Below, in pieces: positions 1 to 64,000 of a stretch of DNA of 64,000 nucleotides. Position numbers and translations under genes: made by a program. Position 1 is the first letter of the stretch, and each line of letters opens with the position of its first letter. The notes under the pieces are model-generated. The model was given only the letters and a program-made list of their open reading frames with translations. It did not search any database and had not been told where the DNA came from. The stretch comes from Arthrobacter sp. PAMC25564 (GTDB lineage: Bacteria; Actinomycetota; Actinomycetes; Actinomycetales; Micrococcaceae), in assembly GCF_004798705.1 (NCBI RefSeq), contig NZ_CP039290.1, forward strand, positions 868,001 through 932,000, in the 5' to 3' direction.

Positions 1-1
1 G

Positions 2-187
2 CCGGGCCACTGGGACGGCCGGCTGATCTGGCAGCTCGCCGCGGCCGGATCCCTGGTCATCGCGTGGAAGGAGCTGCCCGTTGAGCAGCTCAACGCGGCC
101 GAAGCGGGGTACCACGCCGCGTTCGTGGAAGAGTACGGCCGGCTGCCGTTCGCCAACCTGGTCCAGGCACGGGTTAAGGGTGTTTAG
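2..187 (+). CDS. C-terminal end of an unrecognised protein (cut by window start)
   Basis: An open frame enters from the left edge and stops at TAG 185-187, leaving 61 residues. The visible part is rich in Ala, Leu and Trp (WDGRLIWQL near its start, then AWKELP and YGRLPFANLVQ) and looks like a soluble alpha-helical C-terminus. Codon use is typical for this genome. No family is recognised and the start is outside the window. Confidence 0.5.
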   Translation, partial: PGHWDGRLIWQLAAAGSLVIAWKELPVEQLNAAEAGYHAAFVEEYGRLPFANLVQARVKGV

Positions 188-301
188 CGGCCGAAGGTGA
201 ACCGCCCGGCCACGGTTGAGGAAGCGGACCCTGCCAGCCGCGGGATTAAATGTCTGTCCTCCAAGAATTAATTGTTGTTCCCCAGTGCTCCCTCATGTTC
301 C

Positions 302-331
302 TTGACTTAGCAGGTCAAAGTAGGGCAGTGT
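302..331 (+). promoter_or_regulatory. candidate promoter for the Fic gene
   Basis: TTGACT (302-307) is a strong -35 hexamer. An 18-base spacer leads to CAGTGT (326-331), a poor -10. The stretch lies in the 181-base, relatively AT-rich gap before the Fic gene. The -35 is convincing and the -10 is not. Confidence 0.3.
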
Positions 332-368
332 CTTAAATGTTTGGACCTCTAGGTGAAAGTATTGCGCC

Positions 369-1514
369 ATGCTGCCCATCAATTACCCCGAGTTCCCATT
401 CAGCTCCCCGCTGGCGAAAGCGATCATTCAGCTGGAGCGGGTCCGTGGAGAGTTGGGCGATGGCACCACCCCTCCTGCTGTATTCGCACAGTTGAGGTCG
501 CTGTTCCAACTGCTGTCGACGATCATGAGTGCCCGGATCGAAGGGAACCGCACTTCGATTGTTGATGCCGTGGCAGGGGTCGCGGCGTCTGGCATGGATG
601 AACTACGAGCCAATGACGAAGTGCAGGAGATCATCCAGCTTCACGAAGCAACGGCGTTTGTGGATAGCACCGTTGAGCGGGGCACCACTCTCAGTCATGG
701 CTTCGTCCGGGAACTTCACCGTATCGCAGTCACCGGGCTGGAGCGGGAAGGTGACAAAACGCCCGGGGCCTACAGGCTGAGTGATGTGACCATTAGTGGA
801 TCACACCATCGTCCTCCCGCTCCTGGCGATGTGCACAGCGATATGACGCTGCTTCTGGACTTCATCAATGCAGATGTTGAGCAGAATTACGACCTCTTGA
901 AGATCGCTTTGGCCCACCACCGATTTGTGTGGATACACCCGTTCGGCAATGGCAATGGACGCGTGGGCCGGCTGCTTACTTACGCGGCTATGAGGCGCCA
1001 GGGATTTGCCGCCGCCGGTTACCGGGGTCTCAATCCCACCGCGGTCTTCGGGGAGAACCGGGAGCTCTACTACGAAAGGCTGGAGGATGCGGACTCCCTT
1101 GAGCCGGAGGCGCTGATCCGGTGGTCGACCTACGTGCTCGAGGGTCTCCTGTCCGATCTAAACAAGCTGTCGATGCTTGGAAAACAGGAATTCGTTATTG
1201 GGAAGCTGCTCTTGCCTGCTATCGCGCGCGGGTTACGCTCCGCGCGATTCACCGTCGCGGAGGCCCAAGCACTCTCGACCATAGCGAAGATCACCGAGGC
1301 GAAGGCCGCAGACCTGGCTCTGGCGTTCCCGGGGTCACCAGCGACACGTAGCCAGGCGATCCGCAAACTCTTGGACCGGGGAATCATCGAGCCAGTTGCC
1401 GAGGGCAAACGTGCCTATCGACTGCGCCTGGCACCCAGTGATCTGACTGGCTTGCTTGTGCGGGAACTCGACGAGCTGGATTTCCTGCCGAGGATTCTCC
1501 GCGACAGTGAGTAA
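369..1514 (+). CDS. Fic family protein, class II (N-terminal inhibitory helix)
   Basis: Predicted Fic-domain AMP transferase (nucleotidyl transfer to a protein target), 381 residues. The core motif HPFGNGNGRVGR begins at His190. It carries Asn where the canonical HxFx(D/E)GNGR motif has the metal-binding Asp or Glu. SARIEG at residues 54-59 fits the (S/T)xxxE(G/N) inhibitory motif, and its position before the Fic core makes this a class II autoinhibited Fic protein. The C-terminal 120 residues look like a winged-helix region, common in stand-alone Fic proteins. The ATG at 369 has a weak AGGTGA upstream; an earlier start in this frame is not supported. No antitoxin gene is adjacent, in keeping with built-in inhibition. 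It converges on the amidohydrolase with an 18-base gap. Confidence 0.88.
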   Translation: MLPINYPEFPFSSPLAKAIIQLERVRGELGDGTTPPAVFAQLRSLFQLLSTIMSARIEGNRTSIVDAVAGVAASGMDELRANDEVQEIIQLHEATAFVDSTVERGTTLSHGFVRELHRIAVTGLEREGDKTPGAYRLSDVTISGSHHRPPAPGDVHSDMTLLLDFINADVEQNYDLLKIALAHHRFVWIHPFGNGNGRVGRLLTYAAMRRQGFAAAGYRGLNPTAVFGENRELYYERLEDADSLEPEALIRWSTYVLEGLLSDLNKLSMLGKQEFVIGKLLLPAIARGLRSARFTVAEAQALSTIAKITEAKAADLALAFPGSPATRSQAIRKLLDRGIIEPVAEGKRAYRLRLAPSDLTGLLVRELDELDFLPRILRDSE

Positions 1515-1532
1515 GCAGACGAAGCGTCCGAG

Positions 1533-3032
1533 TTATACGCCGCTCCGGTGCGTGAACCGCCCCGCCACCAGTGTCGCAGCGACAGCCATGGAAGCGAACA
1601 CCGCGTCCGGCACGGCCAGCGGATCGCCGTCGAGCACCGCGATGTCGGCCGGATCGCCCACCCGGATCCTGCTCCGTCCGCGCGTCGACGCTGTCAGCGC
1701 CTCCTGCCGGGTGAGGGCCTGCTCCCGGTGCCACGGCGCTCGGCCGTCCCCGCGTGCCCGAGTGGTGGCCGCGGACATCGCGGTCCACGGCTCCAAGGGC
1801 GCCACCGGCGCATCGGAGCCCAGCGCCAGCGCAGCTCCGCCAGCCAGCAGCGACCGCAACGGGAACGCCCGGTCCGTGCGTCCGGCCCAGTTTGCCTCGG
1901 CAGCATCACGGTCATCCAGGGCATGGGCCGGCTGGACGCTTGCGGTCAGTCCCAGCTCGCCGAAGCGGGCGAAGTCCTGGCTGCGGACAAACTGGGCATG
2001 CTCAATCCGCCCGCGGATGCCGGCCGCTTCGAAAGCGTTCAGCGCCACCTCGTTGGCGGCGTCGCCGATCGCGTGCACCGCCGGGACGAACCCGGCCTCC
2101 CGGGCCCGGACCAGCAGCGCCACCAGCTCCGCCTCGCTCACGGTGAGCAGGCCCCGGCCGCCGTGCGGATACGGGTCCACGCAGTAGGCCGTGCGCGTGT
2201 TCAGGGAACCATCGATCAGCACCTTCAGCGGCCCCACCCGCAGCAGCCCGGCGCCGCCGCCGGGCTCCTGGCCGGTGCGCATGCCCTCCTGGATGGCCTG
2301 GTCCAGATCCTGCGGATAGACCCCCGCGTCCACCCGCAGGGAATCGAATCCGTCAGCCACTCGCCGCAGCCAGACGTCCCGGTTCCAGGTCATTTCGAAG
2401 TCGACAATCCCCACGACCCCGCGCGCGGCCGCCGCCCGGGCCGCGTCCCGGACCCAGGCGTCCACGACGGCGTCCGGCAAGCGGCCCAGCTCGCGGGTCA
2501 GCTCAAACGCGGGCTCTTCCCGGAGCAGGCCGGACTCATCCACCGCCACGCCGTAGCGGGAAGCCGCCGCACTGTTGAGCCAGACGCAGTGCAGGTCATG
2601 GCTGATCAGCGCCGTCGGACGGTCCCGGGTCACGCCGTCGAGCAGTTCGAGGCTGGGCACGTCCGCCCAGACGGAGTCGCGGAACCCGACGCCGACCACC
2701 GTTCCGGAGCTGCCGCCGTCGTCCGGAGGGCCGGCAAGACGGGAACGCACGACGTCGGCTGCCTCGCGGGCGGATCCGGCGCGGGACAGGTCGATCCGGT
2801 TGGCGGCGAGGGCCCACTGCGTCATGTGCACATGCTCATCCCACAGGCCCGGAATGGCGTACCGCCCGTCCAGGTCGATGATCCGGGACCCGGCGGGCAG
2901 CTCTGCTGCGGCTCCGGCGGGCGTGATCCGGGTGACCGCGCCGTCGGCGATGTGGATGTCACACGGTATAGTCCCGCCCGGCTGCCTGACGGAGGCGAGC
3001 ACGAGGCCAGGGGCGGCAGTGGTTTCAGCCAT
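1533..3032 (-). CDS. amidohydrolase family protein (YtcJ-like)
   Basis: Metal-dependent hydrolase of the amidohydrolase superfamily, 499 residues, with the usual YtcJ/Amidohydro_3 arrangement. A short N-terminal beta-sandwich part ends in IPGLWDEHVHM, whose HxH pair is the first metal-binding motif. A TIM barrel follows with a VHAIGD segment and a late GSDAPV Asp motif. A C-terminal sandwich ends with GDPADIAVLDGDPL, the closing signature of these enzymes. The substrate cannot be predicted. The chosen start is the ATG of MAETTAAP. The frame stays open further upstream, but that part is low-complexity and unlike the family. No clear ribosome-binding site precedes the ATG. Confidence 0.88.
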   Translation of the reverse strand: MAETTAAPGLVLASVRQPGGTIPCDIHIADGAVTRITPAGAAAELPAGSRIIDLDGRYAIPGLWDEHVHMTQWALAANRIDLSRAGSAREAADVVRSRLAGPPDDGGSSGTVVGVGFRDSVWADVPSLELLDGVTRDRPTALISHDLHCVWLNSAAASRYGVAVDESGLLREEPAFELTRELGRLPDAVVDAWVRDAARAAAARGVVGIVDFEMTWNRDVWLRRVADGFDSLRVDAGVYPQDLDQAIQEGMRTGQEPGGGAGLLRVGPLKVLIDGSLNTRTAYCVDPYPHGGRGLLTVSEAELVALLVRAREAGFVPAVHAIGDAANEVALNAFEAAGIRGRIEHAQFVRSQDFARFGELGLTASVQPAHALDDRDAAEANWAGRTDRAFPLRSLLAGGAALALGSDAPVAPLEPWTAMSAATTRARGDGRAPWHREQALTRQEALTASTRGRSRIRVGDPADIAVLDGDPLAVPDAVFASMAVAATLVAGRFTHRSGV

Positions 3033-3290
3033 AAGCAACAGGCTACGGGGTGAACGGCCGGCGACCGGGCCAAAACTCCGGACGCCAAAACTCCAGGCAA
3101 GGGCCTTTCGTCCCTTGTCCCTGCAACACCCACACGCCAAGCTGAACTTGGGCGGCTCCTGCACGGCCATTTGGGGGATGATCCGCCTTGTAAGCAGTAA
3201 ATGCAGTACCGGTCTCGCTACACCTTGGGGAAGGAAATGGCGGTTTGCACTTTCCCGCGCCAGCAGGAAAAGGCAGGAGACCACGACCAA

Positions 3291-3356
3291 ATGAACACGC
3301 ACACTGAACCTTTGGACATCAAGACATCCCGGATCTCGCCGGTCCGGGAGCCCTGA
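3291..3356 (+). other. possible 21-codon leader ORF in the 3033-3363 gap
   Basis: The 331-base gap between the divergent amidohydrolase and the STAS-like gene holds one small frame, ATG to TGA, of 21 codons ending seven bases before the next ATG. GGAG lies about 11 bases upstream of it. It may be a translated leader or chance. Nothing else was recognised in the gap. Confidence 0.2.
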
Positions 3357-3363
3357 GCGTCCC

Positions 3364-3714
3364 ATGGACGAGCACGTGAGGAATCCGCGGCTGAAGGTGA
3401 CGGTCCGGATCGATGAGAATCTACGAAAATCGCGGATCGAGGTGCATGGCGTGGTCACGGCCGCAAACATCCGTGCACTCTACGTCGTCTGCCGGCGCGC
3501 CACCATCAAACTGCCGAGTCACGAAATCGTCATTGACCTGGCCCACGCACGGGTATCGGCCGCCGCCATGGACGAACTCCGCGAACGTGCCCGGCTCTCG
3601 CTGCTGCACTCAGGGATCGACGCTTCGGAGACCCCGTGCCGGCTGAGCATCGTGGACCCACCCACCATCATCAAGACCAAGCCGACCATCATGAAAACCA
3701 AGGAGCACGTATGA
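3364..3714 (+). CDS. small STAS-like hypothetical protein
   Basis: A 116-residue protein. The central part alternates beta strands and helices (VHGVVTAANIRALY, then a hydrophobic strand EIVIDLAHARV followed by SAAAMDELRERA) in the manner of STAS or anti-sigma-factor-antagonist folds. No phosphorylatable-Ser motif stands out, so this is only a fold-level guess. The C-terminus contains an imperfect tandem repeat, TIIKTKP then TIMKTKE, encoded by near-duplicate DNA at about 3664-3702. The stop codon overlaps the ATG of the alcohol dehydrogenase (ATGA), so the two are translationally coupled. The AAGGAG that serves the dehydrogenase lies inside this repeat-derived tail. Confidence 0.6.
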   Translation: MDEHVRNPRLKVTVRIDENLRKSRIEVHGVVTAANIRALYVVCRRATIKLPSHEIVIDLAHARVSAAAMDELRERARLSLLHSGIDASETPCRLSIVDPPTIIKTKPTIMKTKEHV

Positions 3715-4766
3715 AAGCCCTCGTCTACGGCGGTCCCGGAGAAAAGTCCTGGACGGACGTCCCCGATCCCACCATCCAGAATCCCAGCGACGTGATTGTC
3801 AAGGTGGAGACCACCACCATTTGCGGCACAGACCTTCACATCCTCAAGGGTGATGTCCCCGCCGTGACCAAGGGCAGGATCCTGGGCCATGAAGGGGTCG
3901 GGACCATCACGGAGATCGGTTCCTCCGTCACCAGCCTCAAGGTCGGGGACCGGGTCATCATCTCCTGCATCAAGTCCTGCGGACACTGCGCCAACTGCAA
4001 GAGCGGCCTCTACTCCCACTGCCTGGGCGAGGAGGGCCAGTCCGGCATCGGCTGGGTCTTCGGGCACCTAATCGACGGCACCCAGGCCGAATACGTCCGC
4101 GTCCCCTACGCCGAGAATTCCCTCCACCTGCTGCCCGAGGGCGTCAGCGACGACCAAGCCGTTATGCTCTCCGATATCCTGCCCACCGGGTTCGAGATCG
4201 GCGTGCAGTACGGGCGGGTCAAGCCCGGGGACACCGTCGCCGTGATCGGTGCCGGCCCCGTCGGCCTGGCCGCGATCACCACCGCCGGCCTCTATGGCGC
4301 CGCCACCATCATCGCCGTCGACCTTGACGCCAACCGGCTGGAGAAGGCGCGCGAGTTCGGTGCCACCGACGTCGTCCTCTCCGGAGACGCGGACTGGAAG
4401 AAGCAGGTGCTGGCCCTGACCGACGGGCAGGGCGTGGACGTGGCCATCGAGGCGGTAGGCATCCCTGCCACCTTCAGCATGTGCACGGAGATCGTCCGGC
4501 CAGGCGGCAACATTGCCAACGTCGGCGTGCACGGCAAGTCCGTGGAACTTCATGTGGAAGATCTCTGGATCCAGAACATCAATATCAGCATGGGCCTGGT
4601 CAATGCGAACACCACCCCGATGCTGCTCAAGCTCGTGGCCCAGAAGAAGGTGCCGGCGGAGAAGTTCGCCACCCACCACTTCACCTTTGACCAGTTCATC
4701 GAGGCCTACGACACCTTCTCGCGCGCTGCGGAAACCAAGGCACTCAAGGTCGTGATCACTGCATGA
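3711..4766 (+). CDS. zinc-dependent alcohol dehydrogenase (MDR family)
   Basis: Medium-chain dehydrogenase/reductase, 351 residues, expected to oxidise an alcohol (or reduce a carbonyl) with NAD(P). Cys38 in the TICGTDLH motif and His60-Glu61 in GHEGVG are the catalytic zinc ligands. Cys90, 93, 96 and 104 form the structural zinc lobe. GAGPVGLAA is the Rossmann dinucleotide loop, followed by an Asp after the second strand (VDLDANR) that suggests NAD rather than NADP. The start is set at the ATG preceded by AAGGAG with a five-base spacer. The frame extends upstream but only inside the preceding gene. It resembles isopropanol/threonine-type dehydrogenases; the substrate is unknown. Confidence 0.92.
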   Translation: MKALVYGGPGEKSWTDVPDPTIQNPSDVIVKVETTTICGTDLHILKGDVPAVTKGRILGHEGVGTITEIGSSVTSLKVGDRVIISCIKSCGHCANCKSGLYSHCLGEEGQSGIGWVFGHLIDGTQAEYVRVPYAENSLHLLPEGVSDDQAVMLSDILPTGFEIGVQYGRVKPGDTVAVIGAGPVGLAAITTAGLYGAATIIAVDLDANRLEKAREFGATDVVLSGDADWKKQVLALTDGQGVDVAIEAVGIPATFSMCTEIVRPGGNIANVGVHGKSVELHVEDLWIQNINISMGLVNANTTPMLLKLVAQKKVPAEKFATHHFTFDQFIEAYDTFSRAAETKALKVVITA

Positions 4767-4841
4767 AGGCCCGAGTCAGGGCGGTCAGGCACCTGGCGGA
4801 ACCCCGAGTCCTGAAAAGGACCATCTGAAAGGACGGCCGCC

Positions 4842-6608
4842 ATGCGACCAGGCCGGATTGTCATGCTGGTGCTGGGCACGCTCAGCGCCCTTCTAGGCCT
4901 GGGGCTGCTGGCGGGCGCGGGCGCCACCGGGTGGGCCAACTACCAGCAGCGCGACGGCGGGTACTTCACCTCGCCCTCCGAACGTTTTTCGGCCGACTCC
5001 TATGCCCTGTCCTCCCCGCGCCTGGACATCATGACCCGCGGCGTGCCGGAGGCGGGGCCCATGGACATCGCCGGCAGCGTGATGCTCAGCGGCACGGCCG
5101 CCGACCCGGTCAAGGCAATCTTCATCGGCATCGCGCCCCGGTCCGATGTGGAGGCGTACCTGAGCAACGTCCAACATTCCGAGATCGTCGAGGTGCGGTT
5201 CAATCCGTTCCGGACGCAGTACCGTGAGGTTGCCGGCACCAGGGCCCCGGCACGGCCGGCCGACCAGCCGTTCTGGACGGCCTCCGCCACCGGGCCGGGA
5301 ACGCAGCAGCTCAAATGGGATCTGCAGTCCGGGACCTGGGCCGTGGTCATCATGAACGCCGACGCCAGCACCCCGGTGGCTTTTGATCTTCAGGCCGGTG
5401 CCCGCTCCGATCTGCTCGGGCCCATCTTCATCGGCCTGCTGATCAGTGGCATCGTCTTCCTGCTCATCGGCCTGCCCCTGATCGTCCTCGGCGCCGCGGG
5501 ACTGGGCCGCGCGGGACCGCCTCCGCTCCCGCCGGGGTATCCTGCACAGCCCTACGGGGCGCAGGCCCACGCCATGCAGCCGTATCCCGGCCAGCCCGGT
5601 CCCGGTCAAGCGTACGGGGCCCAGCCCTACCCAGCCCAACCCTACCCGGCGGCCGGCTACCCCGTCCCAGGGCAGCCAGCCTGGGGGAGCGCGCCCCCGG
5701 GGCCGTCCGCCCACATCTATCCGGCGCGGCTGAGCGGCTACCTGGATCCCAACCTCTCCCGCTGGATGTGGCTGGTGAAGTGGTTCCTCGTGATCCCGCA
5801 CTACGTCGTGCTGTTCTTCCTGTGGTTCGCCTTCATTGTCGTCACGATTGTGGCGTGGTTCGCGATCCTGTTCACCGGCCGCTATCCGCGCTCGCTGTTC
5901 AATTTCAACGTCGGGGTGATCCGCTGGAACTGGCGGGTGGCCTTCTACTCCTACGGGGCGCTCGGCACGGACCTGTACCCGCCCTTCACGCTGGCCCGCA
6001 CGGACTACCCGGCGGACTTCGACGTCGACTATCCCGAGCGGCTGTCCCGTGGCCTGGTGCTGGTCAAGTCCTGGCTGCTGGCAATCCCGCACCTGCTCAT
6101 CATCGGGGTGCTGACCGGCACGGCCAGGACCTGGACCTCCCGGGACGGCAACTGGGTCCAGGAAAGTATGGGACTATCCCTCATCGGGCTGCTGGTCCTG
6201 ATCGCCGGATTCATCCTGCTGTTCACCGGCGAGTACTGGAGGGGCATCTTCGACCTTCTGCTCGGCCTGAACCGCTGGATCTACCGCGTCATCACCTACG
6301 TGTCCTTGATGCGCGATGAATACCCGCCGTTCCATCTGGACATGGGGCCCGCCGATCCCGGGGACGTCCCCGCCATCGCCTACGGCGGCCCTCCCGCAGG
6401 CTCTGCCGCAGCCGCGCCGTATGCGCCGCCTGCTTCCGGACCGGGTCCCTCACCGGCCGCCGGCGGTCCCCCCGCCGGACCAGCCGGCTACTACGGCATC
6501 GGCGGTCCCGCGGCTTCCATCAACCCGGAGGATCACGGCGGTGCCGGCGCGCCGCAGGGCCCGAACGGCCCCGCGCAGCCAGGACCCGGCGCCCCGCCCG
6601 GACCGTAG
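4842..6608 (+). CDS. membrane protein with two DUF4389 domains
   Basis: A 588-residue multi-pass membrane protein. An N-terminal TM segment (about residues 6-28) is followed by an extracytoplasmic beta-rich region, a second TM (about 190-220), and a Pro/Tyr/Gln/Gly-rich linker with repeated AQPYP-type units. Two DUF4389 modules follow. The first has the typical YPARLSGYLDPNLSRWMWL entry and SLFNFNVGVIRWNWRV; the second has IFDLLLGLNRWIYRV. The C-terminus is again Pro/Gly/Ala-rich. AAAGGA precedes the ATG. DUF4389 has no established biochemical role, and the repeats suggest a cell-envelope location. Confidence 0.85.
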   Translation: MRPGRIVMLVLGTLSALLGLGLLAGAGATGWANYQQRDGGYFTSPSERFSADSYALSSPRLDIMTRGVPEAGPMDIAGSVMLSGTAADPVKAIFIGIAPRSDVEAYLSNVQHSEIVEVRFNPFRTQYREVAGTRAPARPADQPFWTASATGPGTQQLKWDLQSGTWAVVIMNADASTPVAFDLQAGARSDLLGPIFIGLLISGIVFLLIGLPLIVLGAAGLGRAGPPPLPPGYPAQPYGAQAHAMQPYPGQPGPGQAYGAQPYPAQPYPAAGYPVPGQPAWGSAPPGPSAHIYPARLSGYLDPNLSRWMWLVKWFLVIPHYVVLFFLWFAFIVVTIVAWFAILFTGRYPRSLFNFNVGVIRWNWRVAFYSYGALGTDLYPPFTLARTDYPADFDVDYPERLSRGLVLVKSWLLAIPHLLIIGVLTGTARTWTSRDGNWVQESMGLSLIGLLVLIAGFILLFTGEYWRGIFDLLLGLNRWIYRVITYVSLMRDEYPPFHLDMGPADPGDVPAIAYGGPPAGSAAAAPYAPPASGPGPSPAAGGPPAGPAGYYGIGGPAASINPEDHGGAGAPQGPNGPAQPGPGAPPGP

Positions 6609-6691
6609 CGACCCTCAGCCCCCTTGCCACCGGCCGCCGGCAAGAACATAGTTGAGGGAATTCACCACTCCGAGGCGGGAGGCAGGCGACG

Positions 6692-7468
6692 ATGCCGGAG
6701 AACGGAACGCCGGAAAGCGGTTTGCTGCATGGCAAGACGGCCCTCATCTACGGCGGGGGCGGGGCGATCGGCGGGGCCGTGGCGAGGGCCTTCGCGGCGG
6801 AGGGCGCGGCCGTCCACCTGGCCGGACGCACCGAAGCGCCGCTGGAGAAAGTAGCCCGGGATATCCAGGAGGCCGGCGGGAAGGCGGAAATCGCCGTCGT
6901 CGATGCCCTGGACGAAGAACAGGTGGATGCCTTCGTGGACCGCGTGGCCAAGAAGAGCAAGCGGATCGACATCTCCTTCAACGTGATCTCTTTTGGCGAC
7001 GTCCAGCAGCCGCTGATGGAAATCGACGTCGATGACTTCACCAGGCCCATTGCCCTGGCCACCCGCACCCAATTCCTCACCACGCGCGCGGCGGCCACCT
7101 ACATGATCAAGCAGCGCTCCGGCGTCGTCCTGATGTTCGGCGGCTCCGGACCGCAGACCCTCCCCGGGCTCGGCGGCTTCAAGGTGGCGCTGGACGCGCT
7201 GGAGGGACTGCGCCGGCAATGGTCACTGGAGCTGGGCCGGCACGGCGTGCGCGTGGTCACCATGGTTTCCGGGGGGATCGTCGAGACCATCCCCTGGCAG
7301 ACCGAGGGGCGGGAGGAGATCGTCGCGGAGATCACCAAAGCCGCCCACCTGAACCGCACCGCCACCCTCGCCGACGTCGGGAACGTGGCCTGCTTCGTCT
7401 CCTCGGACAAGGCGGGCGCCATTACCGACGCCACCGTCAACATCTCCAGCGGCGCGATCGTGGACTAA
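6692..7468 (+). CDS. SDR-type oxidoreductase lacking the catalytic Tyr
   Basis: A 258-residue Rossmann protein of the short-chain dehydrogenase family. The glycine-rich loop is YGGGGAIGGA, in place of the classical TGxxxGIG. HLAGRTE follows the second strand, with an Arg that would favour NADP. At the active site, PGLGGFKVALDAL aligns its Lys with the YxxxK Lys but has Leu where Tyr is expected. The enzyme is therefore atypical and may be catalytically altered or binding-only. Length and C-terminus (a late Asp-rich strand, then ITDATVNISSGA) are normal. GGGAGG upstream fits the ATG. Confidence 0.82.
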   Translation: MPENGTPESGLLHGKTALIYGGGGAIGGAVARAFAAEGAAVHLAGRTEAPLEKVARDIQEAGGKAEIAVVDALDEEQVDAFVDRVAKKSKRIDISFNVISFGDVQQPLMEIDVDDFTRPIALATRTQFLTTRAAATYMIKQRSGVVLMFGGSGPQTLPGLGGFKVALDALEGLRRQWSLELGRHGVRVVTMVSGGIVETIPWQTEGREEIVAEITKAAHLNRTATLADVGNVACFVSSDKAGAITDATVNISSGAIVD

Positions 7469-7597
7469 CAGCGTGGATTGACGTGATGATTTCCCTACCG
7501 CTGCCCGCCGGCTACACCGATGAAACATTCACAAGGCAGAATGGCAGGTGCGGTGCCATGTCCGGCAACCGCGAAACCGGATCGGGAGGCAGCAACC

Positions 7598-8317
7598 ATG
7601 TCGCCTAGTCTGCTGCCCCGTAAACACCTCAGCTGGCTGGCCGCGGTGGGACTGTTGATCTTCCTGTTGCCCGCCGCTGCGGCGCCCCCGCCGCAAATCC
7701 TCGGGACAGCCGCCCCGGGGATCCGGGTGGTCGTCGTGGGCGATTCGCTGAGCACCGGCCACGGGACCTCGCCCGAGGACGCCTGGCCTGCCCTGATCCG
7801 GACCGACCCGGTCCTGAGCGACTACCAGGTGGTCAACGCCGCCGAGAACGGCAGCGGTTACGTCACCGCCGGTGACTTCGACGGCACCTTCGGCAGCCAG
7901 GTGGACCAGTTCGTTACCCCCGATACCGGCGTGGTGGTCTTCTTCGGGTCCGAGAACGACATCGGTTACGCCCCGAGTGCCGTGGCCGACGCAGCATCCG
8001 CGGCGATCACCGACGCGGTGGCCCTCGCCCCGTCCGCAAAGATCATCGTCGTCGGTCCGCCGTCCTACCTGCCCGATCCTGACCCTGGGCTGCTGGCAGT
8101 CCGTGAACAGCTCAAGACCGCCGCGTCGGGAGCGGGAGCCGAGTTCGTGGACCCGATCGCCGAGGGCTGGATCAGCAATGACGTCGCGGATCTGATCGGT
8201 CCCGACGGCGACCACCCCACCGTCGCCGGCCAGCACTACCTCCTGGAACACATCGCCGCCGTCATCGAGCAGGCGTCAGCGGGCGCGCCGCCTGGGCTGG
8301 CCCGGGCCGCTGGATGA
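7598..8317 (+). CDS. secreted SGNH/GDSL-type hydrolase
   Basis: A 239-residue esterase/lipase-type hydrolase. The ATG preceded by GGGAGG starts a classic signal peptide (positive RKH, hydrophobic core LAAVGLLIFLLP, AAAA cleavage region), so export is expected. Block I is VVVGDSLSTGHG (nucleophile Ser), Gly is in NGSGYV, block III is FGSENDIG (Asn), and block V is DGDHPT (Asp-His). The frame is open to a more distant ATG at 7520, but that extension would bury the signal peptide. It lies directly after the SDR gene with a 129-base gap. It is a distant relative of the two SGNH genes at 44.6-47.3 kb, which lack signal peptides. Confidence 0.87.
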   Translation: MSPSLLPRKHLSWLAAVGLLIFLLPAAAAPPPQILGTAAPGIRVVVVGDSLSTGHGTSPEDAWPALIRTDPVLSDYQVVNAAENGSGYVTAGDFDGTFGSQVDQFVTPDTGVVVFFGSENDIGYAPSAVADAASAAITDAVALAPSAKIIVVGPPSYLPDPDPGLLAVREQLKTAASGAGAEFVDPIAEGWISNDVADLIGPDGDHPTVAGQHYLLEHIAAVIEQASAGAPPGLARAAG

Positions 8318-8351
8318 CCTGCCGCCCGGGCGTTCTCCAAGGAAGCGCCGC

Positions 8352-8357
8352 TATCAT
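8352..8357 (+). promoter_or_regulatory. -10 box of a probable leaderless promoter
   Basis: TATCAT lies six bases before the GTG start of the CtaG-like gene, which would put the transcript start at or next to the start codon. No ribosome-binding site is present. The -35 is not obvious. Confidence 0.4.
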
Positions 8358-8363
8358 AGGCCA

Positions 8364-9245
8364 GTGCCACCCCTCGACATAGTCCTCACCGCCTGGCAGA
8401 TTGACTGGGCCGCCCTGGCGATGATCACCGCCTCCGGCGTGCTCTACGCGCTCGGCCTCAAGGCGTCCGCCGCCAAGGGCCACCGCTGGCCGCTGTGGCG
8501 GACCGTGGCGTTCTACCTCCTCGGCCTCGGCTCCCTGACCGTGCTGACTTGCGGATTCCCCGGTGTCTACAGCGCCCAGCTGCGGTGGGCGTTCACCCTG
8601 AAGATCTCCCTGCTGCTGTTCGTGGTGCCGCTGCTGATCGGACTGGGAAGGCCCATCTCCTTGGCCCGCGCGGCGCTCCCGCCCACGGGAATCGGGCGGC
8701 TGAACGCTGCGCTCGCCAACCGCCTGGTGCGGTTTGTGAGCAACTCGATGGCCGCTCCGCTGCTGGGGCTGGCCCTCTTCTCCACATTCCTCACCCCGCT
8801 GTTCTATACGCTGCGCACGGATCCGGTGGCCGAGGCCCTCCTGACCATCGGGATTCCGCTGCTCGGCCTGCTGATGGCACTTCCCATCATCGAGGAGGCG
8901 GACTTCCACCGCTCCAGCGCGTACATCACCCTGGAGTTCGTCTTCGTCTTCATCGAGCTTCTGATCGATGCGGTCCCCGGGATCCTGCTGCGGCTGAACG
9001 GGCAGGTGCTCGATCACGTCATGACGATGCAGGCGGCGCCGGGCTGGTTCCCGGATCCGCTGCGGGACCAGCAGTTGGCGGGGGACATCCTGTGGTTCAT
9101 TTGCGAAATCGTGGACCTGCCGCTGATCATCCTGATGTTCATGCGGTTCTCCCGCAGTGACAAACGCGAGGCGCGCGGCTTTGACGACCTGACGGACCAG
9201 CAGCTCGACGAACTCAACGAGCAGCACCTGCGGCGCGGGCAGTAG
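8364..9245 (+). CDS. ctaG: CtaG-like cytochrome c oxidase assembly protein
   Basis: A 293-residue integral membrane protein with about seven TM helices. It matches the caa3-type CtaG family: WAALAMITASGVLYALGL at the start, a Trp-rich second helix (HRWPLWRTVAFYLLG), then RWAFTLKISLLLFVVPLLIGLGRPI, and a C-terminal helix with WFPDPLRDQQLAGDILWFI. Family members take part in copper delivery or maturation of heme-copper oxidases. Actinobacterial copies are often fused to CopD, but this one is the CtaG part alone. The GTG start is inferred from the leaderless -10 and from the first TM helix beginning at once. Confidence 0.82.
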   Translation: MPPLDIVLTAWQIDWAALAMITASGVLYALGLKASAAKGHRWPLWRTVAFYLLGLGSLTVLTCGFPGVYSAQLRWAFTLKISLLLFVVPLLIGLGRPISLARAALPPTGIGRLNAALANRLVRFVSNSMAAPLLGLALFSTFLTPLFYTLRTDPVAEALLTIGIPLLGLLMALPIIEEADFHRSSAYITLEFVFVFIELLIDAVPGILLRLNGQVLDHVMTMQAAPGWFPDPLRDQQLAGDILWFICEIVDLPLIILMFMRFSRSDKREARGFDDLTDQQLDELNEQHLRRGQ

Positions 9246-9289
9246 GCCGGGGCACGAAGCCTGCGGCGGCGCCCCCTATCCGGAGGCCC

Positions 9290-10417
9290 CTACTCGACGG
9301 TGACCTTGATCCGCTGCACCACGTTGTTACCCATGCCCTGGTAATTCCACACCTGCTCCAGCGGCTGTACAGCCCCGCTGGCATCCGTGGCACGGCAGGA
9401 CAGCTCGTGTTCCCCGGGATCGGCCACCCACGGCATCGTCCACGCGCACCAGGCGAAGGGCGCCGCGGGGTGCTCCAGATGGGCGGGCGCCCATTTGCCG
9501 TCGATCCCGACGTCGACGCGCTGCACCGCGCCCTCCCCGGACCAGGCGCGGCCCATCAGCATCACCGGCCCCGCGGGCAGGATCCGGCGGCGGGTGAAGA
9601 AATCCGGGATGCCCGGCGGGACCATCAGGGAACGGACCTTGATCCACGTGACCGGGGTCCCGGCGTCCTCCGCGTCCTGCTGGTAGCGGTACGCGATCTG
9701 CTGCTGGAATCCGTCAAAGGGTTTGGTCACCACCTTGATCGAGGACAGCCACTTGACGCTCGCCATGCCATACCAGCCGGGCACCACCAGCCGGAGCGGG
9801 TAGCCATGCTGCGTCGGCAGCTCGGCGCCGTTCATCCGGTACGCCAGCACGACATCGGGCCGCAGCGCCTCGGAGACCGGCAGGCTCCGGGCATACTGCT
9901 GGCGGACTCCGCCCTGGATCCCGGTGTCCGCGCCGGTGAACACCACCTCGACGGCGTCGTCCTCGACTCCGGCCTGGGACAGGAGGTAGGCGAGCGGGAC
10001 ACCGGTCCACGTCGCGGTGCCGACGGCCTCAAGCATCCACGGCTGGCTCAGCGGGCGGGGCCGCAGCAGGGACCGGCCGTTGCCGGCACATTCCAGCGTG
10101 ACCGGGACGCTGATGCTCGGGGCCTTGCGGAGGGCCCGGAGGCTCAGCTCGAGCGACCGCTGCACGGCGCCGCCGATCCGCAGGTGCCAGTGCTCGGCAT
10201 CGATGAACGGGATGTCGAAGTGGTCCAGCAGGTAGTGCAGCCCGGGCGGCGTGATGTCATTGCGCAGCGCTTCGAGCGGCATGGAATGGTTCCGCACGGC
10301 GAGCTGGAGCTCCTCGCCCGTGAGCGGGCCGTGGCTCGGCTCGCCCGGATGCGGTGTGAGCCGCGGTGCCTGCCGCCGCTGGCTCCCGGATGTGTGTTTT
10401 GACATCTGCTTGGGCAT
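9290..10417 (-). CDS. sulfite oxidase-like molybdopterin enzyme
   Basis: A 375-residue protein of the sulfite oxidase family. The molybdopterin-binding domain occupies about residues 40-250, with the Mo-ligand Cys at about 110 in the VTLECAGNG motif. PTQHGYPLRLVVPGWYG and a Trp-Leu-Ser motif that contact the cofactor follow. The C-terminal immunoglobulin-like Mo-co dimerisation domain runs from about 270 to the end. No heme b5 domain and no hydrophobic signal segment are present, although RR occurs at residues 14-15, so it is probably cytoplasmic. The start could equally be the Met four codons in. It converges on ctaG with a 44-base gap. Confidence 0.87.
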   Translation of the reverse strand: MPKQMSKHTSGSQRRQAPRLTPHPGEPSHGPLTGEELQLAVRNHSMPLEALRNDITPPGLHYLLDHFDIPFIDAEHWHLRIGGAVQRSLELSLRALRKAPSISVPVTLECAGNGRSLLRPRPLSQPWMLEAVGTATWTGVPLAYLLSQAGVEDDAVEVVFTGADTGIQGGVRQQYARSLPVSEALRPDVVLAYRMNGAELPTQHGYPLRLVVPGWYGMASVKWLSSIKVVTKPFDGFQQQIAYRYQQDAEDAGTPVTWIKVRSLMVPPGIPDFFTRRRILPAGPVMLMGRAWSGEGAVQRVDVGIDGKWAPAHLEHPAAPFAWCAWTMPWVADPGEHELSCRATDASGAVQPLEQVWNYQGMGNNVVQRIKVTVE

Positions 10418-10542
10418 GGCGCTGCCAATCTGCTTGCCGGGTCCGGCCTCGTTTTGGCAGGTTCCCTCTCCACAGGTCTACGCCGGGGCCCCGAAGCCGT
10501 CAAGGATGCTCCCGTGCAGCAGTATGCCCGAGCCCGGAGCCT

Positions 10543-11397
10543 CTAGATGTGGTGCGACTCCGCCAGGAACTGCGCCAGGCTCAGAGGTTCCCGGCCGGTC
10601 AGCTCGTGCACGGCCGACGTCGGGCCGGACAGTTCGCCGGCCGCGATGGCCGTGTAGGTGCTCACCCAGGCGTCGACCTGCCACGGCGGGGCGCCGTAGG
10701 AGGCCCGTGAGGCGTAGGCCTCCTCGAGCGTCTCGTTGTGGAAGGTGATGGTCCGGCCGGTCCCCGCGGTCAGAATCGCCGCGGCCTGGGCCAGCGAGAT
10801 GTCCTCCGGCCCCGTGAGATCGTAGCTCCGTCCGACGTGCAGTGCCGGGTCCCGCAGCACGGCGGCGGCCGAGCGGGCAATGTCCGCGCGTGCGACGGCG
10901 GCCATCGCCCCGTCCCCGGCAGGGCCGCGGATGACGCCGTCCTCCCCGGCCAGCAGCGGCAGGAAGTCCAGATAGAAGTCGTCCCGCAGGAGGGTGTAGT
11001 CCATCCCGGAGGCCTTGATCCGCTCCTCCGTCGCGAAGTGGTCCCGGGCCAGGGTGAACGTCGCATCAGGCGCGGCCCCGAAGAACGAGGTGTAGACAAT
11101 GTGTTGGACCCCGGCCGCGGCCGCAGCGTCGATAAAGGTGTAGTGCTGCTGCAGCCGGTCCTCGGCCTCGGCCGCGGAGACCATAAACAGCGTCTTCACG
11201 CCGGCCAGGGCCGCCGTCGCCCGCTCCGGGTCGGCGTAGCTGGTCACGAAGGGAACGGCACCTTCGAGTTCCGGCGCCCGGCCGGCGTCGCGCACCAGCA
11301 GCCGCTGCGGGCTGCCGGCGTCGGCCAGCAGCCTGGCCACGGCGCCGCCGAGCTGCCCGGTGGAACCCGTGACGGCGAGCTCAGGCCCGGTCGTCAT
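10543..11397 (-). CDS. NmrA-like NAD(P)-binding protein
   Basis: A 284-residue atypical SDR of the NmrA/quinone oxidoreductase 2 type. It opens with AVTGSTGQLGGAV (dinucleotide loop), then LLVRDAGRAPELEG with the Arg that contacts NADP phosphate. VYTSFFGA and the GMDYTLLRDDFYLDFLP segment are typical of this group. The start is the ATG of MTTGPEL, two bases after the stop of the aldo-keto reductase, so the two form an operon. A longer open frame upstream overlaps that enzyme and is not real. The role is probably redox sensing or quinone reduction. Confidence 0.85.
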   Translation of the reverse strand: MTTGPELAVTGSTGQLGGAVARLLADAGSPQRLLVRDAGRAPELEGAVPFVTSYADPERATAALAGVKTLFMVSAAEAEDRLQQHYTFIDAAAAAGVQHIVYTSFFGAAPDATFTLARDHFATEERIKASGMDYTLLRDDFYLDFLPLLAGEDGVIRGPAGDGAMAAVARADIARSAAAVLRDPALHVGRSYDLTGPEDISLAQAAAILTAGTGRTITFHNETLEEAYASRASYGAPPWQVDAWVSTYTAIAAGELSGPTSAVHELTGREPLSLAQFLAESHHI

Positions 11398-11399
11398 CC

Positions 11400-12404
11400 C
11401 TAGCCCTCCCGCGACGCGGGCGACTTGGTCTGGGCCGGGTCCCGCTCGGCCAGGGTGCCGATGGCGGCGTCGATCTTGTCCATGATCTCCGGATCCAGCT
11501 TCACGCCGGCGGCTGCCACATTCTTCTCGATCTGCTCCGGACGGGACGCACCCATGATGGCCGAGGCCACATTCTTGTTCTGCAGCACCCAGGCGATGCT
11601 CAGCTGGGCCATGGTCAGGCCGGCCTCCTCGGCAATCGGCTTGAGCTGCTGCACGCCGGTGAGGACCTCGTCGGCCATCCAGCGCTCGATCATCTTCGAG
11701 CCGCCCTTTGTGTCCGTCGCGCGGCTGCCTTCCGGGGCCGGTTTGCCGGGGTGGTACTTGCCGCTCAGGACGCCTTGCGCCATCGGGGACCAGACGATCT
11801 GGGACAGTCCCAGCTCTTCCGACGCCGGTATGACCTCGGCCTCGATGACCCGCCAGAGCATGGAGTACTGCGGCTGGTTGGAGATCAGCTGGAAGCCCAG
11901 TTCCCTGGCGAGGGCGTGGCCGTCGCGGATCTGGCCGGCCGTCCATTCGCTGACGCCGATGTAGAGTGCCTTGCCCTGCCGCACGATGTCCGCGAAAGCC
12001 TGCATGGTCTCTTCCAGCGGGGTCTCGTAGTCGTAGCGGTGGGCCTGGTAGAGGTCAACATAGTCCGTCTGCAGCCGGGTCAGGGAGCCGTTGATGGCCT
12101 CCATGATGTGTTTGCGGGACAGGCCTAGATCGTTGTGGCCCTTGGGGCCGGTGGGGCCGAAGACCTTGGTGAAGATTTCCACGGACTCCCGGCGCTCGTC
12201 CTTCAGGGCGTTGCCGAGGACCTTCTCGGCCGCCGTGTTGGCATAGACGTCCGCCGTGTCAAAGGTGCTGATGCCGGCGTCGAGCGCTGCCCTGACGCAC
12301 TCGGTGGCGACGTCGTTCTCCACCTGCGAACCGTGGGTAAGCCAGTTGCCGAACGTGATTTCCGAAATCTTGAAGCCGCTGTTCCCGAGGTATCTGAATT
12401 CCAT
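11400..12404 (-). CDS. aldo-keto reductase (Kv-beta/YghZ-like)
   Basis: A 334-residue (alpha/beta)8 NADPH-dependent reductase. The catalytic tetrad is visible: Asp49 and Tyr54 in FDTADVYAN, Lys80 in IFTKVFG, His122 in QAHRYD. ISNQPQYSMLWR and IPYSPMAQG-like WSPMAQGVLSGKY fit the potassium-channel beta-subunit-like branch, and SRPEQIEKNV is the NADPH-binding C-terminal motif. The chosen start is MEFRYLGNSG. It is the first gene of a pair with the NmrA-like gene, a pairing that suggests handling of reactive carbonyls or quinones. Confidence 0.9.
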   Translation of the reverse strand: MEFRYLGNSGFKISEITFGNWLTHGSQVENDVATECVRAALDAGISTFDTADVYANTAAEKVLGNALKDERRESVEIFTKVFGPTGPKGHNDLGLSRKHIMEAINGSLTRLQTDYVDLYQAHRYDYETPLEETMQAFADIVRQGKALYIGVSEWTAGQIRDGHALARELGFQLISNQPQYSMLWRVIEAEVIPASEELGLSQIVWSPMAQGVLSGKYHPGKPAPEGSRATDTKGGSKMIERWMADEVLTGVQQLKPIAEEAGLTMAQLSIAWVLQNKNVASAIMGASRPEQIEKNVAAAGVKLDPEIMDKIDAAIGTLAERDPAQTKSPASREG

Positions 12405-12444
12405 GGGTTTCACCGTAGCGGACTTGCCTGTCCGGGGTAAGGGT

Positions 12445-12804
12445 TCAGCCGGCTTTGCGGGCCTCGGCCTGCGGCTTGTGTTCCGGCCCGGTCTCCGCTG
12501 CGGCCCGGGCACTGGCCCGCGCATCGGCCCGTGCCACCGCGGCAGCCCATTCCGCTGAGAGCTGGGGTTCCTTCCGCCCCGGGCGCGGCGCCCTGGCCTG
12601 CCTGGCGGATGATGTTCTCTGCCCGGACTGGCGTTTCCCCAGGAGTCCGGCGAGGGCCATGACCATAACAGCCACGAGCCGGCCGACGCCGGCGAGCACC
12701 AGCGTGACGACAAAAACGATGAAGAGCCCGATGGACATGACGAACGCCACGCCGAGGGTCCCGAAGAAAGTCAGGTTCAGGGCGATGGTTGTCGGGTCGT
12801 CCAC
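12445..12804 (-). CDS. small two-TM membrane protein with charged tail
   Basis: A 119-residue protein. Two hydrophobic stretches (about residues 8-32 and 34-55) are followed by a cytosolic Arg/Ala/Glu-rich tail. The GTG start is preceded by GGAGAGG. The first half (FFGTLGVAFV then LVLAGVGRLVAV) closely matches the small membrane protein at 35.3-35.6 kb (FFGTLVVALV then LVLVGVGRLAWA), so the two are paralogues. Function unknown. Confidence 0.7.
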   Translation of the reverse strand: MDDPTTIALNLTFFGTLGVAFVMSIGLFIVFVVTLVLAGVGRLVAVMVMALAGLLGKRQSGQRTSSARQARAPRPGRKEPQLSAEWAAAVARADARASARAAAETGPEHKPQAEARKAG

Positions 12805-12964
12805 TTCACCTCTCCTCTCCAGCCTGGAGGTTCCTGCCGCCAAAAGTCCGCCAGTCAACAGCCCCCTTAACAATACGGACTTTTCGGCGCGGACACACGG
12901 GGTTTTGCGGCCGCTGTGGAGATGTGTCCAAGCTGATATCCCGGAGGCGACGGCGGTGCCCCGG

Positions 12965-12995
12965 GTGGGTGCGTCCATGTGGGTGCGTCTATAGT
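12965..12995 (+). promoter_or_regulatory. direct repeat overlapping a -10 box upstream of ychJ-like gene
   Basis: GTGGGTGCGTC occurs twice, 15 bases apart (12965 and 12980). The second copy runs into TATAGT (12990-12995), a good -10. A repeat overlapping the promoter is a possible activator or repressor site. No -35 was recognised. Confidence 0.35.
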
Positions 12996-13042
12996 CGGAA
13001 GCAGCCCTGCCGGCGCCGTCCGGCCCGCCGGAAGGACATTTC

Positions 13043-13438
13043 GTGACGTACCCCGATGCAGGCAACTGCCCCTGCCTCTCCGGCGAGCAGTACAGCGGGT
13101 GCTGCGGCCGCTTCCACCGCGGCGACGCGGAGGCCCCGACGGCGGAGCAACTCATGCGGTCCCGGTACAGCGCCTTCGTGGTGCTGGACGCCGGCTACCT
13201 GCTGCGGACCTGGCATCCCGACACCCGGCCCGCCGGACTGGAGCTTGACCCCGCGATCCAGTGGCGCCGCCTGGATATCGTCTCCACCAGCCGCGGCGGT
13301 CCACTGGACAGCGAGGGGACCGTTGAGTTCCAGGCCCATTTCCGGCACGACGGCGAACGCGGAGTCCAGCATGAAACAAGCCGTTTCGTGCGGGTAGCAC
13401 GCCGCTGGTACTATCTCGACGGCGTCGTGGCCGCCTAG
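13043..13438 (+). CDS. YchJ family (UPF0225) SEC-C motif protein
   Basis: A 131-residue protein with the SEC-C zinc motif at the N-terminus (CPCLSGEQYSGCCGRFH). The YchJ body follows: AEQLMRSRYSAFVVLDAGYLLRTWHPDTRP, then RFVRVARRWYYLDG. Length is normal for the family. Function is unknown, but the SEC-C motif binds zinc and usually supports protein interaction. The GTG start follows AAGGAC. The last four bases overlap the end of the convergent acyl-CoA dehydrogenase gene. Confidence 0.87.
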   Translation: MTYPDAGNCPCLSGEQYSGCCGRFHRGDAEAPTAEQLMRSRYSAFVVLDAGYLLRTWHPDTRPAGLELDPAIQWRRLDIVSTSRGGPLDSEGTVEFQAHFRHDGERGVQHETSRFVRVARRWYYLDGVVAA

Positions 13439-15426
13439 CGGTATTTTCGGTGCAGGTTCTCCTTCACCGAAGCGCGCGGGCTGGCATCCGCAATCCACGG
13501 GCCGGTCCCTTCGGACTGGTCAAGCACGCCGGCCTCCAGCCACTCGTACCCGCCGGCGAGGACCTTGCGGGAGAGCACATGGTCGGCGTCGTCCGTGTTC
13601 CTCCACAGCTGGTCAAAGTATTCCTCCACGCGGACGCGGGCCTGTTCGCAGTAGGCTTCGGCCAGCTCGTAGGCGGAGGCGCCCCGCTCCGGGGAGGTGC
13701 GCAGCAGCATTTCGGCCCGCGAGCAGGACGCAGCCATGGCGAACAGTTCCGCCCCGATGTCCACGATCCGGCCCAGGAATGCCTGCTTGTGCTCGAGCTT
13801 CGCCTGCCAGCGGCCCATTCCGTAGAAGGTCTGCCGGGCCAGCCGCCGCGAGGACCGTTCCACGAACCGCAGCTGCTTCGCCAGTCGGCCGAAGTCGCTG
13901 TAGGACCGCGGGTCCATGCCCGCGCCGGCCACCAGCTTCGGTAGCCACCTGGCGTAGAAGCCGGAAGCTCCGACGGCGGCCTTCGCCTTGTCGGACAGGC
14001 TAGCGTCGGCGGAGGCGAGGTCGCCGGCGGCTGCCAGATGCGCGTCCACGGCTTCGCGGGCGATCAGCAGCTTCATGATTTCCGAGGAACCCTCGAAGAT
14101 CCGGTTGATCCGCAGATCCCGGAGCTGCTGCTCGGCCGCCACGGCGCGCTCGCCTCGGGCCTGAAGCGAGTCTGCGGTTTCGAAGCCGCGGCCGCCACGG
14201 ATCTGCACCAGCTCGTCCGCGATCCGGCAGCTGATTTCGGTGGACCACAACTTGGCGAGGGCCGCCTCGATCCGGACATCCTTCTGCCCGGCGTCCGCCA
14301 TTTCCGCGCACAGTTCGAACACCGCGTCCAGGGCGAACGCGCTGGCCGCAATGAAGGCGATCTTCTTGCCGACGGCCTCGTGCTGGCCGACCGGCCGGCC
14401 CCACTGGGTGCGGGCGTTGGACCATTCGCGGGCGATCTTCAGGCTCCAGCGGCCGGAAGCGACACAGAGCGCAGGAATCGAGAGCCGGCCCGTGTTCAGC
14501 GTGGTGAGGGCAATCTTGAGTCCCTGGCCCTCGCGCCCCAGCCGGTTGGCCGCCGGAACCCTGACCTGGTGGAAGCGGGTGACCCCGTTTTCGATGCCGC
14601 GCAGCCCCATGAAGGCATTGCGGTTTTCCACCGTGATGCCGGGGGAGTCCATTTCGACGACAAACGCGCTGATGCCGCCCTTTTGCACCATGCCGTCCGC
14701 TCCGGTGTGGGGCGGCACCAGAGCCATCACGACGACGAGTTCGGCAATCACGCCGTTGGTCGTCCACAGCTTTACTCCGTCCAACAGATAGGATTCGCCG
14801 TCCTCCGAGGGAACGGCGGTGCTGCCCATCCGGGCGGGGTCGCTGCCGACGTCGGGCTCCGTCAGCAGGAACGCGGTGATGGCGCCGGCGGCGCAGCGCG
14901 GCAGGTACTCCTGCTTCTGCGCCGGCGTGCCGAAGACCTTGACGGGCTCGGGAACGCCGATGGACTGGTGCGCGGAAGTCAGGGCGCCGAGGCTGGGATG
15001 CACCGAGCCCAGAAGCCCCAGGGCCCGGCCGTAGTACACGAGCGAGAGGCCCAGTCCGCCGTAATCGCGGGGAATTTTCATCCCGAACACACCGAGCTCC
15101 GCGAGCCCGGCCAGGTATTCGTCCGGGATCCGGGCATCGCGCTCAATGGTGCGCCCGGACAGGGTCCGGCAGAAGTCGGTGAGGCGCGCCATGAAGGCTT
15201 CGCCGCGTTCGACGTCGTCCGCGGGGGCCTCGGGCCAAGGGTGGACCAGGCTCAGGTCAAAGCTGCCGAGGTAGAGTCCCTTGGCGAAGCTGGGCCGGTC
15301 CCAGCTGGTCTCGCGGGCGGCTTCGGTGACGGCCCGGGCGTCGGCGGCGGTGGCGTCCGGGCCGATGTGGTCCGTGCCGGGCGCTGCCGGCAGCTCGGCG
15401 GCTGGATCTTCAATGGCGGAGCTCAT
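13435..15426 (-). CDS. acyl-CoA dehydrogenase (long VLCAD/ACAD9-like form)
   Basis: A 663-residue flavoenzyme for the first step of fatty-acid beta-oxidation. It is longer than the 380-residue core family because of an N-terminal extension (FAKGLYLGSFDL) and a C-terminal helical domain of about 170 residues, as in VLCAD/ACAD9-type enzymes. Seen motifs are FLLTEPDVGSDP (FAD contact), WTTNG, GGRGFETADSLQ and DLRINRIFEGSSEIM (FAD/substrate region). It stands alone, in the opposite direction to its neighbours. A 14-base perfect palindrome 81 bases upstream is a likely operator. Exact chain-length specificity cannot be told. Confidence 0.92.
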   Translation of the reverse strand: MSSAIEDPAAELPAAPGTDHIGPDATAADARAVTEAARETSWDRPSFAKGLYLGSFDLSLVHPWPEAPADDVERGEAFMARLTDFCRTLSGRTIERDARIPDEYLAGLAELGVFGMKIPRDYGGLGLSLVYYGRALGLLGSVHPSLGALTSAHQSIGVPEPVKVFGTPAQKQEYLPRCAAGAITAFLLTEPDVGSDPARMGSTAVPSEDGESYLLDGVKLWTTNGVIAELVVVMALVPPHTGADGMVQKGGISAFVVEMDSPGITVENRNAFMGLRGIENGVTRFHQVRVPAANRLGREGQGLKIALTTLNTGRLSIPALCVASGRWSLKIAREWSNARTQWGRPVGQHEAVGKKIAFIAASAFALDAVFELCAEMADAGQKDVRIEAALAKLWSTEISCRIADELVQIRGGRGFETADSLQARGERAVAAEQQLRDLRINRIFEGSSEIMKLLIAREAVDAHLAAAGDLASADASLSDKAKAAVGASGFYARWLPKLVAGAGMDPRSYSDFGRLAKQLRFVERSSRRLARQTFYGMGRWQAKLEHKQAFLGRIVDIGAELFAMAASCSRAEMLLRTSPERGASAYELAEAYCEQARVRVEEYFDQLWRNTDDADHVLSRKVLAGGYEWLEAGVLDQSEGTGPWIADASPRASVKENLHRKYR

Positions 15427-15506
15427 CGGGCATCTCCTCTAACCGGCTGGCCGGCTCGAGCCCTGGGTCCGCCGTGGGTGGGAGACCCTTCAGCTGTCCC
15501 GCAATA

Positions 15507-15520
15507 CTACCCGCGGGTAG
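15507..15520. promoter_or_regulatory. palindromic operator candidate upstream of acyl-CoA dehydrogenase
   Basis: CTACCCGCGGGTAG is a perfect 14-base palindrome between the acyl-CoA dehydrogenase start and the terD gene end. It has the size and shape of TetR-family operators that control fatty-acid genes in actinobacteria. With its flanks (AATACTAC-N6-GTAGGT) it matches a second site at 35.73 kb. Confidence 0.5.
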
Positions 15521-15544
15521 GTTGCGGTGCTAGGGGTTGGCTCC

Positions 15545-16126
15545 TCACCCGAGCTGGACGCCGAAGTCGACGGCGACTCCGTGCAGCCCTGACGCGTATC
15601 CCTGGCCGACGGCGCGGAATTTCCATTCCGCGCTGCTGCGGTAGAGCTCCGCGAAGATCATGCAGGTTTCGGCGGCCGCGTCTTCGGTGAGGTCATAGCG
15701 GACCACTTCGGCATCGGTTTCATCATTGACCACCCGGCAGAACGCATCTCGAACCTGTCCGAAATTCTGCCGGCGTGCCTCCGCATCGTGGATGGAAACC
15801 ACAATGACGATCCTTTCAATGTCGGCCGCGACCGCATCCAGATCTATGAGAATCTGCTCGTCGTCGCCTTCACCCTCGCCGGTGAGGTTGTCACCCTGAT
15901 GGACGACGGAGCCGTCCTTCGAGGAGAGCTGGTTATAGAAGATGAAGTCATCGTTTGAACGGACCCGGCCGGAGGCTGACACCAGCAGGGCCGAAGCATC
16001 GAGGTCGAACTGCTGGCCGGCGGTGGTGCGGGGGTCCCAGCCCAGGCCTATCATTGCCCGCCGGAGACCAGGGTCGGCCTTCGTCAGGGACAGGTTGCTA
16101 CCTTTGCTGAGGGTCAGAGTGGACAT
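15545..16126 (-). CDS. TerD family protein
   Basis: A 193-residue TerD-fold protein of the tellurium-resistance/stress group. MSTLTLSKGSNLSLTKADPGL is the usual opening, followed by GLGWDPR, FDLDASALL, FYNQLSSKDGSV and the acidic calcium-binding loop GDNLTGEGEGDDEQI. Late strands (CMIFAELYR, WKFRAVGQGY) complete the family. TerD proteins bind calcium and are predicted to act with vWA and membrane partners at the membrane. It follows the second terD by 48 bases and is transcribed away from the large vWA/tubulin/GTPase operon. Confidence 0.92.
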   Translation of the reverse strand: MSTLTLSKGSNLSLTKADPGLRRAMIGLGWDPRTTAGQQFDLDASALLVSASGRVRSNDDFIFYNQLSSKDGSVVHQGDNLTGEGEGDDEQILIDLDAVAADIERIVIVVSIHDAEARRQNFGQVRDAFCRVVNDETDAEVVRYDLTEDAAAETCMIFAELYRSSAEWKFRAVGQGYASGLHGVAVDFGVQLG

Positions 16127-16174
16127 GAATGGCTCCTTGTCTTGTTGCGGGTGCGGATCTGGCCGGGCGTGCGG

Positions 16175-16765
16175 CTACAGAACGCCAGCCGCATTGGCGA
16201 TTACGTCGACGGGGGTGCGGCCCTGGGCGGGTGCGCCGATGGCCTGGAACGTCCACGTGCCGCCGTTGCGCGACAGCTTGGCCATGATCATCGCTGTGTA
16301 CCGGCCGGTTTCTGCCAGCGCATAGCGCGACACTTCGGGGCTGCCTGGGACGGAATCGTCGATCACGCGGCAGAAGGCGTTCTGCACCTGGTCGAAGGTC
16401 TGCTGGGAGTAACTGGTGATGGTGAAGACAATGTGCTGGACCGAGGCTGAGACCCCGGTCAGGTTGACCAGGATGGTCTCGTCATCGCCGTCGCCATCGC
16501 CCGTCAGGTTGTCGCCGGTGTGCTGGATCGAGCCGTCCTTGCTGGCCAGCTGGTTATAGAAGACCGTGTCGACATGGATCTTGTTGGCGTCGAAGAGAAT
16601 CGCCGAGGCGTCGAGGTCGATCTCGACGGCCTTCTTGCCGCCGAAGAAGCCCTTCCTGGCTGGCACAGCAGCGTCCCAACCGAGGCCGAAACGGACATTG
16701 GTCAGTGTCTCACCGTTCTGCTTGGTCAGCGACAAAAACTGACCCTTCTGCAAACTCAAGCTCAT
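16175..16765 (-). CDS. TerD family protein (second copy)
   Basis: A 196-residue paralogue of its neighbour and first gene of the terD pair. It starts MSLSLQKGQFLSL and carries GLGWD, IDLDASAILFD, FYNQLASKDGS and GDNLTGDGDGDDE (calcium loop). A short KKGFFGGKKAVE-like insertion precedes the LDAS strand. The in-frame Met four codons upstream is less likely than MSLSLQKG, which matches the family start. It lies back to back with the 18-kb operon, sharing a 477-base intergenic region, so joint regulation is plausible. Confidence 0.92.
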   Translation of the reverse strand: MSLSLQKGQFLSLTKQNGETLTNVRFGLGWDAAVPARKGFFGGKKAVEIDLDASAILFDANKIHVDTVFYNQLASKDGSIQHTGDNLTGDGDGDDETILVNLTGVSASVQHIVFTITSYSQQTFDQVQNAFCRVIDDSVPGSPEVSRYALAETGRYTAMIMAKLSRNGGTWTFQAIGAPAQGRTPVDVIANAAGVL

Positions 16766-17069
16766 TCTGGTTCCCACTTCCGTTGATCTTATGCGGTTTG
16801 CTGCTCAGTGACTGGACACAACTGCAGAACGGATTCATTCGCTCCGGATGCGCGTGTTGAACACGGCATTGTCAAGGCCGAGCGTATGCCTTCAGGACTG
16901 CGAAATACATCCCGGAAGAGAGTCCCCCAAGACTTCTCGCATCATATTAGTTGATCGCAGAATATCTACCTTTTCCGCGCAAAATTCTTTCGGGGCCCAC
17001 GTTTTTTCGGGCTGGACACGACATATTCGACCCATGTTTCGTCGGTTTTTGAAATTGGAAATCTTTTTG

Positions 17070-17098
17070 TTGTGCAGGCGGGTGCTTGGACATAGTAT
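17070..17098 (+). promoter_or_regulatory. candidate promoter of the large vWA/tubulin/GTPase operon
   Basis: TTGTGC, a 17-base spacer and TAGTAT form a good sigma-70-like promoter in an unusually AT-rich stretch (about 16940-17100) of the divergent intergenic region. It points toward the operon and leaves a 5' leader of about 140 bases that contains a long hairpin. Confidence 0.5.
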
Positions 17099-17170
17099 GG
17101 CCGCAAGAAGCGCCTGTGACTTGACATGGGGCCGGAGAATATGGCATTCCCGGGCCTTCGAGTTGACGGG

Positions 17171-17211
17171 CCGGCACGAGTGCCGCTGTGCGCCAGCGGC
17201 ACTCGTGCCGG
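17171..17211 (+). repeat. perfect 18-bp hairpin in the operon leader
   Basis: CCGGCACGAGTGCCGCTG (17171-17188), a five-base loop TGCGC, then the exact reverse complement (17194-17211). The stem lies between the candidate promoter and the first gene, ending 31 bases before its ATG. No T-run follows. It could be an attenuator, an RNA stability element or a protein-binding site. Confidence 0.7.
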
Positions 17212-17242
17212 GCTTTGCGGCCATGAAATGGGGGAATCAAGC

Positions 17243-17734
17243 ATGTCCAACGGGCCTAGCCCCTTTGACTTCAGTCAATACAGCGGGACTCCGGCGAACA
17301 GTCAATCGCCGGCTCCAGCGGACGGCCAATTCGGCGACGCCCAGAACCGTGTGGCACCCGCCGACCCATTTGCAGGATTTGGTGGTTCTGTTTCAACCCT
17401 TCCCCACGCAACTCACGACGCAACGGGTTCTGAAGTTGTTGCGGCACCCATGCTTTGGCTGTATATTGCGGCAGCCGCGGCCGCCCTTTCGATTGGCGTG
17501 GCCCTCACATTTGGCCAACTGCCGGCAGCGGCTATTTCCGCCTGGTTCCTGGGCGGGCCGGTGGCTATTGCAGCCGTGGCGCTGTTCTCGTTGAAGGACA
17601 CAAGGGCACGGACATTTACGCTTTATTCGGGCAGTGCTGTGGCTCCATGGATGCAACGGCTGGCCCTGCTGGCAAGTCTCGTGGCCGTCGTCGTGAGCGC
17701 GCTGCACATCGCAAACTGGGCAGGCCGGCTTTGA
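17243..17734 (+). CDS. small membrane protein, first gene of the vWA/tubulin/GTPase operon
   Basis: A 163-residue protein. A hydrophilic Pro/Ser/Gln-rich N-terminal tail of about 60 residues includes PFAGFGGS. Three or four TM segments follow (MLWLYIAAAAAALSIGVAL, AISAWFLGGPVAIAAVALF, LALLASLVAVVVSALHIA). A purine-rich GGGGGAA precedes the ATG chosen here; the alternative ATG five codons upstream is possible. Its stop overlaps the TTG start of the vWA gene (TTGA). No family recognised. The position suggests a membrane anchor or partner of the operon products. Confidence 0.7.
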   Translation: MSNGPSPFDFSQYSGTPANSQSPAPADGQFGDAQNRVAPADPFAGFGGSVSTLPHATHDATGSEVVAAPMLWLYIAAAAAALSIGVALTFGQLPAAAISAWFLGGPVAIAAVALFSLKDTRARTFTLYSGSAVAPWMQRLALLASLVAVVVSALHIANWAGRL

Positions 17735-20553
17735 TCCGCCGCTGGCTGGCGGCGCTGACCGCCGCAGCGCTGTGCGCCGCCCTTCCGGCCCTCGGAGCAG
17801 GTTCCGCGCTTGCAGCAGCCCCGGCTGCGCCGGCCCCGGTTGCAACGGCGGAAAAGACCTCGACCCAGGTGGATGATTTTCGAGCCTGCGTCGCCGGTGG
17901 CGGGGCAACGGACATATTGCTCCTGGTCGACGAGTCGTCAAGCCTGCAGGGAACGGACCCCGAAAATGCCCGCGTGACGTCGGCGTCCTACCTGGTCAAA
18001 CAACTGGCAGACTTTGCGACCGGCTCGAAGGCGGACCTGAGCGTCGCGGTAAGCGTCTTCGCCCAGGGCTATTCCCGAATCGACGACTGGACGTCGCTGG
18101 ACAACACGACCCTCCCGGGCGTCCAAGCCACCATCGCTTCACTGAAAGACCGCGTCCAGGGTATGGAGACCGACTATTGGACGGCCCTGGACGGTGCCCG
18201 GACTGAGCTCGCTGCCAGGGCCGCAGCCCGTCCCGGAACACAAAGCTGTCAAACGCTGGTCTGGTTCACCGACGGTGCCATCAACTACACCATCCGTCAA
18301 AGCAACGAGGACAAGGCACTGTTTGGCGCCGCCAAGCCATTTGCTCCCGACGTGGAGCTGACCAGCCAGGCCGCCGTCGAGCAAGTCCGGCAGTTGGCTG
18401 TTTCGGACATTTGCCGGGGCGGTGGCCTGGCTGACCAGCTGCGCTCATCGCACGTCTCAGTTTTCGGCGTGGGCCTGCAAAGCGGCGAACCATCGGATTT
18501 CTCGTTTCTCGAATCTGTGGTGGCCGGTAAATCAACTTCGGACTCCTCGGAATGTGGAAAACTGACTGCACCCATCCCCGGTGAGTTCCATCTGGCGACG
18601 GACATCGACGGACTGCTGTTCGCCTTCGATGGCGTGAGTTCACCGAAGAGCCGTGCCATTCTCCAGACCAGCGGCATCTGCCAGGTGGCCGTCTGCGCTG
18701 ACAGCGCACACCGGTTCGTGCTTGATCAGTCCACCCCTGCTGTCCGGGTGCTGGCGACAGCCGATGCCCCGGGCATCTCGGCGTCGCTCTTGGATCCGCT
18801 GGGCCACCTTAGCCAGCTCCCCAGGACGAACGTCGGCACCGAGGTAACGCTCGCGGCCGACGGCAGTTCGTTGAAGTACACGTGGCTGTCCGAGAAAACG
18901 GTCGTGATTTCCATGGCGGCAGGTGCTGGAAGCAAGTCCTGGAGCGGATTGTGGCAGCTCGCATTTACGGACCCGGCCGGCCAGTCGGGGGGCAAACCCT
19001 CCCGGTCCAGCATCCACATCGAGGGGAGCCTCAAGCCGGCGTGGCTCAATCCGGCAGCATCTCCGCTCCACGTGGGCGAGAAGATCGGCAATATCCAGCT
19101 GGGACTGCTGGACGCCGCCGGAAACCCGGTTGACCCCGGCTCGCTGCTCGGTGACGTAAAACTGACGGCCTCGTTGGTTGGCTCCGAAGGCAAAACGATG
19201 GTCGTGGCTGATGCGCTGGGCAAAGCCGACATTGCGAAGCCGGTCACCCTGGATCTCACCGGGTTTTCCGTCGGGGCTGCCGAACTGAAGCTGGACCTGG
19301 CCATCACGACGGCACCAACGACGGCAGGCGGGAACCCTGTCCCGGGTACGGCGCTGACGCCCGCTTTGGCATCTGTTCCGGTGAACCTGCTTCCTCCGGC
19401 AGAGTTTCCCGTGGTGGGTTCGAAGATCGATTTCGGCCAGATGGATGGGACGTCGCAGGCATCCGCCGCGCTTCAGGTCTCCGGCGCCGGTTGCGTCTGG
19501 CTGGCCGCGGGCAAGTCACCGGACATCGTGGCGTCGCCCGCGGCTTTGGGCAAAGTGACGATCGGGCTCGCCAAAGCCTCCGGACCGGAAAGCTGCATCA
19601 AGGTCAAGGACGTCAATTCCCTGCCGATGACTTTTGCGGCAGACCAGCCGGACAACGGTTCGGTCAACGGCCGGATTGAGCTCATGATTGCGCCCGACGG
19701 CGAACCGGGCAGGGCTTTGCCGGTGAGCGTGGCGTTTACGGCGAGCATGTCCAAGCCCCTAAATACCACCAATTTCCTGCTGGCATTGATCGTGGCCCTT
19801 GTGCTTGGCCCCGGCATTCCGTTGCTGCTGATGTACGGCGCCAAGTGGTTCGTCGCCAGGATCCCGGGACGTGTGTTGTCCGGCGAGATCATCCCTGTGA
19901 CCATTTCCCACCAACAGCTGCTGCGCGACGGCCAGCCCTTCGTCATCCGGGACACCGACCTGACCGACCTTGTTCCAATGAAGGCCTCGGGCTCACGATC
20001 ACTCACGGTGGCCGGGATCGAGCTGCGTGCCAAGACAGGCTGGTCTCCACTGGGATCCGGGTACGTGGCTGTGCTGGCTCCCGCCCGGTACGGCGTCGGA
20101 TCAGCAGCCCCCGCCGCCGACCGGCGCGGGCTCACCCCGCGGCTGCCCCTTGCGGTCCACAACCACTGGGTCCTGCTGGTGGACCCGATGGGGGATCCGG
20201 CGTCGGCCTCGGTCCTGGTGCTGACCGCCGGGGATGCCTCGCCCGCGGAGAAGAAGGACATCGCGGCCGACATTGCGCGCCGGCTTCCGCTGCTCAGGGA
20301 GCGCCTGGCCGAAGCGATGCGCGCCGCGGACGTCGCTGAAGCCACTACCCCTGGTCAGGTGCCCGGGTCCGGACCGACAGCATCCGGAGGCGCCGGCGGA
20401 TTTTCCGGGTTCAGCGCGGCAAACCGGGGTGCCGGGCCGGGGGGATTCAGCGGATTCGGCGGCGCCAGCCCGGACCAGGCCCCGGTACCGGAACCGGCCT
20501 CCGGATCGCAAGACCCCCAGGTCACGAGTCCGTGGGGCACCCCGCCTCCGTGA
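17731..20553 (+). CDS. secreted/anchored vWA domain protein
   Basis: A 940-residue protein starting at a TTG that overlaps the previous stop. MIRRWLAALTAAALCAALPALGAG is a signal peptide. The vWA domain follows, with the MIDAS motif DESSS at residues 67-71, YSRIDDW, and VWFTDGAINY supplying a late Asp. A long beta-rich extracytoplasmic region leads to one TM helix (about residues 680-705, LLALIVALVLGPGIPLLL). A C-terminal part of about 235 residues is thus predicted to be cytosolic. It ends in a Gly/Phe/Pro tail with GGFSGF twice. The design, an outside vWA sensor and an inside tail, suits a transmembrane link to the cytosolic tubulin-like and GTPase proteins. That link is inference. Confidence 0.85.
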   Translation: MIRRWLAALTAAALCAALPALGAGSALAAAPAAPAPVATAEKTSTQVDDFRACVAGGGATDILLLVDESSSLQGTDPENARVTSASYLVKQLADFATGSKADLSVAVSVFAQGYSRIDDWTSLDNTTLPGVQATIASLKDRVQGMETDYWTALDGARTELAARAAARPGTQSCQTLVWFTDGAINYTIRQSNEDKALFGAAKPFAPDVELTSQAAVEQVRQLAVSDICRGGGLADQLRSSHVSVFGVGLQSGEPSDFSFLESVVAGKSTSDSSECGKLTAPIPGEFHLATDIDGLLFAFDGVSSPKSRAILQTSGICQVAVCADSAHRFVLDQSTPAVRVLATADAPGISASLLDPLGHLSQLPRTNVGTEVTLAADGSSLKYTWLSEKTVVISMAAGAGSKSWSGLWQLAFTDPAGQSGGKPSRSSIHIEGSLKPAWLNPAASPLHVGEKIGNIQLGLLDAAGNPVDPGSLLGDVKLTASLVGSEGKTMVVADALGKADIAKPVTLDLTGFSVGAAELKLDLAITTAPTTAGGNPVPGTALTPALASVPVNLLPPAEFPVVGSKIDFGQMDGTSQASAALQVSGAGCVWLAAGKSPDIVASPAALGKVTIGLAKASGPESCIKVKDVNSLPMTFAADQPDNGSVNGRIELMIAPDGEPGRALPVSVAFTASMSKPLNTTNFLLALIVALVLGPGIPLLLMYGAKWFVARIPGRVLSGEIIPVTISHQQLLRDGQPFVIRDTDLTDLVPMKASGSRSLTVAGIELRAKTGWSPLGSGYVAVLAPARYGVGSAAPAADRRGLTPRLPLAVHNHWVLLVDPMGDPASASVLVLTAGDASPAEKKDIAADIARRLPLLRERLAEAMRAADVAEATTPGQVPGSGPTASGGAGGFSGFSAANRGAGPGGFSGFGGASPDQAPVPEPASGSQDPQVTSPWGTPPP

Positions 20554-20607
20554 CAGGTCCCAGTCCCAGCGACGAAGTTTTCGATTACAGAGCAGATAGG
20601 TAGGGCC

Positions 20608-23600
20608 GTGCGCAAATTCCTGGTTGTTGGTTGTGGGGGATCCGGTGGAGCGACGCTGGCGTTCATGATGGATCAGCTCAAGTCCGAGCTCCATGCGCAA
20701 GGCATCGATGAGATCCCTGCGGGATGGCAGTTCGTCCACATTGATGTGCCGCTGGCTCCGGATACTGCCATCCCGGGGGTGGGCAATGTGTTCCAACAGG
20801 GCGGCACCTACATCGGGACGGGACCCAACAGCGGCAGTTACCCGATCCTGGACAACGCGCTGAGCCACAGACTTTCCAACGAGCGGTCGCTGGAAGAGAT
20901 CGGCACGTGGGCTCCGCGTGACCCGAACAAGATCGGCGTTCCGATCCACAGTGGCGCCGGCCAGATGCGGGCTGTTGGCCGCATGATTACCTTGAGTAAA
21001 GCGTCCGACGTGCGGATGGGACTTGAGCGTGCGTTCCAGAAACTCAACCTCGTGGAAACCAATGCCCAGATGGAGCATGTACAAGGACTCCTGCCGGGGT
21101 CGGACGCGTTCCATTCCGTCGAGCCTCCAATCGTCCTGGTGGTTTCATCGATGGCGGGAGGCGCCGGCGCGTCCATGGCACTCGACGTCTGCCGCCTCCT
21201 CACACTTGTCCCCGGCGTGACTCCTGGCCTCATGGGTGTGTTCATGCTGGCGGCCGACGTGTTTGACAGTTTGCCGCCGGCAGCCCGCGGCGGCGTTCGC
21301 GCCAATTCGCTGGCCATGCTCGGGGAAATCGTGGCCGCCCAAACCGTTGCCGCGCAAGAGCACGACGCACGGACGCTGGCAGCCCTCGGCGAACAGAGCG
21401 GCGCCACGGGTGAAAAGCCGTTCGCGCGCGTGTTCCCGGTCGGCCGGTTCTCGGGCGTGGAGCGGACCATGTTTGGAGACGGCACGCAAAACGCCGTATA
21501 CCGCGGCCTCGGCCGGGGCCTTGCTGCGCTGATGCGAAGCGGCAGGGCGTCGGGCGACTTCGTCTCCTTCGACCTCGGCAACCTATCCGAGGACAAGCCG
21601 GCACGCCGCCAGTTCCTTGGCTGGGGAGCCGAGTCAAACGACGTCGCATGGGGGGCCTTCGGGTTCGCCAGCCTCAGCATGGGTCGTGACCGCTACGCGG
21701 AGTACTCGGCCCAGCGCTTGGCGCGTACGGCAGTGGATCGATTGCGCAGCGGACATCTGCAAACCGGGAACACGGCGTCGTCCGTGGAACAGGTCAACGC
21801 ATTGGTGACCAGCCAGTGGAGCAACATCTGTGGGGCCTTGGGGCTGCCCACCGCGGCGGAGGGCGCGCTGGGGCAGAGCCAGGTGCTGGAGTGGTTCACC
21901 GAGACGGCATTCAGGCGCCAGGACGTCACCCGGCTGGCAGCGACGATCTCGGATGAGCAGGTGGTGCCCTATCTCCCCGCGCCCGCGGGAAACCATGCGG
22001 CGCAGTGGTTGCCGGTGCTGCGGCAGAAGCTTCAGGAGCGCAAGGTCGCGGTGACCGCGGGAACATCCGAGGCAGCTTATGCCTGGGCGTACGACTACAA
22101 AGACGTCCTCCTCGGACATTTTATGAGCCAGATCGAGCAGGCCGTCACGCAGTTCGGGCTGCCGTATGCGCGGGCCATCGTTGAACGGCTGGAAGCCCTG
22201 CTGCGTGACCAGTTGGTGGTCACGCTGAAGGAGATGGCCAACCACGGGATGCCGAATGTTGCGGCCATACCGGGGCAGTTCGAGAACGAGGTCGGGCAGA
22301 TGAACGTCATTGCCAACGGCCAATCCGTCATCGACCGTTTGGCCGGGTTGATCCGCGGACAGGCGACAGACCTCTTGTTTGCGCAGGCCGCCGGGTCAGC
22401 GTGCAACGTCTTCACCGCCTTCGTATCGGAGGTGCTGCCGTCGATGAAGGACGCGCTGAGCGAAGCGTTGGACGTCCTGACGGGGGCCGTTGCCGCGACG
22501 TCAACTCCGGTGGGCCTGGCCGACGTCGCCACGGACCAGTACGGGTCCTGGCCCTCGGACGAGGACCGCGGCGTGCCGCAGCGCTTTGACGTAGCGGACA
22601 ACGAAATCCTCATCACGGAGTCCAGATTCTTCGCCGGCCAGTATGAAGCGGATGTGACGGCCAGCGGTGGCGGAGCGGCCGGACAGCTCGCGTTCCGTGA
22701 CGCACGCAGGCGGCTCACGGACCATGTGATCAGTGGCAGATGGCCGGTTGCAAGCGGATCTGCCGCTCCCGCCGGCCTGCTCGAACAAGTCGCGGCCTGG
22801 CGGCCGGGAGAGTTCAACCGCGATCCGGTCTCACACGCGCCGGTAACTCCGTCACGGCCGCGGTTTGTCCTCCACACCGCGCCATCCAAGGTCCTGGACC
22901 GGGCGCGGCAGTACGTCGCCCGCCCCCATGAGCCTTTCCACCGGTTCTGTTCGCTGTCACTACGCGACTACGTGCTGGGCCTGGACGCGCGGGAATCGGA
23001 GATACCGCAGCGGAAGGCAGAACTCGCGACGAAGTTCGCGCAGGCCTTGAACCGGGCGGTACCGCTGATCGGCGTCAATCCCGACGTTGTGCGGATGGTC
23101 CACGACGCGTCCGTGGCGTACCGTTACAAGTTTTCGTCGATCCCCTTCATGGCAGTCGACGACCTCACCCAGATGCTGATCGCCAAAACGGCGGAGAATC
23201 CGAACATCGCCGAGGAAACGGCGGACATCTTGAGGGGATCACTCAGCGAAGACGCGAACGTGCAGCGGATCGACATCTTTGGCTCCTACCGGAACTATTC
23301 GCCCCTAGTTTTTGACTCCGTACTGGGCCCCGTGGCACAGCAATGGGCGGGCACCTCGCTGCCCGAGCGCAAGGGCTTCTGGAGCCACCGGAGGTCACGG
23401 CCGCTCGTTGCGTCCCTGCCCATGGGAGACGCGGAACGCCGCGCCATGATCGCCGGCTGGTTCGTCGGCCAGATCACCGGCCAGCTCCGGCTCCCGGAGC
23501 CGCCGTACGAAACCGCCGTCGAGATCTGGGACGAGTTGAACCGCAAATGGATCCAGTTCCCCAACCCGCTGTTGACTCCTCCGGCACAGTTCCTGGCCAA

Positions 23601-24159
23601 GTCCTTCGATTGGCTGCCGGCGGTGATGGAATCCATCCTTATCGCTGTAGCGCGGACGCACCAGGCCCCGGTCCTGTCCTCCCTGCGGCCGTACCACGTA
23701 CTGCGCGGGCTGTACGATTCGACGGCCGAAGAGCCGGCGGCGGGGCTGTTCGAAGTTTCTGCCGGCGCCTCCCTGGCCGCCTGGCTGGGCACGGGCGAGA
23801 CGCTCTCCGGATCACCAAGCCGGGTCCCGGACGTGGTGCCGGAAAGCACGGTCGACGATCGCTTTGAGCTGACCAAGGCGTGGCTGGAGACAATCCGGGG
23901 GCTTGCCGGCGACCATTTCATGCCGCCGGGCAAGGAGGGCAACACCGGAGGGGGCAGTTTTTCCGTCATTGCGACCAGACGGGCGGCCAGCGCCACGCCA
24001 ATCTTCCGCGACCTCGCCGACGACATTTACATTGTCCTCGGCGAGCTGCTGCAGCATCTTGAAACCGCGTACCAGCGCTCGCTCGCGGTCCCCGTCGTGG
24101 CCGTGACGCCGGGCGGCGCCGATGATGGCCTGACGTTCCCCGGGATTGGAGCGTTCTGA
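20608..24159 (+). CDS. tubulin-like domain protein (Tubulin_2 type), 1183 aa
   Basis: Starts at GTG and opens with a strand and nucleotide-binding loop, FLVVGCGGSGGATLAFMM (residues 4-21). SSMAGGAGASMALDVCRLL at about 178-196 takes the place of the tubulin/FtsZ GGGTGTG signature. This two-loop layout is that of the bacterial tubulin-like family PF13809. The protein is much longer than FtsZ (about 350-400), with some 700 extra residues of unrecognised, partly helical sequence. GTP binding and polymerisation are family-based guesses. The gene sits 54 bases after the vWA gene and one base before the next gene's ATG, so it belongs to the operon. It is the only cytoskeleton-like component of the locus. 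Confidence 0.8.
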   Translation: MRKFLVVGCGGSGGATLAFMMDQLKSELHAQGIDEIPAGWQFVHIDVPLAPDTAIPGVGNVFQQGGTYIGTGPNSGSYPILDNALSHRLSNERSLEEIGTWAPRDPNKIGVPIHSGAGQMRAVGRMITLSKASDVRMGLERAFQKLNLVETNAQMEHVQGLLPGSDAFHSVEPPIVLVVSSMAGGAGASMALDVCRLLTLVPGVTPGLMGVFMLAADVFDSLPPAARGGVRANSLAMLGEIVAAQTVAAQEHDARTLAALGEQSGATGEKPFARVFPVGRFSGVERTMFGDGTQNAVYRGLGRGLAALMRSGRASGDFVSFDLGNLSEDKPARRQFLGWGAESNDVAWGAFGFASLSMGRDRYAEYSAQRLARTAVDRLRSGHLQTGNTASSVEQVNALVTSQWSNICGALGLPTAAEGALGQSQVLEWFTETAFRRQDVTRLAATISDEQVVPYLPAPAGNHAAQWLPVLRQKLQERKVAVTAGTSEAAYAWAYDYKDVLLGHFMSQIEQAVTQFGLPYARAIVERLEALLRDQLVVTLKEMANHGMPNVAAIPGQFENEVGQMNVIANGQSVIDRLAGLIRGQATDLLFAQAAGSACNVFTAFVSEVLPSMKDALSEALDVLTGAVAATSTPVGLADVATDQYGSWPSDEDRGVPQRFDVADNEILITESRFFAGQYEADVTASGGGAAGQLAFRDARRRLTDHVISGRWPVASGSAAPAGLLEQVAAWRPGEFNRDPVSHAPVTPSRPRFVLHTAPSKVLDRARQYVARPHEPFHRFCSLSLRDYVLGLDARESEIPQRKAELATKFAQALNRAVPLIGVNPDVVRMVHDASVAYRYKFSSIPFMAVDDLTQMLIAKTAENPNIAEETADILRGSLSEDANVQRIDIFGSYRNYSPLVFDSVLGPVAQQWAGTSLPERKGFWSHRRSRPLVASLPMGDAERRAMIAGWFVGQITGQLRLPEPPYETAVEIWDELNRKWIQFPNPLLTPPAQFLAKSFDWLPAVMESILIAVARTHQAPVLSSLRPYHVLRGLYDSTAEEPAAGLFEVSAGASLAAWLGTGETLSGSPSRVPDVVPESTVDDRFELTKAWLETIRGLAGDHFMPPGKEGNTGGGSFSVIATRRAASATPIFRDLADDIYIVLGELLQHLETAYQRSLAVPVVAVTPGGADDGLTFPGIGAF

Positions 24160-24160
24160 G

Positions 24161-26836
24161 ATGGGTGCGTTGACAGTTCTTGTGGCTCCGCGGGGTCTGG
24201 CCGCCGGAATCCGGGACTCGCTGACCGATCTGTCGGGATTGGACCTGATCGGCCCCTTTGTCTGGATCGAGCCCCGGATGGTGACTGGAACAAGCATCGG
24301 TGGTGTCCTGGTCGCCGATGGCGCCCAGACTGGCATCACCCTGCAGGGCATGGCCGGAGAAGAAGGGTACAGCGCCATTCGGTTGTGCGTACTGGTACCC
24401 GGGATGGCCTCGCAAGACCAGGTCGACGTCCGGACCGGGCAGGACATTGCGGAGTTCCTGGAGTCTTCGATGGGAGGACGCCAGGTCCTCCGCGTCCGGA
24501 TGGTCATCACACGGGCCGGGGAGTCCAAGCAGATAGAGGGACTTGCCCAGGACGGCTGGCATAATCTGGTGCTCGCTCCCGAAGAATCCGCAGGGCCCGG
24601 CATCGGCCAGAAACTTCTGTATTCCACGCAGGACCCGCACGATTTTGGTGTCCTCGCGGCATCCGCGTGCGCTTCCGTTCTCGGGCTGTGGCATGGCAGC
24701 CAAGGAACGCCGTTGGATGGGCAATCCCCCCTCCCCGGGCAAAGCGCTTGTCTGGTGCGGGCCTACCACCGCCAGCTCGACACCTCGGCGGTGGAGGAAA
24801 TGCTGAAGAAGGAGGTAATTTCCACGCGGCAAGGGCTGCCGCTACCGACCCATCACGGCGGATCCACCACCTACATCGAAGACCATGGACGCGCGGCCCA
24901 GGCGATGTCGGACAGCCTGTGGGCTAAACATCAGGGTGTTCTGCGCGGGCCCCGTGAGGCCAGGCGGGCGGAGACTCCGAAGCCCATCGGCGCATTGGAA
25001 GCGCTCAGGATGATGTTCAGTTTCCTGCTGGCCGCACTGAAGGGCGCGCCCCGGAGCTGGGCCAACCGGATCGCGACGAGAGCCAAGTCCCAGGCCGCCG
25101 CAGCAGTTCACGGTGCCGTGTTCGGCTCTGCCCCGTCCCAGTACACAGTGATGGTCGACGGCGTGACTCCCCATGGCCTTCCGGTCTCGTGGCTGGATGT
25201 CCGCGACGCCGCCGTGACGTTGGACAAAGCCCTTGGGACCTCCGGGATGCAGGATGACCATGAAGCCGCCGCAGATCTGTCCGCGGTGTGGCGGGACTAT
25301 GCGGCCGGTGCCATGACCCTGGCTGATGCCGGCGAGCGGGTGGACGCGCTTCCGCCGGTCCAGGTAGGTACCCAGCGGGCCGTGCTTCGGGGACCGGAAA
25401 TGGCCGTCCCGGGTTCGGAGGCCCGATTTGAGCAGATTCCACCACATCTGGCGGCTGCCATCGAGCTTCACTCCGTACGCCCCTTTGATGTCCTGGGCAC
25501 CTTCACCATGGAGCAGCGCCTTCAGCGCGCGGCCGATGATCCGGCCCTGGGCTTGTCTGCCAGCCGGACGGTGCAGGAACTGCGTGGCTGGAAGGCACAG
25601 TTCGAGGACACGTTCGCTGCGCGTGTGGGCACACGGATCGGCCAGAGCCTCATGGAGGTCCAGAACGAGGTTCAGCGCCTCCTCACCCAGATCCGCGACG
25701 CGGCCTCAGCGGACGGAATGATGGGCAGCGTCATGGCGAAGCAGAAGAGGCTTTCCTGGTGGATGAAGATCCTGGTGGGTATTTTGATCGCCGGGGTGGC
25801 TGTTATCGCTGTTCTGTTCCTGACAGGCGTGCTCACCGTTGCCGCCGCTGCGATCGCCGCTACCACGCTGGTTCTGGGCTGGTTTGCGGCCGCCTTGGTC
25901 ACGTTCCTCAGGGGCCAGCGGGACCTGTTCCGGCTGCTGAACGCACGCAAGCAGCTGATCAGTGACGACGAGGTCTCACGCAGGAACCTGCGGCACGCAC
26001 TTCGCGATCTCCGCAGGCTGGGAGGTGCTTACAGCCAGTTTCTCGCCTGGTCCGACATCATCGGTACCGTGCTCAACGAGCCATTCGGCCGGGCGGGCGC
26101 AACCGGAACCGGACGGACTCCGGCGGTCGAAGGACTTCCCTTGAATGTGCGGGTCGGCGCGGCCGCGGTTGACCAGCAGGTTATCGGCCTCGCGGCCGCT
26201 GAACTGCGCCGTGATCTGTTCAGCGTCGGTTGGCTGACAAGGTCCTGGGAACTGGCCATTCTGAACGCCGGCCGCCAACTTGGGGTGCGCGGTTACGAGC
26301 TGACGGGCCAGCCTGACTCGATCTTCCGCCAGCCGGGCGACGGCGAGTTGTCACTCCTGCCGGACTGGATTCGGATTCTGGACGGGCGCGGCATCGACCC
26401 GGCCGCCGGCGAAGAGCTGTGGGCAGGAGCCCTCAACAGCCTGGAAGGTCACAGGGCGTCCACAGCGGCGGGATTGCAGTCCACTGTGGATGAGGTCCGC
26501 GGATCCAGCCAGGTTCAGACATCACTTAGCGAATTCATGTCCGGAATGCAGGATTCCGGCGCCGGCGCAGTGTCCCAACTCTTTGACAGTGCTGTCCTCA
26601 CGGATGTCGGCCGCAGCGCCGGTCGGGCCGCCGTAGACCGCAGCAGCAGATTCCAGAGCAACTCGGGTCTCAGCCAGCAGCTCACGCTTGTCCAGTTCAG
26701 CGCGGGGATTCCCGAACACGAGTTTCTGATCTCGAAAACGACCATAGACAAGGACTGGTGGTCAATTCCCGCAGAGGATCCTTTTGACCCCACCGACCCC
26801 CCGGAATTCGTCATGCCGACGGGCCCCACCTTTTGA
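24161..26836 (+). CDS. large two-TM protein of the operon, unrecognised family
   Basis: An 891-residue protein. The N-terminal 250 residues are alpha/beta (MGALTVLVAPRGLAAGIRDSL, VVTG-like VTGTSIGGVLVAD, RLCVLVPG). The middle is mostly helical. A TM hairpin at about residues 535-590 (ILVGILIAGVAVIAVLFL, AAIAATTLVLGWFAAAL) follows a basic KQKRLSWWMK. A long helical region then leads to an acidic PAEDPFDPTDPPEFVMP end. The ATG is one base after the tubulin-like stop; GGAGCG lies about nine bases upstream. No catalytic motif was recognised. The central TM hairpin suggests an anchoring scaffold for the cytosolic partners. Confidence 0.65.
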   Translation: MGALTVLVAPRGLAAGIRDSLTDLSGLDLIGPFVWIEPRMVTGTSIGGVLVADGAQTGITLQGMAGEEGYSAIRLCVLVPGMASQDQVDVRTGQDIAEFLESSMGGRQVLRVRMVITRAGESKQIEGLAQDGWHNLVLAPEESAGPGIGQKLLYSTQDPHDFGVLAASACASVLGLWHGSQGTPLDGQSPLPGQSACLVRAYHRQLDTSAVEEMLKKEVISTRQGLPLPTHHGGSTTYIEDHGRAAQAMSDSLWAKHQGVLRGPREARRAETPKPIGALEALRMMFSFLLAALKGAPRSWANRIATRAKSQAAAAVHGAVFGSAPSQYTVMVDGVTPHGLPVSWLDVRDAAVTLDKALGTSGMQDDHEAAADLSAVWRDYAAGAMTLADAGERVDALPPVQVGTQRAVLRGPEMAVPGSEARFEQIPPHLAAAIELHSVRPFDVLGTFTMEQRLQRAADDPALGLSASRTVQELRGWKAQFEDTFAARVGTRIGQSLMEVQNEVQRLLTQIRDAASADGMMGSVMAKQKRLSWWMKILVGILIAGVAVIAVLFLTGVLTVAAAAIAATTLVLGWFAAALVTFLRGQRDLFRLLNARKQLISDDEVSRRNLRHALRDLRRLGGAYSQFLAWSDIIGTVLNEPFGRAGATGTGRTPAVEGLPLNVRVGAAAVDQQVIGLAAAELRRDLFSVGWLTRSWELAILNAGRQLGVRGYELTGQPDSIFRQPGDGELSLLPDWIRILDGRGIDPAAGEELWAGALNSLEGHRASTAAGLQSTVDEVRGSSQVQTSLSEFMSGMQDSGAGAVSQLFDSAVLTDVGRSAGRAAVDRSSRFQSNSGLSQQLTLVQFSAGIPEHEFLISKTTIDKDWWSIPAEDPFDPTDPPEFVMPTGPTF

Positions 26837-26902
26837 TCCCCCGATCGAACCTGATTCCCCTTTCGCCGACCGCCAGGATGGGCGACCCCGCAGGAGATGT
26901 TG

Positions 26903-29327
26903 ATGACTGACAAGAAGTTCGAGGCCCGTTACCTGGCCCTGACGTTGTGGGCCGCAGATGCTGAGGCCCGGGGATTCCGCGTGCCCTGCCCTGGGGATCT
27001 GGCATCGATAGCAAGGGCGAAGACCGTCGACGTCCCCGGCGTGGACGCTGACCTGGTCGGGGCCTGGCCCAAGGCGATCAAGGAAGTCATGAACCAGGTG
27101 GCATTCAACATCGCCGAGCCGCACCGGCAACTGGGTCCCGAACTTGATGAGCCTGAAACCGATGCCGGGCGAAAGCCCGCAACGGAGAGCAGGTCCGATC
27201 CATCGCCGGTGGTCGGACCGGGAGCGCCGGCGGCGCCCGAGGCGCAGCCCCGAACGCCCGAGGCGAGAGTCCTCGAAGCGCTCAAGGCCTGGCGTGACGG
27301 CGAAACCGCGAACGGCCGGTCGTTCATTTCAAACCTGAAGGAGTCGCACCTCCATCAGGTGGCCAACTCCGGGGTGACCACTGCGGAGGACATCCGAAGG
27401 ATGCTTCCGCCCGCAGCCGGACGGTTCGCGGACGAGGTCGCGGACGTCGTCGGGGAGCCTGATCCGGGAGCTTCCCCAAGCGTTCCCGCCGTCGAGGTTC
27501 CGGTTCCGACCGGTCCAAAGGGAACGGTTCCGGCCGAACCCAAGAGCGTGCCGGCGGCCGAGCCGCCGGTCAGGCAGCCTGCCCCCGCTGAAGCCGGCCG
27601 GGCGCCGGCCGAGCCGATAGATCCAAAGTCCTTTGCTCAGTTCGAATATGGCCCGTCCACGCTGAATCCGGTCGCGCTAACCATCCGACGGGACGGCGAC
27701 GGTGCCCGGCAGTATTCGTGGCCACACAGCGGATCAGATCAGCCGATCAAGATCTACCGGGTGATCTCGAGCGATGACCACCCGCCCTATTCACCCGACC
27801 GGGCAGACCTCGTTTGTGTCGCGCACAGCGACTCAGCCGTGGATGGCAGGCCGCTCGGAGCCGCTGTCCGGCACCTTCAAGTCTGGCTCAACGAAGGACC
27901 TTCGATCGAAGCCGCGGTGGCAGCCCAGCCCACCCTGCATGCGCAAGGTGCCTTCGTAGGCGAGGTCCTCGGCGTTAATGTCACGGAGGATGAGGGGCGG
28001 ATCATTGGACAATGGTCGGCATTGCCCGGTACGCGAAGCGTCCAGGTGTTCCGGATTCCGATCGAAAAGGCGGCCACCGCGGGAGGAGACCCGCAGTACC
28101 GGATCCTGGCCGAATCAGACAATCTCGGCGGATTCGTTGACGCGCGCGCCGAACGGGGATCCCATTACCTCTACCAGGTCTATGCGGAAGCCGTTGTGGA
28201 CGGCGTCGCGCGGTTGTCGAGCCCCGCCAACAGTTCACTAAAGGTCTCAGCGGTGCTGGAGCCGGTCTCGGACCTGGAAATCCGGCTCAGCTCCGATCCG
28301 GACATACCGTACTTCGAATTGGAATGGAGCGCACCTGCGGGCGGAACGGTGTCGATTTACCGCACCGAACTGCCGCCAACTTCAGGCATCGAGTTGGAGG
28401 CGTTGTCCGCTGATTCTTTGGTGATCAACGGTTTGACGGACGAATCGAGGCTGTCGCATCCCATAGCGCTTTCACAGGGGCGGGCCTCGATGGTCAGCGT
28501 TCCGTGGCCGTCGGGTTGGACCAGGGCATACTTCACACCTGTGACTCTGCTTGACGGCATGGCGCTCGTCGGAGGCACGACCTTCAAGTCGCGCCGGGAA
28601 AAGGTCCGTAATCCCAAGATCCTGGAGCGCGTCAACAGCCAGATCCTCACCTTCGACTGGCCGGCCGGTGCAGCGTCGGTGCTGGTGTATCGCGGCCAGA
28701 CAGGGGACAGACCCGGAGCTGGCGCTGGGCGGAGATCCACTGGAAATCACCCAGGCGGACTACCAGCAGCGTGGGGGATTGCATTTCCATGACCAGCTTC
28801 CGTCCATGGGCTGTGACCTTCACCTGGTGCCCGTCAGTTTCGAGGCCGGCAGACGCGTGGCCGGGGCGCCAGCGACGGTGGCGTATCCGCCGATATTGAG
28901 GCTCGGCTACCAGATCGGGGTCAAGAAGAGCCTGCTCGGTAAGACCAGCGGTCTCACCGTCAGCGTCCATGCGATCGATTCGACGCCGTCCATGCCTCCT
29001 TTCGTCCTGGTGTACAACCGCGAGCGGCTCCCCCTGACTGTTCTCGATGGGGTCGCCCTGAGCATGGTCAGTGATGGGGATGAGGCAACCCCGCCGGCCC
29101 GTCGATTTGTTCCCGATACCAATCCTGGGCCCGACGGGTCCCGCACCTGGAAAACGGAGCCCGAGGCATGGTCCCGTGAAGTCAGTCCGACCGAGGGCTA
29201 TGTCCGGCTGTTCGCCGACTTGCCGGTCGATGTCTTGAGGATGGTCGCCCTGCTCGATCCGCCGCTTCGGTCATTGCGGCTCGCCGGCCCCGTGAACCCC
29301 TTCAAGGGGATGTTCGATGGGCGCTGA
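26903..29327 (+). pseudogene. FN3-like beta-domain protein, broken by a one-base frameshift
   Basis: The start is the ATG six bases after AGGAG. The first frame runs in phase to about 28702, then reads nonsense to a stop at 28792. The protein continues in the +1 frame from about 28707 (TDPELALGGDPLEITQADYQ) to a stop at 29327. The switch falls on GGGG at 28703-28706. Removing one G gives a single frame of about 807 residues. The N-terminus is a small helical domain (about 75 residues), then a Pro/Glu-rich linker, then repeated beta-sandwich units (IIGQWSALPGTRSVQVFRI, FELEWSAPAGGTVSIYRTE, LTFDWPAGAASVLVYRG) that look like FN3-type domains. Either a real inactivation, a sequencing error in a G run, or less likely programmed frameshifting. 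Confidence 0.7.
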
Positions 29328-32088
29328 CGGGGGCAAGATGACAGTGGAAAATTCGCCCAAGGGTGTTTCGCGGTGGGCGCAGCTCACGTACGCCTCATTT
29401 GACCCCGGGAACGGTGCCGGAGGCGGATGGCAAGTCAAGGACACCGCCGGAAACCTGAGCCACGACGAAGTCGAAGCCCTGAAATCCCGGATCGTGACAT
29501 CATTTGATCCTGCTGTCCCGTTGAGCGCGTTTCCGAGTCCCGCGGAGCTGGAGGCAATGCCCCGGAGACTGACGTACATCGCCGACGGCGGGGGCCGGGG
29601 TTCCTACTGGCACAGCGTCATGGCCGGCCGGGATTCCACGGGCCGGCCCGGGAACGTTTTCAGCCACGTGCTGCTGGACCGCACCATTGACGCGGCCGAA
29701 CCAGCGATCAGGCCCATTGAATTGTGGCGTTCGCCGGACCTGATGTGCCCCTTCGGTCCCGAACAGGTTGCCAGGTCCGGACTGGCCAACACCGGGCAGC
29801 CCGTCTTTGGGGCTGGATTGAGCCGGGAGACTGTCCTGGAATTCCTCTTCGACCCCGGCCGCTGGCGCATCGGGCTGCTCAGTGTGCTGCTTGACGCGGC
29901 GTCGGCAGCGCTGCGCGGGGGACCCCGGATAGTCCTTGTTGCCGACTCTGCGGAATCGGCTGCGCTTTGGATCGGTGCTTTGGCAAGCCTGACGTCCCCG
30001 AGCACCGCCCGTTGCCTGAGTTTCTCGGTCTACGAGAGAGCCGGTGCCCTGGCGACGGTCTTCGAACGGGGCGTACAGATAGCGTGCGTGCCGCGGAGCG
30101 ACGTGCCGGACTTGAGCCCGGACGCCGGCTACGCGGTTCTCGATGAGCGCGAAATGCCGGACCTCGGTGAAGTGGGCGGTCAGCCGCATGAGACCCAGGC
30201 CGGATCGCTGATCGTTGCGACGGCGTGGTCAGAACTCGCTCAGTCGGTGCTGCTGAACGCAGCTACTGCGGCTGCGGCTTTGGCTGAACTCGATGACATT
30301 TCGGCCCGTGTTGGGGATACGGGCCGGGAACCGGCCTGGCCTCTTGCGATGGCAGTTCTCAGGCTTGCCGAGCTATTTGGCGATCTCCAGGATGAGGCCG
30401 CTGCTGTGGTCAAGATGCATTCTCCTGACGCTCTGCGGCACGACGAGCAACTGCTTTCCTTGGCCCTATCGAGTATGGGCAGGGACAACGGCGGCGGGGC
30501 TGTTCAGGCTTGGGGCGATCTGCAGCGCGTGGACGTTTCCCCGTCCATCCGGGACACCCTGATAAACGTCTACATCGCGCGTGCCCTCGACGATCCTGAG
30601 TGGAGGGCCCGCACAGGGCCCATGCCCCTCCCACCCGATTACCGGCCCGAACTCGCGACGCCGGAATTGCGCGCTTCCGCCCGTCAGGCCGTTCTCGGAA
30701 TCCGGACCCAGGTCTTGGCGGAGCCCCGACACGACTCGCTGTACGGGGCGTTGCGGTTCCTTGATTTCCTTTGCCGCGGCGGGTTGGCAGATCTCTGGGA
30801 CCCGGACGATGACGTCCTTGCCGAGGCCACGACGCAAATTCTGGAGTGCGTCGTCTCCGCCGTGATAGACGACGACACCGCCGCGGCGGCCATGGTGACC
30901 GCCGTCGGCCAGTTGTCGCCCCGGCTCTGCAGATCCATTGTCGCCGCTGTAGGAAGCACCGCGAGATTCCACACCTCCGCGGCCGGACACCGCATCCCGC
31001 CGCCCTTCTGCGACTGGCTCCTGTGGGCGGCCGCGCCCGCTGAGCTCGACCGATTCTTCCGGACCGTGACGGAGACCTCGCAGATTCCGGAACTTCTCGG
31101 CGAAATTGCAATCTGGCAGTGTGTATCCGGCCAGGGAACATCGGAGGGAGCGCGGCCGATCGCGGCCATGGCACTGATAGCGGACGACCCCAGCAGCCCT
31201 CACAACCGGTTGTGGGACGCAGTCTTCACGTCGGCCCCCGCGTGGAGCGCCGGCGAACTGCTGGTGATCGAGCGTCGCTGTCCCCGGTATCTGCCGGGGC
31301 AAACCTTTGTGCCGGCACTCGTGCTCGAGCCGCGATCCGGGACGCTGGATCAACTGGTGGATCTGATCGAGAAGGAACGCGGGGACGGCGACGGCGCCGA
31401 AGTCGATTTCGCGCGTCTCAGGCTTGAGTCCCGCGGGGGGTGGACGACGAGATATGCCGAACAGCTTCCCGGCGTTGCGGACTGGATGATTGAGACGGTC
31501 CAGGCTGCGCTGGAGGCGGTCCACCCGCGTAGCCTGCCCCCGGAGGTGACGGATGCCGTCGTCGTCGCGGCAGCGCTGGTTTCCGGGCATCGTCCGGGCG
31601 AGTATGTATGGCCATCCTTGGTGCGGAACCTCGTGGCCGGCTACAAGCCGGAGCCGGAGGCCCGGGCCGTTGGCATCTTGCAGGACTGCGCAGACCAGGG
31701 GCTTCTGGGCGGGCAACTCCTCCAGCGTCTTGCAGAAGTTGCTCTGGAAAATGCGCCCGGCTATCCGGATCCGCCATCCGCGCAGCGGCATCCGCTGTCC
31801 GGTGTGACCTGGGATCCGGGTGACGGGCCGGTGCCGTTGTTGGAGGTTCCACTGCGCAGGGTCCTGGCAACATGCCACGCGTCCACTTCCATGGCACTGT
31901 CCGAGTCGCTCGCCGCCCGGCTCTGGCCGAAATCTTCGGAAGCGATGACCGATCGCCGTGCAGAGAAGGCATACGACGACCGGGACCGGTTCCTGCGGTC
32001 CTGGTGGAAATCCTTGGTTGAACCAACAGCAAGCCCAAGGCCGACATTTCTGGGTGCCCTCAGGCCCGGAACAAGAAAGGATCGCTAA
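29317..32088 (+). CDS. GTPase-associated protein 1 (GAP1-N2 type)
   Basis: A 923-residue protein. Its N-terminal 250 residues carry the marks of the GAP1-N2 domain: WAQLTYASFDPGNGAGGGWQVK, PRRLTYIADG, YWHSVMAGRDSTGRPGNVFSHV and RPIELWRSPDLMCPFGP. The rest is helical, consistent with the GAP1-M and GAP1-C parts of the family. GAP1 proteins were defined as partners of TRAFAC-type GTPases in predicted NTP-dependent conflict systems, and such a GTPase is encoded two genes downstream. AAGGGGA six bases before the first ATG supports this start, which overlaps the end of the frameshifted gene; the ATG at 29338 is the alternative. The stop overlaps the next start (TAATG). Confidence 0.8.
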   Translation: MGADGGKMTVENSPKGVSRWAQLTYASFDPGNGAGGGWQVKDTAGNLSHDEVEALKSRIVTSFDPAVPLSAFPSPAELEAMPRRLTYIADGGGRGSYWHSVMAGRDSTGRPGNVFSHVLLDRTIDAAEPAIRPIELWRSPDLMCPFGPEQVARSGLANTGQPVFGAGLSRETVLEFLFDPGRWRIGLLSVLLDAASAALRGGPRIVLVADSAESAALWIGALASLTSPSTARCLSFSVYERAGALATVFERGVQIACVPRSDVPDLSPDAGYAVLDEREMPDLGEVGGQPHETQAGSLIVATAWSELAQSVLLNAATAAAALAELDDISARVGDTGREPAWPLAMAVLRLAELFGDLQDEAAAVVKMHSPDALRHDEQLLSLALSSMGRDNGGGAVQAWGDLQRVDVSPSIRDTLINVYIARALDDPEWRARTGPMPLPPDYRPELATPELRASARQAVLGIRTQVLAEPRHDSLYGALRFLDFLCRGGLADLWDPDDDVLAEATTQILECVVSAVIDDDTAAAAMVTAVGQLSPRLCRSIVAAVGSTARFHTSAAGHRIPPPFCDWLLWAAAPAELDRFFRTVTETSQIPELLGEIAIWQCVSGQGTSEGARPIAAMALIADDPSSPHNRLWDAVFTSAPAWSAGELLVIERRCPRYLPGQTFVPALVLEPRSGTLDQLVDLIEKERGDGDGAEVDFARLRLESRGGWTTRYAEQLPGVADWMIETVQAALEAVHPRSLPPEVTDAVVVAAALVSGHRPGEYVWPSLVRNLVAGYKPEPEARAVGILQDCADQGLLGGQLLQRLAEVALENAPGYPDPPSAQRHPLSGVTWDPGDGPVPLLEVPLRRVLATCHASTSMALSESLAARLWPKSSEAMTDRRAEKAYDDRDRFLRSWWKSLVEPTASPRPTFLGALRPGTRKDR

Positions 32089-33140
32089 TGCCCACATATT
32101 TGCTGGAGGGCACGAATGAAGTCCGGCTCACCGTCCGTCCCCTTAACATGACAGTGCGTGTCGAGGGCGGGGGCGTGGAGGCCTGGCTGGAGGTGACGCA
32201 GGGTGGCCGCTCCGTCCCGTCCGTGGTCCGGCCGCCGAGCATGGTCATCCTGCCCAGGGTTGAGGCCGCGACGACTGTCTCCGTGATTCCGACTGGCAGG
32301 GATCGTTTCCCGTCACAGACGGTTGTGCATTTTTCTGTTGCCGTCGAAGACCGGGAATCGGGGGATCCGCAACGAGCCGTTCTGGTTCCGGTCGATGTTT
32401 CAGGATTGGACAGGAAGGACCTGGTCTCGGTCGAACTGGTCGACGGAGCATTGAGCCTCAGGGCTGCCCAGAACAAGGAGGATTCCGATCTGGGGGCACT
32501 CGGAAACGCGGCACGTGTCGCCGCTCGCGAATTGCTCGGTGTGCAAAGCTTCGATGACGGTGCGGCCTTAACAATGAATATTGCGGTGGACCGCTCGGGT
32601 TCGGCGTTGCATTTGGCCAGGAACGGAACGTTCGCCGGACTGGTCCGAGTCCTGACCGGTGTCGCCCAAGTGATCACGAACGGTACCGATATTTCCGCTG
32701 GGATCATTGGGAACTCGGCGGAGCGGCTCCCCTCGCAGCCTCTGGTGGCTCTTCCCCAGTCGGTACAGGACGCACAACTTAGCCGCATTCCCTCGAACGG
32801 CTTCCGGTCGGCGTCGCGTCTGCCTTGGACACAGCCCGATAATTCGAACTCCCTCACCTATCTTCTGACGGACTCGCTGCCGGCAGACGTCGTCGAACTG
32901 GAAACCGCCGAGCAAGCGGCACCGGGCCGGCGGCACATCGTCGCCGTCACGTCCCCCGGCGTCTGGCGGCTGCTGGGCGGTACAACCGTTCACAGTACTG
33001 TTGTTGAGCCGCCCGCGGGGGACGAAACGCTGGAAGCCAGGCTTCTGGCCGACCCGGCAGAATTACGCGGACTCGTAACTTCGCTATTGCAAAGCGTTTT
33101 TGACCGTGACACCGTTTTCGCTGAAAGGACCGGTCTGTGA
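32088..33140 (+). CDS. vWA-like protein of the operon
   Basis: A 350-residue protein. The N-terminal 120 residues are beta-rich (YLLEGTNEVRLTVRPLNMTVRVEGGG). A vWA-like segment follows in which LTMNIAVDRSGSALHLARNG holds a DxSxS MIDAS motif at residues 168-172, then a helix GTFAGLVRVLTGVAQVI as in TerY-type domains. SPGVWRLLGG lies near the end. This is cytosolic, unlike the first vWA protein, since no signal or TM segment is seen. Coupled to both neighbours: the start overlaps the GAP1 stop by one base and the stop overlaps the GTPase GTG by four. Assignment as vWA rests on the MIDAS and the following helix. Confidence 0.6.
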   Translation: MPTYLLEGTNEVRLTVRPLNMTVRVEGGGVEAWLEVTQGGRSVPSVVRPPSMVILPRVEAATTVSVIPTGRDRFPSQTVVHFSVAVEDRESGDPQRAVLVPVDVSGLDRKDLVSVELVDGALSLRAAQNKEDSDLGALGNAARVAARELLGVQSFDDGAALTMNIAVDRSGSALHLARNGTFAGLVRVLTGVAQVITNGTDISAGIIGNSAERLPSQPLVALPQSVQDAQLSRIPSNGFRSASRLPWTQPDNSNSLTYLLTDSLPADVVELETAEQAAPGRRHIVAVTSPGVWRLLGGTTVHSTVVEPPAGDETLEARLLADPAELRGLVTSLLQSVFDRDTVFAERTGL

Positions 33141-34300
33141 CGACCCGATGCCCTTCGTGCTTCCAGCGATTGCCCGAAGACTCCTATTTGTGGCTCTGCC
33201 GCTCGGGCAAATGCCCCACCTCACCCGACGATGTGGCCAGCCGCTACATGGGGAAGACGGTCAGCAACGGCCCTGCTGTGCGGCAGGACCGACCTCCGGC
33301 GGCACCCCGGGGCTGGGCGCCCACGGCACCGGTCCAGTGCCCCCAATGCCACGAGATTGCACCGGAGGCCTGCCCGCATTGCCACCAAACCCTCATTGAG
33401 GGATGGCGCGAAGCAAGCGCTACCTGCATCGCCATGAATGGGGCACGGGCCACCGGAAAATCCCTCTACATCGCCGTCCTCATCAAGCAATTGGGCCACT
33501 TTATGGCCACGATGAACGGCACAATTCACTTTGCAGATGCGCGAACGCAGGAAACGTACAAAAACATATACGAAAAGCCCCTATTTGAAGCCCGTGGACT
33601 GATGCCGGCAACCCCACCCGCCGCTACGCACGATTCGTATGTGGTGGAGCCTTTGATCTTTAGCCTTGGCATCCTGAATGGGGTCAGGAGATACCTGGTG
33701 ATCCGTGACGTGGCAGGCGAGGACATGGAAAAGCCGCCAGCAGACACGATGCCATTGGCTTTCCTGCGGCACGCTGACGGTGTCTTCTTCATGTTTGACC
33801 CGCTCACCGTTCCGGACATCCGCGCCAAGGTGCAGGACCTCATCCCGGCGCAGCTCCGCCTGGGCGGGGATCCCAACACGGTCCTGAGCAACCTGCTTAA
33901 CATCATCGGAACGGCGACGCCGCCGCTGGCCGTCATCTTGTCGAAGTTTGATGCAATGCAAGAGCTCCGGAATGTGGATGATGTCCAGTGGCAATCAGTC
34001 ATGTCCAATTCCGGTGCGGCCTTCCTGCGGGACCCAAGCCTGGAGTCCTCCAAGTATGACCAGGACGACGGCGAACTCCTGCACGAAGAGGTGCGCAGCC
34101 TGCTGCACAAACTGAACGCACGGCACCTGGTCCTGAGCCTGGAGAATCCGGGCGCCGGCCAGCGCATCCCGTACAGGTTCTTTGCAGTTTCCGCACTCGG
34201 CGAGTCACCGTCAGGCGACGCCGTCCACTCACGGGGAATCGCGCCGTTCCGGTGCCTTGATCCTGCCAAATGGGTACTAAGCATGACGGGTGCCATCTAG
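33137..34300 (+). CDS. zinc-ribbon TRAFAC-like GTPase
   Basis: A 387-residue protein. Two zinc-binding clusters open it (Cys5, 8, 21, 26 and Cys68, 71, 79, 82), followed by a P-loop GTPase domain. Walker A is GARATGKS at 102-109, the switch II/Walker B DxxG is DVAG at 191-194 in LVIRDVAGEDM, and the base-recognition motif is SKFD at 269-272 (NKxD-like). This matches the GTPase component paired with GAP1 proteins in predicted conflict systems. The domain is single and complete. The GTG start overlaps the previous TGA, so it is strictly coupled to the vWA-like gene. Confidence 0.82.
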   Translation: MTTRCPSCFQRLPEDSYLWLCRSGKCPTSPDDVASRYMGKTVSNGPAVRQDRPPAAPRGWAPTAPVQCPQCHEIAPEACPHCHQTLIEGWREASATCIAMNGARATGKSLYIAVLIKQLGHFMATMNGTIHFADARTQETYKNIYEKPLFEARGLMPATPPAATHDSYVVEPLIFSLGILNGVRRYLVIRDVAGEDMEKPPADTMPLAFLRHADGVFFMFDPLTVPDIRAKVQDLIPAQLRLGGDPNTVLSNLLNIIGTATPPLAVILSKFDAMQELRNVDDVQWQSVMSNSGAAFLRDPSLESSKYDQDDGELLHEEVRSLLHKLNARHLVLSLENPGAGQRIPYRFFAVSALGESPSGDAVHSRGIAPFRCLDPAKWVLSMTGAI

Positions 34301-34353
34301 CCATCCGCCGAGTCCGGAACCCGCGTTCAGCCGCGGTGGGAGGAATGGTCACA

Positions 34354-35307
34354 GTGAATCTGGGCATGTGGGCCAATTTCGCGATTCAGTCCGGGCTCAT
34401 CGCGGTCCTGGCTGCCAGCCTTTTCGGCGCGATAGCCGGCTTTGGACTGGCCTCGATCGGCCGATTCAGCCGCACCCTTGGAGTCGCGGCCGGCATCCTC
34501 GTTCCGGTGCTGGGCGTGGCCATCCTGGCGGCAGTCGCGGTCGCGAGGAGGGAGCGCCGGTCTGGTCACGACACCGCCCTGCCGTGGCAGTGGAAGAGCC
34601 GCAGCGGCATTGTTTCCCTGGCTAGCCTCGCGGCGCTCACTGGCGTCGTTGCGGTGACGGCCTTTGTCGATTGGTTCGTGGTCCGGATTCCCGGGGTCTC
34701 GCGGATCAGCGTTGGTGCGTGGGGAACGGTGCTCGGCGGTGCCGTAGTGGTCACGATTGCGCTCATGATCCTTGGGGGCCTGCCGCTGCTCAGGCGTCCC
34801 AGCCGGGGCTCTGCGATTTTGCTGGCGTGGGTCGGCAGCACCTGGATGTTCCTGGCCGGTGTAGCCGTCGCGCTGCGTGCGCCGGTTGTGGAACTGGCCT
34901 CTTCCCTGGGTGCCCTGAAGTTCACGGTCGCGGACGCGTTGGGGGCGTTGAACCTGGATGCGGGCGCGGTGGGGATCGACTTGCCGCCAACGGTGGACCC
35001 CGCCATGCTCGGGCTTTCCGGTGCCAGGGTCGAACCGGGCGCCGTTGATTTGGCTGCCCCCATCCAGGGGCTCCAGTTTGAGATCGGCCCGGCGTGGTAT
35101 TGCCTGCTTCTGTTCTCCGCAGGACTCCTGCTGTGGTCTTTTCTCGTAGTCCGGCAGGCCGACAGGATAGCCCGCCGCCCTTCACCGGGCGGCTCAGGCA
35201 TGGACCGTCAAGCTGCGGCCGGACCGGAAGCTCCGATTCCGGTCCGCCCGCTCAGCTGGAGCCAAGAGCGGTCCAGCGACGGATCGTATTGGGGTACCGG
35301 AAACTGA
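34354..35307 (+). CDS. multi-TM membrane protein, last gene of the operon
   Basis: A 317-residue protein with about six TM helices (for example LIAVLAASLFGAIAGFGLA, GVAAGILVPVLGVAILAAVAV, GIVSLASLAALTGVVAVTAF, WYCLLLFSAGLLLWSFLVV). An extracytoplasmic segment of about 80 residues precedes the last helix. The cytosolic tail is Pro/Ser-rich and ends SSDGSYWGTGN. GGGAGG lies ten bases before the GTG chosen here and only one base before the ATG at 34345, so the GTG is preferred. The stop codon lies inside a hairpin shared with the convergent gene. Function unknown; probably the membrane base of the system together with the first gene. Confidence 0.65.
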   Translation: MNLGMWANFAIQSGLIAVLAASLFGAIAGFGLASIGRFSRTLGVAAGILVPVLGVAILAAVAVARRERRSGHDTALPWQWKSRSGIVSLASLAALTGVVAVTAFVDWFVVRIPGVSRISVGAWGTVLGGAVVVTIALMILGGLPLLRRPSRGSAILLAWVGSTWMFLAGVAVALRAPVVELASSLGALKFTVADALGALNLDAGAVGIDLPPTVDPAMLGLSGARVEPGAVDLAAPIQGLQFEIGPAWYCLLLFSAGLLLWSFLVVRQADRIARRPSPGGSGMDRQAAAGPEAPIPVRPLSWSQERSSDGSYWGTGN

Positions 35308-35323
35308 CAGGCGAACCTGTCAG
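35304..35323. terminator. hairpin covering both convergent stop codons
   Basis: CTGACAGG, loop CGAA, CCTGTCAG: a perfect 8-bp stem. It includes the TGA of the membrane protein on the plus strand and the TGA of the small membrane protein on the minus strand. No T-run follows on either side, so this may be a factor-dependent or weak bidirectional terminator. Confidence 0.5.
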
Positions 35324-35619
35324 CGGTCCAGCATTCCACCCTGCGGAACAACCCCAACGGAAGACGTCTGCGGCTGGAAGTCACCGGGAAGCTCCACCGC
35401 GGAGGCGTGGTGGACCAGGCGGTCCCACGCGTGATTGATGCCGTGGACCAGCCCCAGCAATGTGCTGGCCACGATGGCCCAGGCGAGGCGCCCGACGCCC
35501 ACCAGGACCAGCGCCGCGAAGGCCGCCGTCATCATGAAGAGGGCAATCACCAAGGCAACCACGAGAGTTCCAAAGAACACCATGGTTGCCGTTTCCACTG
35601 CGCTTAGGTCGAACTGCAT
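35320..35619 (-). CDS. small membrane protein, paralogue of the 12.4-12.8 kb gene
   Basis: A 99-residue protein with two TM stretches (ATMVFFGTLVVALVIALFMM and AFAALVLVGVGRLAWAIVAS) and a polar tail. FFGTLxVAxV and LVLxGVGRL are shared with the 119-residue protein at 12.4-12.8 kb; the tails differ. It converges on the large operon and is divergent from jetA. Function unknown. Confidence 0.65.
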   Translation of the reverse strand: MQFDLSAVETATMVFFGTLVVALVIALFMMTAAFAALVLVGVGRLAWAIVASTLLGLVHGINHAWDRLVHHASAVELPGDFQPQTSSVGVVPQGGMLDR

Positions 35620-35734
35620 TGTTCCCCCTGATCATCACCTTGGCTGAACCGCTAGCCCCGAGCGTAGGGGGACTGTGGTGGATGCAACTAGGGTCTTGGG
35701 GCCGTGGCGCGGCCGTTGATACGGGATCGAAATA

Positions 35735-35748
35735 CTACTGGAGAGTAG
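35735..35748. promoter_or_regulatory. second CTAC-type operator candidate
   Basis: CTACTGGAGAGTAG is an interrupted palindrome (CTACT-N4-AGTAG). Its context AATACTAC-N6-GTAGGT is identical in all fixed positions to the site upstream of the acyl-CoA dehydrogenase at 15.5 kb. It lies between the divergent small membrane gene and jetA and could serve either. Confidence 0.4.
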
Positions 35749-35769
35749 GTCACGGAGCGGTCGCGGAAA

Positions 35770-35832
35770 CAACGCGGGGTCATCTGCGGCCCATGTCACG
35801 GTCCGCGATGGGCCCGGTACGACCCCGCGTTG
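35770..35832. repeat. 63-bp imperfect palindrome, left flank of jetABC
   Basis: Two 25-base arms (35770-35794 and 35808-35832) around a 13-base loop. The outer 12 bases, CAACGCGGGGTC, pair perfectly with the right end, and GGCCCAT pairs at the inner end. The same design, arm length, loop length and outer sequence recur at 41.83-41.90 kb after jetC. It looks like a REP-like or small non-autonomous palindromic element. Confidence 0.75.
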
Positions 35833-35834
35833 GA

Positions 35835-35863
35835 TTAATGCGGCCGGGGGGCTGCGTTAACCT
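35835..35863 (+). promoter_or_regulatory. candidate promoter of jetABC
   Basis: TTAATG, a 17-base spacer and TAACCT, between the palindromic repeat and jetA. Hexamers are moderate; the spacing is ideal. Confidence 0.35.
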
Positions 35864-35929
35864 TGTAGTTGGCAGTCTTCTTCGAATCCGCTGCCCGACA
35901 ACATCCCCAAGGCAGCCGAAGGAGAGTGC

Positions 35930-37402
35930 ATGTCCCGCTCCGCCGTGTCCTCTGCCGACGCCATCAGCGCCCGGCTCCGGGACCTCGAACTCCTCATCAA
36001 GGGACCAGCCTGGGCGCTCACCCGCTCCGCGCCCTGGGTGATCGCAGTGCTTCAAGCCTCCTTCACCCGCATCAGGCCGCAGCTGCCGCTGGAACAGTTC
36101 CACGCCGACGTCGACGCCTTCCTCGAGCAGCTCCGCCGCCAAGGCCCCGGCACGGCAGAGCAACAGGGCGGCCCCGCCGGCGGCGCGCCCTCAGGGAAGA
36201 AATATGCGGACGAGTGGACCCGGAAGAACTTCCTGACGCGCCGTAACCAGTCCGGCCAGATCGTCTACGAAGTCACCGAGCCCGCGGCCCGCGTCCTCGC
36301 ATTCCTCGACAGCCTCTCCAGCGAACGTTCCACCCTCAACGGCTCCCGGCTCGGCACGCTGCTGGGCGACGTCGAGAAGCTCGCCAACGAGACCAACCCG
36401 GACCAGAGCGCCCGGCTGGAGGCCCTCGAGGAGGAGATCGGTGAACGGCGCCAGCTGATCGAGGACATCAGTTCCGGCGACTTTGACGGCCTGCTCGACG
36501 ACGACGAGGCGGTGGAAGCGGCCGGCAACATCCTGGATCTCGCGGCCAGCCTGCCCGCCGACTACAAGAAGATGCGTGACCGGATCGAGGAACTCGTGGG
36601 GGAGCTCCGCAACCAGATCATCGAGGAATCCCTCAGCAAGGGCGCCACCATGGCCCAGGTCCTGGAGGCGGACAAGCGGCTCCGGCAGAGCCCCGAGGGC
36701 AGGACCTTCCGCTCCTTCACCGCGTTCCTGGAGGATCCGCAGCAGCAGCTGAGGTTCCGGTCCGCGATCGGCGAGGTGCTCAGCCGGCAGTTCGCGGACG
36801 AGCTCAGCCAGGACGAACGCGAGACCCTCAAGAACCTCGTGGCCGAACTCCGCACCCAGCACAGCCAGATCCAGCGGATCTACGGCAAGCTCAGCGAAAG
36901 CCTGAACACCTACGTCCAGAGCGACGATTTCCGCCAGTCGGTACGGCTCCGCAAGGTCCTGCGCGAGGCCGAGCAGGCCATCCGGTCCCTGCCGTACGAG
37001 CGCGAACGCCCGGGCCTGGTCCGCGGCCCGGTACTGTTCAATGCCGGCTTCGAATCCCTCGCGATGGTCAAGCTCTTCGACCCGGACGAGTTCGCGGCCC
37101 CGCCCAAACTCGCGGACCCGATCGCCTTCAGTGACTCGGACCGCGCGCGCTCGCCGCGAACCGGCAAGGCCAGGCCGGAGCTCATCCGTGCCGCGGTGGC
37201 GGGAGCCTCCTCCCTTTCCGAGGCCTGGAACCAGCTCCCGGTCGAGGAGCGCCATATCAACTCGATCCGCGCCCTGCTCTCCCACGCCCTCCACGACGGT
37301 GCAGGCTTCGACCGCGAAGCCTGGGAGCCCATCGACTTCGAACAGATAGACGGCACCACCCGCAGGGCATACCTGCCGGTGGTTACGCTCAAGAAAGATT
37401 GA
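35930..37402 (+). CDS. jetA: JetA/MksF-like protein (DUF3375), kleisin-type subunit
   Basis: A 490-residue protein of the DUF3375 family, the kleisin-like MksF/JetA subunit of bacterial SMC complexes (Wadjet/MksBEFG) that act against plasmids. [34 protein letters not shown] is the N-terminal winged-helix signature. [19 protein letters not shown] begins a coiled-coil middle, and [20 protein letters not shown] lies late. The ATG follows AAGGAGA. jetB follows two bases after the stop. Gene order A-B-C is that of Wadjet operons. Confidence 0.85.
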
Positions 37403-37404
37403 CG

Positions 37405-38334
37405 ATGACTGAATTTTCGCCAGAAGCAGCGGCCGCGGAGCCTGAACACACGCACGCCGACCCGTTCACCGTGACCCCGCGGGACACCTTCGTGGACGGC
37501 GCCGCGCTGTTTCCGGGGGACACCGGCGTGCTCCCGATGAAGGTCCGCCAGGCCCTCGTGAAACTCCTCAAAGGTCCCTACGTCGACGGCGGCCGCGACG
37601 AGAAGCTCTGGACCACCCTGCTGGATAACCAGCTGATCCTGCGGAGCCGCCTGTCCGAGGTCTTCCTGACCCTCCAGCTGGATCACGAACGCAAGGTGGC
37701 CGTGCTGCGCCCGGTGGATCCCGAGGCGATCGGCGGCAGCACCCGCTCCAGCATCCTGCGCCAGCAGCGGGCCCTGAGCCGCGTCGAAACGATCGTGCTG
37801 CTCCGCCTCCGGCTCCTGCTGGACCGCCATGTCACGGCCCAGACGGACCCCACGATCACGCGCGAGGAAATCGCCGAACTCGTGGCCCACTACCAGCCGG
37901 CCGGCCAGCAGGACGCCCTGCGCGATTCCGATGTCGTCAACCGGGCCATCACCAAGCTCCTGGCCCGCCAACTCCTCCTCACCACCGGACTGGACGAGGT
38001 CTACACCATCTCCAACGCCCTCCCCCTGGCTCTCCCCTTCGAAAACATCGGAGACATCCCGGCCCAGATCGAAGCCCTCGTGGCAGCCAGCACCGACCAG
38101 GCAGGCACCGAACCGCTCCTGGAGTTGGACGTCGATGTGGCCGCGAACACCGAGGCGGATGACACAGAGGACGACGACGCCGATGCCGCCCCGGGAGTGG
38201 CATCGGGCCTGTCGGAGCCGCGCGCTGAGCTGATCGAAGATCAGCTGCGCGGCGCAGGGGCGGGGGCGGCGTCGTCGTCCACCAACGCGGCCGCGGAAGG
38301 CGACCACACTGACGAAGCGGAGGCAGCCAAGTGA
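37405..38334 (+). CDS. jetB: JetB/MksE-like protein (DUF4194)
   Basis: A 309-residue protein of the DUF4194 (MksE/JetB, KITE-type) family. The N-terminal 50 residues are polar; the conserved core is [21 protein letters not shown], then [19 protein letters not shown] and [11 protein letters not shown]. The acidic Ala/Asp/Glu-rich tail (about residues 225-309) is an addition to the core. The ATG is used; an overlapping TTG two codons earlier is possible. It is coupled to jetC by a GTGA overlap. Confidence 0.83.
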
Positions 38335-41300
38335 GCATCGCAACCATGCTGCCCATCGGCGACCTCACCAACCCCGGCCAGATGCGCCTGGCCCTAGTCC
38401 AGGTGGTCAACTGGGGCACGTTCCATGGCGCCCACACGATGCACGTGGACCGCAACGGCACCCTGCTGACCGGTAACTCCGGCGTCGGCAAGTCCACGCT
38501 TTTCGACGCGATGCTGCGGGTCTTCGATGCCCGGCCGCGCTCCAACGAGGCAGCGGCCCAGCGTGCCGGCGGTGCGGTGGAGGACAAGCGGACCACGTTT
38601 ACCTACATGCGCGGCAAGGTGGGGGACAAGGCCGTCGGAGAGGGCTCGGCGAGTGCCTTCCAGCGCCCCGGCGCCACCTGGTCCGCCGTCGCACTGACCT
38701 TCGACAACGCCGCGGGCACAAGGGTGACCGTCTCGGCGCTGTTTGACCTGCCCAAAAACGGCACGGAGTCCAGCGTCGGCCGCTACTACCTGATCGACAA
38801 CAGGCCGCTGGACCTTGAGGCGCTCGAGGTCATCGCGGAGAAGCGGTTCACCAAGTCCGCCCTGGACGCGATCTTTCCCGATGCCCAGGTATTCGACGTC
38901 CACAAGGCCTTCGCCGAACGCTTCCGGCGGCTGCTCGGGATCAATTCCGACCAGGCCCTTCCGCTGCTGCGCGTGATCCAGGCCGGCAAGGGCCTGGGCG
39001 GCAGCGTCAATACCTTCTTCCGCGACCAGGTCCTGGATGCCCCCGCCACGCTGTCCGCCGCGGATGACGTAGTGGAGGAATTCAGCAACCTCATGTCCAT
39101 CCGGCAGCGCCTTGAGGACGTCCGGCAGCAGCGCGACCAGCTGGCCCCGGTCCCCGGACTGAACCGGGAATATGCCCAGTCATTGCTCGACGCGAACCGG
39201 CTGCGGGACCTCTCGGGTGGGGAATTCGAGGCCTACAAGCAGCGGCTCGCGGTCACGGTCCACGAGGAGACACTGGAACGCTACCGCGGGCTCGCGCAGG
39301 CCAAAGCCAGGGAACTCGGCGCCGAACGCGGCATCCGCGACGGCCTGGCCAAGGAATTGCGCCAGCTCGAGGCGGACTACAACAACCAGGGCGGGAATGC
39401 GATCTCCGCGATCGAGCAGTCGCTGGAGAACGCCCGGGTGGGGCTCAAGCTCCGGCAGCAGGTGGAGGAATCCGCCCGGACGGCGCTGTCCGACGCCGGC
39501 CTGGAACTTCCGTGGTCGGCGGCCGGCTGGGAGCAGGCCCATGAGCAGGCGGCGGCACGCTCGGCCGAACTGAAGGACGATTCGGAGGCGCTCAAGGAGC
39601 TGCGCTTCGAGGCGTTCGACGGTCACGCGACCAGGAAACGCGAACTTGCCGCGGCCCAGCAGGAGCTCGTCTCGCTCAAGACACGCAAGTCCCTGCTGCC
39701 GCCGTCGAGCATTGAAAACCGCAGCGCCATCGCCGCCGCCACCGGCGTCCCAGAGGAGCAGATGCCGTTCGGCGGTGAGCTGATCGACCTCGCCGAAGGC
39801 CAGGAACAGTGGCGGCCCGCCGCCGAGCGCGCACTGCGGAGCCTCGCCACGACGCTGCTGGTCCCCGGCGAGCACTTCGCCGCCGTGACCCGGTACCTCA
39901 ACGACCATTCCGTCCGCGGGGCGCTCCGCGCGGTGGACGTGTCCAAGCCGCTCGCCGGCGGAGCGCTGGCCGTCGAGGACGTGGCCGACGGCGAGCTGCT
40001 GACCAAGCTGGGTTTCCTCACCGACGCGGCCCCCCACCCGGACGCGCTGGCGGCGGCCAGTACCTGGATCCGGGAACGGATTGCCCTCGACTTCGCCTAC
40101 CCCTGTGTGGAGGACCCGGACGAGCTGGCCAGGCTGGACAAGGGCCTGAGCCTGGGCGGCGTGGTCAAGCGCAACCGCCACACGGTGGAGAAGGATGACC
40201 GTTTCACGTCCCGCCAGGACTATGTGCTCGGCTTCGACAACGCCGCCAAGCTGGAGCTCGTGGCGGCCCAGGTCGAGGACCTGCAGCAGGAACTGGCCAA
40301 GGCCGCCGAACTGGCGCAAAGCCGGGAAGAATCGCACCAGGGCATGACCCGGCAGCTCGAGGCCCTGCGCCGCGTGGCCGATGACCTGCGCCCGTGGGAG
40401 CAGGTCTCGGCCGCCGTGGCCGCGGATGAGCTCGCGAAGATCGAACAGCGGCTCAAGGATGCCCTCGCCGCCCAGGCCGACCTCGAGCCCCTGCGGGCGA
40501 ACATCGAGGCGGCCCGGCACAAACACCAGTCCAGCACCGAGGCTGCCGCCGTGCTGCAAAGCGAGTACAAGGCCCTCGACTCCCAGCTGACGGCTGCCGA
40601 TTCGCTGCTGGACGCCGCGCGCGCCCGGCTGGCGCAGTCCCCGCCGTCGGACTCCACCGTCGAAGCGCTGGAACCGTACTTCGCCGACGCCGGGGACCTC
40701 CGGGAGATGCACGAACTGGACAACCTGGCCAACCAGGTCCGCACCCGGCTCCTCGCCGAACTGCACGTGGCCGAGTCCCGCGGACAGGCCACCTCCGAGC
40801 GCCTCACCCGGATCTTCGAAGGCTTCGTCCGCGAATGGGGCACGGCGATCTCCGCGGACCACGGCACCTCGATCGGCGCCGCGGGGGAGTTCGAATCCCG
40901 CTACCACGCGATCGTCAGCGACGGGCTGCCCGCCCAGGAGGCCGAATTCCGGCAGTTCTTCAACCAGCGCACGCACGAATCCTTCAGCACGCTGCTGCAC
41001 CTGCTCGATGAGGAACGCCGCTCCATCACGAGCCGGATCCTGCCGCTGAACGGCATCCTCTCCGAGGTCAATTTCCATGAGGGCAGCTTCCTGGAACTGG
41101 ATATCAAGCAGACCCTGCCCGCCACGGCCAAGCAGTTCAAGGACGCCATCCAGGCTGCGCTCAAGGTCCGCCACAGCCGGCCGGGGAAGGCGCCGGTGCC
41201 GGCGTCCGGGCCGGGGCAGGACGACGACGCCGAGCTCACCAACCGCTACAAGTCGCTCGAAACGCTGGTGAAGCGGCTGGGTTCGCAGACCCCGGAGGAC

Positions 41301-41804
41301 CGGCGCTGGCGTGCCGAGGTGCTGGACGTCCGCGGGCACCTGTTCATCCAGTGCAAGGAGCACCGCGAGATCCAGGGCTCGAAAAAGGGCTCAGGGAAGT
41401 CCGAGGTCTTTATGCACGCGGACACCGGCTCGATGTCCGGCGGCGAGCGGCAGCGGTTCACGGCCTTCATCATGGCCGCGGCGCTGAGCTACCAGTTGGG
41501 CATTGCCGAGCAGGGCTTCACCACCTACGGCACCGTGATGATGGACGAGGCCTTCGTGCTGGCCTCGGAGGAATTCGCCGGCGCCGGCATCAAGGCGCTG
41601 CACGAATTCGGCTTCCAGCTGCTCCTGGCCGCGCCGGAGAACGTGATTGACCTATCCCGGCACCTCGGATCGGTCACGGAGATCCTCCGGGACAAGCGCA
41701 CCAACCGCTCCGGCGTCCTCACATCCCCGGTGATCGGACCGCGTCCGGGATCCGAGGGGACCTGGCGTTCCGAGGCCAACCCGGTAGACATCGTCCTCCG
41801 CTGA
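38331..41804 (+). CDS. jetC: JetC/MksB-like SMC ATPase
   Basis: An 1157-residue SMC-like ATPase of the MukB/MksB/JetC type. Walker A is GNSGVGKST at about residues 48-56. Two long coiled-coil regions (about 250-460 and 620-830, rich in Glu/Ala/Leu/Arg heptads) flank a hinge-like globular part around residues 470-600. The C-terminal ATPase half has the signature MSGGERQ and Walker B TVMMDEAF. An N-terminal [18 protein letters not shown] strand matches the family. Together with JetA and JetB it would form a loop-extruding complex. No JetD nuclease gene follows: the next gene is a convergent TetR. A GTG start overlaps the jetB stop. Confidence 0.88.
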
Positions 41805-41828
41805 CCCGGACGGCGCCCGCTCCGGCCC

Positions 41829-41899
41829 AAGGCAACGCGGGGTCACTCCGCGCCCATAATCCGCACCGGAATGGGCCGTAGGTGACCCCGCGTTGCCTT
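41829..41899. repeat. 71-bp imperfect palindrome, right flank of jetABC
   Basis: Arms of 29 bases around a 13-base loop (41858-41870). The outer part AAGGCAACGCGGGGTCA pairs perfectly with its partner, and GCCCAT/ATGGGC closes the loop. It shares CAACGCGGGGTCA, the inner GCCCAT and the 13-base loop length with the copy before jetA. It lies between the convergent jetC and tetR ends and could also terminate both. Confidence 0.75.
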
Positions 41900-41915
41900 G
41901 CGACGCCGGGCCTGG

Positions 41916-42482
41916 TCAGGGGCAGGCCGCCCGGCACTCGTCGATCTGGGCCTGCACGATCGCCCCGTAGCGGGCCACGACGTCGTCAAAATCCCAGCCC
42001 TCGAACAGGCCAAACGTCCGGACCGCCTCGCCGAAGCCGGTCATCAGCGCCACCACCATGGAAGCGTAGCGCCGCTCCCGGGTCGTGTCCCCGATCAGGC
42101 CGGCGATACTGGCCAGGTAAAGTTCACGCGTCCCGGCGCGGGCTGTTTCCGGGGTGGGGGAATCCTGGATGGTGAACGGGAGCATCGCCCAGGGTTCCCT
42201 GAGGCCACGCTCCCGCCTCATGAGCACCCGGAAAACCAGGTTTGCGCCGAGCTCCGCGGCCGGCACCTGCAGCTCAGTCAGGAGCGATTCGTCCGGTTGC
42301 GCTGCCGCGAACAGCTTCTCTTTTGAGCCGTACAGCTTCATCACCAGAGCGGCCGAGACGCCGGCGTCGGACGCAATGTCCCGCACTGTCACGGCACGGT
42401 AGCCGCGCGCGCCGAACAGCCTTCCGGCAGAGTCGAGGACGGCGTCGCGGCTGGACGGGATCGCGTAGCCCGGGCCTGTCAT
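41916..42482 (-). CDS. TetR family transcriptional regulator
   Basis: A 188-residue repressor. The DNA-binding helix-turn-helix is at the N-terminus: RDAVLDSAGRLFGARGYRAVTVRDIASDAGVS then LVMKLYGSKEKLF. The ligand-binding C-terminal domain ends WDFDDVVARYGAIV. The ATG overlaps the stop of the MFS gene (ATGA), so the regulator is co-translated after the transporter it most likely controls. Two inverted repeats before the MFS gene are the probable operators. A longer frame upstream is just the shadow of the MFS tail. Confidence 0.9.
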   Translation of the reverse strand: MTGPGYAIPSSRDAVLDSAGRLFGARGYRAVTVRDIASDAGVSAALVMKLYGSKEKLFAAAQPDESLLTELQVPAAELGANLVFRVLMRRERGLREPWAMLPFTIQDSPTPETARAGTRELYLASIAGLIGDTTRERRYASMVVALMTGFGEAVRTFGLFEGWDFDDVVARYGAIVQAQIDECRAACP

Positions 42483-44431
42483 GCGTCCACCAACTGCTCG
42501 GTGGGCGTGTCCAGCTCCAGATCGGCATTGACCGAGCGGTTGTCCACGGCCAGCTTCCGCGCCATCGCCTGATGGGTGAGGGGGTGAAGCATGGTGAGGA
42601 TGTAGCGGCCGGGGGCGGGCAACGGGAGCGAATACGTGCCGTCGTTCTCCGTCCTGGTGGTGGCCACATGCTCGCCGGTGGCCTGCAGCAGCGTCACAAC
42701 CGCACCTTCCAGGGGCGTGCCGGCCGCCCTGGCCACGCCGCCGAGTTGCAGCCGGTCGTGCAGATGGAAGTTCTGCCCAAGCGTGCGGCCATCGAAGTCG
42801 AACACTTCCGCCATGGGCGCCCATCCTGCCGTATTGGCCACCATCAGGTATTTGCCGGCGCCGGGCAGCGCGACCGAATAGTTTCCCTCGCTGTCCACCC
42901 GGCTCCAGTCCACCGGTTCACCGGTGGTTTGCAGCACCGTGACGACGGCGGGCGTGAGGGGGCGGTGGTCTGCCGACAGGACGCGGCCCTGCACCACGAG
43001 CTCGCTCGCGACTGGCGTCGGGACCGGAGCCCGCCGGCCGCCCACCGCCGCGGGAATGAAGACAACGGCCATGATCGAGGCCGCGGACGCGAGTGTTGCC
43101 ATCCAGAAGACATCCTGGAAAGCCTGGAAGGCCGGGAGCTGCGCGGTCCCGACGGTTATGGTGACGGACGTCAGGACAGCTGCGACGGCGGCGCTCGACG
43201 TCGAGGTTCCAATCGACCGAACCAGGCTGTTGAGGCCATTGGCCGAGGCTGTCTCGGTGATGGGCACGGCTCCCATGATGAGGGTGGGCATGGCCGCGTA
43301 CGCGATGGCCGTGCCAATGCTGACAACCGTGGAACCGATGATGACCGAGGCGATGGAATCCCAGAAGAAGACCCGCCCGACGTACCCCGCAATCATGACT
43401 GCCGCCCCGGCGATGAGGGCGGGCTGCCCTCCGAACCGCTTGATGATGCCCCCGGATACCGGAGCGAACACCACCATGGCCAGCCCCGAGGGGACCATGC
43501 ACAGGCCGGCCGTGATGACGCTCAGCTGGAACCCGTAGCCGGTGGAGGCGGGCAGCTGGAGCTGCTGCGTGGTCAGGAGCATATTGGCGAACATGGCAAA
43601 GCCGATCAGCAACGAGGCCAGGTTCGTCAGCAGCACCGGCCTGCGGGCGGAGGTGCGCAGATCCACCATCGGCTGGCCGGCCTTGAGTTCATAGGGCACC
43701 CAGACAGCCAGGAGCAGCGCAGCGGCAAGGAACAGCAGCAGCACCGGCTCGGAGCCCCAGCCCCAGGATCCTCCCTTGGAGATGGCCAGGAGCAGTGCGG
43801 CCAACGCCGCAGAGAGCACCATGGCTCCGAGGTAGTCGAACCGGCCCGGCGTCCGCACCCTGGACTCCGGAACCACCAGCACCACGGCAGCGAGCAGCAG
43901 TGAGCCTGCGCCCGCAGACACCCAGAAGATCGATTCCCAGCCCAGGCTTTCGTAAAGTATCCCGGCGAGCGGCAGCCCGAGGGCGCTGCCGATGCCCAGC
44001 GTGGCACTCATCAGCGCCACCGCCGAGCCCATTTTCTCCTTGGGCAGTTCATCGCGCATGATGCTGATTCCCACCGGAATCAGGGCCGAGGCGAAGCCCT
44101 GCATGGCCCGCCCGATGATCAGCCAAAGAAAGCTCCCGCCGACGGCCGCCAGGACGGAGCCCACCACCATGATGGCCATGCACACCACCATCATCTTCCG
44201 CTTGCCATACATGTCCGCGCTGCGGGAAACGATCGGGGTGGCAATCGCACTGGAGAGCAGCGTCGCCGTGACGAGCCAGGAGGCGTCGTCGGCGGTGACA
44301 TTAAGGATCCTCGGGAAGTCCGGCAGCAGCGGCACAACAAGGGTCTGCATCAGGGCGACAAGGGTGCCGGAAATTGCGAGGACCGCCGTGATGGTCCTTG
44401 GTGATCGGGGCAGGGTGCTTTCTCGCGTCAT
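42479..44431 (-). CDS. MFS transporter (DHA2-like) fused to two carboxypeptidase-regulatory-like domains
   Basis: A 650-residue protein. Residues 1 to about 475 form a drug:H+ antiporter-2 type transporter: ASWLVTATLLSSAIATPIVSR with the motif SADMYGKRKMM, RAMQGFASALIPVGI, and later GLCMVPSGLAMV. About 165 C-terminal residues are soluble and contain two tandem beta-sandwich units, VVQGRVLSADHRPLTPAVVTV and LGGVARAAGTPLEGAVVTL. Each has the Gly-Tyr-Leu style ending (GNYSVALPGAGKYLM, GTYSLPLPAPGRYIL) of carboxypeptidase D regulatory-like domains. This is an unusual fusion. It forms an operon with tetR; the substrate is unknown. Confidence 0.88.
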   Translation of the reverse strand: MTRESTLPRSPRTITAVLAISGTLVALMQTLVVPLLPDFPRILNVTADDASWLVTATLLSSAIATPIVSRSADMYGKRKMMVVCMAIMVVGSVLAAVGGSFLWLIIGRAMQGFASALIPVGISIMRDELPKEKMGSAVALMSATLGIGSALGLPLAGILYESLGWESIFWVSAGAGSLLLAAVVLVVPESRVRTPGRFDYLGAMVLSAALAALLLAISKGGSWGWGSEPVLLLFLAAALLLAVWVPYELKAGQPMVDLRTSARRPVLLTNLASLLIGFAMFANMLLTTQQLQLPASTGYGFQLSVITAGLCMVPSGLAMVVFAPVSGGIIKRFGGQPALIAGAAVMIAGYVGRVFFWDSIASVIIGSTVVSIGTAIAYAAMPTLIMGAVPITETASANGLNSLVRSIGTSTSSAAVAAVLTSVTITVGTAQLPAFQAFQDVFWMATLASAASIMAVVFIPAAVGGRRAPVPTPVASELVVQGRVLSADHRPLTPAVVTVLQTTGEPVDWSRVDSEGNYSVALPGAGKYLMVANTAGWAPMAEVFDFDGRTLGQNFHLHDRLQLGGVARAAGTPLEGAVVTLLQATGEHVATTRTENDGTYSLPLPAPGRYILTMLHPLTHQAMARKLAVDNRSVNADLELDTPTEQLVDA

Positions 44432-44472
44432 AGGGCTGAACTTTCCGCAGGGAGGGGCCGCTCAGCCAGGTG

Positions 44473-44488
44473 GTGAACGCGCGTTTAC
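44473..44488. promoter_or_regulatory. TetR operator candidate 1
   Basis: GTGAACGCGCGTTTAC: GTGAAC and GTTTAC around four bases, one mismatch from a perfect palindrome. It lies 42 bases upstream of the MFS start. Confidence 0.5.
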
Positions 44489-44499
44489 TCTCGTGATGA

Positions 44500-44515
44500 G
44501 TGAACCACTGTTCAC
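44500..44515. promoter_or_regulatory. TetR operator candidate 2
   Basis: GTGAACCACTGTTCAC: perfect GTGAAC/GTTCAC arms around four bases. Its centre is 27 bases from the first site, and the half-site is the same. Two copies suit paired TetR dimers. Confidence 0.55.
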
Positions 44516-44656
44516 CTGGCCGGTGCAATCGCCGGCACCATGTGTTTGCTCACTTCCTGCCCACAGGCCTCCCGGTCCTGCGGGGCGTCCGCTTAGCTCA
44601 CCTGATGGGCCCCGTGCGTTAACCCCGACGTCGGCTTGGTCGGTTAGCGTGGCGGC

Positions 44657-45505
44657 ATGGCAGAAAACCTACTGTCCCCGGGCACGGATGGGCGGCGGGT
44701 TTATGTCGCGCTGGGGGATTCCTTCACCGAGGGGGTGGGGGACCACGACCTCCGGCTGCCCAACGGGGTCAGGGGCTGGGCGGACCGGGTCGCGGAGAGG
44801 CTGGCCAAGGCCGAACCGGGCTGGGAGTACGCCAACCTCGCCGTCCGGAGCAAGAGGTTGCGCCATATCATCGACGAACAGCTGGCTCCGGCGCTTGCCA
44901 TGAAACCAACGCTGGTCACGCTCTACGCGGGCGGCAACGACATCCTGGATTTCGGCACCGACGTCGGCTCCCTGATGACGGACTACGAATCCCTTGTGCG
45001 TGCGCTCGCCGGTACCGGGGCCACGCTGGTGCTGTTCACGGGCTTCGACGTCAAGGTGTCCGCGCTGCTCGAACCGCTGAAGAAGCGCAACGCCGCCTAC
45101 AATCAGGGCGTCCGCGGGATTGCCGCCAAATACGGCGCCGTGCTCGTGGACTACTGGTGCTTTGACGCGTACTACGATCCGCGGATGTGGGATTCGGACC
45201 GCCTGCACATGTCCAAGCCGGGCCACAAATACCTCGCCGGGCAGGTCCTGGATCATCTTGGGGTGCCGCACAAGATCAAACCCCTGGAGTGGGAGCCGCC
45301 CGCCAAGCTGGGCCTCCGGGACTGGGAGCGCCGGCAGCGCCGCTGGGTGCGCGACTGGGTGCTGCCCCTCTTCGGACGAAAGCTGCGCGGCGTGACCCTC
45401 GGGGATCAACTCAGCCCGCGCTGGCCCGAACCTGTCAGGGTTCCGCGCAAGGGCGGCCTGAAGAAACTGCTCCGGGTTCCGGGACCGGGCCAGCGACCGG
45501 GCTGA
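44657..45505 (+). CDS. SGNH/GDSL-type hydrolase
   Basis: A 282-residue cytosolic hydrolase with no signal peptide. Block I is YVALGDSFTEGVGD (nucleophile Ser), AGGNDILDF carries the Asn block, and DSDRLHMSKPGH carries the Asp-His block. The C-terminal 80 residues are basic and Trp/Arg/Pro-rich (WERRQRRWVRDWVLPLFGRKL), a membrane-surface or partner-binding tail. It is a close paralogue of the SGNH gene at 46.5 kb (shared NGVRGWADRVAE, YANLA, LFTGFD, VDYW). No ribosome-binding site is visible; a TAGCGT six bases before the ATG may be a leaderless -10. Confidence 0.88.
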   Translation: MAENLLSPGTDGRRVYVALGDSFTEGVGDHDLRLPNGVRGWADRVAERLAKAEPGWEYANLAVRSKRLRHIIDEQLAPALAMKPTLVTLYAGGNDILDFGTDVGSLMTDYESLVRALAGTGATLVLFTGFDVKVSALLEPLKKRNAAYNQGVRGIAAKYGAVLVDYWCFDAYYDPRMWDSDRLHMSKPGHKYLAGQVLDHLGVPHKIKPLEWEPPAKLGLRDWERRQRRWVRDWVLPLFGRKLRGVTLGDQLSPRWPEPVRVPRKGGLKKLLRVPGPGQRPG

Positions 45506-45534
45506 GGACTGCCGGTGGCGTGGGCGCCCGCGGT

Positions 45535-45822
45535 TCAGCTGTCCAGGAGGTTTTCGTAGCCGTCGGCCACCCTGTTCGCATGGAACTCCATGACCTCGAA
45601 GTCGGCCACTCCGTTGACGTAGAACGGATCCTTGGCCAGGGCGGCGTCGAGGATGTCCCGGTCCGCGTTGGAGAGCAGCAGTGCTCCCGTGCGGGGGATC
45701 TTGCGCCCCGCGACCATGAATACCCCCTGGTCGAAGGCGTCCTGCAGCCAGGTGACGTGCGCCGGGAGGTGGAAGTCCACGATCTCTTCGGGCACCTTAT
45801 AGGTCAGGGAGACTACGTACAT
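45535..45822 (-). CDS. YciI family protein
   Basis: A 95-residue ferredoxin-like fold protein. MYVVSLTYKVPEEIVDFHLPAH opens it, with the conserved His in HLPAHVTWLQDAFDQGVFMVAG. GALLLSN and DPFYVNGVADFEVMEF follow, all typical of YciI/YCII domains, which act as dehalogenase-like or stress enzymes of uncertain substrate. It converges on the SGNH gene. Confidence 0.87.
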   Translation of the reverse strand: MYVVSLTYKVPEEIVDFHLPAHVTWLQDAFDQGVFMVAGRKIPRTGALLLSNADRDILDAALAKDPFYVNGVADFEVMEFHANRVADGYENLLDS

Positions 45823-45900
45823 ACGGTCAGCCTACCCGGAGCCTGCGACCGGCAGGGAGGAAGTTTTCCGCGGACCGGGGCGCGGACCCCGGGTGGGCGG

Positions 45901-45928
45901 TTGAACCGTCAAGCTCCGAGTCTAGAAT
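45901..45928 (+). promoter_or_regulatory. leaderless promoter of the MarR gene
   Basis: TTGAAC, 16 bases, TAGAAT, then six bases to the ATG. The transcript would start at the start codon, and no ribosome-binding site is present. Confidence 0.5.
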
Positions 45929-45934
45929 GTAGCC

Positions 45935-46414
45935 ATGACCGAAACGCGCTGGCTCAATGCCGACGAACGCCGTGCCTGGCTGGCCCAGCTGAGCATCAAC
46001 ACGCTGCTGCCGGCCGCCCTGGACACCCAGCTTCATGCAGCGGGCAAGCTCTCGCTGTTCGACTACAACGTGCTGGCGATGCTTTCCGAGGCCGAGGGCC
46101 GGTATCTGCCCATGAGTGAACTGGCCGCGCGCACCAGCGCCTCCCTGTCCAGGCTCTCCCATGTGGTCACCAAGCTGCAGAACCGGGGATGGCTCGAACG
46201 CCGGCCCCACCCGGGCGACGCCCGCGTCACCACCGCGCACCTCACCGACGCCGGAATGGCCATCATTGAGGAGCTCGCTCCGGGACACGTCGAGGCTGTC
46301 CGGTCGCTGCTCCTGGATGCGTTGAGCGAGGAGGACGTCGCGGACCTGGCCCGGATCGGCGAGAAGATAGTGGGCCGCCTGGACTCAGGCCACTGGATCC
46401 TGCGCGACAACTGA
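45935..46414 (+). CDS. MarR family transcriptional regulator
   Basis: A 159-residue winged-helix regulator. LSLFDYNVLAMLSEAEGRYLPMSELAARTSASLSRLSHVVTKLQNRGWLERRP is the MarR recognition region with the wing after PGDARVTTAHLTDAGMA. A C-terminal dimer helix is present. It lies between a YciI gene (opposite strand) and an SGNH hydrolase gene (same strand, 83 bases downstream). It may control one or both. Confidence 0.9.
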   Translation: MTETRWLNADERRAWLAQLSINTLLPAALDTQLHAAGKLSLFDYNVLAMLSEAEGRYLPMSELAARTSASLSRLSHVVTKLQNRGWLERRPHPGDARVTTAHLTDAGMAIIEELAPGHVEAVRSLLLDALSEEDVADLARIGEKIVGRLDSGHWILRDN

Positions 46415-46462
46415 GTCCGGCCGAGGACAGCCCCCGGCAAGGTAGGGCGGGGACGCCCGTCT

Positions 46463-46491
46463 TTGTTGCTCGCGGCAACTGATGCCAGACT
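46463..46491 (+). promoter_or_regulatory. leaderless promoter of the second SGNH hydrolase
   Basis: TTGTTG, 17 bases, CAGACT, then six bases to the ATG. The same -10 to ATG distance occurs at the MarR and CtaG genes. Confidence 0.4.
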
Positions 46492-46497
46492 GGATCC

Positions 46498-47268
46498 ATG
46501 GATTTCACGACCCGCTTCGTAGCCCTTGGAGACTCCTTCACGGAAGGCGTCGGCGACGACGACGCGACGCGTCCCAACGGTGTCCGGGGCTGGGCAGACC
46601 GGGTCGCCGAACAGCTCGGCTCCGCGGATCCGTCCTTCGGCTACGCCAACCTTGCCATCCGCGGCAGGAAACTCCGCCAGATCATGGCCGAGCAGGTCGA
46701 TGCCGCCGTCGAACTCAAACCCACGCTGGTGAGCATCTACGCCGGCGCCAATGACATTCTCCGGCCCAAGATCGACATCGATGCCCTTCTGGTGGAATAC
46801 GATGCCGGCATCCGCAAGCTGAAGGCAACGGGCGCCACCGTGGTGATGTTCACGGGCTTCGACGCGCGTGGCTCCAAGATCTTCGGCACCATGCGCGGCC
46901 GGACTGCCATCTACAACGAGCTGGTGCGGGGGATTGCCGGGGACCACGGAGCCCTGCTGGTGGATTACTGGCGTTTCAGCGAGTACTACGACTGGGGCAT
47001 GTGGGGCACCGACCGGATGCACATGTCCCCCGCCGGCCACGCCAACATGGCCCAACGCGTCCTGACCGTTCTGGAACACGAGCACTCGATCGACATCCCG
47101 CCCATGACGCCGGTGCCGGAACTCAGCCGGGCCGAAGCGATCCGCGCAAACGCCCGGTGGGTCCGCGAATTCGCCGCGCCGTGGGTCGTCCGTCGCGTGA
47201 CGGGAACGTCCTCAGGCGACGGCCTGGCGCCGCGGTACGCCCGGCTCACCCACCTCGAAGCAGGCTAA
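46498..47268 (+). CDS. SGNH/GDSL-type hydrolase (paralogue)
   Basis: A 256-residue cytosolic hydrolase. Block I FVALGDSFTEGVGDDD, AGANDILRP (Asn block) and TDRMHMSPAGH (Asp-His block) are intact. NGVRGWADRVAEQL, YANLAIRGRKLRQIM and VDYWRFSEYYDWGMW align with the gene at 44.7 kb, so they arose by duplication or are members of the same expanded family. No signal peptide. It starts six bases after a -10 and has no ribosome-binding site. The stop overlaps the convergent apbE-like gene by four bases. Confidence 0.88.
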   Translation: MDFTTRFVALGDSFTEGVGDDDATRPNGVRGWADRVAEQLGSADPSFGYANLAIRGRKLRQIMAEQVDAAVELKPTLVSIYAGANDILRPKIDIDALLVEYDAGIRKLKATGATVVMFTGFDARGSKIFGTMRGRTAIYNELVRGIAGDHGALLVDYWRFSEYYDWGMWGTDRMHMSPAGHANMAQRVLTVLEHEHSIDIPPMTPVPELSRAEAIRANARWVREFAAPWVVRRVTGTSSGDGLAPRYARLTHLEAG

Positions 47269-48107
47269 GTCCGCGAAGCCCGGAAACCGGGCGTCGCCAG
47301 CAGCTCGCCGCTGTTCCGCACGGCGAGCACCTCGATGTCCCAGCCGTCGGCTGCCCGGTTCAGCATCGGCATCCCGCCGGCCACGATCGCCGTCGCCAGC
47401 ACGTCCGCGGTGACGATGTCCGCCGCGGCCACCGACACCTGGCGGAACCCGGCGCCCCCGGCCTCTGTCCGGCTGCGGACGCCCCAGATATGGTCGCCAC
47501 GTTCCGCGGAGCCTGAGGTCGCCAGGGCCCGCTTTGTGCCGGACCCGCCCAAGGCGTAGCCGGCCATCAGTGTGCCGCGGTCCTGCGGGTCAACAATCCC
47601 GGCCTGCCAGTGAGCCCCGGTCCCGGTCTCCGTCCCGGGATCAGGCGAGCCGTTCACCAGCACATCGCCCCCGGCGTTCAGGCACCAGTCCTCGATCCCC
47701 AGGGCCAGCAGCGCGTCGCCTGACCGTTGGATTGCGTAACCCTTGATGATTCCGGAAAGGTCCAGGACGCCGTCGGGCCGCTCCGCAGAGAAGGCGCCCT
47801 CCGTCAGCAGGCGCCAACTGACCGCGTCCGCGTAGCGGTCCCGCATCAGCTGGGAGGCCTGCCGCAGCGAGGTCTCGCCACGGGCAAGCCGGCTGGCCTC
47901 CGAACCGGGGCGGTACAGGCTGAAAGTCTCGTCCAGCCCGGCAAAAACCCGTTCGACGGCGGCAGCTGCGGCGTCGAGCCCGCCGTCCGCGCCACCGGCC
48001 GTTCCGTGGACGGCCCCGGCGGGAACCGCCAGGCTGACGATGGTGCCCATGGAACCAAAGGTCCTGGTCTTCAGCGCCGAACTGCCCAGCTCAGAGGTTG
48101 GCTGCAT
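47265..48107 (-). CDS. apbE: FAD:protein FMN transferase (ApbE-like)
   Basis: A 280-residue flavin transferase that attaches FMN to Thr/Ser of target proteins. TFGSMGTIVSLAV opens the domain, ETFSLYRPGSEASRL and VLDLSGIIKGYAIQR follow, and NAGGDVLVNG and ADIVTADVLATAIV carry the metal and FAD sites. No lipoprotein or signal peptide is clear, which is unusual because many ApbE proteins are exported. It is the third gene of an operon with an FMN-binding protein (17-base overlap) that is its obvious substrate, and a ferric reductase-like protein. Confidence 0.9.
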   Translation of the reverse strand: MQPTSELGSSALKTRTFGSMGTIVSLAVPAGAVHGTAGGADGGLDAAAAAVERVFAGLDETFSLYRPGSEASRLARGETSLRQASQLMRDRYADAVSWRLLTEGAFSAERPDGVLDLSGIIKGYAIQRSGDALLALGIEDWCLNAGGDVLVNGSPDPGTETGTGAHWQAGIVDPQDRGTLMAGYALGGSGTKRALATSGSAERGDHIWGVRSRTEAGGAGFRQVSVAAADIVTADVLATAIVAGGMPMLNRAADGWDIEVLAVRNSGELLATPGFRASRT

Positions 48108-48627
48108 CGAGAGCCGCCTGCAGCGAGGTCAAGTACGCGCCGCTGGTCACCGTGGCACCGCTGATGGTCTGCACGTTTGCGGACTGGGCTTTGAGCACCT
48201 CGGCGCGCAGGAGCGGGGCGGCCCGGTTGCTGATCTGCACGGACTTGCGTTCGGCGTCGGTCAGCTGCAGCGCCGTGACATCGGTGATTTTCCCGGCCTG
48301 AACCGTGATCTGCACCTGGACGGAGCCGAAGCGGGTCTGGACGACGGCGCCGGGGTAGGTCCCTCCGGCTTTGGCCGAGGCCCCTGTGGCGCCGCCGGCA
48401 CTCGAGCCTGACGTTGCGCTCGAGCCTGACGTTGCGCTCGAGCCCGTGGACCCGGAGTTGCCGGGGGATCCCGCCGATGCATCGGTGCCCAACGAACCGG
48501 TGCCGGTGGTGCCGGCCGAGCTCGCGATGGAGCTGCCGGTATCGGCTACGTGGATGCCCGATTGCCAGCCCGCCATGAGGATGCCGGCGGAGGCCAGGGC
48601 TGCTGAAACTGCTGCACGGATTCTCAC
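48091..48627 (-). CDS. FMN-binding domain protein (covalent flavin carrier)
   Basis: A 178-residue exported electron carrier. The N-terminal hydrophobic segment (AAVSAALASAGILMAG) is a signal or anchor. A Ser/Thr/Gly/Ala-rich linker includes [18 protein letters not shown]. The FMN-binding domain starts at about residue 88 and ends with TISGATVTSGAY, the flavinylation motif whose Thr receives FMN from ApbE. The start ATG overlaps the ferric reductase stop (ATGA). Linker length is variable owing to a tandem repeat. Confidence 0.87.
   Translation of the reverse strand: MRIRAAVSAALASAGILMAGWQSGIHVADTGSSIASSAGTTGTGSLGTDASAGSPGNSGSTGSSATSGSSATSGSSAGGATGASAKAGGTYPGAVVQTRFGSVQVQITVQAGKITDVTALQLTDAERKSVQISNRAAPLLRAEVLKAQSANVQTISGATVTSGAYLTSLQAALDAANL
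48401..48444. repeat. tandem 18-bp repeat in the FMN-carrier linker
   Basis: CTCGAGCCTGACGTTGCG occurs twice in direct tandem (48401 and 48419) and is followed by a partial third unit CTCGAGCC. It adds six residues per unit to the Ser/Gly linker without a frameshift, so length variation among strains is likely. Confidence 0.8.
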
Positions 48628-50081
48628 CAGTCAAACCTTTCGTAGTGGAGCTGTTCGTCGCGGACGCCGGCTGCACGGGCATCATCAAGAACGTTTTCCG
48701 CCCAGGCGGCGGGGCCGCAGACGTAGACGTCCGCATCGGCGACGTTCGGGTCGTAACTGGCCAGCCGGTGGCCGGCGCGTGCGGAGCCCTCCGGCAGCCA
48801 GGTCCGGACGCCGGCTGGCCGCGATCCGGTCAGGTGGAAGAGCGTGGCGCCCCGGCGCCTGCAGAGTTCAAGGATTTCCTTGCCCAGATAGAGCTCGGAT
48901 TCGCTGTGTCCGCGGAGGATCACGGTGGCGTTCCCGGGCTGGAACGGCGTGCTTTCCAGCAGGGCGCGGATCGGCGTAATGCCGATCCCGGCACCGACCA
49001 TGACTACATGGTTCCGGCTCCTCGCAGCGGTGCTGAACAGTCCGTACGGACCCTCCACGGCCACCTTGGTGCCGCGTTTCAGCGAAGCGAGCTGCGCCGA
49101 ACCCCGTCCCAGGTTGCGGACCGTAATCCGCAGCGTGCCCCGGCCGCCGGCGTCGAACTTCATAGGCTCGGCCGAGAGGCTGAACGGGTGTGGATGCCAC
49201 CAGAGGCCCGGGGCGAGGAACCGCCAGACGAAGAACCGGCCGCCGCTCCCGGCTAGCTGATCAAGGTGAAGCCCGGACATTTCAATGCTGACGACGCCGG
49301 GCGCCACCGGTATCACCCGGCTGACCGTCAACTGGTGCCTGAACGTTGCCAGCACTGGTTGCGCCACCCGGTAGTACAGCAGTGCGGCGCCGGTAAGGAT
49401 GCACAGCGCCAGCCAGTACCAGCGCTGCCAGGTGCCCTCGGCAAAGAGCGCTCCGACGCTGAACTGGTGGGGGATCGCGGTCAGCACCGCGGCGTAGGTC
49501 AGCAGGTGGACGGCGTACCAGAATTCGTACGGAAAACGTCGCCGGACGGCCACCAGGGAGGTGACGACGACGGCGATGAACAGGCCAATCGAGACAATGG
49601 CCAGCCACATATCCGGGACAAGGACCCACAGGGCAACCAGCTCGCTGACGGGGTCCAGCCCTTCGGCCATTCCATAGCCGATCGCGATCAGGATCCCGTG
49701 GCCGAGCAGAAGATAGAGGGCCGGTTTCCCGAGTTTGCGGTGGAACTCAAGGGCCCGGTCATGCCCGACGGTGCGGTCGATCAGCGGGATGCGGGCCGCC
49801 AGCAGCAGCATGAGCAACACCAGATCCATGCCGGCCAGGCCGGTGACAATCCCGAGTGCCGTGAAGGACCCGGCGGGGGTCGAGAAACCCGCCGCGCCGC
49901 CGTCGGCCATCCACAACGCGACGGCTGCGGCCAGCGATGCCCAGAACAGGACTGTCAGCAGGTCCGCGGTGAGCAACCGTCGTCGGTGCTGTCCCCTGAA
50001 AGGATTCGCGGCGCCGGGGGAGCGGCGGGGAACCGCAGGCCGGGGCGCCAGGAGTTGTGTGTTCATGCCTCCAGAGTCCAC
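48624..50081 (-). CDS. ferric reductase-like transmembrane oxidoreductase
   Basis: A 485-residue membrane flavoprotein. A ferric-reductase-like TM domain (about six helices) carries heme-ligand His in EFHRKLGKPALYLLLGHG and in VHLLTYAAVLTAIPHQ. An FR-type FAD-binding barrel follows (RFFVWRFLAPGLWWHPHPFSLSAEP), then an NAD(P)-binding domain (VMVGAGIGITPIRAL, YVCGPAAWAENVL). It would pass electrons from NAD(P)H across the membrane, probably to the FMN-carrying protein encoded next. A GTG start at 50081 has AAAGG six bases before it; the ATG at 50066 has GGAGG only one base before it, so the GTG is preferred. First gene of the three-gene flavin operon. Confidence 0.9.
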   Translation of the reverse strand: MDSGGMNTQLLAPRPAVPRRSPGAANPFRGQHRRRLLTADLLTVLFWASLAAAVALWMADGGAAGFSTPAGSFTALGIVTGLAGMDLVLLMLLLAARIPLIDRTVGHDRALEFHRKLGKPALYLLLGHGILIAIGYGMAEGLDPVSELVALWVLVPDMWLAIVSIGLFIAVVVTSLVAVRRRFPYEFWYAVHLLTYAAVLTAIPHQFSVGALFAEGTWQRWYWLALCILTGAALLYYRVAQPVLATFRHQLTVSRVIPVAPGVVSIEMSGLHLDQLAGSGGRFFVWRFLAPGLWWHPHPFSLSAEPMKFDAGGRGTLRITVRNLGRGSAQLASLKRGTKVAVEGPYGLFSTAARSRNHVVMVGAGIGITPIRALLESTPFQPGNATVILRGHSESELYLGKEILELCRRRGATLFHLTGSRPAGVRTWLPEGSARAGHRLASYDPNVADADVYVCGPAAWAENVLDDARAAGVRDEQLHYERFDW

Positions 50082-50551
50082 CTGCCGCCTTTCATTTGGC
50101 TGTGAAAACACTACGGCGGGGATATGACATCCGGTTCGGTGCCGCCTGCCCTTATACACCCCCGGCTCCTCCCGGCAACGCAGGATTGGTCTTTAATTCG
50201 CCTAGCTCGTAGACTTGGGAGGCGCTAGGTGGCGCGGAGCGTGTGCAATTGCTCCGGTTGGCAGGATCTGTCTGAGAAATCGACGGTCCTGATGGCCGGT
50301 AGTTAGGGGCTCAAGTTGCGCGCACTCCTGTATTCGCCCAGCATCCCGGTACTTCGTAGTGGCTTTCCCAAGGCTTGCCACTGCCCGGTGCCCGTGGCCC
50401 ACAATTTTCGCCGCAATGAGGAAACAGCCGGTTTTTCGTCTGTTCCACAAATGCGGAGTTATCTGGGCGGGGGCTGGATGCGGACGCTGCCTATCGCACG
50501 GTTATGCGGGAACTCCGCCAACCGTTTCATTTATTTTTGAGGAGAGTCGTC
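50082..50551. other. intergenic region before the ribosomal protein operon
   Basis: 470 bases between divergent genes. An 8-bp inverted repeat (GCGGAGTT at 50453, AACTCCGC at 50511) is present. No convincing protein-coding frame, promoter pair or Zur-type box was recognised. Confidence 0.4.
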
Positions 50552-50788
50552 ATGGCAGCACACTGCCAGGTGACCGGAGCCGAGCCGGGCTTTGGACACA
50601 GCATTTCGCACTCGCACCGCCGCAACAAGCGCCGGTTCGACCCGAACATCCAGAAGAAGCGCTACTGGGTTCCGTCCCTGCGCCGTAATGTCACGCTGCA
50701 GGTTTCTGCAAAGGGCATCAAGACCATCGACGTACGTGGCATCGACGTAGTAGTCGCCGCCATCCTGGCACGAGGAGTGAAGCTCTAG
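50552..50788 (+). CDS. rpmB: 50S ribosomal protein L28
   Basis: A 78-residue L28. [25 protein letters not shown] is the family opening. The second zinc Cys is replaced (CQVT rather than CxxC), so this is the zinc-independent form. GAGGAG precedes the ATG. Its stop overlaps the GTG of rpmG (TAGTG), giving a tightly coupled L28-L33-S14 operon. Confidence 0.95.
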
Positions 50789-50955
50789 TGGCAAAGGACA
50801 AGGACGTACGTCCGATCATCAAGCTCAAGTCGACCGCGGGCACGGGTTACACCTACGTGACGCGCAAGAACCGTCGTAACGATCCGGACCGCATGGTCCT
50901 GAAGAAGTACGACCCCAAAATCCGCCAGCACGTCGAATTCCGAGAGGAGCGCTAA
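50788..50955 (+). CDS. rpmG: 50S ribosomal protein L33
   Basis: A 55-residue L33. The sequence begins [18 protein letters not shown] and continues through [23 protein letters not shown] to FREER. It has no Cys, so it is the zinc-independent (C-minus) form. GTG start, overlapping the rpmB stop by one base; rpsN follows four bases after its stop. Confidence 0.93.
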
Positions 50956-50959
50956 ACAC

Positions 50960-51265
50960 ATGGCTAAGAAGTCAATGATTGCTAAGAACGAACAGCGTAA
51001 AGTCATCGTCGAGCGTTACGCCGCAAAGCGCCTCGAACTGAAGAAGGCCCTGGTTAACCCCAACTCGACCGACGAAGCACGGGAAGCTGCACGCCTCGGC
51101 CTGCAGAAGCTGCCCCGCAACGCGTCGCCGGTACGTCTGCGTAACCGCGACATCATCGATGGCCGCCCGCGCGGTACCTTCCAGAAGTTCGGCATCTCCC
51201 GTGTTCGCTTCCGCGACATGGCTCACCGCGGTGAGCTCCCGGGCATCACGAAGTCTTCCTGGTAA
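50960..51265 (+). CDS. rpsN: 30S ribosomal protein S14
   Basis: A 101-residue S14, the long zinc-independent form: [21 protein letters not shown] at the start, [41 protein letters not shown] at the end. The short zinc form is about 61 residues with four Cys. Last gene of the operon, followed by a strong terminator. Confidence 0.95.
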
Positions 51266-51292
51266 TTCAGCACCCCTGAAGCCAGTGGCTTG

Positions 51293-51329
51293 AAAAGGGC
51301 CGGCAACCGTTTGGTTGCCGGCCCTTTTT
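51293..51329 (+). terminator. intrinsic terminator after rpsN
   Basis: GGGCCGGCAACC, loop GTTT, GGTTGCCGGCCC, then five T. A 12-bp GC-rich stem (extended by AAAA/TTTT) with a T-run separates the ribosomal protein operon from the rRNA operon. Confidence 0.93.
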
Positions 51330-51461
51330 GCGTCGCCCGTTAGCCTCCCGTTAGGTGATGCACCGCACAGGCTGGATTTACGACGCCGGCGCCCCGGTTG
51401 GGAGCCCGATAGCCTGTTTTGGTCCGGATTGCCGCGGATTCTGGTGCCTCCGGAGGTGGAT

Positions 51462-51490
51462 TTGCGCCGGGTGCGTGGGGCGTGTAAAGT
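51462..51490 (+). promoter_or_regulatory. upstream promoter P1 of the first rRNA operon
   Basis: TTGCGC, a 17-base spacer and TAAAGT, about 410 bases before 16S. It lies in sequence not shared with the second rRNA operon. Confidence 0.5.
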
Positions 51491-51627
51491 CATTCGAGTC
51501 GCCGCCGCTGATGCGGAAAGATAGCGACCGACCCCCTTGATGAACAGCCTGGAAAATGGCGCACTTTGTGTGTGCCGGATGCGGGTGGGGGCCTTCCCGG
51601 GAGGGTGCGGATTGCGGAAACGTTGAT

Positions 51628-51656
51628 TTGCTTTGTTTTCCGGGTTCGGGTAAGTT
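51628..51656 (+). promoter_or_regulatory. proximal rRNA promoter candidate P2 (first copy)
   Basis: TTGCTT, 17 bases, TAAGTT. Inside the repeated segment, so both operons carry it. Confidence 0.4.
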
Positions 51657-51716
51657 TGTTAGGTTGCTCCGGAGCGATCCTGGACCGTGTGGTCCGGGTG
51701 GTGCCGGGTGTGTCTG

Positions 51717-51744
51717 TTGTTTGAGAACTCAATAGTGTGCCAAG
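51717..51744 (+). promoter_or_regulatory. rRNA leader antitermination/processing element
   Basis: TTGTTTGAGAACTCAATAG then TGTGCCAAG. The TTGAGAACTCAATAG-type box is typical of actinobacterial rRNA leaders. Its distal part pairs with GTTTGGCACACTGTTG at 53640-53671 in the spacer, forming the 16S processing stem. Confidence 0.65.
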
Positions 51745-51899
51745 TTTGTTGATACCAATTTATTGTATTGGATTGGTTGAATTGACTGGATCCGCCACCC
51801 CGTGGTGTGGTCTGGTTTTTACAGCTGGTTTCAAATTTTGTGCAGCCTGGGTCCGCGTTTTCCCGTGGGCCTGTTGGTTGTGTCTGTTTTTGTTTTACT

Positions 51900-57110
<5,211 letters not shown>

Positions 57111-57179
57111 CACACACTCTCTTCGTGAACGGATTCAAAAGACGCTCACACCATGAAGAGAGTACAAAGAAACAAGACT

Positions 57180-57210
57180 GCTTGCGTCCACTATGTGGTT
57201 CCCAAACAAC
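57180..57210 (+). other. 3' arm of the 23S processing stem
   Basis: GCTTGCGTCCACTATGTGG then TTCCCAAACAAC, the near-perfect complement of 53821-53851. It lies in the 238-base 23S-5S spacer. The rest of the spacer is low-complexity ACC-rich sequence. Confidence 0.65.
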
Positions 57211-57348
57211 AAACCCGCACCACGGGCACGTTGCACCAGGGAACACCACCACAACACAACAACACCACCACTGCACACACATGCAGCGGACAGGTTGTAA
57301 CCACAGATTTCCCACCACACCCACCAGGGTGCCAGGTGCGGAGCAAGG

Positions 57349-57470
57349 GTTACGGCGGTCATAGCGTGGGGGAAACGCCCGGTCCCATTCCGAACCCGGA
57401 AGCTAAGACCCACAGCGCCGATGGTACTGCACCCGGGAGGGTGTGGGAGAGTAGGACACCGCCGGACAAC
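57349..57470 (+). rRNA. rrf: 5S ribosomal RNA (first operon)
   Basis: GTTACGGCGGTCATAGCG at the 5' end, CCCATTCCGAACCCGGAAG in loop C, GAGAGTAGGACACCGCCGG at the 3' end. The ends form the usual helix I. Limits are accurate to a few bases. Confidence 0.95.
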
Positions 57471-57483
57471 CATTAACACGGTC

Positions 57484-57513
57484 GAGAGCCCCAACCACAC
57501 GGTTGGGGCTCTC
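57484..57513 (+). terminator. terminator of the first rRNA operon
   Basis: GAGAGCCCCAACC, loop ACAC, GGTTGGGGCTCTC: a perfect 13-bp stem 14 bases after 5S. The following CCGCATTT gives only a short T-run. Confidence 0.85.
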
Positions 57514-57756
57514 CCGCATTTAACCCCGAAATCCACACGCCCCTTCACACCTCGCGCTCAAGACACGAACCTTCCCTCACACCCCGTGCTCAAGCGGGAA
57601 GTTAAGCAAAATCACTAGGCAGAGGCACGTCGCCGGCAGAACCGTGACATCGAACGGATGGAAGACCACCGCCAGTATCCGGAGGACCAACCATCGAGAG
57701 ATGCAACGCGGACCGCCGCGGGCATTTGCTGGCTGCCCGTGGGTACAAACTATTGG

Positions 57757-57876
57757 CTATTGACAGTAGTTGGGGAAATTGCGGAAGCCGCGAGCGATAC
57801 GGCGGGCGGTTTTGATGGCGCCGTTCATCGCTTCGGCGGGCCTGATGGAGGCGCCGTTGGTGTCGAAGGCATCCAC
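57757..57876 (-). pseudogene. ISL3 family transposase C-terminal scar
   Basis: The minus strand encodes about 39 residues, VDAFDTNGASIRPAEAMNG then AIKTARRIARGFRNFPNY. This is the closing motif of ISL3-family transposases (FDTNGASxxxEAINGxIxxxRRxARGFRN), followed by a stop. The rest of the gene is missing. It faces the second remnant next to it. Confidence 0.6.
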
Positions 57877-57899
57877 GTTAGCTCTGTCACGCGACCGGC

Positions 57900-58491
57900 A
57901 CGGCCCCGGTTCAGTGGCTGCCCGGACCGCGGCGACGCCGCGGTCCGGCACAGCCGCCGGCACGTGCGCCTCCAGGACATCCCCTGATTCGGCCGCACCG
58001 TGCGGCTGCTGTGGGCGAAGCGTCTCTGGCGGTGCCCGGACCCGGACTGCCCGAGGACCACGTTCACCGAAGAACACCCGCTGGCAGTTCCCCGGGCGAA
58101 ACTCACGGCCCGTGCTGGCTCCAAGAATGCGGCGCGGATTTCATCGCCGGCATCAGAACCGGCGCGCTGGACCCGTTCCATGGCTACGCGAACGCGATCC
58201 GTGACGAGCTGCCCGAAGCCATCACTGTCCTGGACGCGTTCCATATCGTGAAGTTCGGGTCCGCCATGGTCCGCCGGCGGGTCCAGAGCGATGAGCTCGA
58301 CGGGATCCGCCGGACCCTGCGGACGTGGAAAACAGCGACCCTGGCCTCCTTCGACAACAACGGCGCCTCAAACGGGCCCCAATCGATCGACGGCGTCGTC
58401 GAAACCGCGCGCAGCATCCCTCGCGGCTTGCGCAACTTCACCAACTACAGACTCAGATGCCTACTCGCAGCAGGCGGCCTATCCGGGCAAA
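57900..58491 (+). pseudogene. ISL3 family transposase remnant with internal deletions
   Basis: Three separate blocks of an ISL3-family transposase in the right order. First: a zinc-finger-like N-terminal part, HVRLQDIP, an in-frame TGA (57985-57987), then FGRTVRLLWAKRLWRCPDP and FTEEHPLAVPRAKLTARA. Second, in another frame: FIAGIRTGALDPFHGYANA then VLDAFHIVKFGSAMVRRRV. Third: FDNNGASNGPQSIDG then RGLRNFTNYRLRCLLAAGG. The HTH region and most of the catalytic middle are absent between blocks. Clearly dead. Confidence 0.7.
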
Positions 58492-58832
58492 CGGGCGGAC
58501 GAGCCAGCATGTTGGCTGGACGTGGCTTGACCCCCGGAGAAGGTCGGCAAGGCTCTCCCTGCGTTGTGTACCAGGAAGCCGTAGATGACCTGGGGTTCGA
58601 CGGATTTGTAGATGGCAAACAGGAGTACCGTGGACGTGATTTTCAGCGCGATGGACCCCGGGATTCTGCCTTGCTCTCCGGCGAGGGAGAGAACGCCGAG
58701 GAAAATCTCGTAAAGGGCAAGGGGCAGCGTGAAGAAGACGACAAGCAGGCCCACACCGATGCCTGCGTCGACGCCGGCTCCGGCTGCAAAGTAACTGAAG
58801 GTGAAGACCGCGGTGTGGAGGATGAGCAGCAC
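58479..58832 (-). pseudogene. truncated small membrane protein frame
   Basis: The frame from the GTG at 58832 gives 117 residues with three TM-like stretches (LLILHTAVFTFSYFAAGAG, VGLLVVFFTLPLALYEIFL, ITSTVLLFAIYKSVEP). It stays open upstream to 58913, encoding PPPRRERKFTVGLLALV, a natural TM N-flank, but has no ATG or GTG there. The C-terminus runs into the transposase scar. Both ends look cut, so this is probably a gene fragment. No family recognised. Confidence 0.4.
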
Positions 58833-58916
58833 GAGGGCGAGCAGGCCGACCGTGAACTTCCGTTCTCGCCGCGGGGGCGGGCGGCGTTCGGGTGTCTCAT
58901 TGCCGTCCGTGATCTA

Positions 58917-59365
58917 CCCTGTCCCCGTGGCGGTGACACTACCTCAGAGATGGCCGGTGACGTACGCACGGCAATATCACCAAACCACGCCTATCCTCTC
59001 GAAGGTCCGTTGAATGCCACAGCACGTTGGCCTGGAAGATCTGGCGCAGGCGTCGGCTGGTTGTATCAGGTTGTGCCCTCAGCACTCGATGCTCTCCATC
59101 GGGGAGGTCTACTGCGGTGGCGGAGGACACGTTTCTTGGTGCTGAGACCAACGGTTGTTTGGGCGGGGTGGGGGCCGTTCTGGCCCGGACTGGCAGGCTT
59201 TTTGGGCTGCAACGGAGGTGATACCCGGGTGGGTTTGCGTTGGAGGCCAAGTGGGTGTATTGTTTTCTAAGTCGCCGAGAGGGAGACCAGCGGAAACACT
59301 GGAAACCACGGCGGCCAATCCCCTAAAATTCAAAGCCAGTATCTGGTTGACGCCTTCGTGCGCAA
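58917..59365. other. spacer before the second rRNA operon
   Basis: About 450 bases unique to this copy. It holds one promoter candidate (59235-59263) and no protein-coding frame that looks real. The junction with the repeated segment is at 59366. Confidence 0.4.
59235..59263 (+). promoter_or_regulatory. upstream promoter P1 of the second rRNA operon
   Basis: TTGCGT, a 17-base spacer and TATTGT, about 425 bases before 16S. Same layout and near-identical -35 as P1 of the first operon, but in unrelated surrounding sequence. Confidence 0.5.
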
Positions 59366-59417
59366 CGGATGCGGGTGGGGGCCTTCCCGGGAGGGTGCGG
59401 ATTGCGGAAACGTTGAT

Positions 59418-59446
59418 TTGCTTTGTTTTCCGGGTTCGGGTAAGTT
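59418..59446 (+). promoter_or_regulatory. proximal rRNA promoter candidate P2 (second copy)
   Basis: TTGCTT, 17 bases, TAAGTT, identical to the first copy. Confidence 0.4.
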
Positions 59447-59506
59447 TGTTAGGTTGCTCCGGAGCGATCCTGGACCGTGTGGTCCGGGTGGTGCCGGGTG
59501 TGTCTG

Positions 59507-59534
59507 TTGTTTGAGAACTCAATAGTGTGCCAAG
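59507..59534 (+). promoter_or_regulatory. rRNA leader antitermination/processing element (second copy)
   Basis: Same TTGAGAACTCAATAG-type box as in the first operon, paired with 61430-61461 in the spacer. Confidence 0.65.
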
Positions 59535-59689
59535 TTTGTTGATACCAATTTATTGTATTGGATTGGTTGAATTGACTGGATCCGCCACCCCGTGGTGTGG
59601 TCTGGTTTTTACAGCTGGTTTCAAATTTTGTGCAGCCTGGGTCCGCGTTTTCCCGTGGGCCTGTTGGTTGTGTCTGTTTTTGTTTTACT

Positions 59690-64000
<4,311 letters not shown>

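Follow-up and report, generated by a model that had tools for sequence, protein, structure and literature searches.

Kaur et al. (2020, eLife 9:e52696) predicted an actinobacterial system made up of a tubulin, a GAP1-N2 protein, a DO-GTPase, an HRDC-FNIII protein and a membrane vWA protein, and Makarova and Koonin (2010, Biol Direct 5:33) described FtsZl1-vWA-GTPase operons, for which they proposed a role in membrane remodelling. We found no experiments on the tubulin/GAP1-N2 system in the open-licence literature. Neither the FtsZl1-type tubulin relatives nor the TerD proteins have a settled job. A cassette that joins both, and whose putative sensor has a domain in common with a nuclease, offers a testable hypothesis for both: an effector under the control of a GTP-driven assembly at the membrane.

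Here we analysed a stretch of 64,000 nucleotides of the chromosome of the soil bacterium Arthrobacter sp. PAMC25564 (the window), in which eleven genes, a terD pair and a nine-gene operon, lie in one 19.8-kb block. We put the probability at about 0.5 that this locus belongs, as an inserted and Ter-coupled member, to the predicted conflict systems of the GAP1-N2/DO-GTPase/tubulin type (for immunity or against envelope stress), GTP-gated and anchored in the envelope.

Comparison with described systems

The locus resembles the system of Kaur et al. in its single tubulin with a C-terminal extension, its GAP1-N2 protein and its zinc-ribbon DO-GTPase, and its FN3-like protein and membrane-bound vWA protein may correspond to the FNIII/HRDC-type and vWA proteins of that system. 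The first-pass annotation had taken the whole set to be uncharacterised. This view had to be given up: the core was already predicted by Kaur et al., and FtsZl1-vWA-GTPase operons were described by Makarova and Koonin. Its description of GAP1-GTPase pairs as a known theme was borne out. The passages of Kaur et al. on the tubulin system, however, name neither TerD nor a TerF-type vWA nor a docking domain of a nuclease (their main text has TerD a single time, in connection with VMAP systems), and TM0, 2TM and vWA2 as recurrent members, together with core-only relatives, go beyond those passages. With the operons of Makarova and Koonin the locus shares a Tubulin_2/FtsZl1 protein, a vWA protein and a divergent GTPase with membrane proteins nearby, whereas GAP1, FN3 and TerD are not named in the parts of their account considered here. 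The TerD genes, and a TerF-type vWA after the operon in one relative, recall actinobacterial Ter (tellurite) clusters; the operon, in contrast, is no component of ordinary ter clusters (TerD in 66 of 395 family genomes, Tubulin_2 in 5, both in 4). The core closely matches a described system, and coupling to TerD in this manner was not met in those parts of the literature that were searched.

Genes of the locus

The first reading placed a terD pair and, divergent from it, a nine-gene operon at 15545-35307; profile matches and open reading frames confirmed both:

15543..35365, no strand: inserted block; absent, with the flanks together, in 7/7 same-genus genomes compared
15545..16126, minus strand: terDa, TerD-domain protein (Pfam TerD); 86% identity to the third terD in the four-gene ter cluster that the genome has elsewhere
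16175..16777, minus strand: terDb, TerD-domain protein (Pfam TerD); 75% identity to the fourth terD in that cluster
16778..17242, no strand: divergent intergenic region, presumed promoter
17243..17734, plus strand: gene 1 (TM0), 163 aa, Pro/Gly-rich N-terminus, 3 hydrophobic segments
17731..20553, plus strand: gene 2 (vWA1), exported vWA protein, MIDAS DESSS (PF13519, 1.8e-7)
20608..24159, plus strand: gene 3, Tubulin_2 (FtsZl1-type) domain with a long C-terminal region (PF13809, 2.3e-43)
24146..26836, plus strand: gene 4 (2TM), two-TM protein
26897..29327, plus strand: gene 5 (FN3), FN3-like, split over two frames
29317..32088, plus strand: gene 6, GAP1 with GAP1-N2 and GAP1-M (PF20013, 1.3e-19; PF20014, 3.4e-9)
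32088..33140, plus strand: gene 7 (vWA2), N-terminal beta domain and vWA fold
33137..34300, plus strand: gene 8, DO-GTPase2 with N-terminal zinc-ribbon cysteines (PF19993, 2.7e-9)
34270..35307, plus strand: gene 9, last and variable slot, 6 hydrophobic segments (6-TM)

The Pfam TerD E-values of the pair were 1.5e-80 and 6.6e-49. The region between the pair and the operon contains an 18-bp perfect inverted repeat (17171-17188 / 17194-17211), 31 bp ahead of gene 1. The tight packing noticed earlier was upheld, with 6/8 operon junctions overlapping by ORF limits and remaining gaps of 54 and 60 bp; if the 2TM gene is taken from ATG 24161, the start in the database copy, its junction becomes a 1-bp gap. 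vWA1 starts with a TTG that overlaps the stop of gene 1. Base composition by codon position supports the coding nature of genes 2-9, with a GC content of 0.69-0.80 at the third position versus 0.47-0.56 at the second (for FN3, the first piece only). Relatives of gene 1 were found in 18/20 other loci with the full gene set (see below), and on their evidence gene 1 is a real gene at 17243-17734; the ORF at 16848-17594 was dropped in its favour.

In the tubulin protein, PF13809 spans residues 5-377 of 1183, the single match in the whole genome. The T1 motif reads GCGGSG and the T4 motif AGGAGA, and the corresponding patterns were present in 22/23 and 23/23 loci, respectively. vWA1 has one TM segment beyond the N-terminal one and a Gly-rich tail; a Pfam search gave no fn3 match in it. 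An AF2 model of the 2TM protein (pLDDT 86.8) comprises an N-terminal alpha/beta domain, a TM hairpin of long helices with segments near residues 542 and 570, and a C-terminal domain. The GAP1-N2, GAP1-M and DO-GTPase2 matches were all over cut-off; that of the double zinc ribbon profile to the GTPase was weak (E 0.075). The GTPase of the window carries GARATGKS, DVAGE and SKFD motifs and three CxxC, and across 18 loci Walker A was present in 18, DxAGE in 17 and SKxD in 16. vWA2 has a vWA fold with an invariant MIDAS DxSxS, which is a real MIDAS fold. The TerF-like vWA profile PF10138 matched 5/16 vWA2 members (best E 0.0081), the protein of the window not among them, and hhalign of vWA2 against one TerF-like protein gave E 0.0012 at a probability of 19; these comparisons weakly suggest that the vWA2 family is TerF-like.

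The terD pair and the operon as one inserted block

In seven same-genus genomes the flanks adjoin without terD pair or operon, so that the two form one inserted block, whose limits differ by at most 60 bases from those first proposed. That the terD pair and operon came in as one stretch was thereby supported, both being absent in 7/7 genomes; two insertions, one after the other at a single site, may be an alternative. Genes next to the block match the JetA, JetB and JetC profiles. The comparison with the seven genomes placed jetABC outside the block, as old neighbours of the insertion site, and for that reason they are no evidence of a defence island. A Wadjet test found no jetD beside jetABC, the only JetD_C match of the genome lying far off at 3880082. 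Six of the eleven proteins of the block were scanned with PADLOC models, and none gave a match.

Distribution and linkage to TerD

Tubulin_2 is sporadic, occurring in 5/395 genomes of the family, 22/396 drawn from the order and 28/394 drawn from the class. A tubulin tree and neighbourhood census of 50 homologues split into three architectures. The core alone (vWA1-tubulin-2TM) made up 11/50 loci, including G159, which is cut by a contig end; the full architecture (core plus FN3-GAP1-vWA2-GTPase) 21/50, three of them contig-cut; and a distant type 18/50. The full loci form one clade (SH-aLRT 98). Homologues that mostly lack the neighbours would speak against a single system. This held in part: 11/50 have only vWA1 and 2TM and 18/50 are distant, but 21/50 are full. 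From the three architectures, experimenters can see which genes to delete and which to leave in place. The last operon slot varies, with a multi-TM protein here and a TerD, a TerF-type vWA or a docking-domain nuclease elsewhere; among the loci searched, only G921 has a sequence relative of gene 9.

The TerD-vWA theme recognised at first reading stood, in that the TerD link recurs in two clades and two positions, although 15/21 full-system genomes have no Pfam-detected TerD (14 when G766, whose last gene is weakly TerD-like, is taken as having one). Five of the six with Pfam TerD have it beside the system, and the sixth has a contig end there. TerD lies divergently upstream in one clade and is the last operon gene in the other (G494, G766, G841), and in L143, from the same genome as L051, a TerF-type vWA follows the operon. 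TerD is commoner than the operon in the family.

Proposed mechanism and rival explanations

The sensor, switch and output roles that follow were assigned from domain names. TM0, vWA1 and the 2TM protein would form a membrane platform, on which the Tubulin_2 protein would assemble with GTP. The MIDAS domain of vWA1, outside the cell, may be a metal-dependent ligand sensor, and the helix hairpin of 2TM a coupler or pore. FN3, GAP1 and the DO-GTPase would act as cytoplasmic sensor and switch, with the trigger recognised by FN3 and coupled to the GTPase by GAP1, and vWA2 and TerD, each of them a module that may respond to metals, might tune the assembly. Under attack by phages or on the envelope, output would pass through the swappable last gene and would likely be permeabilisation of the membrane or cleavage of nucleic acids. 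We infer a membrane-spanning GTP machine.

The terD pair might be a passenger, the operon having been copied from a donor ter locus with the two nearest terD genes carried along by chance. In G1111 and G921 the operon adjoins a four-gene ter cluster, whose two nearest genes correspond to the pair, and the genome of the window still has a four-gene cluster elsewhere. We lean against this possibility, since TerD is the last operon gene in a separate clade (G494, G766, G841) and terDa and terDb are both intact.

A cytoskeletal FtsZl1-vWA-GTPase complex that remodels membranes in envelope or vesicle biogenesis, rather than in conflict, appears unlikely. Such a role was proposed for the FtsZl1 operons by Makarova and Koonin, and the vWA1-tubulin-2TM core stands without the FN3-GAP1-GTPase part in 11/50 loci (one contig-cut), but the sporadic spread (5/395), the block insertion, the swappable last gene and the domain shared with a nuclease better fit accessory conflict modules. 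We consider it quite improbable that the locus extends the Ter system as a calcium, redox or envelope-stress response module with no immune function: 15/21 full-system genomes lack a Pfam-detectable TerD, and TerD far outnumbers the operon (of 395 genomes in the family, 66 have the former and 5 the latter, with 4 having both). TerD coupling in two clades and the weak likeness of the vWA2 family to TerF agree with such a module, as does SCO2368 of S. coelicolor, a sigma-E (envelope stress) target whose product rises with vancomycin (PMC6767563) and which the title of one reference calls a terD-domain gene.

The FN3 protein and the nuclease with a putative docking domain

The FN3 gene first reported within the operon is present, but its reading frame is interrupted. 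Two ORFs in different frames, 26897-28792 and 28551-29327, each match the FN3 profile, whereas the relative in L051 and that in L052/L151 consist of one ORF. The break reflects either a frameshift or an error in the sequencing, and with the gene split the operon copy here may be inactive. The protein consists of a likely docking domain at the N-terminus (about residues 5-95), an HRDC-like segment and an FN3-like part. Among ten whole proteins (nine FN3 proteins and the nuclease), Pfam fn3 matched one, weakly (E 0.04), and HRDC none; of three 68-aa pieces, only that of the window matched HRDC (E 0.02, 15.3 bits, below the cut-off of 23.8).

The N-termini of the FN3 protein and the nuclease are homologous (36% over 102 aa, E 5e-11), and this common domain is likely a docking domain. 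The GTP-driven assembly might accordingly recruit or release the nuclease, or another last-gene output, on attack. Ter proteins and the tubulin/GAP1-N2 machine would then be one modular immune system, its cassette plugging into ter loci or bringing its own terD pair, a reading that we hold to be tentative and rather doubtful. Searches of the window, and of 14 kb around the ter cluster elsewhere in its genome, did not turn up the nuclease with this domain. In relatives within Arthrobacter, a ter cluster lies on one side of the operon and this nuclease on the other. All 21 proteins found with the nuclease N-terminus carry PF13588 (HSDR_N-type), and in 14/16 nuclease-bearing genomes 1.3-2.6 kb separate the nuclease from the closest terD listed.

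The terD pair and the operon form one inserted unit

The block consists of two leftward terD genes and, divergent from them, nine rightward genes whose ends overlap or almost do so in the window. In order, the nine encode a small membrane protein, vWA1, a Tubulin_2 protein, a 2TM protein, an FN3 protein, GAP1, vWA2, a DO-GTPase2 (hereafter GTPase) and a multi-TM protein. A Pfam scan of the block, which left out gene 1, matched TerD (twice), vWA, Tubulin_2, GAP1-N2 with GAP1-M, and DO-GTPase2; genes 4, 5, 7 and 9 gave nothing above cut-off. Named relatives are Pseudarthrobacter sulfonivorans (locus L051, genome G1111), an Arthrobacter MAG (L052, genome G1010) and two Corynebacterium (L053, L054). 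The first-pass annotation, two terD genes plus a nine-gene operon, was confirmed as to gene set, except that gene 5 is not one frame: it is split into two ORFs in different frames, each matching the FN3 profile. Its FN3 relatives in L051 and in L052/L151 (L151 carries the nuclease treated below) are single ORFs. The operon opens with gene 1:

17243-17734, rightward (+), gene 1, small 3-TM protein

Of the 20 other full loci (defined below), 18 have a relative of gene 1 ahead of the vWA gene (weakest E 0.012); none was found there in G487 and G179. At 17171-17211, 31 bp upstream of gene 1, an inverted repeat has perfectly matching 18-bp arms around a 5-base loop and is possibly an operator or leader hairpin. 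By eye, two adjoining membrane proteins, gene 1 (DPFAGFGG) and vWA1 (tail, GGFSGFGG), carry similar short Gly/Phe-rich motifs.

The acyl-CoA dehydrogenase gene upstream of the block was present in 12/12 same-genus genomes searched, and its neighbourhood was fetched for seven of them. Homology to the left flank stopped at 15536-15542 in all seven. In the right flank it restarted at 35366-35401 in six genomes, which have -2 to 28 bases separating the two flank stretches; in G063 it restarted at 35852, and the separation is 481 bases. Because the flanks lie side by side in 7/7 genomes, 15543-35365 (19.8 kb, both terD genes included) is extra in the window. The terD pair and the operon, proposed earlier as one set, are thus really one inserted unit, and the limits first given (15545 and 35307) fall at most 60 bases from its ends.

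Gain of 15543-35365 by the window is a simpler reading than loss, and two successive insertions at the same spot are a possible alternative to a single one. In the Tubulin_2 profile search of the family, G063, G927, G946 and G963 were listed as without match, and G1093 and G1096 were not among the matches. G1111 has the flanks joined at this site and carries its operon on another contig; between it and the window the system proteins are 45-71% identical and the acyl-CoA dehydrogenase 87%. The GC content of the block was 0.643 vs 0.685 and 0.676 in the 10-kb flanks. A search for an exact repeat of 8-16 bp joining the block ends found none.

Beyond the block, jetABC-like genes (JetA/JetB/JetC profile matches, no jetD beside them) occupy 35930-41804 and adjoin the acyl-CoA dehydrogenase gene in 7/7 same-genus genomes fetched; the lone JetD_C match of the window's genome is at position 3880082. 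A tandem pair of rRNA operons fills 51900-64000:

First rRNA operon: 16S 51900-53423; 23S 53987-57113; 5S 57351-57467
Second rRNA operon: 16S 59690-61213; 23S from 61777, running past the window end

Distribution and three architectures

Tubulin_2 was sporadic: it was found in 1/149 genomes of the family (5/395 in a larger draw), in 22/396 of the order draw and in 28/394 of the class draw. Gene maps agreed with a 50-protein tubulin tree (quick method, SH-aLRT support only) in giving 21 full loci (vWA1-Tubulin_2-2TM plus FN3-GAP1-(vWA2)-GTPase; SH-aLRT 98), 11 core-only loci (vWA1-Tubulin_2-2TM; 81, not starred) and 18 distant loci (100); G956 and G337 are long branches. Contigs cut the full loci G179, G381 and G467 and the core-only G159; G381 shows just vWA1-Tubulin_2-2TM before its contig ends and was classed as full by its place beside G467. 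The 18 uncut full loci all have FN3, GAP1 and GTPase, and 15 have vWA2, which was not found in L054, G302 and G337. By hydropathy, a small membrane gene precedes vWA1 in four of five core-only loci checked (G218, G160, G243, G956) and none does so in the fifth, G184.

The last slot varies. In the window, L053, G371, G280 and G921 the GTPase gene overlaps a downstream gene for a protein with several hydrophobic segments; TerD is the last gene in G494, G766 and G841; the genome of L051 (G1111) has a TerF-type vWA (PF10138, 7e-51) and a YbjQ protein; and G1010 has a nuclease. Large same-strand genes lie downstream of the GTPase after 18 bases in G487 and 125 in G302. The one in G487 (L082 4370-10504) encodes a 2044-aa Ig/cadherin/fn3 repeat protein. 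The six remaining uncut full loci showed nothing clear at this place (L054, which extends <1 kb past the GTPase, G169, G337, G272, G677 and G850).

Linkage to TerD

Pfam TerD was present in six of the 21 full-system genomes (G000, the window's own, G1111, G1010, G921, G494 and G841) and adjoined the system in five. The remaining genome is G1010, where 1366 bases separate the terD cluster from a contig end and gene 1 begins on another contig, 336 bases in; in the closely related G052 (flanks 96-97% identical) the corresponding two sides are 98 bases apart. The last gene of G766 is TerD-like below the Pfam cut-off (E 1.8e-4) and was missed by the genome-wide search. TerD-linked full loci form two separate clades in the tubulin tree, one with terD upstream and divergent (window, G1111, G1010, G921) and one with TerD as last gene of the operon (G494, G766, G841). 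In the family draw, TerD occurred in 4/5 Tubulin_2 genomes vs 62/390 others (Fisher one-sided p 0.003, kinship ignored). The 15 of 21 full-system genomes without Pfam TerD (14 when the TerD-like last gene of G766 is taken as TerD) argue against a general dependence of the system on TerD. No TerD was found in ten core-only genomes searched (all but G159), and one of 18 distant loci (G626) had a match in the fetched stretch, >12 kb off.

Elsewhere in the window's genome there is a four-gene terD cluster (L144, 316863-321032), beside which a membrane protein gene looks TerC-like by eye.

A probable docking domain shared with a ter-linked nuclease

A 371-aa protein of G1010, whose gene begins 80 bases past the GTPase gene, has a nuclease domain of the HSDR_N type (PF13588, 1.4e-5). 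The N-terminal part of this protein resembles the beginning of the window FN3 protein (36% over 102 aa, E 5e-11) and the FN3 starts of G921, G1010 and G1111 (E 9e-7 or better); among the other loci just one stretch of G324 matched (E 0.05). A search with this N-terminus among candidates of ~200-650 aa, a range in which long FN3 proteins could not turn up, gave 21 proteins, one almost identical to the query. All 21 carry PF13588, and E210 and K212 are conserved in at least 95% of them.

The nuclease was matched in 16 of 23 genomes of G1010's genus. A stop falls inside the matched stretch in 8/16, and the G911 match is in two pieces; these may be gene ends or decay. In 14/16, the closest terD among the matches listed is 1.3-2.6 kb away from the nuclease; at least two of the seven nuclease-less genomes (G113, G950) are among the TerD matches listed. 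From the ter region to the nuclease there are 102-409 bases in G966, G889, G052, G974 and G128, and 18.5-19.1 kb in the operon-bearing G921. In this genus, terD clusters regularly have the nuclease with its putative N-terminal docking domain (L151 17775-18890) beside them, even without the tubulin operon.

We infer a likely course in which the operon, whose FN3 protein has a domain in common with the nuclease of the ter region, was inserted next to a ter cluster, and a piece that included the two nearest terD genes later reached the window site. The docking-domain nuclease itself was not found in the window or in 14 kb round the genome's own ter cluster.

Comparison with described systems

The set had been put forward as uncharacterised. 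This was not borne out, since the accessible part of Kaur et al. 2020 already predicts its outline, with an actinobacterial tubulin theme close to the core of the window system; the HRDC and FN3 of that theme gave only sub-threshold matches in these loci. FtsZl1-vWA-GTPase operons were described in 2010 (Makarova and Koonin 2010, as far as that text was available). No experimental work on the tubulin/GAP1-N2 system was found in the open-licence literature. The Streptomyces coelicolor gene SCO2368 is a sigma-E target whose product increases with vancomycin, according to the available portion of PMC6767563; it is a terD-domain gene going by the title of a reference. The published accounts, in the parts available, do not describe the TerD coupling or the putative docking domain shared by FN3 protein and nuclease.
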